This document shows positions 1 to 64,000 of a DNA stretch of 64,000 bases, one piece after another. The notes under the pieces were generated by a model. The model saw only the letters and a list, made by a program, of their open reading frames with translations, ran no database searches and was not told the DNA's origin. This DNA is from Metabacillus rhizolycopersici (GTDB lineage Bacteria; Bacillota; Bacilli; Bacillales; Bacillaceae). Position numbers and translations under genes: made by a program. Within the stretch, counting starts at the first letter, position 1, and every line of letters begins with the position of its first letter. The stretch covers positions 1-64,000 of the forward strand of contig NZ_JAIQUM010000002.1 in assembly GCF_020075705.1 (NCBI RefSeq). Direction: 5' to 3'.

Positions 1-379
1 AAAAGGACATAGCCATTCGATTGCCTTTTGCATTGAATCCAAATTGGGGAAATGTCATACTGGTGTAATCTTTGTATTTTTTCTGTTTTGGATAGTTTTT
101 ATCCTTACGAAAGAAACCATCAAATGCTTTTTCTAGACGTAGAAAGACTTCCTGCAACGGCTGAGATGGTATTTCTTTTAGGAAGGGATATTTCTGTTTA
201 TCCATTTTTAGTTGTTTTTGCATATCTTTACGATGATAAGATTCTTTTGACTCGCGATATTTATGTTGTTTATCCAAAAGAGCTGAATTATAGGTTTGAC
301 GACAATATTGTAGCCAGCGCTCTAGCATTTCCTTCTGTTCTTCGTTTGGAAAGATTTCGTATTTTTGATTCAATAACAT
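1..379 (-). CDS. tnpB: TnpB family RNA-guided endonuclease, N-terminal part
   Basis: The gene starts at an ATG (379-377) behind GGTGGTG and runs off the left edge of the window, so only about 126 residues are present. The protein opens MLLNQKYEIFPNEEQKEMLE and continues with a WLQYCRQTYNSALL segment and a later FLRLEKAFDGFFRK segment, which are typical of the N-terminal helix-turn-helix/wedge region of TnpB (OrfB_IS605). The family is an RNA-guided nuclease that maintains IS200/IS605 elements. The catalytic RuvC part lies outside the window, so activity cannot be judged. It is clearly a different subfamily from the two long TnpB proteins further along. Confidence 0.85.
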   Translation of the reverse strand, partial: MLLNQKYEIFPNEEQKEMLERWLQYCRQTYNSALLDKQHKYRESKESYHRKDMQKQLKMDKQKYPFLKEIPSQPLQEVFLRLEKAFDGFFRKDKNYPKQKKYKDYTSMTFPQFGFNAKGNRMAMSF

Positions 380-531
380 TGTCGTCACCACCCTTATATT
401 CTATCTTTAGAATAGAACATAAGTTCCTGTCATACAACCTTTCAGGCTGTCGCCTGACCAAAATTCATCACCTCCCTACCGTTGGGTCTACGCCCTTCAC
501 ACGCTTGAGGAAGGGGATTTCTTTTGGGTAT
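1..531 (-). mobile_element. Left end of an IS605/IS1341-type element, cut by window edge
   Basis: The minus-strand leader of the partial tnpB (380-531) looks like the left end of an IS200/IS605-type element. It has GC-rich imperfect hairpins, among them GGTCAGGCGACAGCCTGA, and a terminal stretch reading ATACCCAAAAG followed by CCCCTTCCTCAAG. The ends of the two complete elements at 32.5 and 56.6 kb also carry a CCTTCCTCAA-like segment. No tnpA is visible in the window part. The outer boundary near 531 is an estimate from the start of this conserved terminal sequence. Confidence 0.6.
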
Positions 532-601
532 TCGATAAAAATTCCATCCACATAGTAAACTGGTCCTATTTAGAAAAGCAGCAAATGGGATTCGCTTTGA
601 A

Positions 602-641
602 TAAAAAATGGATAACCCTATTTTCCTTGTGGGTTATCCAT
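602..641 (-). terminator. Rho-independent terminator after the MFS transporter gene
   Basis: The inverted repeat TGGATAACCC / GGGTTATCCA (609-618 and 631-640) is followed on the minus strand by a T-rich run. It lies about 70 bases beyond the stop codon of the transporter gene and is the natural end of that transcript. Confidence 0.8.
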
Positions 642-713
642 TAACATGTACATTTTAGACAGTTAGAGCAATACCATCTTGTTATTACTAACGGTAGTTT
701 ATTTTGAATTCAT

Positions 714-2069
714 TCACATTACCTTTTGTTGCTCTGAACCTGAATTCATTTCATTTGCAACTTTATTATAATGGGCCTGTTTCTCTGGTACTATCGCTAA
801 GGCAATCGCCGCGATCAAGCCTGGAATCGCGAATGCAATAAAATTTAAGTGAATCGGCAATGAAATCGATAAAAGAAATCCTCCTAAAATTGGTCCAAGC
901 ATTCCACCAATTCTACCGATGCCCGAAGCTGTACCTAGAGCAGTAGATCTAATAGAAGCTGGATAGTACTGTGATACGTAAGCTTGAACGATATTTTGCG
1001 CTCCAACTGTAGCTGCACCTGCAATTGCTACTAATACATAAATCAGGAGTGAATTCCCGCCAAACCCTAATAGTGTCAGAGCAACTGCGCCTGAAGCATA
1101 CATCGGAACAAGCATTTTTTTAGAACCGTATTTATCACAAAGTTTAGCGATAATAAGGGTCCCAATTATTGCTCCACCTTGTAAGGCAATAAGGAAGCCT
1201 AAGCTTGAATTCAATGCATATCCTGCTTCAATCATCAAATTAGGCAACCAAGTATTCAAACCATACACCATAAGTAAGCAACTGAAAAAGGCAATCCAGA
1301 ACATGACAGTACTTAAAGCTCGATTATTGTTAAATAAGCCGACAATCGGAACCTTCGTAGCAGGTGTATTTAATTCCAGAAGCTCATCATTTTTATTAAA
1401 GGTAATTCCAGGACTTACTTTGGAAAGTGTAGCGAATAATTCTTCCTTTTTGCCTCTTCTAATTAGATGACTTGCAGTTTCTGGTAGCTGCTTATACAGC
1501 AATGGAAGAGCTAATAACGGCAACCCAGCAATCCAAAAAATCGATTCCCAGCCTAATGTCGGCATTAACAAGATCCCTAATAATGGTGCAAGGATCCCTC
1601 CAACTGAATAACCACATAAAACGATGGATACAACCATGCTTCTCATTGATTTAGGTGAATAATCCGTCAACAAAGCAATGACGTTTGGCATAATGCCTCC
1701 AAGACCTAAGCCTGCTAAAAAGCGGAAAGTAGAGAACAGCGTAGGGGTTTCGGCAAAGCCACATAAGAATGTAAAGAGGCTAAATAATATCAATGTTATT
1801 GCAATAACATTTTTCCTACCAATACGGTCAGCCAATGTTCCAAAAAAGATCGCACCAAACATCATCCCGAATAATCCATAGCTCCCCATTGCCCCTGCTT
1901 CAACCGAAGTAAGATTCCATTGTTCAATCAAAACTGGTACAACAGTTCCATATACGACTAGGTCATATCCATCAAATGCAATAATGAAGAAACTCCATAA
2001 GAGTAACCCTAAATGAAAGCGATTAAATTTACTGTTTGCAATAACCTCGTTAGTATTAATTTGAGCCAA
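714..2069 (-). CDS. MFS aromatic acid:H+ symporter (AAHS family)
   Basis: A 451-residue, 12-helix major facilitator protein. Helix 1 carries the AAHS signature FDGYDLVVYGTV, with acidic residues typical of benzoate/4-hydroxybenzoate/gentisate carriers, and the loop after helix 2 carries GTLADRIGRK. Family knowledge says such proteins import aromatic acids with protons. Its position next to a complete 3-hydroxybenzoate/gentisate operon points to uptake of 3-hydroxybenzoate or gentisate; the exact substrate is inferred. The start is a TTG (2069-2067) 8 bases after GAGGGGGA. It has its own sigma-A-like promoter and a cre-like site in the leader, so it is probably induced with the pathway and catabolite-repressed. 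Confidence 0.85.
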   Translation of the reverse strand: MAQINTNEVIANSKFNRFHLGLLLWSFFIIAFDGYDLVVYGTVVPVLIEQWNLTSVEAGAMGSYGLFGMMFGAIFFGTLADRIGRKNVIAITLILFSLFTFLCGFAETPTLFSTFRFLAGLGLGGIMPNVIALLTDYSPKSMRSMVVSIVLCGYSVGGILAPLLGILLMPTLGWESIFWIAGLPLLALPLLYKQLPETASHLIRRGKKEELFATLSKVSPGITFNKNDELLELNTPATKVPIVGLFNNNRALSTVMFWIAFFSCLLMVYGLNTWLPNLMIEAGYALNSSLGFLIALQGGAIIGTLIIAKLCDKYGSKKMLVPMYASGAVALTLLGFGGNSLLIYVLVAIAGAATVGAQNIVQAYVSQYYPASIRSTALGTASGIGRIGGMLGPILGGFLLSISLPIHLNFIAFAIPGLIAAIALAIVPEKQAHYNKVANEMNSGSEQQKVM

Positions 2070-2092
2070 ATTATTTCCCCCTCGATAATAAT

Positions 2093-2106
2093 TGTTAGCG
2101 CTTACT
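2093..2106. promoter_or_regulatory. Candidate cre (CcpA) site in transporter leader
   Basis: TGTTAGCGCTTACT matches the Bacillus cre consensus TGWAANCGNTNWCA at all but two positions and is nearly palindromic around the central CGC. It lies between the promoter and the ribosome binding site of the transporter gene, where bound CcpA would act as a roadblock. Assignment is by motif only. Confidence 0.45.
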
Positions 2107-2184
2107 TAATGCCGTAGCAAGAAGATCTTTCTTGTTGAAAAAACAACAACTACCCCATATAGTAAACAAAGTTCTCTAATGGTG

Positions 2185-2213
2185 ATTATAAGTGCAAAGT
2201 TTTACATTTACAA
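2185..2213 (-). promoter_or_regulatory. Sigma-A-type promoter of the MFS gene
   Basis: On the minus strand TTGTAA (2213-2208) and TATAAT (2190-2185) are separated by exactly 17 bases, about 115 bases upstream of the transporter start codon. Confidence 0.6.
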
Positions 2214-2296
2214 CAACAATTTATAATTTTGTTAATTTTCTAAAAAAAAAAAATCTACTCTTAAGTAGGAATTGTATTAACTTGGTTTGTGCCCAT

Positions 2297-2326
2297 AAAA
2301 AAAAAACGGGAATATTCCCGTTTTTT
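2297..2326 (-). terminator. Terminator after the IclR gene
   Basis: AAAAACGGGAATATTCCCG followed by TTTTTT is a perfect palindrome with T runs on both strands. It lies just downstream of the IclR stop codon, so IclR and the transporter are separate transcripts. Confidence 0.85.
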
Positions 2327-2349
2327 ACGATATTGCCTCAAATTAACTT

Positions 2350-3117
2350 TTAACTATGTTGTTCATAGCCAAAACTAGCAGATATTTCTTTACTAACATT
2401 TATTAAATACTTACTAAGCTCATGATCTTCATTATTTGGTATTAAATCAGAGAATCCTACTACAGTAATGACTCCTAGAAGTTTCTTTTTATAATTAAAT
2501 ACTGGGAATGCAACCGACGAAACAGATGAAACTAACGGCTCCCTTGCAAAGGAAATGCCATTCTTCCGAATTAACTTACATTCTTCATCTAGTAGGTTCA
2601 ATTTTTCTGGATCAGTATGCAAGAATTCCTTTTCTCTCCATTCGTGAATGAAGTGTTCATCAATAAAAGCAGCAAATACCTTCCCTGTTGCGGAAAGAAT
2701 CGGAAGCAGTGTTCCCATTTGAGCTCCTATATTAAATCCTTGATTTGTTTTAACTTCTTTGACAATCATTGGTCCATTATTTGTCCAGCTAGAATATAGA
2801 ACAGTGTTCAAACTGTATACGTTTATTTCTTGTAAATAAGGCGCAATTCGATCAACGACATTTTCTTGATCTGCAGCAGCCATACCGTATTCTATTAGTT
2901 TACTTCCTAGTATATATGTGCCAGATTCTTTGTTACGATAGAGAATCCCTATTTGAGTAAGAGTATTAAGATATTTATAAAGATTACTCTTAGTGATTTG
3001 AGTTAAATTCTGTATGTCGGTAAATTTCAGTGGTCTCCCTTCTTTAGCGAGAAGATCCACGATGCCTAGGCCTATCTGTAGTGATTGAATGGTTGTTCCC
3101 TTCTTTGTAGTTTCCAT
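2350..3117 (-). CDS. IclR family transcriptional regulator
   Basis: A 255-residue protein with an N-terminal winged helix-turn-helix (about residues 8-70, with the recognition segment ITKSNLYKYLNTLTQIG) and a C-terminal IclR effector domain of about 170 residues. IclR proteins bind small catabolites and repress or activate adjacent aromatic or carboxylic acid pathways. The gene is divergent from the gentisate operon and shares a 257-base intergenic region with it, so I infer that it controls that operon and perhaps the transporter, with 3-hydroxybenzoate or gentisate as effector. The start ATG follows AGGAGG at 6 bases. Confidence 0.85.
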   Translation of the reverse strand: METTKKGTTIQSLQIGLGIVDLLAKEGRPLKFTDIQNLTQITKSNLYKYLNTLTQIGILYRNKESGTYILGSKLIEYGMAAADQENVVDRIAPYLQEINVYSLNTVLYSSWTNNGPMIVKEVKTNQGFNIGAQMGTLLPILSATGKVFAAFIDEHFIHEWREKEFLHTDPEKLNLLDEECKLIRKNGISFAREPLVSSVSSVAFPVFNYKKKLLGVITVVGFSDLIPNNEDHELSKYLINVSKEISASFGYEQHS

Positions 3118-3272
3118 TTTGGCCTCCTATCCTAATAGTTAGAATGCTTCTTAACCTTTAGGTTTTTTATAATATTACTAGATACCATAGTATGAAAATA
3201 ACAATATGACAAGTAGGAATAGGAAGCAAAGTGAAGATTTAAAAAATATTCAGAATCATCTATCTGTAACCG

Positions 3273-3308
3273 TTGACATTTTAAATTTCATAAATTAAAC
3301 TTAGTTTA
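3273..3308 (+). promoter_or_regulatory. Gentisate operon promoter with overlapping inverted repeat
   Basis: TTGACA (3273-3278), a 17-base spacer and TAAACT (3296-3301) form a plausible sigma-A promoter upstream of the first operon gene. The -10 is part of a perfect inverted repeat TAAAC-TTA-GTTTA (3296-3308), a good candidate operator for the divergent IclR protein. Binding is inferred from position only. Confidence 0.55.
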
Positions 3309-3374
3309 TAAATAGAGAACAGTGTTATCTAAAAAGAGAATCACTTAAGATCTATTTGATTATGAGGTGATAAT

Positions 3375-3629
3375 ATGAAAAAATTCCTAGTTATGATTCA
3401 AAGAAAACCCTCTTTCACAGGAGAGTCCATTCAAGGTCATCGAGAATTTCTGAAAAGCCAAAAAGAAACGGACAATTTATTTTTAGCTGGCGGTTTTGAA
3501 GATGCCTCTGGCGGAGCTTATGTTCTCCAAGCAAATTCTTTAGAAGAAGCTAGCAATATGCTAAAAAATGATCCTATGTATCAAGAGAATAAATCCGTTT
3601 ACACAATTAAGCAGTGGAATATTAACTAA
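3375..3629 (+). CDS. YciI-like (YCII-related) protein
   Basis: An 84-residue protein with the small alpha-beta ferredoxin-like fold of the YciI/muconolactone-isomerase-like group. It shows an early FLVMIQRKPSF strand, the LFLAGGFEDASGGAYVLQ segment and an LEEASNMLKNDPMY helix. The biochemical role of most YciI proteins is unknown; some are hydrolases or halohydrolases. Here it is the first gene of the 3-hydroxybenzoate/gentisate operon, so an accessory role in handling a pathway intermediate is plausible but unproven. The start ATG is preceded by GAGGTGA. Confidence 0.75.
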   Translation: MKKFLVMIQRKPSFTGESIQGHREFLKSQKETDNLFLAGGFEDASGGAYVLQANSLEEASNMLKNDPMYQENKSVYTIKQWNIN

Positions 3630-3663
3630 CTACAAATCTTTTTTACAGAAAGGAAGTTTACGA

Positions 3664-4617
3664 ATGAAACTTATTACATTTAAACGCGAAGGTGTCTCAC
3701 GCATCGGAGCTATTATTGAAGAAAACGTAGTTGATTTACATGTTGCCTATAAAGAATTACTTGCATCAGAAGGAAAACTTCGTGCTGAACAAATTGCAGA
3801 AGCTTTTGTTCCAGCAGATATGAATGGATTTTTACAAGGTGGAAAAGAAAGCTTAGAGCTTGCAAAACAGGCAATTGACTTCGCATTAAATACGAAAGAA
3901 GCTAACGGCTATAAGCTTGTATTTGACATAAATGAAGTAAAAGTAGAAGCACCTGTTCCACAACCAGGGAAAATCATCTGTGTTGGCCACAATTACCGCG
4001 AGCATATCGCTGAAATGGGACGTGAACTTCCACCGTTTCCTGTCGTGTTCGCAAAATTTGCTAATACAGTAATCGGACCGCAAGATGATATCCCATTCTA
4101 TCCAATTTCTGAGCAGCTAGATTATGAAGCAGAATTTGCTTTTGTTGTAGGTAAGCGTGCTCGTAACATCTCTCAAGAAAATGCTCTTGATTATGTAGCT
4201 GGTTATACAATTGCAAATGATGTAACTTACCGTGACATTCAACGTCGTACGCTTGAGTGGTTACAAGGTAAAACAGTTGAAGGCAGTGCTCCAATGGGTC
4301 CATGGTTAGTGACATCTGACGAGTTAGTTGATCCATCTGGTTTAGATGTTCGTCTAACAGTAAACGGTGAAGAACGCCAAAAAACAAATACTGCAAACTT
4401 TGTTTTCGATGTAAAATATCTTGTTGAATTCTTATCAAACTTAATGACGCTTGAGCCAGGTGATATCGTCCTTACAGGTACTCCAGGTGGCGTAGGTGTT
4501 GCTCGCGACCCACAAGTATTCTTAAAAGATGGAGATGTTGTCAAAATCGAAATCGATCGTATCGGTACTCTAGAAAACCGTGTTCAATCTGTTAAAGAAG
4601 TTGCGAAGGTTAAATAA
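3664..4617 (+). CDS. Fumarylacetoacetate hydrolase family; likely fumarylpyruvate hydrolase
   Basis: A 317-residue FAH-superfamily protein. The C-terminal catalytic domain starts near residue 90 with PGKIICVGHNYREH, followed by the metal-binding acidic residues around LDYEAEFAFVVGKRARNI and the ending LEPGDIVLTGTPGGVGVARD. In the gentisate route this family cleaves fumarylpyruvate to fumarate and pyruvate, and the neighbours (isomerase, gentisate dioxygenase) fit that step. The chosen ATG follows AGAAAGGAAG; longer upstream reading would overlap the YciI gene and has no ribosome site. It ends two bases before the DinB gene, so the two are translationally coupled. Confidence 0.85.
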   Translation: MKLITFKREGVSRIGAIIEENVVDLHVAYKELLASEGKLRAEQIAEAFVPADMNGFLQGGKESLELAKQAIDFALNTKEANGYKLVFDINEVKVEAPVPQPGKIICVGHNYREHIAEMGRELPPFPVVFAKFANTVIGPQDDIPFYPISEQLDYEAEFAFVVGKRARNISQENALDYVAGYTIANDVTYRDIQRRTLEWLQGKTVEGSAPMGPWLVTSDELVDPSGLDVRLTVNGEERQKTNTANFVFDVKYLVEFLSNLMTLEPGDIVLTGTPGGVGVARDPQVFLKDGDVVKIEIDRIGTLENRVQSVKEVAKVK

Positions 4618-4619
4618 GC

Positions 4620-5111
4620 ATGGCTAATGTAATTGTAACTGACTCGATTCAATCTGTTCACACATCGCTTGATGAGATTCTTCAAATAGTGAATGAACTT
4701 TCAGAAGATACGATTCGTTGGAATCCAACGGAAGATGAATGGTCTATTATGCAAATTCTTAACCACCTTGTGGAGGCGCTTCCTTATTGGTTGAACGAAA
4801 TAAAGCAGATTTTAGAAGCTCCAGGTAAAGAATGGGGCCGTGGTTTAACTGATAAAGCACGTTTAGCAGCAGTAAGTAATACTGATCAATTGACAGTTTC
4901 TAATGTATTAAAGGATTTAGAAGCCTTAAAACCACAAGTAGAAGAAGTACTTAGTAGCTTGACTGAAGAGCAGCTTGCAATCGAATCACCAAGCAGGAAT
5001 CCACGTTTTGGAACAAAACCAATTTCATTTATTGTGGATCACTTGCTTGTCGAGCACGCTGCTAAGCATTGTGGCCAAATCAAACGTAATTTATCTAAAA
5101 TAGCTAACTAA
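4620..5111 (+). CDS. DinB family protein; likely thiol-dependent maleylpyruvate isomerase
   Basis: A 163-residue four-helix DinB/YfiT-type protein. Candidate metal ligands are the histidine in QILNHLVEALP near residue 48 and the pair in LVEHAAKHCGQI near 143-147. The DinB superfamily includes thiol-dependent enzymes: mycothiol-dependent maleylpyruvate isomerase in actinobacteria, bacillithiol transferases in Bacillus and, as I recall, an L-cysteine-dependent maleylpyruvate isomerase in Paenibacillus. The gene sits between fumarylpyruvate hydrolase and gentisate dioxygenase, and no glutathione-type (zeta GST) isomerase is present, so it fills the maleylpyruvate to fumarylpyruvate step. The cofactor (bacillithiol or cysteine) is not visible from sequence. 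Confidence 0.7.
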   Translation: MANVIVTDSIQSVHTSLDEILQIVNELSEDTIRWNPTEDEWSIMQILNHLVEALPYWLNEIKQILEAPGKEWGRGLTDKARLAAVSNTDQLTVSNVLKDLEALKPQVEEVLSSLTEEQLAIESPSRNPRFGTKPISFIVDHLLVEHAAKHCGQIKRNLSKIAN

Positions 5112-5142
5112 CTCTTTTCTTACGGTTTCAGTTTAAAGAGGC

Positions 5143-5169
5143 AAGCAATCAGCTAATGACTGATTGCTT
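5143..5169 (+). other. Intra-operon hairpin
   Basis: A perfect 10-bp inverted repeat, AAGCAATCAG / CTGATTGCTT with a 7-base loop, lies in the 186-base gap between the isomerase and dioxygenase genes. The following sequence is only moderately T-rich. It may be a weak terminator or an mRNA processing/stability element that sets the expression ratio of the two operon halves. Confidence 0.5.
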
Positions 5170-5297
5170 CTCCCTTCACTCTTTACTTATGAAAATACCG
5201 TACCCGGCATTGATGATGTCCCTGTCTTGTTGTTCTTGAGCTTTCCAACAGGGGCGTAAAAGGCTTTTAAAGATTAGAGATATAGGAGGAATAAAGA

Positions 5298-6410
5298 ATG
5301 GCTGAAAAAAATGACTTTTTTAAAAGTAAACTAGTGCAAGATTTCACAAGAGATATTCGCCAATATAATCTTGGTCCACTTTGGGAAGCGATTCCAGAAT
5401 TGATGCATCACCAACCTGAACCACATGCACAAGCTTATCTTTGGAATTGGGATCTTTTAGAGAAAAAGTTAATGGAAGCAGCTCAAATCTTCACTCCAGA
5501 CCGTGGTGGTGAACGAAGAGCGATTTACCTTCAAAATCCCGGCTTAGATTATCGCCAGCCATGGGGATGGGCTTCTACTTCTCAAACACTTTATGCGGCA
5601 GTTCAACTTCTTCAGCCTGGTGAAACAGCACCATCTCATCGTCATACACAAAATGCACTTCGCTTTATTACGCATGGTGAGGGAGCTTATTCTATCGTTG
5701 AAGGTGAGCGTATTTTTATGGAAGAAGGCGATTTCGTCATTACTCCTAAAAACCTATGGCATGGTCATGGTCATGAAGGTACAGAGCCAATGATTTGGAT
5801 GGATGTTCTTGATATCCCAACAATTTATATGATGGGTGGTACGTTCTTCGAGCCATACCCTGAAAGAATTGAACAGCCGAAAGTTCCTGATAACTATAGC
5901 GCACAACGTTATCAAGGTGGAATGGTTCGTCCGATTTCTGACCGCCATCCTAAGGTAGCACCACTTGGCGCATACAAATGGAATCAAACATTCAAAGCAA
6001 TTGAAGGATTATCTCGATTTGAGCCAGATCCATATGATGGTTATGCAGTAGAGTTTATTAACCCTTCAAACGGAAAAACAGCCAACCCGAATATTGGGGC
6101 ATGGATGCAGATGCTTCCAAAAGGATTCCATTCAAAGGCTCATCGTCATACACACTCAGCTATTTACCAAGTATTCAAAGGTTCAGGCTACAGTATCATT
6201 AATGGTGTTCGTTTTGACTGGTCTCAAGGTGATTACTTCATTATTCCTAACTGGGCAGTTCATGAACATGTTGCTCTAGAAGAAACATACTTCTTCTCTG
6301 TTAATGACTTACCAATCATGGAAAAATTCGATCTTGAACAAGAAGTTCCATATGAAAGCAACAACGGATATCAAGAAACAAAAAATGAATTTAAACCAGT
6401 TTTAGTTTAG
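5298..6410 (+). CDS. Gentisate 1,2-dioxygenase
   Basis: A 370-residue bicupin. The first cupin holds the iron ligands in PSHRHTQNALRF (near residue 115) and WHGHGHEG (near 155); the second holds a copy, SKAHRHTHSAIYQ, and WAVHEHV. This arrangement and length match bacterial gentisate 1,2-dioxygenases, Fe(II) enzymes that open gentisate to maleylpyruvate using O2. It is cytoplasmic. Translation starts at an ATG behind AGGAGG. The gene lies between the maleylpyruvate isomerase candidate and the hydroxylase that makes gentisate, which strongly supports the assignment. Confidence 0.92.
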   Translation: MAEKNDFFKSKLVQDFTRDIRQYNLGPLWEAIPELMHHQPEPHAQAYLWNWDLLEKKLMEAAQIFTPDRGGERRAIYLQNPGLDYRQPWGWASTSQTLYAAVQLLQPGETAPSHRHTQNALRFITHGEGAYSIVEGERIFMEEGDFVITPKNLWHGHGHEGTEPMIWMDVLDIPTIYMMGGTFFEPYPERIEQPKVPDNYSAQRYQGGMVRPISDRHPKVAPLGAYKWNQTFKAIEGLSRFEPDPYDGYAVEFINPSNGKTANPNIGAWMQMLPKGFHSKAHRHTHSAIYQVFKGSGYSIINGVRFDWSQGDYFIIPNWAVHEHVALEETYFFSVNDLPIMEKFDLEQEVPYESNNGYQETKNEFKPVLV

Positions 6411-6448
6411 AAAGCGTATACATTAAAATGTTAAGGGGGATGAAATAA

Positions 6449-7648
6449 ATGAGTAAATCAGAAAATCCAGTATTAATAATTGGTGGCGGTATCGGTGGAG
6501 TTGCAGCAGCACTTGCAACAGCTGAAGCAGGTCACAAAACACAAGTATTAGAACAAGCTCCACAATTTGGGGAAATTGGAGCAGGAATTCAAATGGGACC
6601 AAACGCTTATGCTGTTCTAGACCGCTTCGGTGTTGCAGATGAAATTGCTAAGCTTGCTGTTTTCCCTAAAAGACTCGTTTTGAAGGATGTTTATACTGCA
6701 AAAGAATTAGCTTCTTTAGATTTAGGTGATGAATTCAAAGCTAAATATGGCTTCCCATATATGGTTATGCACCGCTCAGATTTACACCGTATCTTAGTAG
6801 AAGCTGTACAAAAAAATCCACTTGTTGAGCTTGTTAATGATCAAATCATCCAAACTGTGGAAGAAAATGAAGACGGCCTAACAGTAACAAATCAAAGAGG
6901 CGAAACGTTTACTGGTAAAGCCGTTATTGGTGCAGATGGTCTTAAATCAAATGCTCGTAAATACTTTGCTGATGATGAACCAATCTGCTCTGAGTATGTG
7001 GCATATCGTGGAACAGTTCCTATTGAAGAGATTAGTTCTGATGCGAATATGGATGATGTAATTATGTGGATTGGTCCTAACCTTCACGTTGTTCAATACC
7101 CTGTTCGTAAAGGTAAATTATATAACCAAGTTGTTGTATTCAAAAGCTTGAATTACAAGCCTGATTCAGATGACTGGGGAACTCCAGAAGAAATGGATAA
7201 AGTATTTGAAGGCTGCCACCCAATTGTGGAAAATGCACTTTCATTTATTTCACGTCAAATTCGCTGGCCAATGTATGATCGCTTACCAATCAATAACTGG
7301 ACAAAAGGCAATTTCACATTACTAGGAGATGCTGCACATCCAATGCTTCAATACTTAGCACAAGGTGGTTGTCAAGCACTAGAAGACGCTTCTTACTTAG
7401 CTAATATGTTACACCTTCATGGTGAAAACTTTGAACAAGCGTTCCAAGCTTACCAAGAGGAACGAATTCCACGTACAGCAAAAGTACAAACAAATGCACG
7501 TGCTTGGGGAGAAATTATTCACGCAGTAGACCCAACTTCTATTTTATTAAGAAATACACTTCTTGAAAAAACGCCAGCTGAAGCTTTTGAAATGGTTAAT
7601 TGGCTGTACGGATATAAAGTTCCAGAATTAGAAAAAGTCAGCCAGTAA
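6449..7648 (+). CDS. FAD-dependent 3-hydroxybenzoate 6-hydroxylase
   Basis: A 399-residue class A flavoprotein monooxygenase. It has the Rossmann motif IIGGGIGGVAAALATAEAG at the N-terminus, the GADGLKS (DG) motif near residue 163 and the second FAD motif LLGDAAHPMLQYLAQGG near 292. The salicylate hydroxylase/3-hydroxybenzoate 6-hydroxylase group uses NADH and O2. Being the last gene of an operon with gentisate dioxygenase, it most likely converts 3-hydroxybenzoate to gentisate; salicylate 5-hydroxylation is made by a different multicomponent enzyme type. The start ATG follows AAGGGGGATGA. A strong terminator follows. Confidence 0.85.
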   Translation: MSKSENPVLIIGGGIGGVAAALATAEAGHKTQVLEQAPQFGEIGAGIQMGPNAYAVLDRFGVADEIAKLAVFPKRLVLKDVYTAKELASLDLGDEFKAKYGFPYMVMHRSDLHRILVEAVQKNPLVELVNDQIIQTVEENEDGLTVTNQRGETFTGKAVIGADGLKSNARKYFADDEPICSEYVAYRGTVPIEEISSDANMDDVIMWIGPNLHVVQYPVRKGKLYNQVVVFKSLNYKPDSDDWGTPEEMDKVFEGCHPIVENALSFISRQIRWPMYDRLPINNWTKGNFTLLGDAAHPMLQYLAQGGCQALEDASYLANMLHLHGENFEQAFQAYQEERIPRTAKVQTNARAWGEIIHAVDPTSILLRNTLLEKTPAEAFEMVNWLYGYKVPELEKVSQ

Positions 7649-7654
7649 GCATCA

Positions 7655-7694
7655 ATTACCCCCAAGGGATAAAACCTTGGGGGTAATTTTCTTT
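7655..7694 (+). terminator. Terminator of the gentisate operon
   Basis: A perfect 13-bp stem, ATTACCCCCAAGG / CCTTGGGGGTAAT, with a 7-base loop is followed by TTTCTTTT directly after the hydroxylase gene. Confidence 0.92.
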
Positions 7695-7774
7695 TATACT
7701 CCTGCTATCAAAAGGACTAAGGTGAAGAATTCTTTCTTGTTCCCCTCTTCTAACTGTTGCCACTACATTTCCTG

Positions 7775-9028
7775 TTACTTATCCTTTGACATCATCAACG
7801 CTCTTTTCAAATCCTTAAAGGATGAAGATTTTCCGTATATTAAAACGCCCCCCTTATAAACACGGGCACCAAAAATAGCCAATACGGTAATCGAAACAAG
7901 TAGAATCGCAATAGATAATCCAATTTCCCATGGTGGAATATTAAGCATGCCAACTCGTAAGAACATGATCATCGGGGTGAAGAACGGAATGTAGGAGCTT
8001 ATGGTGATAAACGAAGTTTCCGGATTCGTTAGCCCGAACATCGCAATCATAAAAGCAGCAATAATCAAGAAAATCATTGGTGCAATTAATTGTTGAACAT
8101 CTTCTATTCTACTTACAAGTGAGCCGAGAAAAGCAGCTAGCGTCGCATATAAGAAATAACCTAAAATAAAGTAAATTCCTGCATAGACAAATGTTAATGT
8201 TGGAATCTCACTAAATCCTAATGCTCCCCCTGTCATCGTATTTATATCATTGATTTGTGATTTAATCGCTGCATACCCAACAACAAGAATAACAATCATT
8301 TGCGTTAAACTTACAAGCCCTATTCCGATTAATTTAGCAAACATTTGCTTGACCGGGGATACACTAGAAATTAAAATTTCCATGACGCGCGAAGATTTTT
8401 CTATTGCTACCTCTGTTGCAATCATACTTGCGTACATAATAACAGAAATATAAATGACAAATAATAGTACATACACAAGCCCTCGTGCTTGATTTAACTC
8501 TTCTTCTGACTTCGCATTATCTTCTAGAGCTACTTTGTTTAGTTCAACTGGTGTAAACAATTCGTTTAATTCATTTGAATCTAACCCCAATTGCACTCTT
8601 CCTAGTTCCAGTTTTGTCTGCTGGAGAACCTGCTCGATTTGCGTGAAAATCTGACTATCTGTCATTGATAATGTTTTTACTGTTGCTGTTGGTTGTTGAT
8701 TTTGATCAACTTGTAAAATAATCACGCCATCTATTTCTTCAGCCAACACTTGTTCATCAAGCTCTGATTCAGATAAAGTTGATTTTTCAACCTCAATAGG
8801 TACTCCACTTGCCACAAGATTATTTTCGAACATCGTATAGTATTCATTTGTTTCATCAAGTACAGCAAAAGATTTTGCTTCCTCATCTTTATTAAAAGCT
8901 TCTATAATCGTAGATATATTTGAAATTCCGAAAAGAACCAATGCCATTACTAACGTTGTAATAATAAATGATTTCGATTTTATTTTACTTAAGTACGTAT
9001 GCACTACCATGATCCAGAACTTATTCAT
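7775..9028 (-). CDS. yhaP: ABC-2 type exporter permease, YhaP/NatB-like
   Basis: A 417-residue membrane protein with the NatB/YhaP plan: one N-terminal helix (SFIITTLVMALVLFGI), a long extracytoplasmic domain of about 150 residues and then five or six C-terminal helices. Length and order with the ATPase match B. subtilis yhaQ-yhaP, related to the NatAB Na+ exporter; the substrate is not known. The preferred ATG (9028) follows AGGTAGGTG. It overlaps the ATPase stop codon by 8 bases (ATGAATAA), a translational-coupling arrangement. Confidence 0.8.
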   Translation of the reverse strand: MNKFWIMVVHTYLSKIKSKSFIITTLVMALVLFGISNISTIIEAFNKDEEAKSFAVLDETNEYYTMFENNLVASGVPIEVEKSTLSESELDEQVLAEEIDGVIILQVDQNQQPTATVKTLSMTDSQIFTQIEQVLQQTKLELGRVQLGLDSNELNELFTPVELNKVALEDNAKSEEELNQARGLVYVLLFVIYISVIMYASMIATEVAIEKSSRVMEILISSVSPVKQMFAKLIGIGLVSLTQMIVILVVGYAAIKSQINDINTMTGGALGFSEIPTLTFVYAGIYFILGYFLYATLAAFLGSLVSRIEDVQQLIAPMIFLIIAAFMIAMFGLTNPETSFITISSYIPFFTPMIMFLRVGMLNIPPWEIGLSIAILLVSITVLAIFGARVYKGGVLIYGKSSSFKDLKRALMMSKDK

Positions 9029-9920
9029 AGGATGCACCTACCTTCTCAATAAAAATATCATTTAAAGAAGGTTCTTCTAATGCGAATTTACGAACAAACC
9101 CTTTATTTTGAAGTTCATGGAATATAACCTTTGACACATCTTCACTTTCAATTTGGAGTTCTACTCCTTCAGAGGTTTTCTTGAATTTTGTAACACCGCG
9201 AACATCTTCGAGAAAGCCCATATCAAAATCGCCTTGAACAAACACATTCTTCTTGCCAAATGATCTTTTTATTTCTCGAAGTGAACCGTGTAAGACAGGC
9301 TTTCCGTGATGCATAATACATAAATTCTGACAAAGCTCCTCTACATGCTCCATTCGATGGCTTGCAAATACGATTGATGTGCCAGACTCTTTTAAATCAA
9401 CAACCGCTTTCTTTAAAAGCTCTACATTGATTGGATCCAGTCCACTAAATGGCTCATCTAAAATCAGAAGCTTTGGTTTATGTATAACTGCTGCGATAAA
9501 TTGAATTTTTTGCTGATTCCCCTTTGAAAGATCCTCTACCTTTTTATTGGCATACTCTGGCACTTTAAACTTTTCAAGCCAATGATTCATTTCAACTAAA
9601 ACTTCTTTCTTTGACATCCCTTTTAATCGACCTAAATAAATAAGCTGATCCTTTACCCTTAGCTTTGGATAAAGCCCCCGTTCCTCTGGGAGATAACCAA
9701 TTAAATCACTTTGTTCATAAGAAATTTTTTCTCCATTCCATGTTATCAATCCATCAGATGGATTTAACAACCCTAAAATCATTCGAAATGTTGTCGTTTT
9801 CCCAGCACCATTTGCACCAAGGAAGCCAAAAATTTCTTGCTCAGGAATGGCGATCGATAGATGATCTACAGCAGTATGTGAACCAAAACGCTTTGTTACA
9901 CCTTCTATTTTTAGACTCAT
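9021..9920 (-). CDS. yhaQ: ABC transporter ATP-binding protein, YhaQ-like
   Basis: A 299-residue ATPase with Walker A GANGAGKTT near residue 37, Q-loop region YLPEERGLYPKL, signature LSKGNQQKIQ, Walker B LLILDEPFSGLDP and the switch histidine in FASHRMEH. The final 90 residues form the C-terminal extension usual for NatA/YhaQ proteins. It energises the adjacent YhaP-like permease. Two in-frame ATGs lie at 9926 and 9920. The first abuts the AGGAGG, so the second, at 6 bases spacing, is preferred. Confidence 0.85.
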   Translation of the reverse strand: MSLKIEGVTKRFGSHTAVDHLSIAIPEQEIFGFLGANGAGKTTTFRMILGLLNPSDGLITWNGEKISYEQSDLIGYLPEERGLYPKLRVKDQLIYLGRLKGMSKKEVLVEMNHWLEKFKVPEYANKKVEDLSKGNQQKIQFIAAVIHKPKLLILDEPFSGLDPINVELLKKAVVDLKESGTSIVFASHRMEHVEELCQNLCIMHHGKPVLHGSLREIKRSFGKKNVFVQGDFDMGFLEDVRGVTKFKKTSEGVELQIESEDVSKVIFHELQNKGFVRKFALEEPSLNDIFIEKVGASYE

Positions 9921-10047
9921 GCTCATCCTCCTTTACAATAGTATTACGAATAGCTTAATAGAAGGTTTCATATTCATGCAGGAAAAAAGTAGTTTAGTAA
10001 GAATTTGTATATAAAGATCGTAATCAATTACTAGGGAGGAATGTAAG

Positions 10048-10233
10048 ATGAGTATGTACTATTTAACCGTTTTCGAGAAAACAGGAGAAAAGCTTTTCGA
10101 TGAACATTTCGAAGCACAAACAGAGCAAGAGGCAAAGGAAATAGGGCAACGTAAACTTGAAGAGAATCATTGGTCTGATAAAACATATCGCTGTACATCT
10201 GCTTTAGGAAAACTTATTTTATTTGGAAGGTAA
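10048..10233 (+). CDS. yhzD: YhzD-like small protein
   Basis: A 61-residue soluble protein starting MSMYYLTVFEKTGEKLFDE, with one beta-strand pair and a helix (EQEAKEIGQRKLEENHW). It resembles the uncharacterised Bacillus YhzD family in length and opening sequence. It is monocistronic, with GGGAGGA before the ATG and a terminator behind. No function is known. Confidence 0.65.
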   Translation: MSMYYLTVFEKTGEKLFDEHFEAQTEQEAKEIGQRKLEENHWSDKTYRCTSALGKLILFGR

Positions 10234-10265
10234 TATGCTAGCGCTTTAGACTGCCTTAGGTCAAA

Positions 10266-10306
10266 GACACTCATAAATAGCAGGTGTTCATGAGTGTCCG
10301 TTTTCT
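10266..10306 (+). terminator. Terminator after yhzD-like gene
   Basis: The stem GACACTCAT / ATGAGTGTC with a 15-base loop is followed by CGTTTTCTGTT, 33 bases after the stop codon. Confidence 0.75.
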
Positions 10307-10417
10307 GTTCTGATCACTCCTCCTCCAAATCCATCTTATAAAAAAGTATCCCTCTTTCAATAAATATAGTACTATGTTGAATAGAATTGCAAAATAGCTA
10401 CGGAAGGAAGCTTTCTC

Positions 10418-11650
10418 TTGATAGAAACCTTATTATTAAATTTCCTTTTTTTACTTATTCCTGTTTTAACATTTCTTATTTTCTTAGAAAGTAAAATGCA
10501 TTATTATAATAAACCCATTATTATTTCCCTTACATCTGTTTCAATGATTCTATGTATGATATTTCCCATTAATTTAGCAAGCGGGTTTATTTTTGATTTA
10601 CGATATATTCCTTTTATCATTATTATCCTTTTCATGGGATACAAAAATGCCTTAATTCTATATTTAATTCTCAACATATGCCGATTTTTAATTGGTGGAG
10701 ATGGTATCGTTCAATCTTTTCTGTTTTCAACCATTATTTTTGCGCTTGTATCTTTATTCAGCAGAAAGTTCGTTCGATTAAGTCCTAAGAATAGAATTTC
10801 ATATGCAGTAATTTTCACTTTTTTAACAATGTCTCTATACTTTTTAACACTAGGCTTGCAAATACCTTTAAATCGAGAATTCTGGTCCCTATCATTCTAC
10901 GGCTTAGCAACCCACGTTGTGATGATGTTGATCCTAATGATTTTAATCGAGCAAACGATCTCGAATATGAAAGCTCGTGAAGCTTTTTTACATTCAGAAA
11001 GATTACATGTGCTCAGTGAACTAACGGCTAGTGTTGCTCATGAAATAAGAAATCCACTTACCGTCACGAACGGTTTTTTGCAGCTATTAAATAAATCAGA
11101 TTCTATACCAGCTACAGAAAAGAACTATATTGAGTATTCATTACAAGAATTAAAACGAGCTGAAAAAATTGTAAGTGATTTTCTTACTTTCTCCAAACCT
11201 CAAAGTGAAAACATGGTATATTCCAACTTAAAAGAAGAGACAGAGTACGCAAAAAATATTTTATTACCATACGCTCACATGCACCAAGTAGAAATACAAC
11301 TTACGTTTAATAACTCACTGAATAAAAAATATGATAAGAATCAAATGCAACAATGTTTAATCAACTTGTATAAAAATGGAATTGAATCAATGGAAGAGGA
11401 TGGGGGTATTCTTTCCATTGATGTTTCCCAACAAAAGAATTGCATCATGATCACAATTAAAGACACGGGGATTGGTATGACAGATGAAGAGGCTTCACTA
11501 TTAGGTAAACCCTACTATTCTACGAAAAAACAGGGAACTGGACTTGGCATGCTTATGGTTTACAGTACAATTCATAAACTTAGAGGCCATATTAAAGTCG
11601 ACAGTAAAAAAGGAAAAGGTACCTTATTTACGATAACCATTCCTGTATGA
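10418..11650 (+). CDS. KinB-like sporulation sensor histidine kinase
   Basis: A 410-residue membrane kinase. Six hydrophobic segments occupy roughly residues 1-175. A DHp helix follows with the H-box LTASVAHEIRNPLTVTNGFL near 205, then a HATPase domain with the N-box YKNGIESMEEDGG, G1 KDTGIGMTDEE, F-box PYYSTKKQGTGLGM and a final GKGTLFTITIPV. This architecture (5TM/LYT-type sensor, no PAS, no receiver) matches KinB, which feeds phosphate to Spo0F. No response regulator or kapB lies nearby, which also fits a phosphorelay kinase. The start is a TTG behind GGAAGGAAG. Confidence 0.75.
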   Translation: MIETLLLNFLFLLIPVLTFLIFLESKMHYYNKPIIISLTSVSMILCMIFPINLASGFIFDLRYIPFIIIILFMGYKNALILYLILNICRFLIGGDGIVQSFLFSTIIFALVSLFSRKFVRLSPKNRISYAVIFTFLTMSLYFLTLGLQIPLNREFWSLSFYGLATHVVMMLILMILIEQTISNMKAREAFLHSERLHVLSELTASVAHEIRNPLTVTNGFLQLLNKSDSIPATEKNYIEYSLQELKRAEKIVSDFLTFSKPQSENMVYSNLKEETEYAKNILLPYAHMHQVEIQLTFNNSLNKKYDKNQMQQCLINLYKNGIESMEEDGGILSIDVSQQKNCIMITIKDTGIGMTDEEASLLGKPYYSTKKQGTGLGMLMVYSTIHKLRGHIKVDSKKGKGTLFTITIPV

Positions 11651-11670
11651 AGCTCAAACAAAACAACTAA

Positions 11671-11810
11671 GAAAAGCGCAAGCGCCTTGATCAGCCCCGA
11701 CAAGCATAAGCCAATCAGGAATAGAAGGTGTTTTTTACCTTCAATTCCTGATTGGCTTATGACCTCGAGGGGCTAGGCGCTGGAGCTAGACACCCAAACT
11801 AGGTACAAAA
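11671..11810. repeat. Dispersed hairpin repeat, family I, copy A
   Basis: About 140 bases. The outer ends are AAAAGCGCAAGCGCCTTG and GGGGCTAGGCGCTGGAGCT. Inside is a perfect 18-bp stem (11705-11722 with 11744-11761) plus AGGT/ACCT closer to the loop; AGCCCC pairs with GGGGCT further out. Copies B (25988-26129) and C (43949-44099) keep the plan with different stem sequences. It lies directly after the kinase gene. Confidence 0.85.
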
Positions 11811-11835
11811 ACTTATACTTTCTTATCTTAGAAGC

Positions 11836-11873
11836 AAAGGAAAGTGCTGAATTACATGCTAACACTTTCCTTT
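11836..11873. terminator. Hairpin between convergent kinase and small gene
   Basis: AAAGGAAAGTG (11836-11846) pairs with CACTTTCCTTT (11863-11873). It lies between the kinase and the convergent small gene and may terminate either. There is no strong T tract beyond the stem, so the call is tentative. Confidence 0.45.
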
Positions 11874-11919
11874 CCCCACTCCTAAACTTTACAATACGTT
11901 AAAAGGCTAGTCCATATTA

Positions 11920-12147
11920 CTAAATCTGATTTTTTATATCTTGTCTAATTGATTCAATAAGTGTGCTAGATAAGTTCGCTGGAATCGATGTATGCTCTAC
12001 AAAGAGCCAAGCATTGATTATTTCAAGGTCAGCTTTTTTAAACGTAATGCTATAATCACGATGATTATGAGTAAAATCGGCTGTCACAAATTCTTCCCCA
12101 TCAAACTGATCATCAATAATCATATGTTTTATTTCATAAGGATCCAC
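11920..12147 (-). CDS. Conserved-looking hypothetical protein, 75 aa
   Basis: A small protein opening MDPYEIKHMIIDDQFDGEEF and containing FTHNHRDYSITFKKADLEI. It has no membrane segment and I do not recognise a family. It is probably real: a GTG start follows AAGGAGA at a correct distance, codon use resembles the neighbours, and hairpins flank it. It is monocistronic, convergent with the kinase gene. No function can be assigned. Confidence 0.6.
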   Translation of the reverse strand: MDPYEIKHMIIDDQFDGEEFVTADFTHNHRDYSITFKKADLEIINAWLFVEHTSIPANLSSTLIESIRQDIKNQI

Positions 12148-12240
12148 GTTCTAATCTCCTTTTTATCATTCTCTTATATATAATGAACATTATCTTGTTG
12201 TTTATTCACTTTTTTGCCAACCTATCTAGTTTCTCAAATA

Positions 12241-12395
12241 GAATATGAAGTTGGTGTCCCTCAGACCAGAGATTTACCGCTCTCTTCCTTCAGATTCTAC
12301 GTCGCTACAGACATCTTACGTTAAGCTACAGCTACTTCTGCCTTCACAGTTCGGGACTTGCACCCTATATATAGACTACATCATGCTGAGCGCAC
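12241..12395 (-). mobile_element. 5' fragment of a group IIC intron (domain I only)
   Basis: Read on the minus strand from 12395, the sequence begins GTGCGCTCAGCATGATG. It continues with AGGGTGCAAGTCCCGAACTG, GAAGGCAGAAGTAG, AGCTTAACG, GAATCTGAAGGAAG and GGTCTGAGGGACACCAACTT. This is the order and near-identity of the domain I 5' half of bacterial group IIC introns such as the Oceanobacillus iheyensis intron. The likeness ends near 12241. No domains II-VI and no intron-encoded reverse transcriptase are present, so it is an inactive 5' remnant. The 5' splice boundary lies directly behind a terminator hairpin, the habitual insertion site of class C introns. Confidence 0.85.
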
Positions 12396-12402
12396 CAAAT
12401 AA

Positions 12403-12428
12403 ACAGCCAAGGCACGCCGCCTGGCTGT
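12403..12428 (-). terminator. Terminator hairpin, probable end of ald transcript and intron target
   Basis: On the minus strand ACAGCCAGGC-GGCGT-GCCTTGGCTGT is followed by TTATTTG and then the intron 5' end. It is the first convincing hairpin downstream of ald (about 170 bases beyond its stop). Sequence 12429-12595 between them contains nothing else I recognise. Confidence 0.65.
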
Positions 12429-12595
12429 CGTTTATCACTCTCTTTAACAAGATAAAAGCCTATTTCATCGTTCTTCCTCGTCAACCACACACTATAAGAT
12501 ATAGCCATCCTCTTTTTATTTTTACAGTCCTCTCTTCAATATCGCATAGACGATTCCTACTTACTATTTATCATATTTTGATTTATTAACTTTTC

Positions 12596-13729
12596 TTAAA
12601 CAGACGTTAATTCCTTTTCAAAAACCTTTTCTGGTGATACATAATGGTAGCCAAGATCGTTTGCAACAGCTTCATATGTGATTTCTCCGTTTGCTACGTT
12701 TAATCCAAGCTTTAAGGATTCATTTTCCTTTATTGCTTTGAATACACCTTTGTTTGCAATCTGTAATGCGTAAGGAACCGTAACATTTGTTAAAGCAATT
12801 GTTGATGTTCTCGGTACCGCTCCAGGCATGTTTGCCACTGCGTAATGAACAGCACCGTATTTTTCATATGTTGGATTGTCATGTGTTGTAATATGATCAA
12901 TTGTCTCTACAATACCACCTTGGTCAACAGCCACATCTACGACAACAGAACCTGGTTTCATTGCTTTTACCATTTCTTCCGTTACCAGTTTAGGAGCTTT
13001 TGCACCAGGTATTAAAACAGCACCAATTAAAAGATCAGCTTCTGCTACAGCTTCTGCAATATTGAATGGATTGGACATTAATGTTTTAATTTGATTACCG
13101 AAAACATCATCTAATTGACGTAATCGATCCGCACTTACGTCAATGATCGTGACATCAGCCCCTAAACCGATGGCCATTTTCGCTGCATTTGTGCCTACAA
13201 CACCACCACCAATGATGGTTACTTTACCGCGACTAACCCCAGGAACACCTGCAAGTAGGATACCTTTACCGCCATTTGATTTTTGCAAAAATTGAGAACC
13301 AATTTGAGAAGCCATACGACCTGCTACCTCACTCATTGGAGTAAGAAGAGGAAGAGTGCGATTTACAGCAACTGTTTCATAGGCAATCGCAATAACTCCC
13401 TTATCCTTAAGCGCTTTAGCTAGGTCTGGCTCAGCAGCTAAGTGTAAGTAGGTGAATAAAATTAACCCTTCACGGAAGTAACCATACTCATCACGAATAG
13501 GTTCTTTCACTTTCATAATCATTTCAGCTTGAGACCATACATTTGCAGCATTTTCAATAATCTCTGCACCACTATTGGCGTAATCCTCGTTAGTGAAACC
13601 GCTTCCAATACCAGCATCCTTTTCAATCAATACTCTATGACCTGCATTAATAAAAGATATTACGCCAGCTGGTGTGAGAGCTACACGGTTTTCATTATTT
13701 TTAACCTCTTTTGGTACTCCAATAATCAT
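12596..13729 (-). CDS. ald: Alanine dehydrogenase
   Basis: A 377-residue NAD-dependent enzyme that deaminates L-alanine to pyruvate and ammonium. It begins [20 protein letters not shown], with the substrate arginine and the family opening. The catalytic-lysine and histidine regions MIMKVKEP and LFTYLHLA are present, as is the Rossmann motif [14 protein letters not shown] near residue 168. Length equals that of B. subtilis Ald (378). The third of three closely spaced ATGs is chosen because it lies 9 bases from AGGAGG. It is divergent from a PucR/AdeR-type activator and has an activator box plus TATACT -10. In Bacillus, Ald supplies pyruvate during sporulation and alanine use. Confidence 0.95.
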
Positions 13730-13823
13730 TTTCATCATCCTCCTAAAATAGGTATCTACCATTATGGAATATGCTTTTCAAATCTTTCCAAATTAAATTT
13801 GGGCGGATTAAATTTATAACTTA

Positions 13824-13866
13824 AGTATAAACATCAATTTGTTGAACATCATTAGACATAATGTAA
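13824..13866 (-). promoter_or_regulatory. AdeR-type activator box and -10 of ald
   Basis: On the minus strand the box TTACATTATGTCTAA (13866-13852) is followed by exactly 22 bases and TATACT (13829-13824). The same box-to--10 distance occurs at five other promoters in this window. There is no proper -35, as expected for an activator-dependent promoter. Confidence 0.75.
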
Positions 13867-14050
13867 AATACATGTAAGTTTTTATGCGACATTATAGATA
13901 CCCAGAGGAAAATCTGCTCTCCCATCTTTACACGTTCCCCCCGCCAAAATAAAATTAATTGAATCATCGCATAATTTGTTGTCTCATATCTGTTTTGGAT
14001 ATAAACTGATTAGTAAGGACTTATTTTTTATTAAGGTGAGGTGTTTCCAT

Positions 14051-15676
14051 ATGAAAAATGAAATTAAGTTATCTGTGCAGGAAGTCATCCTACAAGAGCA
14101 ATTTCAACAGGCAAAAATCGTAGCTGGAAAAAATGGATTACATCGAACAGTAAAATGGGTACATATAATTGAGGTTTCTGAAGTAAGTAATCTATTGAAT
14201 GGAAATGAATTAATCTTATCAACAGGCGTTGGTTGGAAGGAAGGAAAAGCAACCTTACTCTCCCTCGTTCAGCAATTAATTGACTGCAAGGCTGCTGGAC
14301 TTTGTATAGAATTAAGAAAGTATATGACTATGACTGATGTTCCTGAAGAAACCATTCAACTTGCAAACCAATACGATTTTCCAATTATCGTATTCGATCA
14401 TGAAGTGAGATTCATAGATATTACTGAAAGCGTACACACTTTAATTATCAAAAAGCAATACCAAATGATTACAGAATTAGAGGATTATTCTCGCAGACTA
14501 AATGAGGTGCTTCTTGAAACAGACCCAATGGAGAAAATTCTAAGAATGCTGTACGAACAAATAAAGGCCCCAGTCATTTACCAAACAAATGAAGGTCTTG
14601 TAGAAATAGTTTCAAAAAAAACGAAAAAGGAAAATCAATATCTTCTCCAAATGGTCAATGATCAAAAAATCGAGCAAAATGACAGCATCATCCGTCAAAA
14701 AATCCATGTATGGAACCAAACTTTTGCTGAACTTATGATTATCTCAGAAAAAGGATCGATCCATGAGTTCGAAACATTAGTATTAGACCGAACTGTAACA
14801 GCGCTCGCTCAAGTCATATTACGTGAATTGTGGACAGAAGAGCGCAGAATGGCAAAAGAATCAGACTGGATTCAGGATTGGCTAAATGGAGAACATACGA
14901 AAGAACAGGTAGTTAAATACCTTGCAGAGCATAAACTGGACATCAATCCAAAAAAGGCAGTTGTACTCCTTCTAAATGCAAAACAACTGAACATAGCAAG
15001 TTCAACAACTACTTATCTAAAAATGCTGTTGCGTCATATTTTTCAAGAGCAAGGTTTTTTTCTTTTATCAGCTGACCTTAAAAAGACGATCGTTTTCATT
15101 CTTCTTGATAACCGCGAGGGCAATGATTGTCGAAAAAGAATAGAAGCTGGAATTGAGCATGCGTTGAAATCAGATTACTTTAAAGATGATTTTCTTTCAC
15201 ATATTCAATTCAGTGTCGGTAAAATAGTGAATCATTTGACAGAAGTAAAAATTAGTTACGAAAAAGCTAAAGAAACAGCGATTGTTAGAGATCAAGCCTC
15301 AAATAACCTATCTATTTTCTTCTATGACGACTTACATATTTATAGATTGATATATGCTGCTCAAGAACAAGGAATTCTCTCTGAATTTATTAATGATTAT
15401 TTAAAACCTGTACTTAATTATGACAAATTGTATGCTGCAAATCTAATCGATACTTTAAATGTTTATTTAGAATGTAATGGATCAAAAAAAGAAACTGCGC
15501 AACGTCTTTATATTGTAAGACAATCTCTATATCACCGCTTAAAAAAATTGAACGAGCTTTTAGGAGAAGATTTTATGATAACACCTAAACGTCAGGCAAT
15601 TGAATTCGCAGTATCCGCCTATAAATACCTCAACAAGAATGAACAAACCTTTTTTAAAGGAGAAAAATTGTCATGA
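14051..15676 (+). CDS. adeR: PucR family transcriptional activator, AdeR-like
   Basis: A 541-residue regulator. It has an N-terminal PucR sensory domain (about residues 8-125, containing VKWVHIIEVSEVSNLLNGNE), a central GGDEF-like/CdaR region and a C-terminal HTH_30 domain (ECNGSKKETAQRLYIVRQSL). It is divergent from ald, as adeR relates to ald in B. subtilis, where the PucR-type protein AdeR activates ald in response to L-alanine. The start ATG lies behind GGTGAGG; a longer in-frame extension upstream lacks a ribosome site. A paralogue lies at 37567-39183; which of the two binds the shared boxes cannot be told from sequence. Confidence 0.85.
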   Translation: MKNEIKLSVQEVILQEQFQQAKIVAGKNGLHRTVKWVHIIEVSEVSNLLNGNELILSTGVGWKEGKATLLSLVQQLIDCKAAGLCIELRKYMTMTDVPEETIQLANQYDFPIIVFDHEVRFIDITESVHTLIIKKQYQMITELEDYSRRLNEVLLETDPMEKILRMLYEQIKAPVIYQTNEGLVEIVSKKTKKENQYLLQMVNDQKIEQNDSIIRQKIHVWNQTFAELMIISEKGSIHEFETLVLDRTVTALAQVILRELWTEERRMAKESDWIQDWLNGEHTKEQVVKYLAEHKLDINPKKAVVLLLNAKQLNIASSTTTYLKMLLRHIFQEQGFFLLSADLKKTIVFILLDNREGNDCRKRIEAGIEHALKSDYFKDDFLSHIQFSVGKIVNHLTEVKISYEKAKETAIVRDQASNNLSIFFYDDLHIYRLIYAAQEQGILSEFINDYLKPVLNYDKLYAANLIDTLNVYLECNGSKKETAQRLYIVRQSLYHRLKKLNELLGEDFMITPKRQAIEFAVSAYKYLNKNEQTFFKGEKLS

Positions 15677-15689
15677 AAACAGCACCATT

Positions 15690-15737
15690 TTTCATTATGT
15701 CGTAAAATCCTGCAAAGTATTTTACGACATAATGAAA
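15690..15737. repeat. Perfect 19-bp inverted repeat after the PucR gene
   Basis: TTTCATTATGTCGTAAAAT and its exact reverse complement are separated by 10 bases, 13 bases behind the stop codon. There is no T tract, so it is either a Rho-independent terminator without a tail or a small palindromic repeat. The rest of the gap up to 15915 shows only a weak T-rich hairpin near 15840-15885. Confidence 0.6.
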
Positions 15738-15915
15738 GCGCATCCAAAAGAAGGTTGAATTAAATTGTCAGGATGTTTACTAAAATAATTTTAAAAGGCA
15801 TGAGTCTATGTTAGCTGATAATTAATATGATGTGTAAAACAGCGGACGTTTCTAAGTCTTAAAGAGAGATCCGTTTTTTTCATTGCTATATACTATTATA
15901 TTATATAAGTAGCGA

Positions 15916-16212
15916 TTAATTTTTCGACATGGCTAGCAATCCAATACGTTGAAGTACTTTCTCTGGACAAGTATCTAGATATTCCATAAAGGAGAACACT
16001 GATTTTCGAATCTCTTGTCTTGTGGCATGAAATCGATTGACGATGACACTTCCTTTTAACCACCCCAAAATAATACGCTCAACAGTATTTAAGTTGGGAG
16101 AGTAGGGTGGTAAAAAGAGAAACGTGAGGTGATGCTCATTCTTTTTCAAAATACGATTATCTTTTACTTCTACAGCTTCAACTGCTGAATTGTTTTGATC
16201 TGCTGTAATCAC
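15916..16212 (-). pseudogene. IS630-type transposase remnant, C-terminal end
   Basis: The 98 codons contain LFLPPYSPNLNTVERI, the characteristic third-acid (E) segment of IS630/Tc1-type DDE transposases, followed by the usual basic C-terminal stretch. The first two catalytic aspartates and over two thirds of the protein are missing, and no terminal repeats or TA duplication were recognised. It is a dead fragment. Confidence 0.8.
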
Positions 16213-16260
16213 TTCTCCGTTTATTCATTAATCTATTCCATTTTATGAACATCAATCGAC

Positions 16261-16794
16261 TCACTCAAAAATATCCCTAGCAAGAATGTAATTTGCATAT
16301 TCTTTTGCACTTTCTTCTATCTCTACATCAATAGAAGTATATGCTCCATTGAACACAAAAGCTGGTAAAAATCTAGTACCTATTAAATTACTAGTTGCTT
16401 GGAATGGTTTTAGGAGCTCACTCATAGAAAACTGATTACGCCCACCAGCTTGATATCTTTCTTTCGCACTACCAGTTGATACTGCTAAAAGAAACTCCTT
16501 CTGATGCAATTTAGTTCCGTTTGAACCATATGCCCAGCCATGAGTCAGTACTTCATCTTGCCACTTTTTAAGAAGCGGCGGAGAGCTATACCAATAAAAC
16601 GGGAACTGCCAAACAATCCGATTATGCTCTTCACATAATCGTTGTTCCCTTTCAACATCAATTTTTTCATCTGGATATTGCTTGTAAAGTTCATGAATTG
16701 TAATATCTGGGTGCTTCTCCAATTCTCCTAACCATGCTCTATTCACAACTGATTTTTCAATATTAGGATGAGCTACGATGACTAATACCTTCAT
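16261..16794 (-). CDS. NAD(P)H oxidoreductase, flavodoxin-like (YwrO/KefF type)
   Basis: A 177-residue flavodoxin-fold quinone reductase. It begins MKVLVIVAHPNIEKSVVN (FMN phosphate loop) and has FPFYWYSSPPLLKKWQDEV near residue 70 and the LAVSTGSAKERYQAGG loop near 110, as in B. subtilis YwrO/general stress protein 14 and KefF-like proteins. The family reduces quinones or nitro compounds with NAD(P)H. The ATG is preceded by GGAGGATA at 6 bases; a longer reading frame upstream has no such site. It is monocistronic, between the IS remnant and the end of the flavoenzyme operon; the link to that operon is unclear. Confidence 0.85.
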   Translation of the reverse strand: MKVLVIVAHPNIEKSVVNRAWLGELEKHPDITIHELYKQYPDEKIDVEREQRLCEEHNRIVWQFPFYWYSSPPLLKKWQDEVLTHGWAYGSNGTKLHQKEFLLAVSTGSAKERYQAGGRNQFSMSELLKPFQATSNLIGTRFLPAFVFNGAYTSIDVEIEESAKEYANYILARDIFE

Positions 16795-16961
16795 TAATTT
16801 ATCCTCCAAGCATAGATTTGAACATTTTCTATTACACTTAATAAAAATATGAATAAAGAAAGAAATGCCGCAATAAGTAAATCTCAAAAAACTGTTTTAA
16901 TTCTCTTCTTACACGAGTTATAATCGATTCAATAAAAGACCACCATACTTATAAACTAAGA

Positions 16962-18173
16962 TTACATTAAGATTGCCTCTCCACGAGATTCATGAAATTT
17001 ATGATGAAGTTCCATACGTGCTTCTTCAATGCCTGGCTGGAATTGGATGAGTGCTTTGCGTCGTGTTTCCACAACCTCCACAATAGCCTCATCAAGCTTT
17101 TCATTAGCACGATTTCCTAAAGCATTAAGTTCATGGGCAATTGCAAGTCCAGCAACTGTTCCTTGAGCCCTAGCTACTTTAGCGCTCTCAACCCCTGTAA
17201 TATTACCTGCAACATATAAACCATTGAGATTGGTTTGCATAAATTCATTGTGCAAAGGAACATGTCCACCTAGTTCTGGAACATAGCAGAAAGAGCAACC
17301 AGCAACAGCGGCCAGTTCTGACATTGGTGTGAGCCCACCTGCAATACAGACAAAATCAGCAGGTACCACTTTTTCCGTCCCATGTATAACCTCGCCAGTT
17401 GCAGAAATATCAGCAATACGAACACCTTCCACTTGATTTTCTCCAACTATTTCAAGAGCTGTTTTGCGCAATTGAATAGAAATTCCCCACATTTTAAATC
17501 CATTTTTCGGGTACAAACGTGCACCAAGTTTCGCGTTTACCCATTTCCCACCAAATCGTATTAAAGGCGAAGGGGCCAAATGTGTTAATCTTAAAAGAGA
17601 TTCCATCATTTTCTCTGGTTTGGCTGCATCACCGGATAGTAGACTCGGTTGTGGAAGCAATATACTCTTAATATGAACGCCACATAATTGTAACTCCCTC
17701 GCAATCGCTACTGAGAGTACATTTACACCAATAATAATTCCTTGCTCACCTGGCTTCACACGATGCACATTCCCCATTACCTGAGCAGCTCCAATCGACA
17801 TTACGCCTGGAAGAGTCCATCCTGGGATAGGAATAGGAGTTTCTGATGCTCCTGTAGCAAGCAAAAGACATTTAGACTCGATTATTTTATCAGTAGTATA
17901 CACACACCATCCATTGTCTAATTTTATTAAATCGTATACAGATACTCCACATTGGATATTTACACCAAGTTGAATCGCTCGTTCATAAAGTTTTTCTGCT
18001 TCTGCAATACCATTGACCCACTTACCATCAGGTTCCTCGTGCAACTGCCCCAATAAACGCCCTCCAGGTTTTACGAACTCATCTAGTATGCATACCTTTA
18101 ATCCATTTTCGGCTGCCGAAATAGCCGCTCCTAACCCAGCTGGGCCCGCACCTACAATCACAAGATCAATCAT
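16962..18173 (-). CDS. FAD/NAD(P)-dependent oxidoreductase subunit (HcnB / D-hydroxyproline dehydrogenase alpha-like)
   Basis: A 403-residue flavoprotein of the HcnB/opine-oxidase-A/D-hydroxyproline-dehydrogenase-alpha type. It has the FAD motif LVIVGAGPAGLGAAISAAENG, an ATGASETPIPIPGWTLPGV segment near residue 105 and a GLYVAGNITGVESAKVARAQG FAD motif near 320; it lacks the redox-active CxxC of thioredoxin reductases. In known relatives this subunit works with a small [2Fe-2S] protein and a DadA-like FAD subunit, both of which are in this operon. It starts within the stop region of the upstream Fe-S gene (4-base overlap), so it is cotranslated. It is the last gene of the operon. Confidence 0.8.
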   Translation of the reverse strand: MIDLVIVGAGPAGLGAAISAAENGLKVCILDEFVKPGGRLLGQLHEEPDGKWVNGIAEAEKLYERAIQLGVNIQCGVSVYDLIKLDNGWCVYTTDKIIESKCLLLATGASETPIPIPGWTLPGVMSIGAAQVMGNVHRVKPGEQGIIIGVNVLSVAIARELQLCGVHIKSILLPQPSLLSGDAAKPEKMMESLLRLTHLAPSPLIRFGGKWVNAKLGARLYPKNGFKMWGISIQLRKTALEIVGENQVEGVRIADISATGEVIHGTEKVVPADFVCIAGGLTPMSELAAVAGCSFCYVPELGGHVPLHNEFMQTNLNGLYVAGNITGVESAKVARAQGTVAGLAIAHELNALGNRANEKLDEAIVEVVETRRKALIQFQPGIEEARMELHHKFHESRGEAILM

Positions 18174-18505
18174 AACTTACCTCCATTTAGCGAAGTTGTA
18201 GGAAAAGAAACATCCGATTCAATTTTCATATTGTTTTCTACTGGAGTTAAACAAGCACGAACTGTACTTTGATCATTTACTCTTACTCTACACTCAAAGC
18301 AATGACCAATATTACAATAAATCCCTCGTGGAGTCTCCTTGTCCTCATGAAAACGCAAAGTCCTCATACCAGATGCAAGTAAAGCAGATGCGATTGTATC
18401 TCCTTCATATGCTACATATTGCTGCCCGTTAAAATGTATCTTCACTTGCTTTTTATTTTCCAGATTTCCTAAAACCGAATGATGACTAACTCTCATTGAA
18501 TTCAT
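18170..18505 (-). CDS. Small [2Fe-2S] protein (HcnA / D-hydroxyproline dehydrogenase gamma-like)
   Basis: A 111-residue ferredoxin-like subunit of about the size of HcnA or the gamma subunit of D-hydroxyproline dehydrogenase. It has the family opening VKIHFNGQQYVAYEGDTIAS, then GIYCNIGHCFECRVRV with two cysteines of the plant-type cluster, and a later TVRACLTPV cysteine. A fully canonical CxxxxCxxC set is not complete (the first cysteine is replaced in this alignment), as in some HcnA-type proteins. It overlaps both neighbours by 4 bases. It is predicted to shuttle electrons between the two flavin subunits. Confidence 0.75.
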   Translation of the reverse strand: MNSMRVSHHSVLGNLENKKQVKIHFNGQQYVAYEGDTIASALLASGMRTLRFHEDKETPRGIYCNIGHCFECRVRVNDQSTVRACLTPVENNMKIESDVSFPTTSLNGGKL

Positions 18506-18774
18506 TTTAACTCCCCTCCTAATACGCCAAATGTAACTGGGCGAACAGGAGGACGATAGCTAAGTGACACTTCGTTTGAAATCGGTCGTCCGCCTAATTG
18601 CTCCACTATTCGGTCAATCGTACAGCGGCAAGTACGTCCCCCACAAGGCCCCATTCCTGCACGTGTTCGTAACTTTACCTCTCGCGCGGAACATTGAAAA
18701 CGCTCAACCGTTTCTTTAATTTCTTTCAACGTGATTTCTTCACATCTGCATATTACGGTTTGATTTTCGTCCAT
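18502..18774 (-). CDS. BFD-like [2Fe-2S]-binding protein
   Basis: A 90-residue protein with VICRCEEITLKEIKE and GMGPCGGRTCRCTID: four cysteines in the CxC...CxxxxC(xC) pattern of the bacterioferritin-associated-ferredoxin-like [2Fe-2S] domain. In many dehydrogenases of this class the domain is fused to the C-terminus of the HcnB-like subunit; here it is a separate gene at the head of the three-gene Fe-S/flavin block. The ATG follows GGAGGAGA; the longer frame upstream lacks a ribosome site. Electron transfer within the complex is inferred. Confidence 0.78.
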   Translation of the reverse strand: MDENQTVICRCEEITLKEIKETVERFQCSAREVKLRTRAGMGPCGGRTCRCTIDRIVEQLGGRPISNEVSLSYRPPVRPVTFGVLGGELK

Positions 18775-18918
18775 GGAATTTCTCCTCCAGTACTTTTTAG
18801 AATAACTTGATTGAATGCCACATCCAATTTCATCTATATCTTTTTTCAGGGGCAAAGGAAACAAACGATCCTTTATTTAAAAATATGGGTATTTCAATTA
18901 ATGCTATATAAGATAAAA

Positions 18919-18994
18919 AGACATCAAACATTTATCCTGCGTAAAATAGATGTGCAACCAACTATTTTTACGCAGAAGAGAACGTTAGATGTCT
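18919..18994. repeat. Long inverted repeat inside the operon
   Basis: AGACATC (18919-18925) pairs with GATGTCT (18988-18994), and within them CTGCGTAAAATAG pairs with CTATTTTTACGCAG. It lies in the 300-base gap between the racemase gene and the Fe-S block, otherwise empty (18775-19081). It could attenuate transcription between operon halves or be a decayed miniature element. Confidence 0.55.
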
Positions 18995-19081
18995 CATACG
19001 TACTGAGTAGCACATCAAAGAATTTAATTAAAATACTGCAGTGCTTGTCTATCCTATATTTAGCTTATTCTGTGCTTATTT

Positions 19082-19876
19082 TTAGATAAAACCGTAATAC
19101 GGCTTTTGACTCGTAGCAAAATGCGCCCACTTGATCATAGTAATAAAATCAAATACCGGCAGTTTAACAGCCCTTTGAATATCAGCTGCATATGGCGGTA
19201 AATCACTGCATTCTAATAGTATTGCGCCAATTTCCGGATTTTCATTAACCATATTAATAGCTGCTTCTACTACTTCTTTTCTCACCTTTTCGTTATCAAA
19301 AGACCCTCTGCTCTGAATGATAGCTGAAAATTCAGGTAATCTCCCTAAGTCTCTAACAACACAAATACTCGGATCATCTATACCACAACTTTTAAATAAG
19401 TTTGGGGTAATGCCATGTGCATCGGCTGTCAACATACCAATTTTTTGAGTAGGCTTTAAGCCTGTTTTAATCCAAGGTACTTGAACAACACTTGATAGAT
19501 AAACGGGTATATCAACAGCTGCCGCTACTTTATCTTGGAAATTACCAAAAAAACCACATGCCGCACATATTGCACGCGCTCCTTCGGCTTCAAATTCTTT
19601 TGCCGCTTTTATAATCTCTTCCAATAACGTTGGATCACCTGCATGGATTCGTTCTTGGTTGCAATTTGGCACTACTTTTAACCTGACAGGAAAATCATAA
19701 GTACTTAGATTCGCAACATTTCCGGGTAAAACAGGGTACCAGCACTCATCTAAATACAGTATCCCAACTGAATATCCCGCGACATACTGGCCCTTTTTCA
19801 TCGTAATAATCGTACTTTCTTTTTCCTTCCCTAAATACCCATATTCCCGTTCATCAATCAATGCTTTAGAGTTCAA
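19082..19876 (-). CDS. Aspartate/glutamate racemase superfamily protein
   Basis: A 264-residue protein with the two catalytic-type cysteines of the superfamily, in ICAACGFFGNFQ (near residue 128) and ILLECSDLPPY (near 225). The superfamily contains Asp/Glu and hydantoin racemases, maleate isomerase and arylmalonate decarboxylase, so function cannot be set from family alone. Its operon otherwise encodes a D-hydroxyproline-like degradation route that would need a 2-epimerase, and no proline racemase family gene is present, so an epimerase/racemase role is an attractive inference. The start is a TTG behind AAGGAGGAG, directly after a hairpin. Confidence 0.7.
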   Translation of the reverse strand: MNSKALIDEREYGYLGKEKESTIITMKKGQYVAGYSVGILYLDECWYPVLPGNVANLSTYDFPVRLKVVPNCNQERIHAGDPTLLEEIIKAAKEFEAEGARAICAACGFFGNFQDKVAAAVDIPVYLSSVVQVPWIKTGLKPTQKIGMLTADAHGITPNLFKSCGIDDPSICVVRDLGRLPEFSAIIQSRGSFDNEKVRKEVVEAAINMVNENPEIGAILLECSDLPPYAADIQRAVKLPVFDFITMIKWAHFATSQKPYYGFI

Positions 19877-19891
19877 TTAAGGCTCCTCCTT

Positions 19892-19929
19892 ATAGTTTCA
19901 GAGAATACATTTGTATCCTCTGAAACTAT
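19892..19929. promoter_or_regulatory. Intercistronic hairpin abutting a ribosome binding site
   Basis: ATAGTTTCAGAG and CTCTGAAACTAT flank ATACAttTGTAT, giving a nearly perfect 18-bp stem. On the minus strand the stem ends right before AAGGAGGAG of the racemase gene. It may protect mRNA or modulate initiation. Confidence 0.55.
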
Positions 19930-20018
19930 TAATCTCATTTTAGCTTCTGTCACACTAAGTTGACTGAATCCCCTAATTTTTCAATACATGGGTGGTAATT
20001 ACAATTTCATTTTATTCT

Positions 20019-20954
20019 TTACACTCCGGAAACACTCGTTTTTTCCGGTGAATTAACTTCATATCCTAACTTGATCAGTTCCTCTTTAATCTGTATTTTT
20101 ATTTCGTCAGTAGGTTGTGTCAAAGGCTTTCTCACTTTTCCACCTTTTATTCCAATCAAGTCCATACCTGCTTTTACCGGCCCTGGATATGGATTACCTT
20201 CCGCTTCCATTAAGCCATAAATACCTGATAATTTTCGATTCAAATCACGTGCAGCATTTAGATCGCTCTTCTCAACTACCAGCTCGTAAAGCTCTACAAG
20301 TTCCTTAGGAAGTAAATTCACGAGGATTCCAAAAGCACCCTGTCCTCCAACAGAGAAAGTAGGGAGGATAAAGTGTTCTTCACCGGTAAATACAGTAAAG
20401 TTTTCAACATCCTTCGTCAAAGCCACAACATTACATAGGTGTCCAAAATCTGCAGATTCTTTCACGCTTACAATGTTTTCTTCCTGACTCAACTCATAAA
20501 TCATTTCAGGAGAAATCGTAACATTGGTTGCCCCTGGATAATTGTAAATGACGATTCCGACATTTGATTTTGCAGCTATTTCTTTGAAAAATTCACGAAT
20601 TCCTTCTTCACTTGTCTGATGATAATAAGGAGGCAGAGCCAGTCCCCATTTAGCGCCACATTCTGCAGCAAAATTGGCAAGTTCAATTGTTTCCTCGGCA
20701 GTAGAGCATCCAACACCTGCCATAACAGGTACTCTTCCTGCAGCATATTCACAACCAGCCTTAATTAAACTTTTTCGTTCCTCCAATGACATAACATGAT
20801 ATTCACCTGTTGTGCCCCCAACTAAAAGGCCATGGACGCCATTTTCGATTTGAAAGTCGATTACTTTCTTATAGGACTGAAAATCAATCGTTTCGTCATC
20901 ATTGAATGGGGTAATTAATGGTACAAAAATTCCTTTTGGTGCAATAGTCATCAT
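20019..20954 (-). CDS. Dihydrodipicolinate synthase family; candidate pyrroline-4-hydroxy-2-carboxylate deaminase
   Basis: A 311-residue TIM-barrel DapA-family protein. It shows GVHGLLVGGTTGEYHVMSLEE (substrate loop GTTGE), the tyrosine region IVIYNYPGATN near residue 140 and the Schiff-base lysine in NIVSVKESADF near 168. The family includes N-acetylneuraminate lyase, KDG aldolases and the deaminase of trans-4-hydroxyproline breakdown. Adjacent genes for a DadA-like flavin subunit, an aldehyde dehydrogenase and Fe-S/flavin subunits match the hydroxyproline route, in which it would convert pyrroline-4-hydroxy-2-carboxylate to 2-oxoglutarate semialdehyde. True DapA is less likely outside a lysine cluster. 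AGGAGG precedes two tandem ATGs. Confidence 0.72.
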   Translation of the reverse strand: MMTIAPKGIFVPLITPFNDDETIDFQSYKKVIDFQIENGVHGLLVGGTTGEYHVMSLEERKSLIKAGCEYAAGRVPVMAGVGCSTAEETIELANFAAECGAKWGLALPPYYHQTSEEGIREFFKEIAAKSNVGIVIYNYPGATNVTISPEMIYELSQEENIVSVKESADFGHLCNVVALTKDVENFTVFTGEEHFILPTFSVGGQGAFGILVNLLPKELVELYELVVEKSDLNAARDLNRKLSGIYGLMEAEGNPYPGPVKAGMDLIGIKGGKVRKPLTQPTDEIKIQIKEELIKLGYEVNSPEKTSVSGV

Positions 20955-21002
20955 GTATTCCTCCTATTATTAACCTATTATTTTAATTCTCATTCATTAG
21001 TT

Positions 21003-22196
21003 TTAGATATTAACAGCTTGTCTTTTCTTGTATCTAGAATAATTTAATTTATCAATGTTAAAGTCTGTTGGCTCACCTGTAATAAGCTGGGCAACCATCC
21101 TTCCAGTGATAGGCGACATACTAATGCCATCTCCTTCATGTCCACTGGCAATAAAGAACCCAGGTACTTCTTCCACTTCAGACACAATCGGAAGATGATC
21201 TTCAACCCAAGGTCTTACCCCCGCATAAGCTCTTATACAGTTAATTTCCTTTAATTTTGGTAAAAAGCGAATGGCTCTCTCGGCAATTGCATGCATAACC
21301 TCGATTTCAGAGCGAATATCAAACCCTTTAAAGGCACGATGTCCTCCAACTAAAAAGTTATTTGCATCAGTCGGCTCAATCGTAAAAGCTACATTATGTT
21401 TTTCTACTAATTCACTGACATTTCTTTTAAAATTAATATCTTCGAATTTTGATAGCATATAACCGAATTCATGAACCTTTTGACTTGCGACCTTAAACGG
21501 TGTTTTCTCAGATATTAATACCATGCCTTTTCTCGGTTTAATGGGTATATGAATGCCTACCATTTCTGCTATTTTAGGTGACCATACACCGGCACAATTA
21601 ACAATCCTCTTTGTTTTAAAGGTGCCTCGGTCTGTTACTACACTCTGAACTCTTCCTTTGTTATCCAGTGAAATATTCTGCACAGCGTGATGGTCATAAA
21701 CCTTCAAACCTAGCTTTTTTCCTTCTTCAACAAATGCATAACATAATTTATATGGGTTCATGGACGAGTCTACTTCTGTCCATACCCCTCCGGCTAAATC
21801 ATCAGCTAAATATGGCTCAATTTCATGCAATTCATGCTTGTCAACCATTCGCATATCATAGCCATCTTTAGCTTGCTGAGAAACATACCCTCTGGCAATT
21901 TCCAACTCTTTCTCTGTTTCACAAACATAAAGACTTCCTCGTGAAGCAAATTCGAAATCGACTGAAAATTCCTTTGCCAACTTTTTAAAAAGCTGAATAC
22001 TTTCATAACCTATTTCAGTATCAATACCTGGTTTTTTATCACAAATTAAGGCTACTGCATCACATCTGCTAGAAGTACCTGATGCTACACCGCCTTTTTC
22101 AATTAAGGCAACTTCAAGGCCCTTTTTCACCAAATGATATGCTACACTAGATCCGATTACACCCGCCCCAATGACAATTACGTCAAAATTTCCCAT
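21003..22196 (-). CDS. DadA-like FAD oxidoreductase (D-hydroxyproline dehydrogenase beta-like)
   Basis: A 397-residue D-amino-acid-oxidase-type flavoprotein. It has DVIVIGAGVIGSSVAYHLVKKG at the N-terminus, the FAD-adjacent GTSSRCDAV segment, and a C-terminal RAYAGVRPWVEDHLPIVS followed by GFFIASGHEGDGISMSPITG. It resembles HcnC/opine oxidase B/glycine oxidase and the catalytic beta subunit of heteromeric D-hydroxyproline or L-proline dehydrogenases. With the HcnA- and HcnB-like genes of the same operon it would form a membrane-associated or soluble multi-flavin dehydrogenase oxidising a secondary amine. The ATG follows GAGGGGA. Confidence 0.8.
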   Translation of the reverse strand: MGNFDVIVIGAGVIGSSVAYHLVKKGLEVALIEKGGVASGTSSRCDAVALICDKKPGIDTEIGYESIQLFKKLAKEFSVDFEFASRGSLYVCETEKELEIARGYVSQQAKDGYDMRMVDKHELHEIEPYLADDLAGGVWTEVDSSMNPYKLCYAFVEEGKKLGLKVYDHHAVQNISLDNKGRVQSVVTDRGTFKTKRIVNCAGVWSPKIAEMVGIHIPIKPRKGMVLISEKTPFKVASQKVHEFGYMLSKFEDINFKRNVSELVEKHNVAFTIEPTDANNFLVGGHRAFKGFDIRSEIEVMHAIAERAIRFLPKLKEINCIRAYAGVRPWVEDHLPIVSEVEEVPGFFIASGHEGDGISMSPITGRMVAQLITGEPTDFNIDKLNYSRYKKRQAVNI

Positions 22197-22233
22197 TTGT
22201 AATCCCCTCTAAGAAAATATAGTTACTCTATTA

Positions 22234-23754
22234 CTATTTGCCTTCAAAAAAACCTGATGGTTCTACATTAAGATTGATATTAATTTGCTTTGTTTCTAGA
22301 TATTCTTCAAATCCATATGTTCCTAGATCTCTACCGATTCCACTTTGCTTGTATCCGCCCCATGGTGCTTCGTTAAACGTTGGGTGATACGTGTTGATCC
22401 ATGTAATCCCTGCACGTAACCTGCGAATCACACGCTGAGCTTTAGCACCGTCAGTCGAGAACACAGCACCCGCTAAGCCAAAAACTGTACCATTTGCTAA
22501 TTCAATGGCTTCCTCTTCTGTTTTGAAGGTTTGAATGACTAAAACTGGACCAAAGATCTCTTCCTGAACAATTCTCATATTAGGTGTCGTATCTCCAAAG
22601 ATCGTTGGTTCAACAAAATAACCTTTCCCAAAATCTCCTTCGACAACTCGGTTGCCTCCACAAAGTAAGGTAGCGCCTTCATTTTTTCCGATCTCGATAT
22701 AATCAAGTACAGTATTCATATGATCTTCTGACACCAGTGGTCCCATTTCAATTCCTTCAACCCAACCTGGACCTATTTTAATCATCTTGGCACGTTTGAC
22801 TAACTCAGGCACAAATCTTTCATATAAACTTTCTTCCAATATTAAACGTGAACCCGCAGAACACACTTGGCCTTGATTTGCAAAAATAGCATATAAGGCA
22901 TAATCAACTGCTGTTTCAAAATCTGCATCCGCAAACACGATATTAGGAGATTTTCCGCCTAATTCTAAACTAATCTTTTTCACTGTATCCGCTGCTGATT
23001 TCATTAACCTAATTCCTGTATCAGTACCCCCGGTAAAGGAGATTTTATCGACATCAGGATTAGAAACTAATTCAGCTCCAACCTTACTTCCAGGACCTAA
23101 CACTAGGTTAACGACACCAGGTGGAAATCCTACTTCATCAATAATGTCAAACAAGCGTATGACAGAAAGTGGTGTCTGTTGTGCTGGTTTCACGATCACC
23201 GTACAACCTGCAGCAAGGGCAGCAGCAATTTTTTGGTTTGCCATGACTAACGGGTAGTTCCATGGAACGATTAATCCCACAACACCTATTGGTTCACGGA
23301 CAACCATTGCTTGGATGTCATCCGGAACATCATAGGTCTGACCATGTGGTTTTGTTGCTAACCCTGCATAATAACGTAATTGGTTTACAGCATCTTCAAC
23401 GTCACCCAATGACTCTCTTAATGTTTTTCCATTATTCAATGTATCTAAATAAGCAAATTCTTCTTTTCTTTCTTCTAATTTATTTGACACTTGAAGAAGA
23501 AGTTCTGCACGATGTCTAGCCTTACTATTCATCCATCCATTATCATAAAAAGCTCTTTTGGCAGCTTCGATCGCCTTTTTGACATCCTCTTCAGATCCCT
23601 CAGTAACTGTTCCAATTATCTCTCCATTTGCAGGATTAATTATTTCTCTTGTTCGATTTGATTCACTTAATACCCATTCACCGTTGATATACATTTTTTG
23701 AGTAATATCATTGTTCACTAAAGCAGATTGAACATCATTTTCTACTAAATTCAT
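22234..23754 (-). CDS. NAD(P)+-dependent aldehyde dehydrogenase
   Basis: A 506-residue ALDH with PWNYPLVMANQKIAAALAAG (cofactor entry), FTGGTDTGIRLMKSA (Rossmann turn), the general-base glutamate in ISLELGGKSPN near residue 268 and the catalytic cysteine in FANQGQVCSAGSR near 302. Substrate cannot be read from sequence. As the first gene of the operon it would oxidise 2-oxoglutarate semialdehyde to 2-oxoglutarate if the hydroxyproline-like model holds; betaine-aldehyde-type substrates are the alternative. The ATG is preceded by GAGGTGA. Its promoter carries the AdeR-type box and an overlapping cre-like site. Confidence 0.82.
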   Translation of the reverse strand: MNLVENDVQSALVNNDITQKMYINGEWVLSESNRTREIINPANGEIIGTVTEGSEEDVKKAIEAAKRAFYDNGWMNSKARHRAELLLQVSNKLEERKEEFAYLDTLNNGKTLRESLGDVEDAVNQLRYYAGLATKPHGQTYDVPDDIQAMVVREPIGVVGLIVPWNYPLVMANQKIAAALAAGCTVIVKPAQQTPLSVIRLFDIIDEVGFPPGVVNLVLGPGSKVGAELVSNPDVDKISFTGGTDTGIRLMKSAADTVKKISLELGGKSPNIVFADADFETAVDYALYAIFANQGQVCSAGSRLILEESLYERFVPELVKRAKMIKIGPGWVEGIEMGPLVSEDHMNTVLDYIEIGKNEGATLLCGGNRVVEGDFGKGYFVEPTIFGDTTPNMRIVQEEIFGPVLVIQTFKTEEEAIELANGTVFGLAGAVFSTDGAKAQRVIRRLRAGITWINTYHPTFNEAPWGGYKQSGIGRDLGTYGFEEYLETKQININLNVEPSGFFEGK

Positions 23755-23839
23755 TACAGTCACCTCTTCATCGTCTTATTATGAGAAATTCACTAACTAT
23801 TTTTTAAGTTCATAGAACTTATAATTTGTGATTAATCTA

Positions 23840-23882
23840 AGGATAAAACATATTGCTTACGCTTTCATTGGACACTGTGTAA
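23840..23882 (-). promoter_or_regulatory. AdeR-type box and -10 of the aldehyde dehydrogenase operon
   Basis: On the minus strand TTACACAGTGTCCAA (23882-23868), 22 bases, then TATCCT (23845-23840). The spacer contains TGAAAGCGTAAGCA (23867-23854), a cre-like sequence with two mismatches to the consensus. A half-site TTAGACA at 23901-23907 lies further upstream. The rest of 23883-24025 shows nothing else. Confidence 0.72.
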
Positions 23883-24025
23883 AAAATAACCCTTCAATGA
23901 TTAGACACTTATTTGGCTCCATTGAAGCTTCTACACTACTTTTTAGGTAGCATCTATCTATTTATTTTTTATTAACATTATTTAACTTCATGTCTAACTT
24001 TACATATTTCAACTAAGCTAGTAAG

Positions 24026-24071
24026 AATAAAAAAAGCAACCATTACCTATTGAACTTAAGGTATGGTTGCT
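24026..24071 (-). terminator. Terminator of the AGCS symporter gene
   Basis: AGCAACCATACC and GGTAATGGTTGCT form a long stem on the minus strand, followed by seven T. It is 22 bases after the stop codon. Confidence 0.9.
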
Positions 24072-24092
24072 GATGGTTGTGCAAATGTAGTA

Positions 24093-25574
24093 TTAAGAGG
24101 AAACCCTTTTTCTCTCTTCTTGTTCAGTAAAGTCTTGCTCCTGATATTCTTTCTCCCAAAAGTCAGCATCTGCAATACCAAGCTTTACAGGATCAAATAC
24201 AGGGTCTTTTCCTTCTTTCTTCTGTCTTTCATAATCTTTTAATACTTTTAATGCTGTCTTTGTAAGTAGGAAAATAACAGTAAGGTTAATCCAAGCCATA
24301 GCTCCCATACCTAGATCTCCCATTGCCCATGCAGCACCTGCTGATTTAACACTACCATAGAATACAGCGACCAATAACAAAACTTTTAATACATGATTTG
24401 GCCAAATTGACTTCATTCCACGATTATGTTTAAGAAAAACAAGGTTTGTTTCCGCTTTATAATAATAAGACACAAGTGTTGTAAAACAGAAGAAAAATAA
24501 GGAAAGTGCTAGAAAGGCTGCACCAAATTTAGGGAAAACAGATTGAACTGCAAGCTGTGTATAAAGCGATGGTTCTACATTTCCAAGCTTGTTAACAATA
24601 GGCGCCATCCCTTCTGGTTTCACATCATACATTCCTGTAACAAGAATCATAAATGCCGTTGCCGAACAAATAAGAAGAGTATCTATGTACACAGAGAAAG
24701 ATTGAACTAATCCTTGTTTTGCTGGATGAGATACTTCTGCAGCACCAGATTCAAAAGTTTCACTCCCTAATCCAGCTGCGTTTGAATAAACCCCTCTTTG
24801 AACACCCCAAGCAATTGCTGAACCTATTAATCCTCCAAAAGTCGCATTTAAATCGAATGCACTAGTAAAAATAAGAGAAAAAACTGCAGGTATTTGAGAA
24901 TAATTTAAGGTGAGAATGATAATGCAAACTATGATGTAACCAAGAGCCATAAATGGAACCATGATTTCAGCAGATCTTGCTATCCTTTTAACACCACCAA
25001 AAATAATAAATCCTAGTAATATAGCTATGATGATCCCGGTAATAGATGGAGATAATCCAAATGCGTTATTCATTGCTAATGCAACTGTGTTAGCTTGTAC
25101 ACCTGGCCATAACGCGCCCATAACAATCAATGTTAGGATTGCAGATATAACAGCAAACCACTTTAATTTTAATCCTTTTTCAATGTAAAAAGGAGTACCT
25201 CCTCTGTATTGACCATCTATTTTACTTTTATATACTTGAGTAAGAGTTATTTCGATGAATGAAGTGGCACTTCCTAAAAATGCTGTAACCCACATCCAGA
25301 AAACAGCACCTGGCCCCCCAAATGCAATCGCAGTGGCGACACCCGCTATATTACCTGTACCAACTCTACTCCCTAATGACATCGTTAATGCTTGAAAAGA
25401 AGATACCCCTGCTTTAGAACCGCCTCCTCTAAGCGATAGCTTTATCATGTCTTTTAAAAATCTTACTTGTACGAACCGCGTGAGAATTGTGTATAATAAT
25501 CCTATGCCTAGAAATAAATACACTAATACTGGACTCCAAACATATCCATTCAACCAATTTACTATTCCCTCCAT
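24093..25574 (-). CDS. Alanine/glycine:cation symporter (AGCS family)
   Basis: A 493-residue sodium/amino-acid symporter with about 10-11 membrane segments. It has the AGCS signature region SLGSRVGTGNIAGVATAIAF near residue 67 and the GVQRGVYSNAAGLGSE motif near 265. Members import alanine, glycine and related small amino acids with Na+ or H+. Its promoter carries the same activator box as ald and the transaminase operon, so it is the probable importer for the regulon's amino acid (alanine, beta-alanine or a related compound). The ATG at 25574 is chosen for its GAGGGGGA site. The 5' leader is unusually long, about 270 bases. Confidence 0.9.
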   Translation of the reverse strand: MEGIVNWLNGYVWSPVLVYLFLGIGLLYTILTRFVQVRFLKDMIKLSLRGGGSKAGVSSFQALTMSLGSRVGTGNIAGVATAIAFGGPGAVFWMWVTAFLGSATSFIEITLTQVYKSKIDGQYRGGTPFYIEKGLKLKWFAVISAILTLIVMGALWPGVQANTVALAMNNAFGLSPSITGIIIAILLGFIIFGGVKRIARSAEIMVPFMALGYIIVCIIILTLNYSQIPAVFSLIFTSAFDLNATFGGLIGSAIAWGVQRGVYSNAAGLGSETFESGAAEVSHPAKQGLVQSFSVYIDTLLICSATAFMILVTGMYDVKPEGMAPIVNKLGNVEPSLYTQLAVQSVFPKFGAAFLALSLFFFCFTTLVSYYYKAETNLVFLKHNRGMKSIWPNHVLKVLLLVAVFYGSVKSAGAAWAMGDLGMGAMAWINLTVIFLLTKTALKVLKDYERQKKEGKDPVFDPVKLGIADADFWEKEYQEQDFTEQEERKRVSS

Positions 25575-25847
25575 AAAAACTTTCCCCCTCATCAATTACA
25601 ATTTCCTTTTAGGTATCTCTCTTTTGATGATCGTCAGTTAATGTAATTAGCGTGTTTGGCTAAATATTAGAATCCCAAAAATATTCTGTTCATGCGTACC
25701 GATACTTTTAATTAAGAAAATAGTTTTATCAACACTAAAGTTTAATAACGCTTTCTTTTTTATCAATGTTCCTATCCAGCTTTCACCCACTTCCATTTGA
25801 TTTTTTTGATTCTTTCGTTTATGTTTTTCAAAAATATTGTTAACTCT
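25575..25847 (-). other. Long untranslated leader of the symporter gene
   Basis: Between the predicted -10 and the start codon lie about 270 bases with no convincing gene. A 70-codon reading frame here lacks a ribosome site and its start overlaps the -10. I see no glycine riboswitch core and no T-box sequence. Some structured regulation is possible but nothing specific is visible. Confidence 0.4.
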
Positions 25848-25890
25848 AAAATAATTCATTCACAAAACTTTAACACTAGACATTGTGTTA
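25848..25890 (-). promoter_or_regulatory. AdeR-type box and -10 of the symporter gene
   Basis: On the minus strand TAACACAATGTCTAG (25890-25876), 22 bases, then TATTTT (25853-25848). The box is embedded in a larger palindrome TAACAC...GTGTTA (25871-25890). Confidence 0.72.
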
Positions 25891-25987
25891 AGTAATTTGA
25901 TCCATTATTTTTACATTTATATTGATTCTATATTTAATTAGGAACTTCTAATGAGACAAAGAATTCATAGAAATAGAAAAATTGTTA

Positions 25988-26129
25988 AGAAAAGCACAAG
26001 AGCCTTGTTCAGCCTCGAGCAAATAAGATGATCAGGAATTGAAGGTGTTCTTTATCTTCAATTCCTGATCATCTTATGACCTCGAGGGACTAGGCCGCTT
26101 GCGCTAGACACCAAAACTAAGTACAAAAC
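25988..26129. repeat. Dispersed hairpin repeat, family I, copy B
   Basis: It shares with copy A the ends AAAAGCACAAGAGCCTTG and ACTAGGCCGCTTGCGCT and the trailing CTAAGTACAAAA. Its central stem is a perfect 22-bp repeat (26023-26044 with 26056-26077) that differs in sequence from the stem of copy A but pairs completely; CTCGAG on each side also pairs. Confidence 0.85.
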
Positions 26130-26151
26130 ATGTAAATTCTGATAGTAGAAC

Positions 26152-26198
26152 AAAAAAGGCAGAAGCCCCCAATATTATGGGAGTTCTACCTTTTTTTG
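26152..26198 (-). terminator. Terminator after SDR pseudogene
   Basis: GGTAGAACTCCC / GGGGGCTTCTGCC with flanking runs of A and T on either side works on both strands; for the minus-strand SDR locus it is the expected end. Confidence 0.8.
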
Positions 26199-26280
26199 TT
26201 GGACTTTTTCAGTGCCCTCTCACAGATAGAGGTTCTTTCCACTAGCACAATCATCACTTTTGCATGATTTAATTACATAA

Positions 26281-27031
26281 TTATTTAACTGAGTAACCTC
26301 CATCCACGAAAATATGGGTCCCAGTGATGAAGGACGATTCGTCCGAGGCTAGAAAAACAGCAGGTCCTACAATATCTTCCGTCTTACCAACCCGATTAAG
26401 CATGGTTAAGCTGCTTTCACGCTCCATTACCCCTTGATCCGCGAGTCGTGCCCCAGTCAGATTGGTCCGAATAGTTCCTAGTGCAATCGCGTTTACTCTG
26501 ATTTTCATCCCTCCAAGATCTGCCGCCATATGACGTGTCATAGCAGCAACTGCTCCTTTGGAAGCACCGTATTCTACAGTATTCGGTTCTGCAAGAATAG
26601 AAGTAGTAGAAGAGATATGAATAATAGCACCTCCTCCTTGTTTGTACATAGCGCGAGCTGCTTCTTGGCTACATAGAAATACTCCCTTAGCATTGACCTG
26701 CATAACACGGTCGTAATCCTCTTCCGTTAATTCAAGAAAAGGTTTCCTTATCGTAATTCCCGCGTTTGCTACGAGCAATATCTAACCGGCCAAATTTCTG
26801 AACTGTCTGCTCTACGCAATCTGTTACATCTGCTTGGTTACCAACATTGATATATGTAGCGAGCCACATATCCTCTGATGCCCCTGATTTTTGAGCAGCT
26901 TTTTGTGCTGCTTCTACATTAATGTCCGCAAAAACAACCCGTGCACCTTCTTTAAGATATCCTTGTGCAATCGCGGCACCCATGCCAGATCCAGCCTCTG
27001 TTACTAACGCCACTTTATCTTTAAGTCTCAT
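26281..27031 (-). pseudogene. SDR family oxidoreductase, frameshifted
   Basis: The N-terminal part (27031 down to about 26777) reads an SDR up to QKFGRLDI. The protein resumes in another frame at LVANAGITIRKPFLELTEED and runs to the normal C-terminus, with the catalytic serine in IIHISSTTS and YGASKGAVAAM. One extra base near 26776 explains the break. In addition the cofactor motif reads VTEAGSGMG where VTGAGSGIG is usual. Together these suggest a real, decaying gene of about 245 codons, although a single-base sequencing error remains possible. The substrate is unknown. Confidence 0.82.
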
Positions 27032-27074
27032 TTTCACCACTCTAAAATGTAGTTATGTATCCATCCTTCATTAA

Positions 27075-27089
27075 CTAGACATTAAATGA
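27075..27089 (-). promoter_or_regulatory. Degenerate AdeR-type box upstream of the broken SDR
   Basis: On the minus strand TCATTTAATGTCTAG keeps the promoter-proximal half (TGTCTAG, as in the symporter box). It has lost most of the distal half, and the expected -10 position reads CTACAT, with TACATT one base further. It appears to be a decayed member of the box family. Confidence 0.4.
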
Positions 27090-27157
27090 ATAAATATCTT
27101 TGTAATTCTTAAAAAAGAAAGCGTTATTATTAATGGGAAAACTGAATAATCCGGTTC

Positions 27158-27856
27158 TTATATTAGCTTTTTATTTTTACTATCTTTAATAACAATTTCT
27201 TGAACTAACATATTTTTTCGTGGTTTAATACTTTCTATAATGATATCTGCAACATCATCCGGCTCCATATACGCTTCTTCTGTAATAGCGCCTTCCCATA
27301 ATTCAGTTTTCATATTCCCCATATAAACTCCAAACACCCTAATGCCAGTATCCTCAAGTTCAAGCGCTAAATTTTCAGTAAATCCTCTTGCACCAAATTT
27401 ACTTGCACTATAAACCGACTCGGTAACTTTTCCTCTTTTACCTGATAGAGATACAATGTTGACAATATAACCTCGATTTCTCTTTTTCATGTCGTTTAAT
27501 ACTTCTTGAGTACAAAAGATGGTACCTTTTAAGTTAATATCAATCATTTGATGGATAGATTCTTCGCTTAAATTTTCCGTCAAATCAAAGACCCCAACTC
27601 CTGCATTATTAATTAATAGATCAATTTGTCCAACTTCTTCTTTAATTAATTGCATAACGTTTGCTACATTATTTTTAGACGAGACGTCTACTTCATAAAT
27701 AGAATGACTGTGGCTTAATGTTTCAGCTGTTCGAATAAGTTTTGTTTGAGTTCGTCCGAGCAAACATACATGGCAACCTAGATCAGAATATTTTTTTGCC
27801 AACGAAGCCCCTAATCCACTTCCGGCTCCTGTAATAACAACGACATTAACATCCAT
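27158..27856 (-). CDS. SDR family NAD(P)-dependent oxidoreductase
   Basis: A 232-residue classical short-chain dehydrogenase: cofactor loop VVVITGAGSGLGASLAKKY, the NNAG motif in LLINNAGVGVFD near residue 83, catalytic serine in VNIVSLSGKRG and YxxxK in SVYSASKFGARG near 146. The substrate is not predictable; it resembles the YqjQ/FabG-like general group. The ATG follows AAGGAAGGGGGA. It stands alone but its promoter carries the AdeR-type box, which puts it in the amino-acid regulon, possibly reducing or oxidising a hydroxy/keto acid intermediate. Confidence 0.85.
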   Translation of the reverse strand: MDVNVVVITGAGSGLGASLAKKYSDLGCHVCLLGRTQTKLIRTAETLSHSHSIYEVDVSSKNNVANVMQLIKEEVGQIDLLINNAGVGVFDLTENLSEESIHQMIDINLKGTIFCTQEVLNDMKKRNRGYIVNIVSLSGKRGKVTESVYSASKFGARGFTENLALELEDTGIRVFGVYMGNMKTELWEGAITEEAYMEPDDVADIIIESIKPRKNMLVQEIVIKDSKNKKLI

Positions 27857-27982
27857 GTAAATTCCCCCTTCCTTTTCTCCCAATTTTCCACCTATTTTTT
27901 CATTCTAGCATTAGACTAATTCTTTTAGTATCTTGATTTGCTAGATTTCTACCTAAATTTTCACAATCATCTAACTTCCATA

Positions 27983-28026
27983 ATGATAATCCATATTACA
28001 GCCATCCGAATTAGACATAGTGTTAA
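27983..28026 (-). promoter_or_regulatory. AdeR-type box and -10 of the SDR gene
   Basis: On the minus strand TTAACACTATGTCTAA (28026-28011), 22 bases, then TATCAT (27988-27983). The box is one base longer in the centre than the others, but the promoter-proximal half keeps the exact distance. Confidence 0.7.
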
Positions 28027-28108
28027 AAATTAATAGTTACTCATTTTACAAAAAATTTAGAACAATAGTATTGATTATAGGAAAAGGTCATGATACTATA
28101 TCGGTTAT

Positions 28109-28151
28109 ATATTAGTATGTCACATATATACCAAAACAACATATTAGTATA
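28109..28151 (+). promoter_or_regulatory. Repeated ATATTAGTAT elements upstream of ppdK operon; possible CcpN site
   Basis: ATATTAGTATG (28109-28119) and ATATTAGTATA (28141-28151) are a direct repeat in the promoter region. The overlapping TATGTCACATA is one mismatch from the CcpN motif I recall (TRTGHYATAYW). CcpN represses gluconeogenic genes in Bacillus, which would suit PpdK. Motif-level evidence only. Confidence 0.3.
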
Positions 28152-28228
28152 ACCTAAACGTTTTTTAAACATCACGTAGGAAAATACTAATTGTTGTAAA
28201 AAAAAACGCAAAGGAGTATGGACTGGAT

Positions 28229-29053
28229 GTGAATAAGAGAAAAGTTGTTTATGTAGTTTCCGACTCGGTTGGCGAAACGGCTGAGTTGACTGTAAAAGCA
28301 GTAGCAGCCCAATTTAATAGCAGCTATATTGAAATCCATCATAAATCCTATGTGCAGAAGACAGAAGATATTGATGAGGTTATTACTGACGCAAAGCAAG
28401 GTAATTCTATTATTGCCTATACGATCGTCATCCCCTTTTTAAAAAAGTATCTTGACGAAAGGGCACGAGAAGAAGGAATTACTGCAATTGATTTAATAAA
28501 CCCGCTTATGGAAGCATTTGTTCAACAATTTAAAATGGATCCCAAGTGTGAGCCTCGCTTAATGAGGAAATTAGATGCTAACTATTTCCGAAGAGTGAAA
28601 GCCATTGAATTCGCAGTAAAATACGATGATGGACGGGAGCCTCAGGGGTTAAAACGTGCAGACATTGTATTAATTGGAATTTCTAGAACATCAAAGACAC
28701 CGCTTTCTATCTATTTGGCCCATAAAGGACTGAATGTGGCAAATATACCTTTAGTACCAGAAGTAGCACCTTCTGATGAATTGTTTGAACTTCCAAGAAA
28801 TGTATGCGTTGGCTTAGTGATATCACCGGATAAACTGCATGAAATACGCATGGAGCGTTTAAAAAGTTTAGGGTTAACAACTCAAGCGAATTATGCAAAT
28901 TTAGATCGGATTCTTGCAGAACTAGACTATGCTGAGAAAATTATGAAACGTCTAGGTTGTCCGGTTATTGATGTTTCCAATAAAGCAGTGGAAGAAACTG
29001 CTGATCTTATATTAGCAATCTTAAAAAAGAGGGGAGATGGAGTGTATGAGTAA
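28229..29053 (+). CDS. Pyruvate, phosphate dikinase regulatory protein (PSRP/YqfL family)
   Basis: A 274-residue bifunctional kinase/pyrophosphorylase: the opening VYVVSDSVGETAELTVKAV and the P-loop-like LIGISRTSKTPLSIYLAHKG near residue 150 are diagnostic. It inactivates PpdK by ADP-dependent threonine phosphorylation and reactivates it by Pi-dependent dephosphorylation. It starts at a GTG with AAAGGAG 12 bases upstream, somewhat distant. It overlaps the ppdK start by 8 bases, so enzyme and regulator are coupled. Confidence 0.93.
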   Translation: MNKRKVVYVVSDSVGETAELTVKAVAAQFNSSYIEIHHKSYVQKTEDIDEVITDAKQGNSIIAYTIVIPFLKKYLDERAREEGITAIDLINPLMEAFVQQFKMDPKCEPRLMRKLDANYFRRVKAIEFAVKYDDGREPQGLKRADIVLIGISRTSKTPLSIYLAHKGLNVANIPLVPEVAPSDELFELPRNVCVGLVISPDKLHEIRMERLKSLGLTTQANYANLDRILAELDYAEKIMKRLGCPVIDVSNKAVEETADLILAILKKRGDGVYE

Positions 29054-31721
29054 GTTTGTATATATGTTTGACGAGGGAAACAGCGAAATGAAGGAGCTTT
29101 TAGGAGGAAAAGGGGCTAATTTGGCAGAAATGATTCGAATCGGCTTGCCTGTTCCTTATGGTTTTACCATTTCAACAGAAGTCTGTAGCTCCTATTACCA
29201 AGCAGGGAAATCTATCCCTGTAGAAATCAAATCTCAAATAGTAGATGCCCTTAGTAAACTTGAAGAAAAAACAGGTAAGAAGCTCGGAGACACGACAAAT
29301 CCACTGCTTGTTTCTGTACGATCAGGTGCTGTATTTTCGATGCCGGGAATGATGGATACAGTATTAAATCTTGGAATGAATGATGAAACTGTGAAAGGGT
29401 TGGCTGAGCTTACAAACAATCCGCGTTTTGCATATGACTCTTACCGCAGATTTATTCAAATGTTTAGTGATGTTGTACTTGGTGTGGATGGCTTTTATTT
29501 CGAGCAGGCTTTAGAAGAAGCAAGGGAACAAAAGGGATACTCTTCAGACCCTGAAATGACTTCAGATGATTGGCAGGAAGTGATTCAAGGGTACAAAGAG
29601 ATTGTAAAAAAACATACTAGAAAGGATTTTCCTCAGAATCCAATAGAGCAATTATTTCTTTCCGTCAATGCTGTTTTCGATTCGTGGAATAATCAACGTG
29701 CGATTGTATACCGCCGCCTTCAAAAAATCCCAGGGCACCTTGGTACAGCGGTAAACATTCAAAGCATGGTTTTTGGAAATATGGGTAATGATTCCGGTAC
29801 TGGAGTTGCCTTTACACGTAATCCATCGTCAGGAGAACGTAGGCTGTATGGTGAATATTTAATCAATGCTCAAGGAGAGGATGTTGTGGCAGGCATTCGT
29901 ACTCCTCAACCGATTTCTACCCTTCAGGATGAAATGCCAGAAGTATACCAGCAGTTTGTTGAGACTTGTCAGCTTCTTGAAAGACATTATCAAGATATGC
30001 AGGACATCGAGTTCACTGTCGAACGTGGTAAACTATTTATTCTTCAAACACGAAATGGGAAAAGAACAGCCCAAGCTGCAATTCGAATTGCAGTTGAATT
30101 AGTAGAAGAACAAACGATTAGTAAGAAGGAAGCAATTCTACGTGTAGACCCGGATCAATTGAATCAGCTACTTCATCGTAGAATTGATGATTCCTATAAA
30201 CGTAACCCATTAACGAAGGGATTACCTGCCTCTCCAGGCGCGGCAACAGGACTAGTGGTATTTGATGCGGATACAGCAGAGGCACTAGCGAAAGACGGGA
30301 AAAAGGTGATTCTTGTGCGCCCGGAGACAACACCTGATGATATCCATGGCATTGTTGCTGCCGAGGCAACTCTTACAAGCCGCGGAGGTATGACAAGTCA
30401 CGCAGCAGTTGTTGCAAGGGGGATGGGAAAAGCTTGCATATGCGGCTGTGAAACATTAAACATTGATTTGAAATTAAAGCAGTTTAAAGTAGGAGACACA
30501 ATTGTAAATCAAGGTGATATAATTACAGTTGACGGTTCAACAGGTGAAATCATGCTAGATGAAGTGCCAATGATCGAGCCTCAGCTTTCGGATGAGTTTC
30601 AACTGTTACTTGCTTGGGCAGATCAAGAGAAGACACTTGATGTAAGAGCCAATGCTGATAATCCAGAAGATGCGAAAAAAGCGCTAGAGTTTGGGGCGGC
30701 TGGAATTGGCTTATGCCGTACAGAGCATATGTTTATGGATGCAACTCGGATTCCTATTGTGCAAGATATGATACTTGCCGAAACATATGAGGAGCGAGAG
30801 GATGCACTCAAAAAGTTGTTGCCAATGCAACAAGGGGATTTCGAAGGAATCTTTGAAGCGATGCAAGGGAACCCTGTGACAATTCGTCTACTAGACCCTC
30901 CTCTGCACGAGTTTTTACCGGATAAAGAGGAACTGCTTGTTGAAGTAACAAAACTTCGGATGTCAGGCTCAAATCCCTATGAACTAAAGGAAAAAGAACA
31001 GCTTTTAAGAAAAGTTCGTCAGTTGCATGAATTTAATCCAATGCTAGGTCATAGAGGCTGCCGATTAGGAATGATTCACCCTGAAATTTATATCATGCAG
31101 GCAAAAGCTATCTTTTATGCAATTGCAAACGTAAAAGAAAAAGGAATAGATGTGAAGCCAGAGATTATGATTCCTTTGGTTGGGCATGTAAATGAGTTAA
31201 AAGAAATGCGTGCATTGGTAACAAAAGCTGGGTTGCAAGTTGCGGAGGAAACCCGCCAGCAATACGATTACTCTATTGGAACAATGATTGAAATTCCGCG
31301 AGCGGCTTTGACTGCTGATCAAATTGCGCAAGAGGCAGACTTTTTCTCCTTTGGAACAAATGACTTAACCCAAACTACTTTTGGATATAGTCGTGATGAT
31401 GCAGAGGGCAAGTTCCTTCAAAACTATATTCAAAACAAGGTTTTGCCGGAAAATCCATTTGCTACTCTTGACCAAGAAGGTGTAGGCAAACTTGTAGAAA
31501 CGGGTGTAAAGCTTGGCAGGCAAACAAAGCCAGGGTTAAAAACAGGAATTTGTGGAGAGCATGGAGGAGAAAAAAATTCAATTCAATTCTGTCATGATGT
31601 AGGATTGGATTACGTAAGCTGTTCACCATACCGGGTTCCTCTTGCACGTCTTGCAGCTGCTCAGGCTACTATTAAAAATGAACAGAAACAGGGCGTAAAG
31701 AATTTTCAAGCTCAGATATAA
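29046..31721 (+). CDS. ppdK: Pyruvate, phosphate dikinase
   Basis: An 891-residue enzyme interconverting pyruvate + ATP + Pi and PEP + AMP + PPi. The N-terminal nucleotide-binding domain starts FDEGNSEMKELLGGKGANLA. The phosphohistidine domain has TLTSRGGMTSHAAVVARGMG (swivel His near residue 452). The C-terminal TIM barrel carries DFFSFGTNDLTQTTFGYSRDD and the catalytic cysteine in TGICGEHGG. Length matches bacterial PpdK. Its presence allows PEP formation directly from pyruvate, useful when growth is on alanine or aromatic acids that enter at pyruvate. The ATG overlaps the regulator stop. Confidence 0.96.
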   Translation: MSKFVYMFDEGNSEMKELLGGKGANLAEMIRIGLPVPYGFTISTEVCSSYYQAGKSIPVEIKSQIVDALSKLEEKTGKKLGDTTNPLLVSVRSGAVFSMPGMMDTVLNLGMNDETVKGLAELTNNPRFAYDSYRRFIQMFSDVVLGVDGFYFEQALEEAREQKGYSSDPEMTSDDWQEVIQGYKEIVKKHTRKDFPQNPIEQLFLSVNAVFDSWNNQRAIVYRRLQKIPGHLGTAVNIQSMVFGNMGNDSGTGVAFTRNPSSGERRLYGEYLINAQGEDVVAGIRTPQPISTLQDEMPEVYQQFVETCQLLERHYQDMQDIEFTVERGKLFILQTRNGKRTAQAAIRIAVELVEEQTISKKEAILRVDPDQLNQLLHRRIDDSYKRNPLTKGLPASPGAATGLVVFDADTAEALAKDGKKVILVRPETTPDDIHGIVAAEATLTSRGGMTSHAAVVARGMGKACICGCETLNIDLKLKQFKVGDTIVNQGDIITVDGSTGEIMLDEVPMIEPQLSDEFQLLLAWADQEKTLDVRANADNPEDAKKALEFGAAGIGLCRTEHMFMDATRIPIVQDMILAETYEEREDALKKLLPMQQGDFEGIFEAMQGNPVTIRLLDPPLHEFLPDKEELLVEVTKLRMSGSNPYELKEKEQLLRKVRQLHEFNPMLGHRGCRLGMIHPEIYIMQAKAIFYAIANVKEKGIDVKPEIMIPLVGHVNELKEMRALVTKAGLQVAEETRQQYDYSIGTMIEIPRAALTADQIAQEADFFSFGTNDLTQTTFGYSRDDAEGKFLQNYIQNKVLPENPFATLDQEGVGKLVETGVKLGRQTKPGLKTGICGEHGGEKNSIQFCHDVGLDYVSCSPYRVPLARLAAAQATIKNEQKQGVKNFQAQI

Positions 31722-31883
31722 AACGACGCACACCCTTAGATGAAATCATTAATAATAATGGCATAATAAGACATACAAAAGCTGAATCAAAGTTTCAGGT
31801 TACCGAGCAACTCACAGCAAGAGAGAAGGTACAATTCGCTGAATGAGAATACTAAGCGAGGTTGTCCGATAAGCCCCTAAAAT

Positions 31884-31940
31884 AAAGGAAGTGGAGAAAC
31901 ATGAGTCGTTTTCTCCACTTCCTTTTATGTTCTTTTTATT
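31884..31940 (+). terminator. Terminator of the ppdK operon
   Basis: The perfect 16-bp stem AAAGGAAGTGGAGAAA / TTTCTCCACTTCCTTT with a 10-base loop is followed by a T-rich run. The 160 bases between ppdK and this hairpin hold no gene I recognise. Confidence 0.9.
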
Positions 31941-32005
31941 CTCTTTTGAAGGGACTATCCAGACATTCAATATCACCCTCACCATGAAGAAAGTAAAGCT
32001 AATAT

Positions 32006-32534
32006 TTAAATTGTAGATTTAGGAGTAGTGATAATAGCTAAGCCCATCGCCGAAAGACCCCCTGCAAGCTTTCCAACAATCATAGCAAACACCATTTCTT
32101 TATTGACACCTGCCACAAAACCTAGGTGCCCTCCAAAAACAAAAGCACCACTGACAGCAAAAGCAACATTTATTACTTTTCCTCTTGGATCCATATTCTT
32201 TAGTATTGTGAGCATAGGTATATTATGTGCAAGAGATGCAATAAGACCGACTGTTGAAGTCTCACTTATTCCTAAAAAACTCCCTACTTTCTCTAAATGA
32301 TTTTTAAACACTTTTGTGATGAAAGCAACCATCGGAAATGCTCCAGCAAGCATAATGACAATCATACCGACAGTTTTTATCCCTTCAGTTATCGGTGCCA
32401 TATTTGGAATAATAATAAACCCGGTTAACGTTTCAATGCTAATCGCTGTAAGACCTACAATAGCAATGACCTCAATGCATTTGCCAAAAAGCTGAAATCC
32501 TTTAATCATCTTACTTGTTGCTTTATAAAGACCT
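32006..32534 (-). pseudogene. eutH: eutH-like ethanolamine permease, 3' part of interrupted gene
   Basis: The reading frame IGLYKATSKMIKGFQLF... to the C-terminus matches the second half of EutH: LAHNIPMLTILKNMDPRGKVINVAFAVS and HLGFVAG, with five or six membrane segments. The upstream half continues on the other side of the tnpB element (34301-34430), and the two join in frame when the element is removed. The N-terminal half of EutH is missing altogether, so the gene was already truncated or was cut by a further deletion. No other ethanolamine-utilisation gene is present. Confidence 0.85.
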
Positions 32535-32690
32535 ATGAATATTCCCCCACCTAAACAAGCTTTGAGGAAGGGATTTCTAATGTATCGAACCCAATTACTG
32601 TACGATTAACACCAGTGGAGCTGTCACATTAGCGAACGATTTACGCCCAGCCCCTCTATGCCATTTGTCATGCATTTGGCACTTCTTTTC
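32535..32690 (-). ncRNA. Predicted omega-RNA (reRNA) scaffold at element right end
   Basis: The 150 bases between the tnpB stop and the right end are conserved between the two elements (about 10 differences), including GGCATAGAGGGGCTGGGCG and GTGACAGCTCCACT. By analogy to characterised TnpB systems this is the scaffold of the guide RNA. The guide would be the sequence past the end, here AGGTCTTTATAAAGC from eutH. Confidence 0.6.
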
Positions 32691-34146
32691 ATCGAACGAC
32701 TAACGTTTGTGGATGAAAGATCTGAACAGATTCTGTATTGAATTCTTTTTCTCCAAACAATTGTAAGATGGCTTTTTTCATGATATTTGCAGCTCCATTC
32801 ACATCTGCATTAATAAGTAGATTATTGTTCGCTTTATATAATCCTCGTTTCATTCGTCTACCAGAAAAGGAATGCTTCTTTCCCTTCTCATACACTGGAA
32901 TCTCATCATGATCTAGAAAACTCGCTTTAGATGTATAAGATTCTTCGGTTACTTCCACTTTTATTCCATGTTCAGCAGCCTTATATGTAATCATATTTAT
33001 CAGCATCTTATGTGGAATATTGACGAATGATTGATTGTTTTCCTTTCCAATGTTCACTTCTTGTTTCCACTCTTTATTTTGTCCAATAATGATAAGAGAT
33101 ACATCTTCTTCTACAGCTGTTTTGACAATCTGATAACTCGCTTTATGGAAAATGTCCTTTAATTTGAGATTCCTTTTTTGATGTAATTTATCCAACCTCT
33201 TAGAAGTAAAAGGACCTTCGTTTGTTTTCTTTCCTTGACGTAAAATACCAAGGTAATGAGCTTTTATTTTGTTGGAGTATTGATTAATGGATTTAACGTT
33301 TTTGCCCTTGACTAAAATAGGTACTCGACCTGTATTTGTCACGATGGTTGCAAGATTATCAATTCCAAGATCAATCGACATATATCTTCTGTTCGTTTTT
33401 AATTCTTCTTTTGAATTTGGCACATCTACGACTAATTCGACAACATACTGACCATATTTCGGAATGACTCGAACTTGTTTTAAATCCCCTTCAGAAACAC
33501 CTAATTTACCAATATTTAATTGTTCTTTCGTTTTCGGAAACTTTAAAAAATTATTTTCCTTTATGATGCAATCTTGATTCGTAAATAACACTTCTTTTTC
33601 AGAAGCACGGCTATATCTGGGAATTCTCGGTCTTGCTTTGTATTTTGACGGATTTATCTTATATTCTTTTAAACTAGCAAAAAAGGACTTCCAATTTTGA
33701 AAGACTGTCTTCATAATTCCTTGGCTTGTTTGTGTAGGCAGAGAGCGATAATCATGTTGGATAATTATCTTAAAAAGTGAATCTAAAAAATTGTAATCGA
33801 CATAAGGGTTTTCCTTTGTAGGAGCTTCAAACCAATGACACTTAATCTTCTTTTGAATTTCTTGCGGCTTTAATTTCTCTTTCGCTCTCTTCTTTTGGTA
33901 TGCAGCTTTTTGAATCTCATTCATTTTTTCAATATTGTTCTCGATCGTTGCCAGAACTTCTTTTTGTAAAGGTTGTAGTTCCTTATCCTGCGTTAAACCG
34001 GTATAAACCTGCCTGTAATAAAAATTAGTCGTATTGTACATATTTTTCGCATTCTCACATGAATTCTTGAAATAGGAATACATTCGATGTCCTTTTTTAA
34101 TCCAAATTTGTTGCGTTTTATAATGTTTTTCCTTTTCCTTTGTCAT
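32689..34146 (-). CDS. tnpB: TnpB family protein with atypical RuvC-II and zinc-ribbon regions, copy 1
   Basis: 485 residues from the ATG behind GGTTGGTGAAG (an earlier in-frame TTG at 34158 is less likely). The N-terminus has the KKGHRMYSYFKNSCENAKNM segment. The RuvC-I aspartate is in RYMSIDLGIDNLATI (near 259) and the RuvC-III aspartate in LLINADVNGAANIM (near 448). Where canonical TnpB has IxIEDL with the catalytic glutamate, this protein reads LIIIGQNKEWKQ. The zinc-ribbon cysteines are absent: YTSKASFLD replaces YTSQxCSxCG. A nearby VTEESYTSK could carry a relocated acid. The protein may be an alternative-active-site nuclease or nuclease-dead. Confidence 0.9.
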   Translation of the reverse strand: MTKEKEKHYKTQQIWIKKGHRMYSYFKNSCENAKNMYNTTNFYYRQVYTGLTQDKELQPLQKEVLATIENNIEKMNEIQKAAYQKKRAKEKLKPQEIQKKIKCHWFEAPTKENPYVDYNFLDSLFKIIIQHDYRSLPTQTSQGIMKTVFQNWKSFFASLKEYKINPSKYKARPRIPRYSRASEKEVLFTNQDCIIKENNFLKFPKTKEQLNIGKLGVSEGDLKQVRVIPKYGQYVVELVVDVPNSKEELKTNRRYMSIDLGIDNLATIVTNTGRVPILVKGKNVKSINQYSNKIKAHYLGILRQGKKTNEGPFTSKRLDKLHQKRNLKLKDIFHKASYQIVKTAVEEDVSLIIIGQNKEWKQEVNIGKENNQSFVNIPHKMLINMITYKAAEHGIKVEVTEESYTSKASFLDHDEIPVYEKGKKHSFSGRRMKRGLYKANNNLLINADVNGAANIMKKAILQLFGEKEFNTESVQIFHPQTLVVR

Positions 34147-34300
34147 GATCTTCACCAACCAAACGTTTGTTCCTAATTGTATTTTACCAAGTTTGAATTT
34201 TAAAATCTAGTCGTAACATTTTAAAATACAAACAATTCAAAACCGCCAATTCACCCCCTCCTTAAAACATTCATTTTTGAAGAAGGGGTACTCTTGGCAT

Positions 34301-34430
34301 TGATGATAGAAATAAATATAGAAAAGATGACAGTTGGAATAAGATTCAGCAGTACTATTTTCAAACTTAGACCAGCAACAATTCCACCAACAAGACAACC
34401 GAAAGGCACAGTTATAATCCCTAGTCTCAA
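34301..34430 (-). pseudogene. eutH: eutH-like permease, internal segment upstream of insertion
   Basis: On the minus strand the frame reads LRLGIITVPFGCLVGGIVAG and then VLLNLIPTVIFSIFISII up to the element. This matches the middle of EutH (two membrane segments preceding the MIxGFQxF segment). It is fused directly behind the terminator of the transaminase operon, so the N-terminal part has been deleted. Confidence 0.8.
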
Positions 34431-34435
34431 TATAT

Positions 34436-34466
34436 AAAACGATGGGGCGGAACCCCATCGTTTTTT
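34436..34466 (-). terminator. Terminator of the transaminase operon
   Basis: AAAACGATGGGG and CCCCATCGTTTT form a perfect stem with a 5-base loop and T runs on both strands. It is 60 bases past the transaminase stop codon. Confidence 0.9.
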
Positions 34467-34525
34467 GGTGTAAAAGGAACTATTCGCTTTTTTATCTAGC
34501 TAACATAGCTTTCATAGCCAAGTAA

Positions 34526-35866
34526 CTACAATTGACAGATACTTTCCTTTAATGTTTTCACAATAAAAGTAAAGTCATCTTCTGTAATGCTTAATGGAGG
34601 TGAAAGCTGCAAAATATTATTATATCCAGCAACGGTATCACCATTTTTCCCAATAATCAGACCCTTTTCTTTGCAAAGCCCAATGACTTTATTGACCTTT
34701 GCCACCTCAGCTGGTGCTTTTGTTTGTTTATCTTCTACTAGTTCAATACCCAAAAGAAGACCTTTTCCGCGAACATCCCCTACATTTGGATGTTCTTTAA
34801 TTTCCTCTAATTCACGTAACAGACGTTCACCTAATTCCTTTGAGCGTTCAATTAAATGTTCGTTTTCAATAATTTCTAAATTCTTCAACGCCAGAGCGCA
34901 AGCAGCAGGGTTGCCACCAAATGTATTAACATGGCGCAAGCGGTCATAATCTTCACTTCCTGAAAAAGCCTCATAAATTTCTCTTTTCACTGCAGTTGCT
35001 GATAAAGGAAGATAAGCACTCGTAATCCCTTTAGCCATTGTGATGATATCTGGTTTCACATCATAGTTCATAAATCCAAACGGTTTTCCTGTTCGACCAA
35101 ATCCGCAGATCACTTCATCACAAATCAGTAGTGCACCATGTTGCTCACAAATTTCTTTTACCTTTGCCATATATCCATCTGGAGGCATTAAAATTCCCCC
35201 ACCAGTAATAATTGGTTCCATAATGACTCCAGCAACGGTTTCACTTAACTCCCATGTCATGACACGATCAATTTCCTCAGCACTTGCAAGTGTATGAACA
35301 TCATCCGGATTACGATACGTATCAGGTGGTGCTACATGTAAAAAACCATTTCCTAGAGGCTCATATTTATACTTACGTTGTGCTTGGCCTGTTGCGGCAA
35401 GAGCTCCCATTGAATTCCCATGATATGCGCGATAGCGAGAAATAAACTTATAGCGATTCGTATCCCCTTTTTGCTGATGATATTGACGAGCAATTTTAAA
35501 TGCCGTTTCATTTGCTTCAGATCCACTGTTCGAGAAGAAAATCACATATTCATCGCCAAGCCATTCATTTAATTTTTCAGCTAATTTAATGGCTGGAACA
35601 TGACTTTGTGATAAAGGAAAATAAGGCATTTCCTCTAGTTGTTCAAAAGCCGCTTGAGCAAGCTCTTTACGACCATAGCCAACATTTACACACCACAGAC
35701 CAGACATACCGTCTAAATAGCGATTACCATCGATATCTGTTACCCATGCACCTTCTGCTTTGGTAATAATTAAATTGGATGGATTAGGATTTGCTCCTCT
35801 CATCGCATGCCAAAGGTACTTTTCATCTGTTTTTTGTAAATTTTGCGTTTGTTCTGTCACGTGCAT
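34526..35866 (-). CDS. Class III aminotransferase (omega-amino acid/beta-alanine:pyruvate type)
   Basis: A PLP-dependent class III transaminase of about 446 residues. It opens with YLWHAMRGANPNPSNLIITK and has the phosphate-binding FFSNSGSEANETAFKIAR, LLICDEVICGFGRTGKP and the PLP lysine in DIITMAKGITSAYLPLSA near residue 280. The family moves the amino group of beta-alanine, GABA, taurine or similar amines to pyruvate or 2-oxoglutarate. It lies 45 bases downstream of a (methyl)malonate-semialdehyde dehydrogenase in one operon, which favours beta-alanine:pyruvate transamination, giving malonate semialdehyde and L-alanine (then used by Ald). Start choice between ATGs at 35881 and 35866 is uncertain; the second has GGGG upstream. 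Confidence 0.85.
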   Translation of the reverse strand: MHVTEQTQNLQKTDEKYLWHAMRGANPNPSNLIITKAEGAWVTDIDGNRYLDGMSGLWCVNVGYGRKELAQAAFEQLEEMPYFPLSQSHVPAIKLAEKLNEWLGDEYVIFFSNSGSEANETAFKIARQYHQQKGDTNRYKFISRYRAYHGNSMGALAATGQAQRKYKYEPLGNGFLHVAPPDTYRNPDDVHTLASAEEIDRVMTWELSETVAGVIMEPIITGGGILMPPDGYMAKVKEICEQHGALLICDEVICGFGRTGKPFGFMNYDVKPDIITMAKGITSAYLPLSATAVKREIYEAFSGSEDYDRLRHVNTFGGNPAACALALKNLEIIENEHLIERSKELGERLLRELEEIKEHPNVGDVRGKGLLLGIELVEDKQTKAPAEVAKVNKVIGLCKEKGLIIGKNGDTVAGYNNILQLSPPLSITEDDFTFIVKTLKESICQL

Positions 35867-35911
35867 CCTATTCAACCCCATTCTATCTTTTTTATGGTTT
35901 TACAAGACTTT

Positions 35912-37369
35912 TTAATAACGAGCAGTAAGCATTTTTTTACGAGTATAGAACTCAACTCCATCTTTTCCATTCGTATGAAGATCACCGTAGAAGGATTTCT
36001 TATAACCTGAGAATGGGAAGAATACCATCGGAGCAGGAACTCCCAGATTGACCCCAAGCATACCTGCATCAATTTCTTCACGGAATTCACGAATCGCTTT
36101 CGCACTGTCAGTATATAAGCATGCACCATTCGCAAATTCTGACTTATTTGTAAGTTCAATTGCTTCCTCTAAGCTCTCCACTCGAACAATCGATAACACA
36201 GGAGCGAAAATTTCATCTTGCCAAATTTTCATATCAGTTTGGACATTATCAAAAAGTGTAGGACCTACAAAGTATCCTTGCTCGTCTGCCGCGTCCTGTC
36301 TTCCGTCACGAACAAGGGAAGCACCCTCACTTTCTCCAAGTTCAATATAATGAAGAGTACGTTTTTTATGTGAATCACGAATGACTGGTCCAAGGAATAC
36401 ACCTTCATCCATCCCATTACCTATTTTGATTTCATCTGCTGCTATTTTAAGTCGATTTACTAATTCATCTGCAACATCCCCAACAGCGACTACAACTGAC
36501 GCCGCCATACAACGTTCACCTGCAGATCCAAATGCAGCGCCAATGATATTTGTGACAGTATTATCTAAATCAGCATCTGGCATGACGATCGAATGATTTT
36601 TTGCTCCTGCAAGAGCTTGTACACGCTTACCGTTCGCTGCTGCTGTTTTGTAGATGTACTCAGCCACAGGTTGAGAACCAACAAAGGATACAGCTTTAAC
36701 ATCTTCATTGTCTAAAATGCCATTCACAACATCATGTGCACCGTGAACAATATTTAATACGCCATCTGGTAGACCAGCTTCTTTAAATAGTTCAGCTAAG
36801 CGATTAGCCAGCAATGGTGTTCTTTCTGATGGTTTTAAGATAAAAGTATTGCCGCATGCAATAGCAAGTGGGAACATCCAGCATGGAACCATCATTGGAA
36901 AATTAAACGGTGTTATTCCCCCAATTACTCCAATTGGATAGCGATACATTCCTGATTCAACCCCAGTAGCGATATCTGGAAGCTGATCTCCCATCATTAA
37001 AGTTGGTGCACCTGCAGCAAATTCAACACACTCTATCCCACGTAGAACTTCTCCATATGCTTCGTTATAGCTTTTTCCATTTTCTAAGGTAACGAGTTTT
37101 GCTAGCTCCTCCCAGTTATCAACTAATAGCTGTTGATAGCGAAAAAGAATTCTAGCACGCCTTGGTACTGCAACCTTTCTCCATGTTTTGAATGCTTCTT
37201 TTGCAGTTGACACAGCGTGATTTAAATCTTCTCGTGTGGAAAGTGGTACACGAGCAATTATCTCTCCAGTTGCTGGGTTAGGTACTTCTTCCATTTGTTC
37301 ACTTGTAGATTCAACCCATTTTCCACCGATATAGTTCTTTAATGTTTGAACAGTTTGTGTTAATTCCAT
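35912..37369 (-). CDS. mmsA: CoA-acylating (methyl)malonate-semialdehyde dehydrogenase
   Basis: A 485-residue ALDH of the MmsA/IolA branch. It has [56 protein letters not shown] (the family asparagine replaces the usual glutamate of hydrolytic ALDHs) and the catalytic cysteine in [13 protein letters not shown] near residue 285. The enzyme turns malonate or methylmalonate semialdehyde plus CoA and NAD+ into acetyl-CoA or propionyl-CoA, CO2 and NADH. Operon position ahead of the omega-transaminase indicates beta-alanine (or 3-aminoisobutyrate) breakdown. The ATG follows AGGAGG. The promoter has the AdeR-type box. Confidence 0.92.
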
Positions 37370-37414
37370 TATAAAACCTCCTATTTTTGTAAATATATGA
37401 ATCTCATTGGTCTC

Positions 37415-37457
37415 ATTATATTAGGCGAAAATAACTCTATCATTAGACAATGTGTAA
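37415..37457 (-). promoter_or_regulatory. AdeR-type box and -10 of mmsA operon
   Basis: On the minus strand TTACACATTGTCTAA (37457-37443), 22 bases, then a perfect TATAAT (37420-37415). This is the best match to the shared consensus. Confidence 0.78.
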
Positions 37458-37519
37458 AGTATTTTGCGCATTTTTTCTACATTAGCGTGGTTATCATAAG
37501 AAACTAGTAATAAGTTGTG

Positions 37520-37551
37520 TAAAAAAAGAAACCCAAATTAAGGGTTTCTTT
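37520..37551 (-). terminator. Terminator of the second PucR gene
   Basis: AAAGAAACCC / GGGTTTCTTT followed by a T run on the minus strand, 16 bases after the stop codon, separates the regulator from mmsA. Confidence 0.88.
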
Positions 37552-37566
37552 ACAAGTTATGATGAC

Positions 37567-39183
37567 TTAGGATATTGAAGCATATTCCAATGATGACCTA
37601 GACGCAGATGCATATTCATAGGCAGAAATCGCTACTTCAATCGCTTGACGTTTATAAGGCTCCATGAAGTCCTCTCCAATTAGTTCATACAATTTGTCTA
37701 ATCGATGATAAAGTGTTTGCCTGACAATATGAAGTTGTTCAGCCGTTTCCTTTTTTGCCCCTTTGCATTGCAAATAGATTTTTAATGTTTTTAGCAACTC
37801 TCCATTTTTCTGTTGATCATGCAATAATACAGGTCCTAAATAATCAGAAATGAAATCCCGAAGAACGCCCTGTTCATTAGCTGCTAACACTAGTCTAAAA
37901 ATATATAAGTCTTCATAAAAATATTCTTTTAATTCATTCGGCATTTTTTCCTTAATGTTCAAGGTCTCTTTTGCTGTATGATAGCTATGTTTAACATGAC
38001 TTAAATTTTTAATAATTTTTCCGACACTAAATTCAAGTTGAAAAAAATTCTGTTTTTTTATAAACTCAGACGTTTTCAAACAATCAATTCCTTCTTGCAC
38101 TCTACGTTTAAAATCATCAGTTTTCAAATTATTCAAAAGGATAAAGGTTATCTGATTTTTCTCGATATAAGATAAAAGAAAAATGCCTCGTTGTTCAAAA
38201 ATAGAGCGGAAGTATACTTTTAAGTAGGTGAATTCGGAAATTACTTTGTCTAAGTTATCAGTTTTACAAAGGAAAACAGTACATCCATTCGGTTTTAGAT
38301 TAGGTTCAAGATCTGAAAGATATCTATGGATTTGTTCATCACTATGCTCTCCTTCAAGCCAACATCGAACCCATTCGGATTCTTTAGCTTTCCTTTGCTC
38401 TTCGATATATAATTCACGTAATAGACTTTGAGCTAAGGCGATAGAGCTCCGATCTAAAATGAGAGATTCAAATTCCGTAATGGCCTCTGCTTCAGAAATG
38501 ATGAAAAGATCCGCAAAAGTCTGATTCAAAGCCTGTACAGATTGATGGGCGATATTCATATGTCTTGGTATCTGGTTATCTTTCAGAAGTTGTGATATTT
38601 TTTCTTGCTCTCGTTGTGTTTGTTTTGAGATGACTTGAACTTTGCCTTCGTTTGAAACATAAAAAACGGTCATTTTTAAATGTTCGTGTAAAAGTTGCAA
38701 GATTTTCTGTTGTGGGTTTGAGGATAAAAGTAATTGGTTTAACCTATTTGAGTATTCTTCTAAATCAGAAAGAATTTGATAATGCTTTTTTATTAATAGA
38801 CTATGTATCTCTTGTGTAATATCAATAAACCGAACTCCCTTAAAGAAAACAATTAATGGAAAATGATGAGCATCAGCCAATTTTATTACTTCTTCTGGGA
38901 TGGCGGATATATAAGTTCCTAATTCAATACAAATTCCAGCTGCGTTAGAATCAATGGCCTGTTGAATAAATGAAACAAAACCTTCTTTATTCTCTTTCCA
39001 TCCAATCCCTGTCGAAAGGATAAGTTCATTTCCATTTAATAAGTTTTCAATAGACGTTACCTCCAGAACATGAACCCATCGGACGAGCCGACTAAGACCA
39101 GCTTTCCCTGCTACTACTTTTGCTGATACGAAATGTTTATTTTGTAAGATTTCATGTACCGATAATTTAACTTCTAAGTTCAT
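37567..39183 (-). CDS. PucR family transcriptional regulator, paralogue of the ald activator
   Basis: A 538-residue protein with the same architecture as the regulator at 14051-15676: N-terminal PucR domain (RLVRWVHVLEVTSIENLLNG), central CdaR/GGDEF-like region, C-terminal HTH_30 (CKGAKKETAEQLHIVRQTLY). Long identical stretches show recent paralogy. It lies upstream of the mmsA/transaminase operon on the same strand but behind its own terminator. It is likely to control beta-alanine/omega-amino acid use through the shared box. The start ATG follows AAGGGGGA; a longer reading frame lacks a ribosome site. A cre-like site lies in the upstream region. Confidence 0.88.
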   Translation of the reverse strand: MNLEVKLSVHEILQNKHFVSAKVVAGKAGLSRLVRWVHVLEVTSIENLLNGNELILSTGIGWKENKEGFVSFIQQAIDSNAAGICIELGTYISAIPEEVIKLADAHHFPLIVFFKGVRFIDITQEIHSLLIKKHYQILSDLEEYSNRLNQLLLSSNPQQKILQLLHEHLKMTVFYVSNEGKVQVISKQTQREQEKISQLLKDNQIPRHMNIAHQSVQALNQTFADLFIISEAEAITEFESLILDRSSIALAQSLLRELYIEEQRKAKESEWVRCWLEGEHSDEQIHRYLSDLEPNLKPNGCTVFLCKTDNLDKVISEFTYLKVYFRSIFEQRGIFLLSYIEKNQITFILLNNLKTDDFKRRVQEGIDCLKTSEFIKKQNFFQLEFSVGKIIKNLSHVKHSYHTAKETLNIKEKMPNELKEYFYEDLYIFRLVLAANEQGVLRDFISDYLGPVLLHDQQKNGELLKTLKIYLQCKGAKKETAEQLHIVRQTLYHRLDKLYELIGEDFMEPYKRQAIEVAISAYEYASASRSSLEYASIS

Positions 39184-39244
39184 TAGAAAATTCCCCCTTT
39201 TTTTACTTATAAATTGCTTCAATATTTTCTTGAAATTTGCATCG

Positions 39245-39329
39245 TATAAAGTGAGACTTATCGGATCTTTACGGATAGTTATCTCCTACTTCTCTTGGAG
39301 AGTTTTACCGCCCGTTAAGGTGGGATAAA
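39245..39329. repeat. Dispersed repeat family II, internally deleted copy
   Basis: It begins TATAAAGTGAGACTTATCGG and ends GTTTTACCGCCCGTTAAGG-TGGGATAAA. Relative to the full copy at 50613-50826 the central hairpin part is missing, so the 5' end is joined to the 3' segment. Confidence 0.75.
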
Positions 39330-39427
39330 CTGAAAACCATTGATAGAAACTTTATAAATCAACTTTTCCAATAAAAACCAAAATGAAATCATTTAACAAA
39401 AATAAGCATCATGAGCTAGCTTTAAAT

Positions 39428-39441
39428 TTGAAGCGCTTTCA
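39428..39441. promoter_or_regulatory. Candidate cre site between PucR and LysR genes
   Basis: TTGAAGCGCTTTCA matches the cre consensus except at positions 2 and 3 and is centred on GCGC. It lies in the 505-base divergent region 39184-39688. Apart from the repeat copy at 39245-39329 this region shows nothing else I recognise. Confidence 0.4.
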
Positions 39442-39688
39442 TTCTGAGTAACATTAGAAACTCCTTCCTATTCCTTAATAGGAAATAACTCTTTATTAAG
39501 AAGGGGAGTAATGGAAATCATTGTGTTATGTCATACTTCAGTAGCTTTATTACGAATCATCGTTACATTCTCATTAACACGTAATCACTAATCGTATGTA
39601 TTATTAGTATAACTCGAATTCTTCACATTAGTAAAATGAATGTATATAATGAAATATATGAGTTATCCTCATGCGAAAGGAGAATAAG

Positions 39689-40570
39689 ATGACACTTAGT
39701 CGATTTGAAGTCTTTCATACAGTAGTCGAGTCAGGGAGTCTAACCAAAGCCGGGGAAATGTTAAAATTAACACAATCAGGTATTAGCCATGCCATTAATA
39801 GTCTTGAAAACGAATTAGGCTTTACTCTGCTAACTAGGGGGAAATCAGGCATTTCTTTAACAAGTAATGGCGAACGGATGCTAGCGTATATTCATGATAT
39901 CTTAGTCTTAAATGATAGAATGAAGCAAGAGGCTGCAGCAATCAATGGTTTAGAGCTTGGTGTAGTGAGAATAGGCACATTTACAAGTGTCGCTACACAG
40001 TGGTTACCCCAGATTATTAAACAGTTTCAAGATCATCATCCAGGAATCACGTTAAAATTGTTTGAAGGTGATTATTCCACCTTAGAACAATGGGTTTCAA
40101 ACGGAGTCATTGATTGTGGCTTTCTCACGTTACCTACACCAAAGTCGCTTGAATTTTTCCCTTTAAAAAAGGATAAAATGATGTGCATTCTATCAGAGCA
40201 GCACCCTCTTCATAAACTAGATAAAATTTCCTTCAAACAAATCGAAGCAGAATCGTTAATTATGCCCAAAGAAGGATGGGGCAATGAAATCAATCAAATT
40301 TTTAAAGACAACAATATAAAACCTACGATTAAATTCGAAGTATCAGATGATCAAACAATTATTTCCATGGTACAAGCCAATTTAGGCATCGCCATACGCC
40401 CTGAAATGACGTTATCTTCTATCCCTGATAACGTTCGGATTCTTAATTTAGAAAAAGAGTCTTATCGTTTTATAGGTGTCGCTACAAAGCCTAATATGTC
40501 TCCTGCCACTAAAAAATTTATTGATTGTGTTCACTCCTGGTTAAAGGAGCAAAAATTACTAGATGTTTAA
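39689..40570 (+). CDS. LysR family transcriptional regulator
   Basis: A 293-residue LTTR. The N-terminal winged HTH reads RFEVFHTVVESGSLTKAGEM and LTQSGISHAINSLENELGF; a linker helix and a periplasmic-binding-protein-like effector domain follow (VRIGTFTSVATQWLPQIIK onward). The ATG lies behind AAAGGAG. It is divergent from the PucR gene with no obvious target operon beside it, so its regulon cannot be stated. A terminator follows. Confidence 0.88.
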   Translation: MTLSRFEVFHTVVESGSLTKAGEMLKLTQSGISHAINSLENELGFTLLTRGKSGISLTSNGERMLAYIHDILVLNDRMKQEAAAINGLELGVVRIGTFTSVATQWLPQIIKQFQDHHPGITLKLFEGDYSTLEQWVSNGVIDCGFLTLPTPKSLEFFPLKKDKMMCILSEQHPLHKLDKISFKQIEAESLIMPKEGWGNEINQIFKDNNIKPTIKFEVSDDQTIISMVQANLGIAIRPEMTLSSIPDNVRILNLEKESYRFIGVATKPNMSPATKKFIDCVHSWLKEQKLLDV

Positions 40571-40619
40571 CAGTATAAACGTTTTTTACCGACTCAAACT
40601 TTTGGATACAAAAATCGTT

Positions 40620-40665
40620 AATAAGGTGCTTTTCGCTTTAAAATCACCTTATTATTGATGTTTTT
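40620..40665 (+). terminator. Terminator after LysR gene
   Basis: AATAAGGTG / CACCTTATT with a 16-base loop is followed by ATTGATGTTTTT. Confidence 0.7.
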
Positions 40666-40713
40666 CCACTATTCATGGATATATCAATGTTATCTCATAG
40701 CTAAAGAATACAA

Positions 40714-40896
40714 TTATAGAATTTCCTTAATACCAGATAAACGAATAGAACATACCTGATGATTCTCATCTTTTAAAGAAACGGTCTGTTCGTATAAATC
40801 AAGTTTGTGAACACGACCCTTGCATGTTTGTAACACTCCGTCCTTATAATAAGTAATCGTAATGAAATGGATTTTTGTTAATTCTTTCAAAATCAT
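40714..40896 (-). CDS. YolD-like small protein
   Basis: A 60-residue protein reading MILKELTKIHFITITYYKDG, then GRVHKLDLYEQTVSLKD and ending IRLSGIKEIL. This is the compact beta-barrel pattern of the YolD-like family (YY.DG, G.V..ld...., I.L..I..I). YolD proteins are small and poorly characterised, often linked with UvrX-type polymerases, which are not present here. The ATG follows AAAGGAG at 8 bases. Unexpectedly its promoter carries the AdeR-type box with a perfect -10, putting it in the amino-acid regulon. Confidence 0.65.
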   Translation of the reverse strand: MILKELTKIHFITITYYKDGVLQTCKGRVHKLDLYEQTVSLKDENHQVCSIRLSGIKEIL

Positions 40897-40951
40897 ACAT
40901 GTATCTCCTTTCAAACTAGTATTTTATAAAATTCAACGATCTTATGAGCTA

Positions 40952-40994
40952 ATTATATTTTTTCAAAAAAACACTTTCATTAGACGGTGTGTAA
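40952..40994 (-). promoter_or_regulatory. AdeR-type box and -10 of the YolD-like gene
   Basis: On the minus strand TTACACACCGTCTAA (40994-40980), 22 bases, then TATAAT (40957-40952). Sequence just upstream of the box (AATGTAGAAAAAA) is also shared with the mmsA promoter. Confidence 0.75.
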
Positions 40995-41103
40995 GTCTTT
41001 TTCAAGCTTTTTTCTACATTCTGGTTGATACAATAATGAATATCCTCTTTTAGGGTCCCTACTACATATCCATCAAGCTAAAGAATTGAAATTCATCCGA
41101 AAC

Positions 41104-41153
41104 AAAAAAACGTTATTCTTTCAGTAAAATAATTGAAAAGATAACGTTTTTTA
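41104..41153. terminator. Orphan bidirectional terminator-like hairpin
   Basis: AAAAAACGTTATTCTTTCA and TGAAAAGATAACGTTTTTT pair around a short loop. No gene lies between it and the YolD-like promoter on one side or in the 250 bases before the next gene on the other. The remainder of 40995-41407 shows nothing else. Confidence 0.5.
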
Positions 41154-41407
41154 TAGACTTCAGCTTTTGTCAGACATCTCAAATCTACTTAGTGTCATCT
41201 TATTTCCTTTGCCATGAGCTTTTTTCATACATAACATGATAAATACTCATTTTACTCACACTTAATTTTTAGATTATACTGAAAATAATTCATTTCCCCC
41301 AGTGTAAATAAAAAATAGAATATGAAAGTTATGGATGTAGTTAATTGCTCATCTTTCAGGAGACTTAGGAACAATTCATTTATAGCATCATGAGAGGATG
41401 GTGAATC

Positions 41408-42355
41408 ATGAAAAAAAGAATGGTTCCATTCGTTTTTATCATTCTTCTTACTGTTTTAATAGCATTTATAGCGAAGTTTCTTTTAAGTGATACAAACCCT
41501 AAAATTGTTGTTGTTTTAGATGGATTAGAAACTGAATACTCGAAAACGGTCAAAGCAGGAATAGAAAAAGGGGTTGCTGATTTTAATATGGATGGAAAGG
41601 TAATTGCTCCTGACTCATATTCAGCCTCAAAACAGAATGCTATCTTAGAAGATGTTTTAAAACAAAAACCAGATGCACTCATCATTACGCCAATTGAACC
41701 ATCTGTTACGATTCCTGTCTTAACAGAATATGAAAAAAGAAAAATCCCAGTACTAATGTTGAATAAAGACGCTCAATGGAAAGATCAAACTCTCTTTATT
41801 GGGACGGATCACCTTGAATTAGGGAAAATGGCAGGAGCAATATTATCGTCACTTCTGTACCCAGGAGACCAAGTAGTTTTTATGGTTGATTCAAAAACTG
41901 ATTCAGCTGTGAATGACCGGATTAAGGGCGCAAAAGAGGTTCTAGAAAGCGTTGACATTGAAGTTATGATAGAACAGCTAGAATCTGATAAAACTGCGCA
42001 TATGTCGTCTGAAATGAGTAACATGATACAAACTCATCCTACTATTAAAGGATTGTTTGCTACAAATGACATCATAGCTTTAGATGCATTGAAAGTAATA
42101 GAGGAAAAAGGTTTACATATTCCTGTCATCGGAACGGACGGTACTATGGGAATGCTTCAGGCTGTTGAAAAAGAGACGTTAAGTATAACCTTGTCGCAGA
42201 ATCCTTTTGATATGGGGTATTTGAGCGTGGAAAAAGCATTAAAGGCAAGTAAGGGAGAACATGTAGAACAAAAAATCGATAGTGGCGTTGACATTGTTAC
42301 AACAAGCAATGCCAAATCAAGAATCGATTTTTTGGCGAAAAATGTATTGAGATGA
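41408..42355 (+). CDS. Periplasmic binding protein-like (RbsB type) protein, membrane anchored
   Basis: A 315-residue protein with an N-terminal hydrophobic anchor (MVPFVFIILLTVLIAFIAKF) and a type I periplasmic-binding fold: KIVVVLDGLETEYSKTVKAG, DALIITPIEPSVTIPVL, IPVLMLNKDA, GLFATNDIIALDALKVIEEKG and VIGTDGTMGMLQAV. The N-terminus has no lipobox cysteine, so it is a membrane-anchored extracellular sensor or binding protein. No permease, ATPase or histidine kinase gene is adjacent. Solitary RbsB-like proteins often serve as ligand sensors for two-component systems encoded elsewhere; this is inference. GAGAGGATGGTG precedes the ATG. Confidence 0.8.
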   Translation: MKKRMVPFVFIILLTVLIAFIAKFLLSDTNPKIVVVLDGLETEYSKTVKAGIEKGVADFNMDGKVIAPDSYSASKQNAILEDVLKQKPDALIITPIEPSVTIPVLTEYEKRKIPVLMLNKDAQWKDQTLFIGTDHLELGKMAGAILSSLLYPGDQVVFMVDSKTDSAVNDRIKGAKEVLESVDIEVMIEQLESDKTAHMSSEMSNMIQTHPTIKGLFATNDIIALDALKVIEEKGLHIPVIGTDGTMGMLQAVEKETLSITLSQNPFDMGYLSVEKALKASKGEHVEQKIDSGVDIVTTSNAKSRIDFLAKNVLR

Positions 42356-42374
42356 ATTTATGTGTTTTAGGAGT

Positions 42375-42414
42375 AAATAAGTCCAATTTCAATGCTGAGA
42401 AATTGGACTTATTT
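42375..42414. terminator. Terminator between convergent genes
   Basis: AAATAAGTCCAATTTC / GAAATTGGACTTATTT is a perfect 16-bp stem with an 8-base loop between the convergent binding-protein and LLM oxidoreductase genes. Confidence 0.8.
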
Positions 42415-42452
42415 CGTGAATCCGGACGAGTACTCGATTGCGGAAGTTTACT

Positions 42453-43469
42453 TTAATTAGAGCCGTATTTATTTTTTAGTATTTCTTCTGCAATCAATTG
42501 ATAGGACCGAATTCGGTCTTTCGGAGAGTATGTTATCGTCACAATCATGATTTCGTTCGCTTTATATAAAGCTTGTAGCTCGTTCAATTTTTGTTTCACG
42601 ACATGAGGATTTCCGATTATCATATTTTGTTTTGCTTTAGATAAAGTGTTTTTTTCTGTTTGATTTAACACGTATTTTTTTGCTTCTTGAATAGAAGGGA
42701 CGCCAAGGTGGCCTTCTCCCTTTTCTTTTTGCAATGACCATATAAGAGAACTTAAAGCAATCTCTTTTGCTCGTTCATTCGTTTCTGCACATATAGCTGA
42801 AACAGTTAAAATCACGTTAGGACGTTGCCCCAATTTTCTTGGTGTAAATAACTCAATGTATTCTTGGATAATAGCTACTCCATCATTGTCACTCATAAAC
42901 TTTCCGAATGCATAAGACAGCCCTTTTTCTGCTGCCAATAATGCACTTTTTTTACTTGTACCTAGAATCCAAGGTTCTGGTGAGATTTCTGGCAATGGAG
43001 AGGCTGTGACTTTCGCATACCTGTGATCTTCAGGAAAATGACCGTCTAAAAAATGAAGGAGATCATTCACTGTATTTGGCATGCCCCACACCTGCTCTAA
43101 AAAGTTATCAGATAACGCATTAGAAGCTTCAGCTGATCCACCTGGAGCTCGTCCAATCCCGATGTCAATTCGATTAGAAAACAATGTAGCTAACATATTA
43201 TAAACTTCTGCCACTTTATAAGGTTTATAATAGGGCAATAAAACAGCCCCAGAACCGATACGGATTCTATTCGTGTTCGCTCCAATGTAGCTTAACAACA
43301 CTTCTGGTGCTGAACAAGCAAGTCCTGGAAAATCATGGTGCTCAGCGATCCAGTAACGAGAATATCCTAGATCTTCTCCGGCTTGAGCTAATTTCATAGA
43401 TTCATTTAATGCCTCTTTAGCTGTTTGGCTTGAAGAAATTGGTGATTGATCCAAAATGCTTAATTTCAT
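42453..43469 (-). CDS. LLM class flavin-dependent oxidoreductase (luciferase-like)
   Basis: A 338-residue bacterial-luciferase-like TIM barrel of the MsnO8/YwcH type: MKLSILDQSPISSSQTAKEA, YWIAEHHDFPGLACSAPEVL near residue 40 and IRIGSGAVLLPYYKPYKVAE. Such proteins use reduced FMN supplied by a reductase to oxidise organic substrates; the substrate here is unknown. The ATG follows GAGGAGGAG. It lies immediately downstream of the DUF3219 gene on the same strand, with only about 18 bases between them, so they are probably cotranscribed. Confidence 0.88.
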   Translation of the reverse strand: MKLSILDQSPISSSQTAKEALNESMKLAQAGEDLGYSRYWIAEHHDFPGLACSAPEVLLSYIGANTNRIRIGSGAVLLPYYKPYKVAEVYNMLATLFSNRIDIGIGRAPGGSAEASNALSDNFLEQVWGMPNTVNDLLHFLDGHFPEDHRYAKVTASPLPEISPEPWILGTSKKSALLAAEKGLSYAFGKFMSDNDGVAIIQEYIELFTPRKLGQRPNVILTVSAICAETNERAKEIALSSLIWSLQKEKGEGHLGVPSIQEAKKYVLNQTEKNTLSKAKQNMIIGNPHVVKQKLNELQALYKANEIMIVTITYSPKDRIRSYQLIAEEILKNKYGSN

Positions 43470-43487
43470 CACTTCACTCCTCCTCTC

Positions 43488-43772
43488 TTACTCCTTCACT
43501 TCAAGCAAACTTAATGAATAGTTTCCAACTTGCCCTTTTTCATATAAATTTGTCATCGAAGTAGAATATTGCTGAATTCTCCCCCTAAACGATAGTTCTC
43601 TCTCAGGAATTTTCACATCAAATGTCCCTTGATAGAGCAATGTTGCTATATCATGATACTCCTCACTCGTAACTTCAAAGCAAACTGAAATTTCATATAA
43701 ATCATTCACTTTTCCTTGTTTAAAATCGTACACTTTAATTAAAGTATCATTTAATACTATTTCTTTAACCAT
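43488..43772 (-). CDS. DUF3219 family protein (YkvR-like)
   Basis: A 94-residue protein beginning MVKEIVLNDTLIKVYDFKQG, with VNDLYEISVCFEVTSEEYHD and VKIPERELSFRGRIQQYSTS. Length and sequence pattern resemble B. subtilis YkvR (DUF3219), a small beta-rich protein of unknown role. The ATG is set by GAGGGG 7 bases upstream; a much longer open frame upstream has no ribosome site. It is probably cotranscribed with the following LLM oxidoreductase. Confidence 0.75.
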   Translation of the reverse strand: MVKEIVLNDTLIKVYDFKQGKVNDLYEISVCFEVTSEEYHDIATLLYQGTFDVKIPERELSFRGRIQQYSTSMTNLYEKGQVGNYSLSLLEVKE

Positions 43773-43948
43773 GAATCGCCCCTCATTTTTCCTTTTATAA
43801 GAAATATAGCAGTTGAATAATAGAGTAGCAAATGTGCTGTTTGTTTTTAAAAGGTGTAGCGTCAGAAAAGTACGATTTATAGTATGCAAAGCAAAGAAAA
43901 ACATGAGCTACTTGAACTCATCTAGATAAAATGTCCTGAAGCGCAAAA

Positions 43949-44099
43949 GAACAAAAGCGCAAGCGCCTTGAACAGCCTCAGGCATAGCATAAGACGCTTT
44001 TGAATAAAAGGTGTTTTTTGCCTTCAATTCAAAAGTGGCTAGACCATAGAGGGTCCGGACGCTTGCGCTGGATGACGTGCGCTTATCCACAGTACAAAA
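43949..44099. repeat. Dispersed hairpin repeat, family I, copy C
   Basis: The outer ends AGCGCAAGCG and CGCTTGCGCT pair perfectly. An inner stem CTTTTGAAT / ATTCAAAAG (43997-44005, 44027-44035) plus AAGG/CCTT replaces the different inner stems of copies A and B. The tail TGCGCTTATCCACAGTAC is repeated at 45777-45793. Confidence 0.82.
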
Positions 44100-44112
44100 T
44101 TTTTATAATTTC

Positions 44113-44169
44113 CTAAAAAATAAAAAAGGAGACATGCCAATTAAGTTTCATCTTAATTAACACATCTCC
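44113..44169 (-). terminator. Terminator of hemZ
   Basis: On the minus strand GGAGATGTG ... CATGTCTCC with an inner TTAATTAAG / CTTAATT stem is followed by TTTTTTATTTTTT, directly downstream of the stop codon. Confidence 0.88.
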
Positions 44170-44177
44170 CTATCGCC

Positions 44178-45674
44178 TTACTCAGCAAACAGCTCTTCCA
44201 TAATTTTAATCTTCTCTTCTGTATAATGCTGAAATCCATCATTATAAGATTTAGGATCCTTAGGGTTTGCAAAATGAGTGATCTTCCTTGTTGAAGGATG
44301 AACAAATTTGCTTGCCGCCCCACAGCCGATTCCAATAATCGTTTGCTGCTCTTCCATAATCATAATATTGTAGATGCTATCCTGTCCTTTTAATGAATAG
44401 CCTACGTTTTCTAAGTTGCCGAGAATATTTTTTTGGCGATATAAATAGTAAGGTGCATAGCCATGCTCTCGCGTCCATTGGACAGCATGATCCATCATCG
44501 TACCTATTTCCTCACGACTCGCTACTTTATACTTATGTTTATTTTTCGTCATTTCAGAAGCTCGTTTAAACGATAATGTATGAACCGTCAATGATTCTGG
44601 CATAAGCTTAGCTGATTCTGAAAGCGAATAATCAAATTCTTCTACACCCTCACCAGGTAAACCAATAATTAGATCCATATTAATATTGTTCATGCCCCTA
44701 CTTCTAGCCAAATGAAACTTTTCAATTGTTTCTTCCACTGTATGGTGACGGCCAATTGCCTTTAATGTTTGTTGAATATACGATTGCGGATTTATACTAA
44801 TTCGATCAATTTTCCATTTGTTTAAAATATCAAGCTTCTCTGTCGTAATCGTATCAGGTCTACCAGCTTCAACAGTAATTTCCCTAATATTTTCAACACC
44901 AGGAAAAGACTCAACCATTTCCTCGTAGAGCATATCCATTTCTTCTGCCGTAATACTAGTAGGCGTTCCCCCGCCATAGTAAACAGTTGTAATCTTTATT
45001 CCTTTTTCCTTTAGCCAACGACCAATTTCCTTCATTTCATAATGCAATCCACCTAGAAATGAAGTAACAGACCCTTGACGTCCATTGATTGCATACGCTG
45101 GAAATGTGCAGTACGCACATTTTGTTGGACAAAATGGAATACCAATATAAATACTGACTTCATTTGAAAGAGTGTCAAGATCAGGAATAACCTGTAATTG
45201 TCGATCAACTATTTCCTTCATCAACTGAATTTTTTCATCAGAAAGCAAATATTCCTCTTTAAACATACGGTGAATCTCAAGCTCTGACATACCCTCTTGT
45301 CTTTTTTTGTGATAAAGCTTTGTCGGTCGGATACCTGTGAGAATTCCCCACTTTTGAATCATTCCCGTGTAGTCTTGAAGGATGGTTAAATACACGTAAG
45401 AAAGGGTATTTTTCACTTGTCTTAAACGATCCTTGCCTTCTAAGTACGATGGAATATCCTTTTCTCTAGTTGCTTCAAATTCCTTCCCATCTTCCGTACG
45501 TAAATATCCTTTAATTTGAATCCTCTCATTGCTCTCTTCAAAGGAAAACTCTGCTTCAAGGGTTGCATCACCTTTTGTAAAGCAGAGTTCAGTTTCTTCA
45601 AAAAATAAATTACCAATTAATCTTAATGGTCTATGGAAACGTTCATCATCTATACCTTTAATATAAATTTTCAT
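44178..45674 (-). CDS. hemZ: Oxygen-independent coproporphyrinogen dehydrogenase-like radical SAM protein HemZ
   Basis: A 498-residue protein. An N-terminal extension of about 165 residues, typical of Bacillus HemZ, precedes the radical SAM core with the cluster motif GIPFCPTKCAYCTFPAY (CxxxCxxC, near residue 180). TTVYYGGGTPTSI and the SAM-binding TVEAGRPDTIT segment follow, and the protein ends with a HemW/HemN-like C-terminal domain. HemZ is linked to anaerobic haem synthesis in B. subtilis, though some HemN-like proteins are haem chaperones. It is monocistronic; the ATG lies behind AAAGGTGA. Confidence 0.93.
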   Translation of the reverse strand: MKIYIKGIDDERFHRPLRLIGNLFFEETELCFTKGDATLEAEFSFEESNERIQIKGYLRTEDGKEFEATREKDIPSYLEGKDRLRQVKNTLSYVYLTILQDYTGMIQKWGILTGIRPTKLYHKKRQEGMSELEIHRMFKEEYLLSDEKIQLMKEIVDRQLQVIPDLDTLSNEVSIYIGIPFCPTKCAYCTFPAYAINGRQGSVTSFLGGLHYEMKEIGRWLKEKGIKITTVYYGGGTPTSITAEEMDMLYEEMVESFPGVENIREITVEAGRPDTITTEKLDILNKWKIDRISINPQSYIQQTLKAIGRHHTVEETIEKFHLARSRGMNNINMDLIIGLPGEGVEEFDYSLSESAKLMPESLTVHTLSFKRASEMTKNKHKYKVASREEIGTMMDHAVQWTREHGYAPYYLYRQKNILGNLENVGYSLKGQDSIYNIMIMEEQQTIIGIGCGAASKFVHPSTRKITHFANPKDPKSYNDGFQHYTEEKIKIMEELFAE

Positions 45675-46013
45675 TTAAAATCACCTTTACTCTTTTTAAA
45701 ACACTTCTTTTAGTGTACAAAACAATTCCCCTACAGGTCAATGTTAGATGTTAGAAGAACAAACTAGATGTCGTGCGCTTATCCACAGTACAAGAATTTT
45801 GGTGACTATGGAGATTTCCTTGACAGAAGTCCATAATCTATCGACTTTAATTGAAAATCTATCAACTTTTTGGACTTATCTATCATTCAGCAAATTTCCA
45901 CATCCATTGCTGAAGGTAATCTTCCAAGAACAAAAGCGCAAACTCCTGTCATATCTTTTGCTAGGACAAACATACAATAGTGATAAACCAAATTAATTTA
46001 GGAGGTGACACCA
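45675..46013. other. Intergenic region with decayed repeat fragments
   Basis: 45749-45795 (AGAACAAACTAGATG and TGCGCTTATCCACAGTAC) matches the tail of family I copy C, and AACAAAAGCGCAAACTCCTG near 45928 matches its beginning. The stretch between is unrelated. It appears to be a disrupted, degenerate copy. Otherwise only the ribosome site of the next gene is evident. Confidence 0.5.
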
Positions 46014-46343
46014 TTGAAAAAAATTGCTCCTCTCCTTATTCTTGTTGCAGCAATTGCCATCATTGGATACCTGGATTCCCCTCTATTTGCAGAAAGGGAA
46101 GATGCGATTACAAGTTTGCCTGTACCAACTGAGGAAACAGCCTCGGCAAATGCTTCAAATGATCAGAGCAACCAAGAATCCCAGCAAATACCTCTATTAG
46201 AAAGTAAACTAGTTGAAATAACAGAAGATGATGGATATTTCGTTGAAGTATATCGTGAATATGAGGTTTATAAGGATCATGAAGGCAACATCATTGAAAG
46301 TAAACCTACTGAAAATTATCAGTATTTGAGATATAAGGAATAG
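46014..46343 (+). CDS. Hypothetical exported/membrane-anchored protein, 109 aa
   Basis: It starts at a TTG 7 bases behind TAGGAGGTGA. The N-terminus is LKKIAPLLILVAAIAIIGYL, a signal or anchor segment. A low-complexity polar linker rich in E, S, N and Q follows, and then a small acidic C-terminal region (EDDGYFVEVYREYEVYKDHE). I do not recognise a family. It is likely secreted or membrane-tethered with an extracytoplasmic tail, and it is followed by its own terminator. Confidence 0.65.
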   Translation: MKKIAPLLILVAAIAIIGYLDSPLFAEREDAITSLPVPTEETASANASNDQSNQESQQIPLLESKLVEITEDDGYFVEVYREYEVYKDHEGNIIESKPTENYQYLRYKE

Positions 46344-46380
46344 GAAGTAAGCACGAGTGTCACATATTCATTACATGAAA

Positions 46381-46427
46381 GGATAGGGAAAGCAAAATCT
46401 AGATTAGCTTTCCCTATCCCTTTTCAA
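46381..46427 (+). terminator. Terminator after the 109-aa gene
   Basis: GGATAGGGAAAGC / GCTTTCCCTATCC with a 13-base loop is followed by CTTTTC. Confidence 0.8.
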
Positions 46428-46515
46428 CTACAAATGACGCCTTCAGCATGAATGAAAGGCGACCTTTTTGAATAAATATCATAACTTCATTTAAATATAT
46501 TAATCGAATTTAAGC

Positions 46516-47178
46516 TTAGGTTATAAGTTTATCCAAACGATTCACTAATAACTGCTGCCACTCAGAAGCCAATTCTTGCACGCCCAATACCCTTTTGATC
46601 CCTTCAACATCCTTTTGCTTATGAAAATAAATCTCATTTCCATAAAGAATCGATACTTGTTTTGCATGGGACTCTAATAAGGTAATGTTTGAATCTATTC
46701 GGACACTACCTTCTTCTAAAACACGGCATAAATAACCTGTAAACCCCGTTTGAACCATTCTTTTTAAAAGCAATGGATTACTCGTTCTCTTCGTAATCGT
46801 GCTACATGGAATTCTACCTTGAGTTACTTGAATAACAGCATCTCCAAGCCTAAAAATGTCTCCGATACATACATCCTTTTCGAGCATATTTGTGACGGTT
46901 ATATTCTCGCCAAATGTTGAGGGCGGCAATGCGTTGTTGAATTCTTTTTCCCAAAGCCGATAGTGTTCATATGGATAGACACATACAGCACGGTCAGGAC
47001 CACCATGATATCGTAAGTCTGCAACTCCATCTCCCCGAAAGCCTTCTTTCGTTAAGAATGCCTCCTCGATTGTTTGTTTACATATTCCTGTCTCGATTTC
47101 TTTGTCATCCCCATACGTCATTTTTTTCGGTAAGCCTATTGAAAAATTCTTCAGTTCTCCAACTTTACAAGTTTCCAT
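46516..47178 (-). CDS. MOSC domain-containing protein (YiiM/YflK type)
   Basis: A protein of about 220 residues with the MOSC core: FRGDGVADLRYHGGPDRAVCVYP near residue 47, STFGENITVTNM and the conserved cysteine region VTQGRIPCSTITKR near 125. MOSC proteins of this type act on N-hydroxylated substrates with a molybdenum cofactor or deliver sulfur. The ribosome site is weak; ATG at 47178 is preferred over a GTG 15 bases upstream. It is monocistronic. Confidence 0.85.
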   Translation of the reverse strand: METCKVGELKNFSIGLPKKMTYGDDKEIETGICKQTIEEAFLTKEGFRGDGVADLRYHGGPDRAVCVYPYEHYRLWEKEFNNALPPSTFGENITVTNMLEKDVCIGDIFRLGDAVIQVTQGRIPCSTITKRTSNPLLLKRMVQTGFTGYLCRVLEEGSVRIDSNITLLESHAKQVSILYGNEIYFHKQKDVEGIKRVLGVQELASEWQQLLVNRLDKLIT

Positions 47179-47246
47179 TGTGCAAGCACCCACTTTCTAT
47201 TATGATTTCAGCTTTTTGATTCGCTCAGCTGATTGCACGGTCTTCC

Positions 47247-48170
47247 CTACATAAAATCAAAATAATAACGAATCACATGAAAAAACACCGGTGCTGTATA
47301 CGTTAGGCTATCAACTCTCATTAAATAGCTTTCTTTCAACAAGTCGAATTTCTTATTCCCTATCAATAAATCACGCCTTAAGACTGATATCGTTAAACTT
47401 CCAAAAAAACCGCTAAAGCTGATAAGCACTCCTGACAAAATTCCAAATGTTAAATCAAGCGGTGTTAAATAAGGGTAAATGAGATATGATACGACTGTTG
47501 TGACGAAAGTAGCTCCGATAAATCCTTCCCATGTAATACTAGAGTTTGCTGAAGGGATCACCTTTCTTTTTCCACCATACATTGATAGGAAGTAATGAAC
47601 AATATCGTTGACCTGTGTTAAGATCACAAGAAATAATACTAAGTTTGCCCCATATTCCGGTGACGCAATTTGATAATAGGCTAAGTGACTTAAACCAAAT
47701 ACCATTAGCATTAAGCCCCATTGCGTTGAACTCACCGAACGTAAAAAACCACTCGTTCCTTTTCCGATTAATCTAGGTAATGGCAAAAATAAAAATACAT
47801 AAACCGGAATAAAGACAATAAACATGCCATACCAACCGATAAAAATCCAATAAAACTGTAAAGGAATTGCAAGGTACGCCCATAAAAATAATCGTCGATC
47901 CGCTTTCCTTGTTTTTTTCATCATCGAAAAATACTCTTTTAACCCAAAAAAACAAAGAACCATTAGAGATAACAATGAAACAACCGGATTAAATAGTGTT
48001 GCTAAACAAAACACAGCAAACATTCCCCACCATGTTTTCACCCGTACGAACACAGTAGAGAAATCTTTGGTAGGCTCTTTCCTTTTCACTACAGAAAACA
48101 TAATCGTAACGAAGGACACTCCTAAAAAAATCGTTATAAGTGTCCAAAGTGTCGTAACCAAATTTTTCAC
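47247..48170 (-). CDS. Phosphatidate cytidylyltransferase-like (CdsA family) membrane protein
   Basis: A 307-residue protein with about eight membrane segments. The C-terminal half carries the CTP_transf_1 elements VNDIVHYFLSMYGGKRKVIP, NSSITWEGFIGA, LRRDLLIGNKKFDLL and a final RVDSLTYTAPVFFH. The PGHGGxxDRxDS signature of housekeeping CdsA is modified (a SYLMRVDS-type end), as in the YnbB/paralogous group, so substrate may differ. Start is uncertain: GTG at 48170, or TTG at 48161, which has AGGTGA in front. It is divergent from the next gene. Confidence 0.75.
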   Translation of the reverse strand: MKNLVTTLWTLITIFLGVSFVTIMFSVVKRKEPTKDFSTVFVRVKTWWGMFAVFCLATLFNPVVSLLSLMVLCFFGLKEYFSMMKKTRKADRRLFLWAYLAIPLQFYWIFIGWYGMFIVFIPVYVFLFLPLPRLIGKGTSGFLRSVSSTQWGLMLMVFGLSHLAYYQIASPEYGANLVLFLVILTQVNDIVHYFLSMYGGKRKVIPSANSSITWEGFIGATFVTTVVSYLIYPYLTPLDLTFGILSGVLISFSGFFGSLTISVLRRDLLIGNKKFDLLKESYLMRVDSLTYTAPVFFHVIRYYFDFM

Positions 48171-48239
48171 CTGCTCTAAGTTGCATATTGTATAATTAAG
48201 GATAGATGAAATTGGAAAAATATTAAAGAGGGAAATTCA

Positions 48240-48788
48240 ATGAGATTGAAAAGCTATGTTTATATATTACTAACAGATACAGGGACACTTTTTACAAAAT
48301 CAATCAAAAAATATACGAAGGCACCTTATAACCATGCCTCGATCTCTTTTGATGCTGAATTAACAGAACTATATAGCTTTGGAAGGAAAAATCCGAATAA
48401 TCCGATTAACGGCGGTTTTGTAAAGGAAGATATTTTTACAGGTACGTATAGTAAATATCCTGAAACAACTTGTGTCATCTATAAACTTGAAGTATCTAAA
48501 CGGGATATTGAAAAAATGAAGAGAGTTTTAAATATTTTTAAAAAGAACCAAAAAAAGTTTCTATACAATCTTATCGGTGTACTGGGCGTTTCGTTAAATG
48601 AGCCAGTTGAATTTAGCAATTCTTACTTTTGCTCACAATTTGTCGCAGAAGTACTTCATCGATCTGGAATAAAACTATGGGACAAATTACCGGCCTTAAT
48701 TACTCCTGATGATTTTCGACAAAATGAGCAGTTAGTGTTCGTATACGAAGGAAAATTATTTGATTATGGGCATTTAAGAAAGACTTAA
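48240..48788 (+). CDS. Permuted NlpC/P60-like (YiiX/YaeF type) protein
   Basis: A 182-residue protein. The histidine of KYTKAPYNHASISFDAEL (near residue 32) and the cysteine of FSNSYFCSQFVAEVLHRSG (near 131) lie in the order H then C. This fits the circularly permuted NlpC/P60 superfamily of cysteine peptidases/amidases/acyltransferases acting on peptidoglycan or lipids. No signal peptide is obvious, only a hydrophobic strand at the start. GAGGGAAATTCA precedes the ATG. Substrate unknown. Confidence 0.72.
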   Translation: MRLKSYVYILLTDTGTLFTKSIKKYTKAPYNHASISFDAELTELYSFGRKNPNNPINGGFVKEDIFTGTYSKYPETTCVIYKLEVSKRDIEKMKRVLNIFKKNQKKFLYNLIGVLGVSLNEPVEFSNSYFCSQFVAEVLHRSGIKLWDKLPALITPDDFRQNEQLVFVYEGKLFDYGHLRKT

Positions 48789-48802
48789 TTAATTGAAACA
48801 CA

Positions 48803-48839
48803 AGAAGGGGGGAAGCCATAATAGCTTCTCCCCTTCTTC
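48803..48839. terminator. Bidirectional terminator between convergent genes
   Basis: AAGAAGGGGGGAAGC and GCTTCTCCCCTTCTT form a strong stem with an 8-base loop between the convergent NlpC-like and HAD genes. Confidence 0.85.
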
Positions 48840-48843
48840 ATTG

Positions 48844-49713
48844 TTATTGATCTATTTTTATTTTTCGCAAAAATTCTGCTCTTTGTTGCTTTCTAAAATG
48901 CTCCTTAACCATGTAAGCAACGCCTTGTTGATTGTTAGAGCGCGTCACCCAATCAGCTGCATGTTTTACTTCAAATGGTGCATTCCACATGGCAACTCCT
49001 AAACCTACTGAAGCAATCATACCAGCATCATCGTCTGCATCACCAATTGCGACTGTTTCTTCTAACGGAATTTTTAGATGGTTAGCTAGTGCGCGTAATC
49101 CATTTTCTTTAGAAGCACCCTTGCTTATTATTTCAATTTTTTTCGGTTGATTCACTTTTACATCAACCGTATTAAAAGCATCCATTACTAATTGTGCTGC
49201 TTCTTCCTTTTCTTCTTCCTTTGAAAAATGCACGTCAATCTTTGTAGCAGATACCGGTTCATCACGAAGCGAATCACCTAAAGAATCTACAAATTGCACT
49301 GGATAAAACATCGAATCAGATGTGTTAAGTATCGATTTACTAAGTAAATTAGACGCAATTCTTTTTTTATTCCCTATCGAAAAACGTTCATGTGTGAGTC
49401 GGATATTACATTTGAAATTCTCAAGCACTTGAACTAGATTGAATGTTAATTCTTCAGGAATTCTTTTTTCATATAAAGGCTCATCAAGTTTCTCAGAAAT
49501 AAATGCTCCCCCGTGTGTAACTAATAAAGAATCCACCTTTAACGCCTTAGCAATCTTTTTCGCTGATTGAAAATGTCTATTTGTCACAAACGTCACATAA
49601 ATCCCTTTATCTTTTACATATTCAATTGCTTCTTTCGTTGACGGCTGGAGGCGACCGTTCGAACGAAGCAAGGTTCCATCGATATTTAGTGCAAGTAACC
49701 GATAATGAGTCAC
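48844..49713 (-). CDS. HAD superfamily (Cof type) protein with altered nucleophile, YhaX-like
   Basis: A 289-residue type IIB HAD protein: motif I region RLLALNIDGTLLRSNGRLQ, motif II FVTNRH, the cap domain in the middle, lysine in KGASKENGLRALA and motif IV VAIGDADDDAGMIASVG. Motif I normally reads DxDGT with the first aspartate as nucleophile; here it is N-I-D-G-T, so phosphatase activity is doubtful. In length and sequence it resembles B. subtilis YhaX. The GTG start follows AGAAGGGGGA at 6 bases; a longer frame upstream lacks a site. Confidence 0.82.
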   Translation of the reverse strand: MTHYRLLALNIDGTLLRSNGRLQPSTKEAIEYVKDKGIYVTFVTNRHFQSAKKIAKALKVDSLLVTHGGAFISEKLDEPLYEKRIPEELTFNLVQVLENFKCNIRLTHERFSIGNKKRIASNLLSKSILNTSDSMFYPVQFVDSLGDSLRDEPVSATKIDVHFSKEEEKEEAAQLVMDAFNTVDVKVNQPKKIEIISKGASKENGLRALANHLKIPLEETVAIGDADDDAGMIASVGLGVAMWNAPFEVKHAADWVTRSNNQQGVAYMVKEHFRKQQRAEFLRKIKIDQ

Positions 49714-49944
49714 TGTGGTTCCCCCTTCTACTGATGTCAAAACCTATTATGAGATTATGTCCTTTTCATTAAAAATAGAACAACTGTAGAAGGTTGTCGG
49801 ATACTTTATCTAATCTTTACTGTGCTAAGAGCACCAATGAGCTGACTAATACAGTCGGCGTGACGCCCACCATGAATATTCCTCTCCATTGTGGGGGTTT
49901 TTCCACCAATCAAATAGAATTCATCACTACAACTGAAAAAATAA
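49714..49944. other. Intergenic region without recognised gene
   Basis: It contains CCATTGTGGGGGTTTTTCC near 49890, reminiscent of repeat family II, and AGGAATATTCATG on the minus strand (49868-49880), reminiscent of a tnpB-element right end. Neither is long enough to assign. No reading frame with a ribosome site was found. Confidence 0.3.
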
Positions 49945-49978
49945 AAAACAGAATAGTAAATTTACCATTCTGTTTCTA
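49945..49978 (-). terminator. Terminator of yheA
   Basis: AAACAGAATGGTAAA / TTTACTATTCTGTTT is followed on the minus strand by TTTATTTTTTC, 34 bases after the stop codon. Confidence 0.88.
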
Positions 49979-50011
49979 AAGGACGATGAAATTTTATGTA
50001 TGTTCCGCGAC

Positions 50012-50359
50012 TTAAAGACTTCCGTACATTTCTTCGAGTGGCTTCATGATAATCTTGTTTAATTCTGCTACAACCATGCTTAAACGTTGCTCTGCTGCCA
50101 TGAGTTGAGAAATTTTTTCATGTTGTTGGACAAGCTGAACAGATTTTTGCGCGTGATTAATTTCCTCTTCTGTAATTTCTTCCCCAGACATTTGCTTTTG
50201 TTGAAGATTTAATTGTATATTACGGAAGTTTTCAAACATTTTGCTTGCTTGTTCGTCTGCATTGACTTCATCGTATAGACGCTTAAGTGATTTAAAATCA
50301 TCACTTTCACGTAATGCTTTCTCTAATTTGTATGCAACATCATATAAATTTTCTGACAT
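50012..50359 (-). CDS. yheA: YlbF family protein YheA
   Basis: A 115-residue all-helical protein: LYDVAYKLEKALRESDDFK, FENFRNIQLNLQQKQMSGEE and VVAELNKIIMKPLEEMYG. This is the YlbF/YmcA-type helical bundle and resembles B. subtilis YheA in size and sequence. YlbF and YmcA act with YaaT on RNase Y; the role of YheA itself is not established. Next to the yheD/yheC genes, as in B. subtilis. GAAGGGAGGCT precedes the ATG. Confidence 0.88.
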   Translation of the reverse strand: MSENLYDVAYKLEKALRESDDFKSLKRLYDEVNADEQASKMFENFRNIQLNLQQKQMSGEEITEEEINHAQKSVQLVQQHEKISQLMAAEQRLSMVVAELNKIIMKPLEEMYGSL

Positions 50360-50612
50360 ATGATGAGCCTCCCTTCTATTATTGACCCTTGCAGGCTCTT
50401 CCTACACTATAACAAACTATGTTGAAAATTTCACTTTATGCCTTAAATTCCCCTTCTTAAGGATTACATGAAATCCACTATCATCTGCATCGATTTACTG
50501 TCTATAGATTTCTGGTGCTCATTGTTCCGCTCCATCCCCTACCGTTATTTAATCGCTCATAACCATTAACAACCACAACTTCACCGATTTTGTGCATAAA
50601 TCATACGATATT

Positions 50613-50826
50613 TATAAAGTGAGACTTCCATCAGTGGGGGTTTTCTGCATCCCCCACTGATGGTTAGCTAGACTTATCACGCTCAGGAACGCCACATCCT
50701 GTGGCTTCGCCTGACTTGGACTCAATCGTTCGTCGGATCTTTACGGGCAGTTATCTCCCACTTATCTTCTTTGCTTCTCTCGAATCTTGAAGCCGGAGTT
50801 TTACTGCCCGTTAAGGTGGGATAAAA
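50613..50826. repeat. Dispersed repeat family II, full-length copy
   Basis: About 214 bases, starting TATAAAGTGAGACTTCCATC. A perfect 13-bp hairpin (50628-50640 with 50651-50663) is followed by GGCTTCGCC-containing sequence. A second arm GGATCTTTACGGGCAGT ... TTTTACTGCCCGTTAAGG and CCCAC/GTGGG pairs at long range. Partial copies lie at 39245, 56431, 60511, 61711, 62303 and 63254. It occupies the gap before the yheD gene together with unremarkable sequence from 50360. Confidence 0.8.
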
Positions 50827-50884
50827 CACCTACCTATGAGCAGCTTAGAACATGTCCTTACGACTACCAAATGAGGGGTTTGTC

Positions 50885-52246
50885 ATGAAACAGAAGATGA
50901 TAGAAATTACACCTTTAGTAACAACTTCAAGACCATACTTTTGTGAAATAAGCGAAGGATTAAGGGCACATTTAGGTCTTCCTAAATCGCTACATTCATT
51001 GAAAATTGGTTGTGGAATGCATACTGTATCATGTCCAATCGTATTTATTAATAAGGACCATCTCTGTTTGTCTCTTTCTGAACAAATTTTGGATGAACTC
51101 CATTTACCAATAGAATCTTGTTTCATCCAAGGAAAGTTAGTAAACCAACAGCAGCTTCAACTCGGTCCAATCGTTGGGTTGTTAACAGAGATAAGAAAGA
51201 CAGATAGTGGTGTAAGCTTTGGATCGATTCATGAGTTTTGTGAAGAGCTTGCCACATTTTGTGCAACAAACGGCATATTTTTTTATATTTTTTCCTTATC
51301 TACTTACAACAAGGATCAATTAAGCGGTTATATCTTCAATCAAAATGAATGGATTCAGGCAATCGTTCCCTATCCAGATGTAGTTCATAATCGTATTCAT
51401 TCCAGAAATCTTGAGCAATCTACTCGTTTTTTGCAAGTCAAATCTGATTTGATTGAAAATAAAGTACCTTATTTTAATCATCGGTTTTTAAATAAATGGG
51501 AGGTACATCAAATTTTATCTGCGAGTGAACACCTTACCCCCTATTTACCTAAAGGTCAGTTATTAGAATCAAAATCCACGCTAGAGAATATGCTCAAAGA
51601 TACAAAGGATCTCTTCATAAAACCGATTAATGGCAGTCAGGGGAAGAGAATTTTTAGAGTAGTGGAAAAAGAAGATGGTTCATACCTTCTTGATTTCACG
51701 ACATTTTCTGGAGAAATCAAAAAAGAATATGATACATTTCAGCAACTCTATTTAACACTCTACCCTCGTTTAAAAAGAGAAGGCTTTATGTTACAAGAAA
51801 CCATTCAGCTTCAAAATTATAAAAATCATACACTTGATTTCCGTATTTTATGTCACAAAAAGGATGGTTATCAATGGAAGGTTTCCTCGGCTGTGGCTAG
51901 AATTTCTGGTGAAAACCAATTTGTTGCGAACCTAGCAAGAGGTGGTAACCTACTCCCAATAAAAGATGTTTTATTTGAACTTTATGGTGACAAAGAAGGG
52001 CTACATTTACGAAAGATGCTAGCTGAGCTTTCGTTGGAAATTGTCAATATTATTTATCTTCATGCCGGTGGTGAATTTGCTGAATTCGGGATTGACCTCG
52101 CCTTTGATCAAGCTGGTCATCCTTGGATCATTGAAGTAAATACGAAACCATCGAAATCGGAAGAGAATCAAAAGAAGGGAAGGATTCGCCCCTCAGCACG
52201 AGCTATCATCCATTATTGTGTATTTTTGTCCCACTTTAACGAATAG
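50885..52246 (+). CDS. yheD: YheD-type ATP-grasp spore coat-associated protein, first copy
   Basis: A 453-residue protein of the YheC/YheD family. The N-terminal region holds QLGPIVGLLTEIRKTDSG. The C-terminal ATP-grasp has LFIKPINGSQGKRIFRVVEK (phosphate loop), a lysine/arginine region DFRILCHKKDGYQWK and the metal-binding end WIIEVNTKPSKSEENQKKG. B. subtilis YheC and YheD are endospore coat-associated; ligase substrates are unknown. ATG 50885 is set by GAGGGG 7 bases before. It is first of four tandem paralogues in one operon. Confidence 0.88.
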   Translation: MKQKMIEITPLVTTSRPYFCEISEGLRAHLGLPKSLHSLKIGCGMHTVSCPIVFINKDHLCLSLSEQILDELHLPIESCFIQGKLVNQQQLQLGPIVGLLTEIRKTDSGVSFGSIHEFCEELATFCATNGIFFYIFSLSTYNKDQLSGYIFNQNEWIQAIVPYPDVVHNRIHSRNLEQSTRFLQVKSDLIENKVPYFNHRFLNKWEVHQILSASEHLTPYLPKGQLLESKSTLENMLKDTKDLFIKPINGSQGKRIFRVVEKEDGSYLLDFTTFSGEIKKEYDTFQQLYLTLYPRLKREGFMLQETIQLQNYKNHTLDFRILCHKKDGYQWKVSSAVARISGENQFVANLARGGNLLPIKDVLFELYGDKEGLHLRKMLAELSLEIVNIIYLHAGGEFAEFGIDLAFDQAGHPWIIEVNTKPSKSEENQKKGRIRPSARAIIHYCVFLSHFNE

Positions 52247-52308
52247 GAAGACATCCAAGTTTGATTATGTATAAGTTCAATCTACGATATAAGGTTGTGT
52301 AGGAATGA

Positions 52309-53424
52309 GTGAATGGGGTGACCGTATTGGAACAAGTAACTTTAGGCTTTTTAGTTTTAAGTAAAAAGCATGAGAATGGTTATGCTACTGAGATTGCCAA
52401 ACGTAGTTCACAATTTAACATTCAATGTGTTAGATTTGAACCCACATCGATTAACCCTTCTACATTAATGATTGACGGTGAGAAATTTGATCATCATTCT
52501 CAAATTTGGAAAAGAGATTTGTTTCCTATCCCTTCCTTTATCTATGACAGATGCTTTTATCATCAAAAACAGCTAGCTCAAAAAAGCAAACCAATCGTCG
52601 ACTGGCTTAAAAAGTATCCTCAAACAACATTTTTAGGTTTTGGCTTACCAGATAAGTGGAAAATTTATACTTCATTACAAAGCAATTCTGTTATTAGTAG
52701 TTATCTTCCATACACCGAACTCATACAAAATCCTTCTCAAATTCTCCATCAATTGAAGGAAGCATCTTCTTGTTTATTAAAACCAGTGAATGGCTCCAGA
52801 GGAATTGGAATTGTAGCCGTCAGCTATCTCGGTCAATCAATTACAATCACTTATCATAGGGGCAAAATAAAAAAAACAAAAGATTTTCACACACTCAAGG
52901 CATTTACTGAATGGTGTGAAAAATTAATACAACAGCAAACATATTTACTTCAGCCACTTCTTCCACTTCTTGACAAACAACGTTATCCATTTGATATTCG
53001 AATGTTTTTTCAAAAAGATCAAGAGGGAAAATGGGACTTAGTTGGCAAAGGTGTTCGTAAAGGGTATCAAGGCTCCTTCCTCTCCAATTTAAATAGCGGC
53101 GGTGAAACACACTCTTATGAAGATTGGTCGTCAGCCTTAACATCTAGACAAAAAATCCTACTTGAAGATGAGCTTCAGACAATCGCTGAGCACCTGCCAT
53201 CCTCTTTGGAGAAAAAATGTAACAGGCTTTTTGAAATCGGTGTTGATATTGGCTATGCAAATGATGGTTCAGTATGGATTTTAGATATGAATTCTAAACC
53301 TGGCAGGAAAACTGTTACTAAAACAAATCCAAATTCCTCAGAAAGAATTTTTCAAGCACCATTAGCCTATTGCAATTTTTTACAAAAACAAGCATCCCTT
53401 AAAGGAGTCGAAATCAATGAATAA
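52309..53424 (+). CDS. yheC: YheC-type ATP-grasp protein, first copy
   Basis: About 371 residues, shorter than YheD as is normal for YheC. It opens TLGFLVLSKKHENGYATEIA and has CLLKPVNGSRGIGIVAVSYL near residue 155, the PFDIRMFFQKDQEGKWD region and WILDMNSKPGRKT near 325. It is predicted to be an ATP-dependent carboxylate-amine ligase of the spore coat. Start is uncertain: GTG at 52309 behind TAGGAATGA, or TTG at 52327 behind GGGGTGA. The stop codon region overlaps the next gene by 8 bases. Confidence 0.85.
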   Translation: MNGVTVLEQVTLGFLVLSKKHENGYATEIAKRSSQFNIQCVRFEPTSINPSTLMIDGEKFDHHSQIWKRDLFPIPSFIYDRCFYHQKQLAQKSKPIVDWLKKYPQTTFLGFGLPDKWKIYTSLQSNSVISSYLPYTELIQNPSQILHQLKEASSCLLKPVNGSRGIGIVAVSYLGQSITITYHRGKIKKTKDFHTLKAFTEWCEKLIQQQTYLLQPLLPLLDKQRYPFDIRMFFQKDQEGKWDLVGKGVRKGYQGSFLSNLNSGGETHSYEDWSSALTSRQKILLEDELQTIAEHLPSSLEKKCNRLFEIGVDIGYANDGSVWILDMNSKPGRKTVTKTNPNSSERIFQAPLAYCNFLQKQASLKGVEINE

Positions 53425-54793
53425 AACTTATACCATCAAGACAACAACAGACCCAATTGATCATACAATCTACTTACCGATGTCTACGAAAGAATACGGA
53501 TTTATTCATACCGTTTCATTTGGGACTCTTTTGCTTCCATGTGAAATTAATTACAGCGATGAGCTAGATCAAAGCATTCTTTTGTCACAAGAGTTGGCAA
53601 ATCAATTAATGCTTCCTAATGAAGGGAAAACACATCTCCTCATCCATGAAGGCATATTAAATTTAGGCCCCTTAATCGGAATTTTCACCGCTGGATTTAC
53701 AGAATCCAATTTACGCCCAATTGGTGAACGCTCTTTATTTTTCGCTAAATTTTTATCTCTTGATCAATCACTTGGGCTCTTTACATTCGTGTTTGGTGCT
53801 CATCATATTAATTGGGAGGAAGGAGTAATACAAGGCTTTACTTATGGTAAAAACGGCTGGGAACAAGGAATCTTCCCATTTCCAAACGTGGTTTACGATC
53901 GGTTACCTAATCGACGTATCGAAAATCACCAAGCACTGAAACTTGTTAAAAAGCGTTTAACAGATGAATACTCAATCCCGTGGTATAATCCAGGATTTTT
54001 TAATAAATGGTCTATCCATCAACTCTTAATCCATGATACTCAAGTAGCCAAATATTTACCGGCAACTTTCCGCACTCCTTCGATTAGCAAAATGGAAGAA
54101 ATGCTTGCATCGTATCAAAATATCTATTTAAAGCCTATAAACGGTAGCTTAGGTCTTGGTGTCTATCAGCTAATGTATTCACGAGAAGATAATCATTACT
54201 ACTCTAGATATCGAGATGAAAATGAAATCAACCGATTAAGAAAATACCCTTCGATTGAACATTTCTTAAAAGTGTCCTTTAAAGACAAGCTACTGTCTAA
54301 TTATTTAGCCCAGCAAGGGATTAAGCTAATTCGTTTAGATGGGAAAGCGATTGATTTTCGGGTCCATACAAATAAAGATGAACACGGAGTTTGGAAGGTA
54401 ACCGCCCTTGCAGCAAAGGTGGCTGGGAAAGGTAGTGTCACGACACACTTAAATTATGGCGGTGTTGTAAAAACACTGGAAGAAATTTATGATGACCCCA
54501 TGGAAAGAGTGAAAGCTTTTCATGATTTAACTGAGGCAGCAATTATTTTAAGTATGAGCATTGATAACAATCTCGAAGGGTTTATCGGTGAAATTGGTTT
54601 TGATTTGGGCATTGATACAAATGGACAAATTTGGATGTTTGAAGCAAACTCCAAACCTGGTAGATCAATCTTTTGTCATCCTGAACTAAAGGACGCAGAT
54701 CTCCTTTCGCGGAAGTCTTCACTTGAATACGGATTATTTTTATCAATGAAGTCAATATTCACTCCTGAGAAATTGATCTATGAAGAACGTTAA
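53417..54793 (+). CDS. yheD: YheD-type ATP-grasp protein, second copy
   Basis: 458 residues. It has LNLGPLIGIFTAGFTESNLR in the N-terminal part, YLKPINGSLGLGVYQLMYSR near residue 237, AIDFRVHTNKDEHGVWKVT and the metal site WMFEANSKPGRSIFCHPE near 415. It resembles the 453-residue first copy in domain order and length but is well diverged, so the duplication is old. The ATG overlaps the previous stop (ATGAATAA) behind AAAGGAG. Translational coupling with both neighbours suggests the four ligases are made together. Confidence 0.86.
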   Translation: MNKTYTIKTTTDPIDHTIYLPMSTKEYGFIHTVSFGTLLLPCEINYSDELDQSILLSQELANQLMLPNEGKTHLLIHEGILNLGPLIGIFTAGFTESNLRPIGERSLFFAKFLSLDQSLGLFTFVFGAHHINWEEGVIQGFTYGKNGWEQGIFPFPNVVYDRLPNRRIENHQALKLVKKRLTDEYSIPWYNPGFFNKWSIHQLLIHDTQVAKYLPATFRTPSISKMEEMLASYQNIYLKPINGSLGLGVYQLMYSREDNHYYSRYRDENEINRLRKYPSIEHFLKVSFKDKLLSNYLAQQGIKLIRLDGKAIDFRVHTNKDEHGVWKVTALAAKVAGKGSVTTHLNYGGVVKTLEEIYDDPMERVKAFHDLTEAAIILSMSIDNNLEGFIGEIGFDLGIDTNGQIWMFEANSKPGRSIFCHPELKDADLLSRKSSLEYGLFLSMKSIFTPEKLIYEER

Positions 54794-55823
54794 TTACTCC
54801 CCACTAGTTGGGATTTTAACGAGTAAAGGACAAAAGAAGGATTCTTTTCGTGGAGATTTATCCGTTTTTAAGTCCATCCAAAAGGAAATAATGAAGATTG
54901 GTGGTTTATCCTTTATTTTCACAACCGATGGTGTCTGCGAAGATCATGTCTTGGGATATATCTACTATGAATCACAAGAAAAATGGGGGCCGATCTCTTT
55001 CCCCTTTCCAGATATCATCTATAATAAAGTATCTTTTAGGAAGGATGAAGAAACGACTAGTTTTCAATCACTTTATCATTTATATAAACAAGAGCATAAA
55101 TACTTTTTTAATCCTAGCTTTTTTGATAAATGGGAAATCCACCAAACCTTGTCCACGTCAAAACAGCTTACATCCTACTTACCTGAAACTTGGATTTATA
55201 CAAATATGACCGATTTACTAAATAAGCTACACACCTATCATTCCCTTTATTTAAAACCGAAAAATGGTCATAAAGGACAAGGTATATATAACATCGTCTA
55301 CGATCAATCATCCTACTACATTCATAAGAAAAATAACCGAATCAAATATGACGAATCAGATTTTGTGCACGATGTAGAAAAGCTCATTAACCAAAGACAC
55401 TATCTTCTTCAAAAAGACATTCAAACAGATCTGATCGACAATTGCAAATATGATTTAAGAATTCTCTGCTTATACAACCATAATGGATTCCATAAAATTT
55501 GCGGAATCGGTATACGTAAAGCCGTTAAAAACTCAATTATCACACATGTTCCAAATGGGGGAGAAATTGTTTCATTTGAAAAAATGAAACATATATGTCC
55601 TGTTGAAGAATTAAACTGGCTATCCGAAACAGTTGGTGCTCTGTTAACAAAGCAATACGGTTTTATCGGAGAATTTTCATTGGATGTTGGGTTAACACCT
55701 GAAGGAAAACCAATCATCTTTGAGGTTAATTCTAAACCGATGATCTTTGATGAAAGGGATATCCAGAAAAGGAGAATAACTCATTTAGTCCAGTTGTTTA
55801 GTGTTTTGAATAATACAAACTAA
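54780..55823 (+). CDS. yheC: YheC-type ATP-grasp protein, second copy
   Basis: 347 residues. It opens SPLVGILTSKGQKKDSFRGD and has LYLKPKNGHKGQGIYNIVYD near residue 160, DLRILCLYNHNGFHKICGIG and PIIFEVNSKPMIFDERDIQ at the end. In the nucleotide loop KNGHKGQGI replaces the NGSxGxGI of its paralogues. The ATG overlaps the previous gene by 14 bases and its ribosome site (TGAGAA) is weak, so expression probably depends on translation of the gene before. Confidence 0.84.
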   Translation: MKNVNYSPLVGILTSKGQKKDSFRGDLSVFKSIQKEIMKIGGLSFIFTTDGVCEDHVLGYIYYESQEKWGPISFPFPDIIYNKVSFRKDEETTSFQSLYHLYKQEHKYFFNPSFFDKWEIHQTLSTSKQLTSYLPETWIYTNMTDLLNKLHTYHSLYLKPKNGHKGQGIYNIVYDQSSYYIHKKNNRIKYDESDFVHDVEKLINQRHYLLQKDIQTDLIDNCKYDLRILCLYNHNGFHKICGIGIRKAVKNSIITHVPNGGEIVSFEKMKHICPVEELNWLSETVGALLTKQYGFIGEFSLDVGLTPEGKPIIFEVNSKPMIFDERDIQKRRITHLVQLFSVLNNTN

Positions 55824-55890
55824 AAAATAAGAAGGATTTTCACTCTAATTGCCGTATTATTCCATAGAGATGAGGAAAGGAGCGATAACA

Positions 55891-56100
55891 TTGATTACAC
55901 ATTTTCAATACAAACCATTATTTAAACAAACAAGTTTACCCGGTTGGCGAATTTCCTTTTATTTTAGAGGAACTCATTTCGATGGTATTTACCATAAGAA
56001 TGGGCAAATTGAATGGGGATCTACATCACCTACTAAGGAAGATGAAAAGAACATTCATTCCCAAATTCATGAATTAATGCTTTTCCACGTTTACGAATGA
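55891..56100 (+). CDS. yheE: YheE-like (DUF5342) small protein
   Basis: A 69-residue protein opening LITHFQYKPLFKQTSLPGWR, then ISFYFRGTHFDGIYHKNGQIEWG. This matches the Bacillus YheE/DUF5342 family, of unknown function, whose gene lies near yheC and yheD in B. subtilis. It starts at a TTG 8 bases behind GAAAGGAG; a longer in-frame start upstream lacks a site. Confidence 0.82.
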   Translation: MITHFQYKPLFKQTSLPGWRISFYFRGTHFDGIYHKNGQIEWGSTSPTKEDEKNIHSQIHELMLFHVYE

Positions 56101-56156
56101 AAATGAATGATAAGAGCACCTCAAGTACAAACTAATGTCGGAGGTGATTCTAAACA

Positions 56157-56336
56157 ATGAAAAAGAATGATGACACTGTAAAGCAAGATTTGGATCATGA
56201 AGGAAAAGCCGAGGCCTTTTTGGATATTGATCGTATGATAAATGAAGGCTTATCAGGCGGCTCTGTACATATGAGAGAAGATGCAACAAATATTGAAGAA
56301 GCAAGAGATCTTGAACAAGAAGAACGACCATTGTAA
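56157..56336 (+). CDS. Small acidic hypothetical protein, 59 aa
   Basis: An ATG 9 bases behind GGAGGTGA opens a 59-codon frame. It contains AEAFLDIDRMINEGLSGGSV and a strongly acidic end (NIEEARDLEQEERPL). No membrane segment. A terminator follows within three bases. It looks like a genuine small Bacillus protein, conceivably sporulation-related by location behind yheE, but I do not recognise a named family. Confidence 0.7.
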   Translation: MKKNDDTVKQDLDHEGKAEAFLDIDRMINEGLSGGSVHMREDATNIEEARDLEQEERPL

Positions 56337-56338
56337 CG

Positions 56339-56372
56339 GAAAAAGCTGCGATTATCATTGCAGCTTTTTTTA
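56339..56372 (+). terminator. Terminator of the yheDCDC-yheE cluster
   Basis: AAAAAGCTGC / GCAGCTTTTTTT with a 10-base loop. Confidence 0.9.
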
Positions 56373-56430
56373 TGCCCATACCTCTAACTGAAATCCTCCT
56401 GTTAACGCTCATTCATAGGACGTGACTTGC

Positions 56431-56510
56431 CCTTATCTTTACGGGCACTTATCCCCCACCTTTCCCTGAATCTTGAACTAGTTTCTTCTGCCCATTAAGA
56501 ACGGAATAAC
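56431..56510. repeat. Dispersed repeat family II, degenerate 3' part
   Basis: CTTATCTTTACGGGCACTTATCCCCCACC ... TTCTGCCCATTAAGAACGGAATAA matches the second arm of the full copy at 50613-50826 with several changes; written here with the interior omitted beyond the matching arms. Confidence 0.6.
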
Positions 56511-56571
56511 GTAGATTGATAGTGACCAAAACACAAAATGCTTTCTTACCATGTGTATCTTTTCTATAATA

Positions 56572-56728
56572 ATGAATATTCCCCCACCTAAGCAAGCTTT
56601 GAGGAAGGGGTTTCTAATGTATCGAACCTACTTACTGTACGATTAACACTAGTGGAGCTGTCACATTAGCGAACGGTTTACGCCCAGCCCCTCTATGCCA
56701 TTTGTCATGCATTTGACACTTCTTTTTA
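56572..56728 (-). ncRNA. Predicted omega-RNA scaffold, copy 2
   Basis: Nearly identical to the scaffold of copy 1, including GGCATAGAGGGGCTGGGCG and CAGCTCCACTAG. The sequence beyond the end, the predicted guide, begins TTATTATAGAAAAG and differs from copy 1, as expected when the guide is taken from the flank. Confidence 0.58.
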
Positions 56729-58177
56729 TCACACGACTAACGTTTGTGGATGAAAGATCTGAACAGACTCTGTATGAAATTCTTTTTCTCCAAATAATTG
56801 TAAGATGGCCTTTTTCATGATATTTGCAGCTCCATTAACATCTGCATTAATAAGTATGTTATTTTTAGTTTTATATAACCCACGTTTTATTCGTCTACCA
56901 GAAAAGGAATGCTTCTTTCCTTTTTCATAAACTGGAATCCCATCCTGATCTAGGAAACTAGCTTTAGATGTATAAGACTCTTCGGTTACTTCCACTCTAA
57001 TTCCGTGTTCAGCAGCCTTGTATGTAATCATATTTATAAGCATCTTGTGTGGAATGTTGACGAATGATTGATTGTTTTTCTTTCCAATGTTCACTTCTTG
57101 TTTCCACTCTTTATTTTGCCCAATAATGATAAGAGATACATCTTCCTCTACGGCTGTTTTGACAATATGATAACTAGCTTTATGAAAGATGTCTTTTAAT
57201 TTGAGATTCCTTTTTTGATGTAGTTTTTCCAACCTCTTAGAAGTAAAAGGACCTTCGTTTGTTTTCTTTCCCTGACGTAAAATACCAAGGTAATGAGCTT
57301 TTATCTTATTATAGTATTGATTAATGGATTTAACGTTTTTGCCCTTGACTAAAACAGGTGCTCGACCTGTATTTGTCACGATGGTTGCAAGATTATCAAT
57401 CCCAAGATCAATCGACATATATCTTCCGTTCATTTTTAATTCTCCTCTTGGATTTGGCACATCTACAACTAATTCGACGACATACTGACCGTATTTCGGA
57501 ATGACTCGAACTTGTTTTAATTTCCCTTCAGAAACACCTAATTTACCAATATTTAATTGTTCTTTTGTTTTCGGAAACTTTAAAAATTTATTTTCCTTTA
57601 TGACACAATCTTGGTTCGTAAATAACACTTCTTTTTCAGAAACACGACTATATCTAGGAATTCTCGGTCTTGCTTTGTATTTTGACGGGTTTGTCTTATA
57701 TTCTTTTAAACTAGCAAAAAAAGACTTCCAATTTTGAAAGACTGTCTTCATAATTACTTGGCTTGATTGTGCAGGTAGAGAGCGATAATCATTTTGAGTG
57801 ATCACCTTAAACAGTGAATCTAGAAAATTATAATCGACATAAGGATTTTCCTTTGTAGGAACTTCAAACAAATTGCACTTAATCTTCTTTTGATTTTCTT
57901 GTGGCTTTAATTTCTCTTTCGCTACTTTCTGTTGGTATGCAGCTTTTTGAATCTCATTCATTTTTTCAATATTGCTCTCAATCGTTGCTAGAACTTCCTT
58001 TTGTAAAGGTTGTAGTTCCTTATCCTGCGTTAAACCGGTATAAACCTGTCTGTAATAAAAATTAGTGGTATTGTACATATTTTTCGCATTCTTACACAAA
58101 TTCTTGAAATATGAATACATTCGGTGCCCTTTTTTAATCCAAATTTGTTGAGCTTTATATTGTTTTTCTTTTGTTAT
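56729..58177 (-). CDS. tnpB: TnpB family protein with atypical RuvC-II, copy 2
   Basis: Nearly identical to copy 1, with the same unusual features: RuvC-I RYMSIDLGIDNLATI, LIIIGQNKEWKQ instead of a catalytic glutamate, no zinc-ribbon cysteines, and LINADVNGAANIMKK. The codon matching the ATG of copy 1 reads ATA (58177-58175), although GAGGTGAG precedes it and the next 18 codons match copy 1. Initiation must use ATA or fall back to the ATG at 58120 (463 residues, lacking the first 19). No frameshift or stop was seen. Confidence 0.85.
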   Translation of the reverse strand: MTKEKQYKAQQIWIKKGHRMYSYFKNLCKNAKNMYNTTNFYYRQVYTGLTQDKELQPLQKEVLATIESNIEKMNEIQKAAYQQKVAKEKLKPQENQKKIKCNLFEVPTKENPYVDYNFLDSLFKVITQNDYRSLPAQSSQVIMKTVFQNWKSFFASLKEYKTNPSKYKARPRIPRYSRVSEKEVLFTNQDCVIKENKFLKFPKTKEQLNIGKLGVSEGKLKQVRVIPKYGQYVVELVVDVPNPRGELKMNGRYMSIDLGIDNLATIVTNTGRAPVLVKGKNVKSINQYYNKIKAHYLGILRQGKKTNEGPFTSKRLEKLHQKRNLKLKDIFHKASYHIVKTAVEEDVSLIIIGQNKEWKQEVNIGKKNNQSFVNIPHKMLINMITYKAAEHGIRVEVTEESYTSKASFLDQDGIPVYEKGKKHSFSGRRIKRGLYKTKNNILINADVNGAANIMKKAILQLFGEKEFHTESVQIFHPQTLVV

Positions 58178-58369
58178 GATCTCACCTCTAGAACACTTGT
58201 TTGGAACTATGTTTTACCAAGTTTTCATATTAAAATCTAGTCATAACATTTTAAATTACAAAACAATTCAAAACCTCCAATTCACCCCCTCCTTAAAACA
58301 TTCGTTTTTGAAGAAGGGGTACTCTCGGCATAGTTGATAAAAAGAATTATGTATTTAAGGAGCATCTCG

Positions 58370-59269
58370 ATGATAAAAAACCTAATGCTACACTTTAAAG
58401 AAGCCATGACCACAACTTATCACCCAAATGATTCAACGTTCGATTGGTTTCAAACTGAGCTTGGACAAACATTTGGTATTCAGAAAACTTCATTAGCCGA
58501 TAAAGAGAGAGAGCTACTCTCCGTATTATTTCAACCAGTAGAAACATTGAATCAAGATTCCTTAACACTTATCCAACGTAAGTGGATTGATTACCTATAC
58601 TCAGAAAATAACGATGGACAGTCCCCTCTGCCAGCCGAACATTCTACAGTCCGTTTTTACTATTTTTATTTAAAACAGATTATGGATGATAAACAAAGTT
58701 TTGAAGAAGCGATTCGAGGTATTATTCACTCAGATTTAATCATTTGGCTCGATTTTTCACATGGTATTATTATTGAGGACAAACCTACAACCACTTCTGA
58801 AGTTGAGTCTTTTAAAGCTTTAAGCGCCTCATTAACAACTGATTTTTACATAGAGTCCACTTTCTATATTGGTCAGATACAGAAAAATGACGCTGATTTA
58901 AATAGGAAATTTTCCTTAGAACATAGCTGTTTTCAAGCGATGGACCGTTCCGCTAATCAAGAAAAGGCACTAAATTTTTATGAGGCGTTACCATTACTCA
59001 TTATAAAAGCACCCTCTAGCTTCAAAAAAGACATTTTGTCAAATCATTTAGTAGAAACACTTGAGGACAGAGAGACTCTTCATACGATTGAGACTTTTTT
59101 ACAATCAAACTTAAATGCTTCATCGACCGCAAAAAGGCTGTTTATTCACCGAAATAGCCTGCACTATCGATTAGAAAGGTTGCTAGAAAAGACTGGGGTG
59201 GACATTCGTACGTTTTCTAATGCCACATTTATGTTTCTTGCAATTATGCTCGTTCGTCACGAAAATTAG
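58370..59269 (+). CDS. PucR-type C-terminal HTH transcriptional regulator, YxkF-like
   Basis: A 299-residue regulator without the N-terminal PucR domain. The C-terminal HTH_30 reads FLQSNLNASSTAKRLFIHRN followed by SLHYRLERLLEKTGVDIRTF. Length and location next to msmX match B. subtilis YxkF. The target is unknown; control of msmX or sugar use is a reasonable inference. The ATG follows AAGGAG; an upstream in-frame start reaches into the mobile element flank and is not favoured. The tnpB element lies about 40 bases upstream. Confidence 0.78.
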   Translation: MIKNLMLHFKEAMTTTYHPNDSTFDWFQTELGQTFGIQKTSLADKERELLSVLFQPVETLNQDSLTLIQRKWIDYLYSENNDGQSPLPAEHSTVRFYYFYLKQIMDDKQSFEEAIRGIIHSDLIIWLDFSHGIIIEDKPTTTSEVESFKALSASLTTDFYIESTFYIGQIQKNDADLNRKFSLEHSCFQAMDRSANQEKALNFYEALPLLIIKAPSSFKKDILSNHLVETLEDRETLHTIETFLQSNLNASSTAKRLFIHRNSLHYRLERLLEKTGVDIRTFSNATFMFLAIMLVRHEN

Positions 59270-59364
59270 GAGAGCGTTTACACTATGCACAAAAGAACCC
59301 ACAATTTTTTCGTGCAACTTGTCCGTATACACCTCCCCTTAAAGTCCCTTACAATAAGTATATA

Positions 59365-59378
59365 TTAAAACGTTTACA
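59365..59378. promoter_or_regulatory. cre site upstream of msmX
   Basis: TTAAAACGTTTACA differs from the cre consensus at one position only (T for G at position 2) and lies 21 bases before the msmX start codon, overlapping the probable transcription start region. A second, weaker cre-like GGAGAGCGTTTACA is at 59270-59283. Catabolite repression is expected for a multi-sugar ATPase. Confidence 0.6.
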
Positions 59379-59398
59379 TAAATGAGGGGGAACGAAAG

Positions 59399-60511
59399 AT
59401 GGCAGAGTTAAAATTAGAAAATATTTATAAAATTTATGACGATAAAGTAACAGCGGTAGAGGACTTTAACCTTCACATCCAAGACAAAGAATTTATCGTA
59501 TTCGTAGGTCCATCTGGTTGCGGGAAATCAACAACATTACGTATGGTAGCCGGATTAGAGGAAATTTCAAAAGGTGATTTCTTTATCGATGGAAAACGGA
59601 TGAACGATGTGGCACCTAAGGATCGTGACATCGCGATGGTTTTCCAAAACTATGCTCTTTATCCTCATATGAGCGTATACGATAACATGGCATTCGGTTT
59701 AAAGTTAAGAAAAGTACCAAAAGCCGAAATTGAAAAACGTGTGACAGATGCTGCGAAAATTCTTGGCCTAGAACAATATTTACAACGTAAGCCAAAGGCC
59801 TTATCAGGTGGTCAACGTCAGCGCGTTGCACTGGGGCGTGCAATCGTTCGTGATGCAAAAGTATTTTTAATGGACGAGCCTTTATCAAACCTTGATGCAA
59901 AGCTGCGAGTTCAAATGCGTGCAGAAATTACAAAATTACATCAACGCTTACAAACAACAACAATCTACGTGACACATGACCAAACAGAAGCGATGACAAT
60001 GGCTACTCGACTCGTTGTCCTTAAGGATGGTTTTATCCAACAGGTTGGGTCACCTAAAGAAGTCTATGATAAGCCGGAAAATGCCTTCGTTGCTGGATTC
60101 ATTGGATCACCGGCAATGAACTTCTTCCAAGGGACATTGTCAGATGGTAAATTCTCTTTTGGAACAACGTCTGTAACGATTCCTGAAGGTAAAATGAAAT
60201 ACCTCCGCGACCAAGGTTATGTAAACAAAGAAATCCTTTTAGGCCTCCGTCCTGAAGATATTCACGATGAGCCAGTTTTCCTTGATGCATCACAGAATAC
60301 AAAAGTTACAGCAAAAGTTGAAGTTGCTGAGTTAATGGGCGCAGAAACCATGCTCTACTCAGAAATTGATGGTCAAACGTTCGTCGCCCGTGTTGATTCT
60401 CGTATAGACGTCAAGCCTGGTCAATCACTTGAATTAGCGCTAGACATGAACAAAGCTCATTTCTTCGATGTCGAAACAGATCAAAGAATCCGCCCTGATG
60501 GTGAAAAATAA
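59399..60511 (+). CDS. msmX: Multi-sugar ABC transporter ATPase MsmX
   Basis: A 370-residue CUT1 ATPase: Walker A FVGPSGCGKSTTLRM, Q-loop MVFQNYALYPHMSVYDN, signature ALSGGQRQRVALGRA, Walker B VFLMDEPLSNLDAKLR, switch YVTHDQTEAM and a C-terminal TOBE domain from about residue 235. In Bacillus MsmX is shared by several oligosaccharide importers whose operons lack an ATPase, and it stands alone as here. GAGGGGGAACGAAAG precedes the ATG. A cre site lies in front. Confidence 0.95.
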   Translation: MAELKLENIYKIYDDKVTAVEDFNLHIQDKEFIVFVGPSGCGKSTTLRMVAGLEEISKGDFFIDGKRMNDVAPKDRDIAMVFQNYALYPHMSVYDNMAFGLKLRKVPKAEIEKRVTDAAKILGLEQYLQRKPKALSGGQRQRVALGRAIVRDAKVFLMDEPLSNLDAKLRVQMRAEITKLHQRLQTTTIYVTHDQTEAMTMATRLVVLKDGFIQQVGSPKEVYDKPENAFVAGFIGSPAMNFFQGTLSDGKFSFGTTSVTIPEGKMKYLRDQGYVNKEILLGLRPEDIHDEPVFLDASQNTKVTAKVEVAELMGAETMLYSEIDGQTFVARVDSRIDVKPGQSLELALDMNKAHFFDVETDQRIRPDGEK

Positions 60512-60548
60512 TAAAGCGAGACTTATTGGTCTTTACGGACGGTTAACC
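60511..60548. repeat. Dispersed repeat family II, short remnant
   Basis: ATAAAGCGAGACTTATTGG and TCTTTACGGACGGTTAACC correspond to the start and second arm of the family with the middle deleted, similar to the copy at 39245-39329. Confidence 0.6.
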
Positions 60549-60558
60549 AACTTTAGAG

Positions 60559-60597
60559 CAGTGCAAATTTCACAAGAAATTGCACTGTTTTTTTATT
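60559..60597 (+). terminator. Terminator of msmX
   Basis: CAGTGCAAATTT / AAATTGCACTG with a short loop is followed by TTTTTTTATTG. The region 60598-60859 beyond it shows no further feature. Confidence 0.9.
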
Positions 60598-60859
60598 GTT
60601 GTTAATAACTACGATTTTCAACACTAGGAACACATTAAATGAAAAGCACCAGTTTTAAAAGGCCATTTATATATTTTTTTCAATTACATATACTACAATC
60701 AAGAAACTTACCGCTTTAGTTATGCTCTTTTAAGTAAAAAAGCGTAAAACAAAATAACAAACGGTATTTTGCATTTCAAATGAAACATGAGTGAAAAACG
60801 GAACCTTTGAATAACTGTCATCTAATATTGGAATTATATGTTTATCAAGGAGGGAGAAA

Positions 60860-61120
60860 ATGAGTACTCACGTTAAATCTGAATTATCATTATTAAGTGA
60901 GGGGTTTCTATCTTTATTACTAACAGCATGCTTCGGTATTTATCTTTATAAATCCTATACCCCTTTTCCGTGGCTTTCCTTTATTGGGCTTCCAATAGGT
61001 CTTGCCATTTTGGTTGCTTGTTGGGGACAGAAAAAAAATCAATGGACTTTTTTTATTATAGGCCTATTATTTAATATGGTTGTATGGTCTATCGTTTTTA
61101 ACTGGTCATCTTTTTTCTAA
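60860..61120 (+). CDS. Small membrane protein, unknown function
   Basis: 86 residues with three predicted membrane segments (LLSEGFLSLLLTACFGIYLY, WLSFIGLPIGLAILVACWG and FFIIGLLFNMVVWSIVFNW). I do not recognise a family. An ATG follows AAGGAGGGAG, and a strong bidirectional terminator follows. It is convergent with the cytochrome c gene. Confidence 0.7.
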   Translation: MSTHVKSELSLLSEGFLSLLLTACFGIYLYKSYTPFPWLSFIGLPIGLAILVACWGQKKNQWTFFIIGLLFNMVVWSIVFNWSSFF

Positions 61121-61178
61121 ATTTATTCCTATCATACACTTTGCTACAAATCATTATTGCAAACCACTACTTTTTTCA

Positions 61179-61240
61179 AATATAATACAAACAGCCTGAG
61201 TCATATTCATTGGACTTAGGCTGTTTGTATTATATTTTTT
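61179..61240. terminator. Bidirectional terminator
   Basis: AATATAATACAAACAGCCT and AGGCTGTTTGTATTATATT form a 19-bp perfect stem extended by AGTC/GACT, followed by TTTT. It serves the convergent membrane protein and cytochrome genes. Confidence 0.92.
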
Positions 61241-61280
61241 GTTTACTTAGGGTTATGTCATTGACGATAAGTCATATTCA

Positions 61281-61631
61281 TTACTTTTTCTGTGATAACC
61301 ACTCAGCAACAACTGTAGCTTCTTCCTTTGAAATAACCCCTGCTGGCATACCATTTTTACCATTATTAATAATATCTTCTATTTCATTTTGATTATATTT
61401 TGAACCAATTTTATCTAAAGCTGGTCCCATTCCTCCTTGTAAATTATCTCCGTGACAAGAAATGCAACTTTTACTTACAATCTCCTCTGAATTACCACCA
61501 GAAGGAGCTGTTTCTTCCCCACCCGCACTTTTTGCTTGTGAAGATTGCGAACCTTCGTAAAAAAATAATAAAAATACAAGACATCCTAAAAGAATAAGAT
61601 TGAATCCAGAAGTAATCAATGTTTTTTTCAT
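61281..61631 (-). CDS. Membrane-anchored small cytochrome c (c-550/c-551 type)
   Basis: A 116-residue protein with an N-terminal hydrophobic anchor (FNLILLGCLVFLLFFYEG; LLGC could also be a lipobox), an S/G/E-rich linker and one haem c site CISCH near residue 56, with the axial methionine in NGKNGMPAG. It resembles Bacillus CccA/CccB. It carries electrons outside the membrane. Closeness to tat genes and a Tat-exported dehydrogenase-type gene start suggests it may accept electrons from that enzyme. AGGAGGG precedes the ATG. Confidence 0.88.
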   Translation of the reverse strand: MKKTLITSGFNLILLGCLVFLLFFYEGSQSSQAKSAGGEETAPSGGNSEEIVSKSCISCHGDNLQGGMGPALDKIGSKYNQNEIEDIINNGKNGMPAGVISKEEATVVAEWLSQKK

Positions 61632-61710
61632 CTTATACCCTCCTGAATTAAAGCATTTAGTGTTACGTACTTTTCGAATATTAATAAGTGATGAAGAATG
61701 ATTCCATCGG

Positions 61711-61743
61711 CGGGAGTTTTACTGACCGTTAAGGCAAGATAAA
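61711..61743. repeat. Dispersed repeat family II, 3' remnant
   Basis: GGGAGTTTTACTGACCGTTAAGG followed by CAAGATAAA matches the 3' end of the family (interior quoted in two short parts: GGGAGTTTTACTG and ACCGTTAAGG). The rest of 61744-62072 shows no gene. Confidence 0.55.
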
Positions 61744-62072
61744 GTGGAATGGCTATATCGCAGTAACCTTGGTTTGTATCAATGATTGTATCCGTATTTA
61801 TGGCTACTTAAAGAAAGGGTTAAACGGATTCTAATCTTATAAAAACACTACCAAAGAATAAGGAATTTGATATTATTTATCATCTCTTATCTCCTTCAAA
61901 TTATGCAGCATTTAATAGACCTCTAAAAACAGATGGTTTTATGGTCTTAATCAGAAATAGATAATCCTTTTTCCCTGTACAACAACCATTATTAATGTTG
62001 GAGTTCAATTTTACATGGTTCTACCAGCTATTGATTAAATAACTGGTAGAACTATTTTGCACATTATTATCT

Positions 62073-62276
62073 TTAATTTTTCCTTTTTAGTTCTGTTTGC
62101 TTTTCTTCTAATACAAATTCCTCTGTTACTTCATCGACCACTCCTTTTGTAGAGTTTTTGAACTCTTTTAAGGTCTGGCCGACAGCTCGTCCTAACTGAG
62201 GCAGCTTGGCCGGTCCGAAAATGATTAAAGCAATAATCAGAATTAAAATTAATCCCGGTACACCGATATTCGGCAT
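62073..62276 (-). CDS. tatA: Twin-arginine translocase subunit TatA
   Basis: 67 residues: one N-terminal membrane helix ([20 protein letters not shown]) with the invariant FGPxKLP hinge, then an amphipathic helix ([18 protein letters not shown]) and a charged tail. It forms the protein-conducting part of a TatAC system with the neighbouring TatC. The ATG follows GAGGAGG. It is separated from tatC by a repeat family II copy. Confidence 0.94.
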
Positions 62277-62302
62277 GTTGTATCCTCCTCTTATAATAAA
62301 GT

Positions 62303-62470
62303 TTAAAGTGAAACTACCATCTATCGGGTTTTGTCCATCTCTGCTGATGATTAGCTAGACTTAAGAAGTTTATTCCTAACTTATCCTTCCCACCGCACCT
62401 TAAAGTCGAGATTTTACTCCCGTTAATTTGCTATTAAGTGAGACTTTTAGCCGTTGGTGGTTTTCGACAG
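62303..62470. repeat. Dispersed repeat family II, degenerate copies between tatC and tatA
   Basis: TTTAAAGTGAAACTACCATC starts a degenerate copy. GAGATTTTACTCCCGTTAA is its 3' arm, and TTAAGTGAGACTTTTAGCCG begins a second copy ending near 62470. Their presence splits the tatA and tatC genes by about 240 bases. Confidence 0.6.
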
Positions 62471-62520
62471 AGTCTCGTTGGATGTGAAGAAGCTCCAGGA
62501 GCGAAAACATTTTTACATTG

Positions 62521-63231
62521 CTATTTTCTATTAAAAGACCAACTAGAAACTAAGATACTAATTTCAAATAAGACTAATAAGGGGATAACAATCAGGAAAT
62601 CAGAAATAAAATCCGGCGGTGATATTAAAACACCCACTATCACTAATATAAAATATGAGATTTTTCTCATTTTCCTTAATGAGTTTGGCTCTACTATTCC
62701 TAGCTTTGTTAGAAACAGTATGACAACAGGCATTTCAAAAACAATACCAACTGGGATGATCAAGTTAAACATAAACGTGAAGTATTGGTTCATTCCATAG
62801 GTTTCTGTTGCGCCTACCGATTGATTGATCGTTGACATAAAATCCAACATTAAAGGAAATAAAATAAAATAACTGAAACTTACACCAGAAAGAAACAAGA
62901 AAAAGGAAATCGGAATATATTTAACAGTACCTCTCGCTTCTTCCTCTGATAATCCTGGTTTTACAAATAACCAGATTTGGTGCAATGCTATTGGTAAAGT
63001 AAGCAGTATGGCAATGATAACGGCACACTTAAAGTAAATTATGATTCCATCTGTAAAACCAAATACATTCCAATCCACATTTACAGCAGTAGGTTGTGAT
63101 TTAATTAATGTTAGTAGCTTAGATGCAACGCTGAACCCTATTCCAAGGGACAAAATAAATATAACCGCTGTAATAATTATCCGTTTTCTTAACTCCGTTA
63201 AATGTTCGACAAGAGTGTATTCTTGTTCCAT
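62521..63231 (-). CDS. tatC: Twin-arginine translocase subunit TatC
   Basis: A 236-residue protein with six membrane segments. It opens MEQEYTLVEHLTELRKRIII (conserved HLxELRxR), with the periplasmic loop proline FVKPGLSEEEARG near residue 95 and YFTFMFNLIIPVGIVFEMPV near 150. It is the receptor for twin-arginine signals. The ATG at 63231 follows AGGTGG at 8 bases (a GTG four codons upstream is less likely). A Tat-type substrate gene begins divergently at 63847. Confidence 0.94.
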   Translation of the reverse strand: MEQEYTLVEHLTELRKRIIITAVIFILSLGIGFSVASKLLTLIKSQPTAVNVDWNVFGFTDGIIIYFKCAVIIAILLTLPIALHQIWLFVKPGLSEEEARGTVKYIPISFFLFLSGVSFSYFILFPLMLDFMSTINQSVGATETYGMNQYFTFMFNLIIPVGIVFEMPVVILFLTKLGIVEPNSLRKMRKISYFILVIVGVLISPPDFISDFLIVIPLLVLFEISILVSSWSFNRK

Positions 63232-63253
63232 GTTTCTAACCACCTAATTTATC

Positions 63254-63846
63254 ATATAAAGTGAGGCTTTTTCGACACATCGGACGTACGTATGTAAACA
63301 TTGTGTATTTAGCCACTAATTCTCCATAGTGTGTTTGTCATCCAGCCCTGATTGATTTTTTCAAAGAGGAATGAAGTCTAAGGGGAAATTCATATTTACC
63401 ATACAATATTTTACGTGCTGGACGTTTTAGTATTTTTTTAAATGTTACTAGAATTACCAGAGTTTGACGTTGTTAATCAGGAAATGTGTTTTACACATCA
63501 TTTTTGATGTATCATTCTGATTTTTTCTGATAAAACAGACCTTCATTTTTACTTTTGTTTCGTTTTTTATTCCCCTTTAAAGTCTAGACAAAAAATAAAA
63601 CTGACAATGCACCCTTCTCCATCGTTTTCTACTACGTTTATTTTCAAAAAATTCAGGAGATACTTATGGAAAAATAAGTATCTCCCTTTTTATCAATCTT
63701 ACCGATTTATTCGATAAATAAGAGATTATGAGTGGTAATAATCTAGTTAATTAATTATCAGAATTCTGTAATGACCACAAACAAAGGTGATTTGCTTAAT
63801 TTGCAGGATAATCACTTTTCTTCATTACGAATTAGGAGGTTTTTTT
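63254..63846 (+). other. Long intergenic region with two orphan terminator-like structures
   Basis: 63254-63273 starts with a repeat family II remnant (ATAAAGTGAGGCTTTTTCG). At 63475-63532 AATCAG...CTGATT encloses two smaller hairpins (ATGTGTTTTACACAT and ACATCATTTTTGATGT) and is followed by six T. At 63656-63692 GGAGATACTTA / TAAGTATCTCC is followed by CTTTTTATC. No gene with a ribosome site was found, so either a small RNA or leader attenuation for the next gene is possible. Confidence 0.45.
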
Positions 63847-64000
63847 TTGTCGGACAAAGAAAAAAGTCAAATCGAAAAACAAGTTAGTACTAGACGTACC
63901 TTTCTAAAGAATTCCGGTTTAACAGTCGGAGGTCTCATTATAGGCGGAGCAGTTGGCAGCCTGTTTGGAAGGAGCCCTGAAAGTGATGTGAAAACAGAAC
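63847..64000 (+). CDS. Tat-exported protein, N-terminal part (possibly gluconate 2-dehydrogenase subunit 3 family)
   Basis: A TTG 7 bases behind AGGAGG opens a frame running off the window. The 51 visible residues contain the twin-arginine signal STRRTFLKNSGLTVGGLIIGG and a small-residue cleavage region. The pattern resembles the gamma subunit (subunit 3) of membrane-bound gluconate 2-dehydrogenases, but this rests on recollection of signal-peptide sequences and is uncertain. Divergent tatC and tatA and the nearby cytochrome c support a Tat-exported redox enzyme. Confidence 0.6.
   Translation, partial: MSDKEKSQIEKQVSTRRTFLKNSGLTVGGLIIGGAVGSLFGRSPESDVKTE

Follow-up and report, generated by a model that had tools for sequence, protein, structure and literature searches.

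A box at a near-constant distance from the -10 hexamer, a likely operator for a distinct clade of PucR-type regulators in Metabacillus rhizolycopersici and its relatives

Genes with a common promoter box

The window, that is, the whole stretch of 64,000 nucleotides from Metabacillus rhizolycopersici (NZ_JAIQUM010000002.1) that we analysed, contains two genes for PucR-type regulators and a series of minus-strand catabolic and transport genes. The gene ald (12596..13762, minus strand) encodes an alanine dehydrogenase (TIGR00518, 610 bits, above the cut-off of 391.85), and is followed by an aldehyde dehydrogenase operon (16261..23763, minus strand), assigned by domain content. Besides the aldehyde dehydrogenase, the operon specifies a DAO oxidoreductase, a DHDPS-family enzyme, an Asp/Glu racemase-like protein and BFD [2Fe-2S], Fer2_4, Pyr_redox and Flavodoxin_2 proteins, a domain make-up that suggests amino- or imino-acid catabolism of a hydroxyproline-like kind; sequence matches to the DHDPS-family, racemase-like and DAO enzymes yielded no definite substrate. 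Further along, and also on the minus strand, are an AGCS amino-acid:sodium symporter (24093..25595; PF01235, TIGR00835), a short-chain dehydrogenase, SDR (27158..27883; PF00106), a class III aminotransferase (34526..35881; NF005812, 836 bits, cut-off 488), which is probably of the beta-alanine:pyruvate type, the CoA-acylating (methyl)malonate-semialdehyde dehydrogenase gene mmsA (35912..37369; TIGR01722, 634 bits, cut-off 448.5) and a gene for a YolD-like small protein of 60 aa (40717..40896; PF08863).

A preliminary description had placed TTACACAnTGTCTAA-like boxes at 13852-13866, 23868-23882, 25876-25890, 28011-28026, 37443-37457 and 40980-40994. All six were found there on the minus strand, with zero to two mismatches to TTACACAnTGTCTAA, and in 6/6 cases a TATnnT hexamer starts exactly 22 nt past the box. 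The sequence of the box thus stands, although its extent had to be amended: the conserved site, TTnACAnnnTGTCYAATG, is an imperfect dyad of 18 bp that begins one base earlier and has TG as its 3' end. In these terms, and always on the minus strand, the boxes and their -10 hexamers are located at 13850..13867 and 13824..13829 (TATACT) for ald, 23866..23883 and 23840..23845 (TATCCT) for the aldehyde dehydrogenase operon, 25874..25891 and 25848..25853 (TATTTT) for the AGCS symporter, 28009..28026 and 27983..27988 (TATCAT) for the SDR gene, 37441..37458 and 37415..37420 (TATAAT) for the mmsA-aminotransferase operon, and 40978..40995 and 40952..40957 (TATAAT) for the yolD-like gene, whose box is a variant with a T to C change at position 10.

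By itself, the box is unremarkable: allowing up to three mismatches and without requiring a -10, TTACACAnTGTCTAA matched the window 16 times against 9.8 expected, and at least 16 matches occurred in 6 of 100 shuffles. The combination of the box (up to two mismatches), 22 nt and TATnnT, however, occurred six times in the window and in none of 60 Markov-1 simulations. Likewise, when the gap was varied from 10 to 35 nt, only 22 nt gave more than one site in the window, with single sites at gaps of 15 and 34. A chance origin of the pairing is disfavoured by the simulation together with the genome scans described below.

Promoter geometry

Based on the predicted -10 hexamers and standard numbering from putative start sites, the centre of the dyad lies at about -42. 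A single site near -41.5 that overlaps the -35 position is the arrangement of class II activation, and this is the geometry seen here, always on the predicted -10s, with one common box in front of several operons, as first proposed. The absence of a -35 element, also claimed, needs qualification: there is a poor one, in the form of a degenerate ATGAxx situated 17 bp from the -10 in four of the six window sites. A weak ATGAAx of this kind is common in relatives and is often made by the 3' end of the box. Against TTGACA it scores 3.49 of 6, barely above the 3.37 obtained at the next offset, which would imply an unphysical spacer of 24 bp, and ATGAAx might therefore be part of the operator instead of a -35.

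The overlap with ATGAAx at the -35 position raises the alternative that PucR2 (see below) binds the box as a repressor. In PMC10242094, which cites Beier 2002, B. subtilis PucR is said to repress from a box that overlaps the -35 and to activate from a box upstream of it. We consider repression unlikely, however, because the promoters seem too weak to need a repressor, with a poor -35 and G as the first -10 position in 33/49 mmsA sites, because a constant gap with the box at -42 fits activation, and because the characterised PucR-type regulators are mostly activators in the account of PMC7652997.

The general nitrogen regulators TnrA/GlnR are a further candidate, given the similar letters (TnACA and TGTnA) and the nitrogen genes involved. 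Nevertheless, the GlnR consensus is given as TGTNA-N7-TNACA (PMC9894248), and the half-sites of our six boxes are in the opposite order; moreover, the box tracks a single PucR clade that is present in only 182 of 397 genomes, so that TnrA/GlnR is a highly improbable binder.

Two PucR-type regulators

The gene pucR1 (13976..15676, plus strand) is divergent from ald, and pucR2 (37567..39222, minus strand) encodes the proposed activator and candidate binder of the box. Both products carry the N-terminal PF07905 and C-terminal PF13556 (HTH_30) domains that define PucR-type proteins, above the curated cut-offs, and they share 49% identity. No relative of PucR2 with a solved structure was found by sequence at E 0.001. 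In a phylogenetic tree, PucR1 and PucR2 fall in the same clade, in which the recognition region includes eight consecutive positions, VRQTLYHR, each at least 95% conserved among 81 PucRs; the consensus of five outgroup PucRs at these positions is different, HRNTLLYR, and PucR1 has the nearly identical VRQSLYHR.

A PucR-type protein remains the best candidate for the regulator, although the AdeR model invoked in the preliminary description was not supported. PucR1 and PucR2 match the AdeR equivalog NF058503 in their C-terminal half only, with 53.7 and 42.1 bits, respectively, against a cut-off of 700, and neither was accepted as AdeR. The earlier suggestion of control by one or both paralogues could also be narrowed. 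In seven relatives that carry the same gene cluster, a PucR2 orthologue (73-80% identity) is present in all seven clusters, and is in each case the best match to PucR1 (48-50%); we found no PucR1 orthologue in them, a second match above 40% being obtained in G004 only (41%). The ald box is kept in six of these seven relatives, although a PucR1 orthologue was not found there. The regulator is probably PucR2 and its clade, not AdeR.

PucR1 as the only regulator of the set, acting as an AdeR-like alanine activator, is disfavoured, as no orthologue was found in the seven relatives with the boxed cluster. It adjoins ald, is related to PucR2 and resembles it in the recognition stretch, and the protein closest to it in the tree, that of L139, is encoded upstream of an mmsA with a box; set against the distribution in relatives and the low AdeR score, we regard this reading as improbable. 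The same clade membership, recognition stretch and boxed mmsA beside the closest relative also speak for both proteins binding the same box, with each promoter integrating two signals, although PucR1 could bind the ald site only or have diverged. That PucR1 shares the operator of PucR2 in this manner has, in our estimation, a little less than an even chance. It would extend, and not exclude, the explanation based on PucR2.

Conservation of the box in relatives

Genome-wide, the seven relatives with the cluster contain 22 zero-mismatch matches, all of which are upstream of cluster genes; one of them, before ald, is on a separate contig of the draft genome G006. Several AGCS copies in relatives are without a box, and the yolD box, before the oddest member of the set, is kept in 4 of 12 genomes inspected.

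The gene next to pucR2 encodes a LysR-type protein (39671-40570), whose relative is also beside pucR2 in six of the seven cluster genomes, the contig of the seventh, G006, ending at this point. As binder of the box, this protein is disfavoured and has a very small probability: a LysR match of at least 45% identity occurred in the 15-20 kb covered at 0 of 54 PucR loci, yet mmsA there still has the box. Between lysR and pucR2, no box is present.

These 54 loci were chosen by PucR similarity from the matches listed (54 of 193), none was in the training set of the position weight matrix, and the matrix scored box positions alone. Nine lack mmsA, and upstream of mmsA at the other 45, all scored above the 95th percentile (9.4) of 483 control upstream regions. 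Among the 38 that reached a score of at least 15, NATNNT was found at 22 nt in 37 and at 20, 21 or 23 nt in none. The remaining seven boxes scored 10-14, under the 99th control percentile (17.9), and five of these were read as having 23-nt spacing; as read from the locus rows, the 23-nt gap occurs in 5/45 mmsA loci (L166, L171, L182, L183 and L185). The mmsA of G002 also has a 23-nt gap. The single fixed spacing first described therefore applies to all six sites of the window, but elsewhere is only nearly fixed.

We then considered 397 related genomes from one bacterial order, calling the PucR clade at E 1e-40. With the gap left free, 67 of 73 box sites had 22 nt, the other six not being listed at this distance. 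The PucR clade was present in 69 of 70 genomes with a box, compared with 182/397 overall, an association whose Fisher p of 3.5e-26 is overstated because the genomes are related and the counts are not independent. Conversely, 113 of the 182 genomes with the clade do not contain the strict TTTACA pattern, which is explained in part by the strictness of the pattern. A motif that is common and unlinked to -10 elements would speak against a promoter box; in the 397 related genomes, the motif did not behave in this way. Read backwards, the pattern had a single match in a related-genome scan that gave 27 exact matches, and two in another. Two of these 27 matches (G149 and G235) overlap ORFs and are probably due to chance. 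Exact matches away from mmsA were seen in G139, G167, G185, G223, G331, G421 and, twice, in G390. Among the 21 genomes of the genus of G002, a zero-mismatch match was found in G002 alone.

The target most common among relatives is the mmsA operon, often beside putative uracil-breakdown genes. Hence, the proposed alanine/beta-alanine regulon keeps its links to both amino acids, but it is not centred on alanine across relatives.

A model for regulation by the PucR2 clade

We observed that the sites have a common geometry, are conserved in relatives and co-occur with one PucR clade. On this basis, it is likely that a distinct clade of PucR-type activators, comprising PucR2 and its relatives, uses the box as its operator, and would act by class II activation at sigma-A promoters; binding and activation by PucR2, and the pathway roles, are predictions from sequence. 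A PucR2-type protein would occupy the imperfect dyad near -42, overlapping the weak ATGAAx -35, and once bound would aid sigma-A RNA polymerase at the -10 situated 22 nt away. The mmsA product and the aminotransferase could convert beta-alanine, with which uracil breakdown ends, to acetyl-CoA, and Ald might regenerate pyruvate from the alanine made by the transaminase. The effector may be beta-alanine, alanine or a semialdehyde. In the lineage of the window, the same promoter module precedes ald, the AGCS and SDR genes, the amino/imino-acid oxidation operon and yolD. More tentatively, we propose that operator, degenerate -35, 22-nt gap and -10 form a rigid cassette redeployed as a unit, by which an operator that originally served uracil/beta-alanine genes has come to precede genes for alanine, imino acids and transport and even yolD, and is read by two paralogous PucR activators with one recognition helix and possibly different effectors; this is possible, but less likely than not.

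Searches of an open-licence library listed no publication on the operator or regulon of this PucR clade. Our results offer a likely operator, geometry and regulon for a clade seen in 182/397 sampled genomes of one order, and make testable the control of uracil/beta-alanine breakdown in Bacillus relatives, the reason for the near-constant distance from box to -10, and whether a regulon can expand when further genes acquire the same promoter module.

Comparison with known systems

In B. subtilis, the purine catabolism genes are preceded by the PucR box WWWCNTTGGTTAA. This box and the reverse complement of our 18-bp box presumably have CnTTRG in common. Both regulators are PucR-type and catabolic, but PMC7652997 calls the B. 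subtilis PucR site non-palindromic, whereas here there is an imperfect dyad near -42, and the genes are others. AdeR of B. subtilis is a PucR-type activator of ald with a 24-bp inverted repeat as its site, according to the same source; ald has a box here as well, with putative activation, but several operons are involved and the target most common to relatives is mmsA. PMC7652997 also counts PutR, for proline use in B. subtilis, among the PucR-type activators and gives it an inverted repeat of 17 bp; its target is a different one. For GabR of C. glutamicum, a PucR-type activator of an aminotransferase/semialdehyde-dehydrogenase operon, PMC7652997 describes inverted repeats directly upstream of the -35; GabR, which is called a local regulator, has two such repeats of 21 bp in a single promoter region, in contrast to one box at each of six promoters in the window. 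Lastly, PydR of P. putida, which regulates reductive pyrimidine breakdown, is a RutR-like repressor by the title of a paper cited in PMC7332683, and not a PucR-type protein.

Spacing of the boxes and the genes that they precede

The box (TTnACAnnnTGTCYAATG, 18 bp) is real and conserved; it is predicted to be an operator of class II type, most likely that of a clade of PucR regulators. In the window, its six copies lie where the preliminary description had placed them, all facing minus-strand genes, and a TATnnT hexamer follows each after exactly 22 nt. When three mismatches are allowed, the box alone shows no enrichment in the window (16 matches against 9.8 expected, with 16 being reached in 6 of 100 shuffles); the combination of box, with up to two mismatches, 22 nt and TATnnT occurs six times in the window and in none of 60 simulated windows. 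When gaps of 10 to 35 nt were compared in the window, only that of 22 nt yielded more than one site.

Family searches agree with the identities first assigned to ald, the mmsA/aminotransferase pair, the AGCS symporter, the SDR and the aldehyde dehydrogenase. The operon of the latter (16261-23763) also encodes a flavoprotein of DAO type, an enzyme of the DHDPS family, a protein resembling Asp/Glu racemases, two [2Fe-2S] proteins and one protein each of the Pyr_redox and Flavodoxin_2 families, and we take it to resemble a D-hydroxyproline-type route. The sixth box stands before a gene for a YolD-like protein of 60 aa. Among the fetched loci of 12 genomes, this gene is found beside LysR-pucR2 in the window, G005, G007 and G390, and is absent from those of the other eight; all four carry a variant box, with C or A replacing T at position 10, and TATAAT at 22 nt.

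Other features of the window are as follows. eutH (pieces at 32015-32542 and 34332-34424) is seemingly interrupted, within 32006-34424, by an element of IS200/IS605 type bearing TnpB (32689-34158), and a second SDR gene (26281-27217) is split across two frames in comparison with the intact 293-aa SDR of locus L045. Within the cluster, the segment 28229-31721 encodes a Kinase-PPPase-family protein, probably a regulator of pyruvate,phosphate dikinase, followed by an 894-aa ORF that is probably the dikinase itself; relatives of both lie near ald in locus L041, which fits pyruvate use.

Conservation of the cluster in related genomes

A genome scan with PucR2 retrieved eight loci, with Alkalihalobacillus, Metabacillus, Domibacillus, Peribacillus, Niallia and Bacillus taeanensis among them, and the cluster was compared in seven genomes (G001-G007). 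All seven match the pattern with at most one mismatch, and each of the 22 matches without mismatches precedes a gene of a single cluster, one of these matches being on another contig of a draft assembly. The layout is variable: LysR, pucR2, boxed mmsA, aminotransferase, boxed AGCS and sometimes SDR, then the boxed aldehyde dehydrogenase operon and boxed ald. The mmsA box shows the 22-nt gap in six genomes and a 23-nt gap in G002. ald is boxed in six, with no ald within the fetched region of G004; an AGCS gene is likewise boxed in six, and additional AGCS copies lack a box. The aldehyde dehydrogenase operon is boxed in 7/7, with TAATAT as the -10 in G005 and one mismatch in the box of G003. A Bacillus-type pucR2 and a zero-mismatch box also occur in L007, on a contig titled as a Chryseobacterium MAG and probably misbinned.

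The probable cognate regulator

The two PucR-type regulators of the window, PucR1 (13976-15676, plus strand) and PucR2 (37567-39222, minus strand), share 49% identity. In 7/7 cluster genomes no protein matches PucR1 better than the PucR2 orthologue does (48-50% identity), and therefore boxed ald promoters occur without a PucR1 orthologue; among these seven, only G004 has another PucR1 match above 40% (41%). The topology of a midpoint-rooted FastTree tree of 86 PucR proteins places PucR1 together with the protein of L139, beside PucR2 orthologues and inside the box-bearing group. Each position of the stretch VRQTLYHR is at least 95% conserved in the 81 non-outgroup proteins; PucR1 has VRQSLYHR, and the five outgroup members have the consensus HRNTLLYR. 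As for the LysR-type protein encoded beside pucR2, relatives (at least 45% identity) are missing from the 15-20 kb fetched at 54/54 more distant loci, though the mmsA box persists there.

Promoter geometry and known operators

If the -10 hexamer is taken to span -12 to -7, the centre of the dyad is predicted near -42, which is the classic class II position. In 49 mmsA sites (45 plus four kept apart), ATGAAx is the usual hexamer 17 bp before the -10, and ATGAxx is found in 4/6 window sites. Of 14 offsets compared at the mmsA sites, this one comes closest to TTGACA (3.49/6), with a near runner-up (3.37) at an unphysical 24 bp; the first -10 base is G in 33 of the 49. Weak promoter elements at a rigid distance would fit dependence on an activator. 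Against activation, B. subtilis PucR is reported to act as a repressor where the -35 is overlapped by its box (PMC10242094).

Few PucR-type operators have been characterised: a 24-bp inverted repeat is described for AdeR, a 17-bp one for PutR, two 21-bp repeats for GabR and a non-palindromic operator for PucR (PMC7652997); a putative AdeR site is mentioned for Paenibacillus (PMC9894248). In titles and abstract openings of the open-licence literature, we found no publication on the present box, nor any in which a PucR-type protein regulates mmsA or the breakdown of uracil in Bacillus. What makes the operator of interest is its regulon, with a geometry that is nearly fixed and a composition particular to this lineage.

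Distribution of the box

In 397 genomes from the order to which G005 belongs, a scan with the exact pattern gave 27 sites in 17 genomes, against one site for its backwards control. Ten of the 27 come from the G003, G005 and G007 clusters, and G390 also contains a window-type cluster. G252, G404, G332 and G238 have the box before mmsA and, nearby, a PucR gene 31-60% identical to PucR2, and G013 and G027 show the same arrangement with one mismatch.

To limit circularity, 54 loci were chosen by PucR similarity and not by the box, as a subset of 193 listed PucR matches (the genome of L151 has an exact-pattern match on another contig); L152-L157 were kept apart, five being from exact-pattern genomes and one the second PucR locus of G409. 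mmsA is nearby in 45 of the 54 and absent from nine. In 45/45, the best box upstream of mmsA scored above 9.4, the 95th percentile of the 483 upstream regions used as controls, whose 99th percentile and maximum were 17.9 and 21.7; some high-scoring controls may be second boxes. Of the 38 strong boxes (score of at least 15), 37 are followed by NATNNT after exactly 22 nt and none after 20, 21 or 23 nt, and 5/7 weak boxes (10-14) read as having 23-nt spacing.

With 8-34 nt allowed after the box, 70 of the 397 genomes together had 73 distinct sites, and the backwards control matched twice. In 67 of the 73 the hexamer lies at 22 nt; of the remaining six, the one in G123 (locus L173) also has GATAAT at 22 nt. 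A clade PucR (E 1e-40) is present in 69/70 box genomes versus 182/397 overall, a comparison whose p-value is inflated because the genomes are related, and the strict pattern is missing in 113 of the 182. In a class-wide draw, 5/121 genomes matched, all already in earlier sets, with none among 112 newly added, which suggests, for sampled genomes of unstated kinship, that the box is rare outside the order.

Metabolic context and further boxes

Acting together, the aminotransferase and MmsA would convert beta-alanine to acetyl-CoA, and, if pyruvate is the amino acceptor, it would be regenerated by Ald; ald is found in 12/54 PucR-selected loci. Several boxed mmsA clusters look like ones for reductive pyrimidine breakdown, with gene names tentatively assigned from N-terminal sequence, and Bacillus megaterium reportedly has a uracil-to-acetyl-CoA pathway, according to a title cited in PMC7332683. 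No pyrimidine genes were noticed among the part of the window ORFs that was scanned.

Some putative pyrimidine genes are preceded by boxes of a second class, TTnACAnnnTGTATARTG, which are likewise separated by 22 nt from their -10, TAAAAT (L142, 16422; L144, 17826; L149, 18584; L151, 17968; L154, 1839). A strong box in L140 (13878) is reversed and has no -10 at 22 nt; it is flanked by putative pyrimidine genes and possibly has another mode of action. Away from mmsA, L096, L097, L098 and L103 contain exact boxes with a -10 at 22 nt before a possible solute-symporter operon and ABC transporters, which possibly mark further transport targets.
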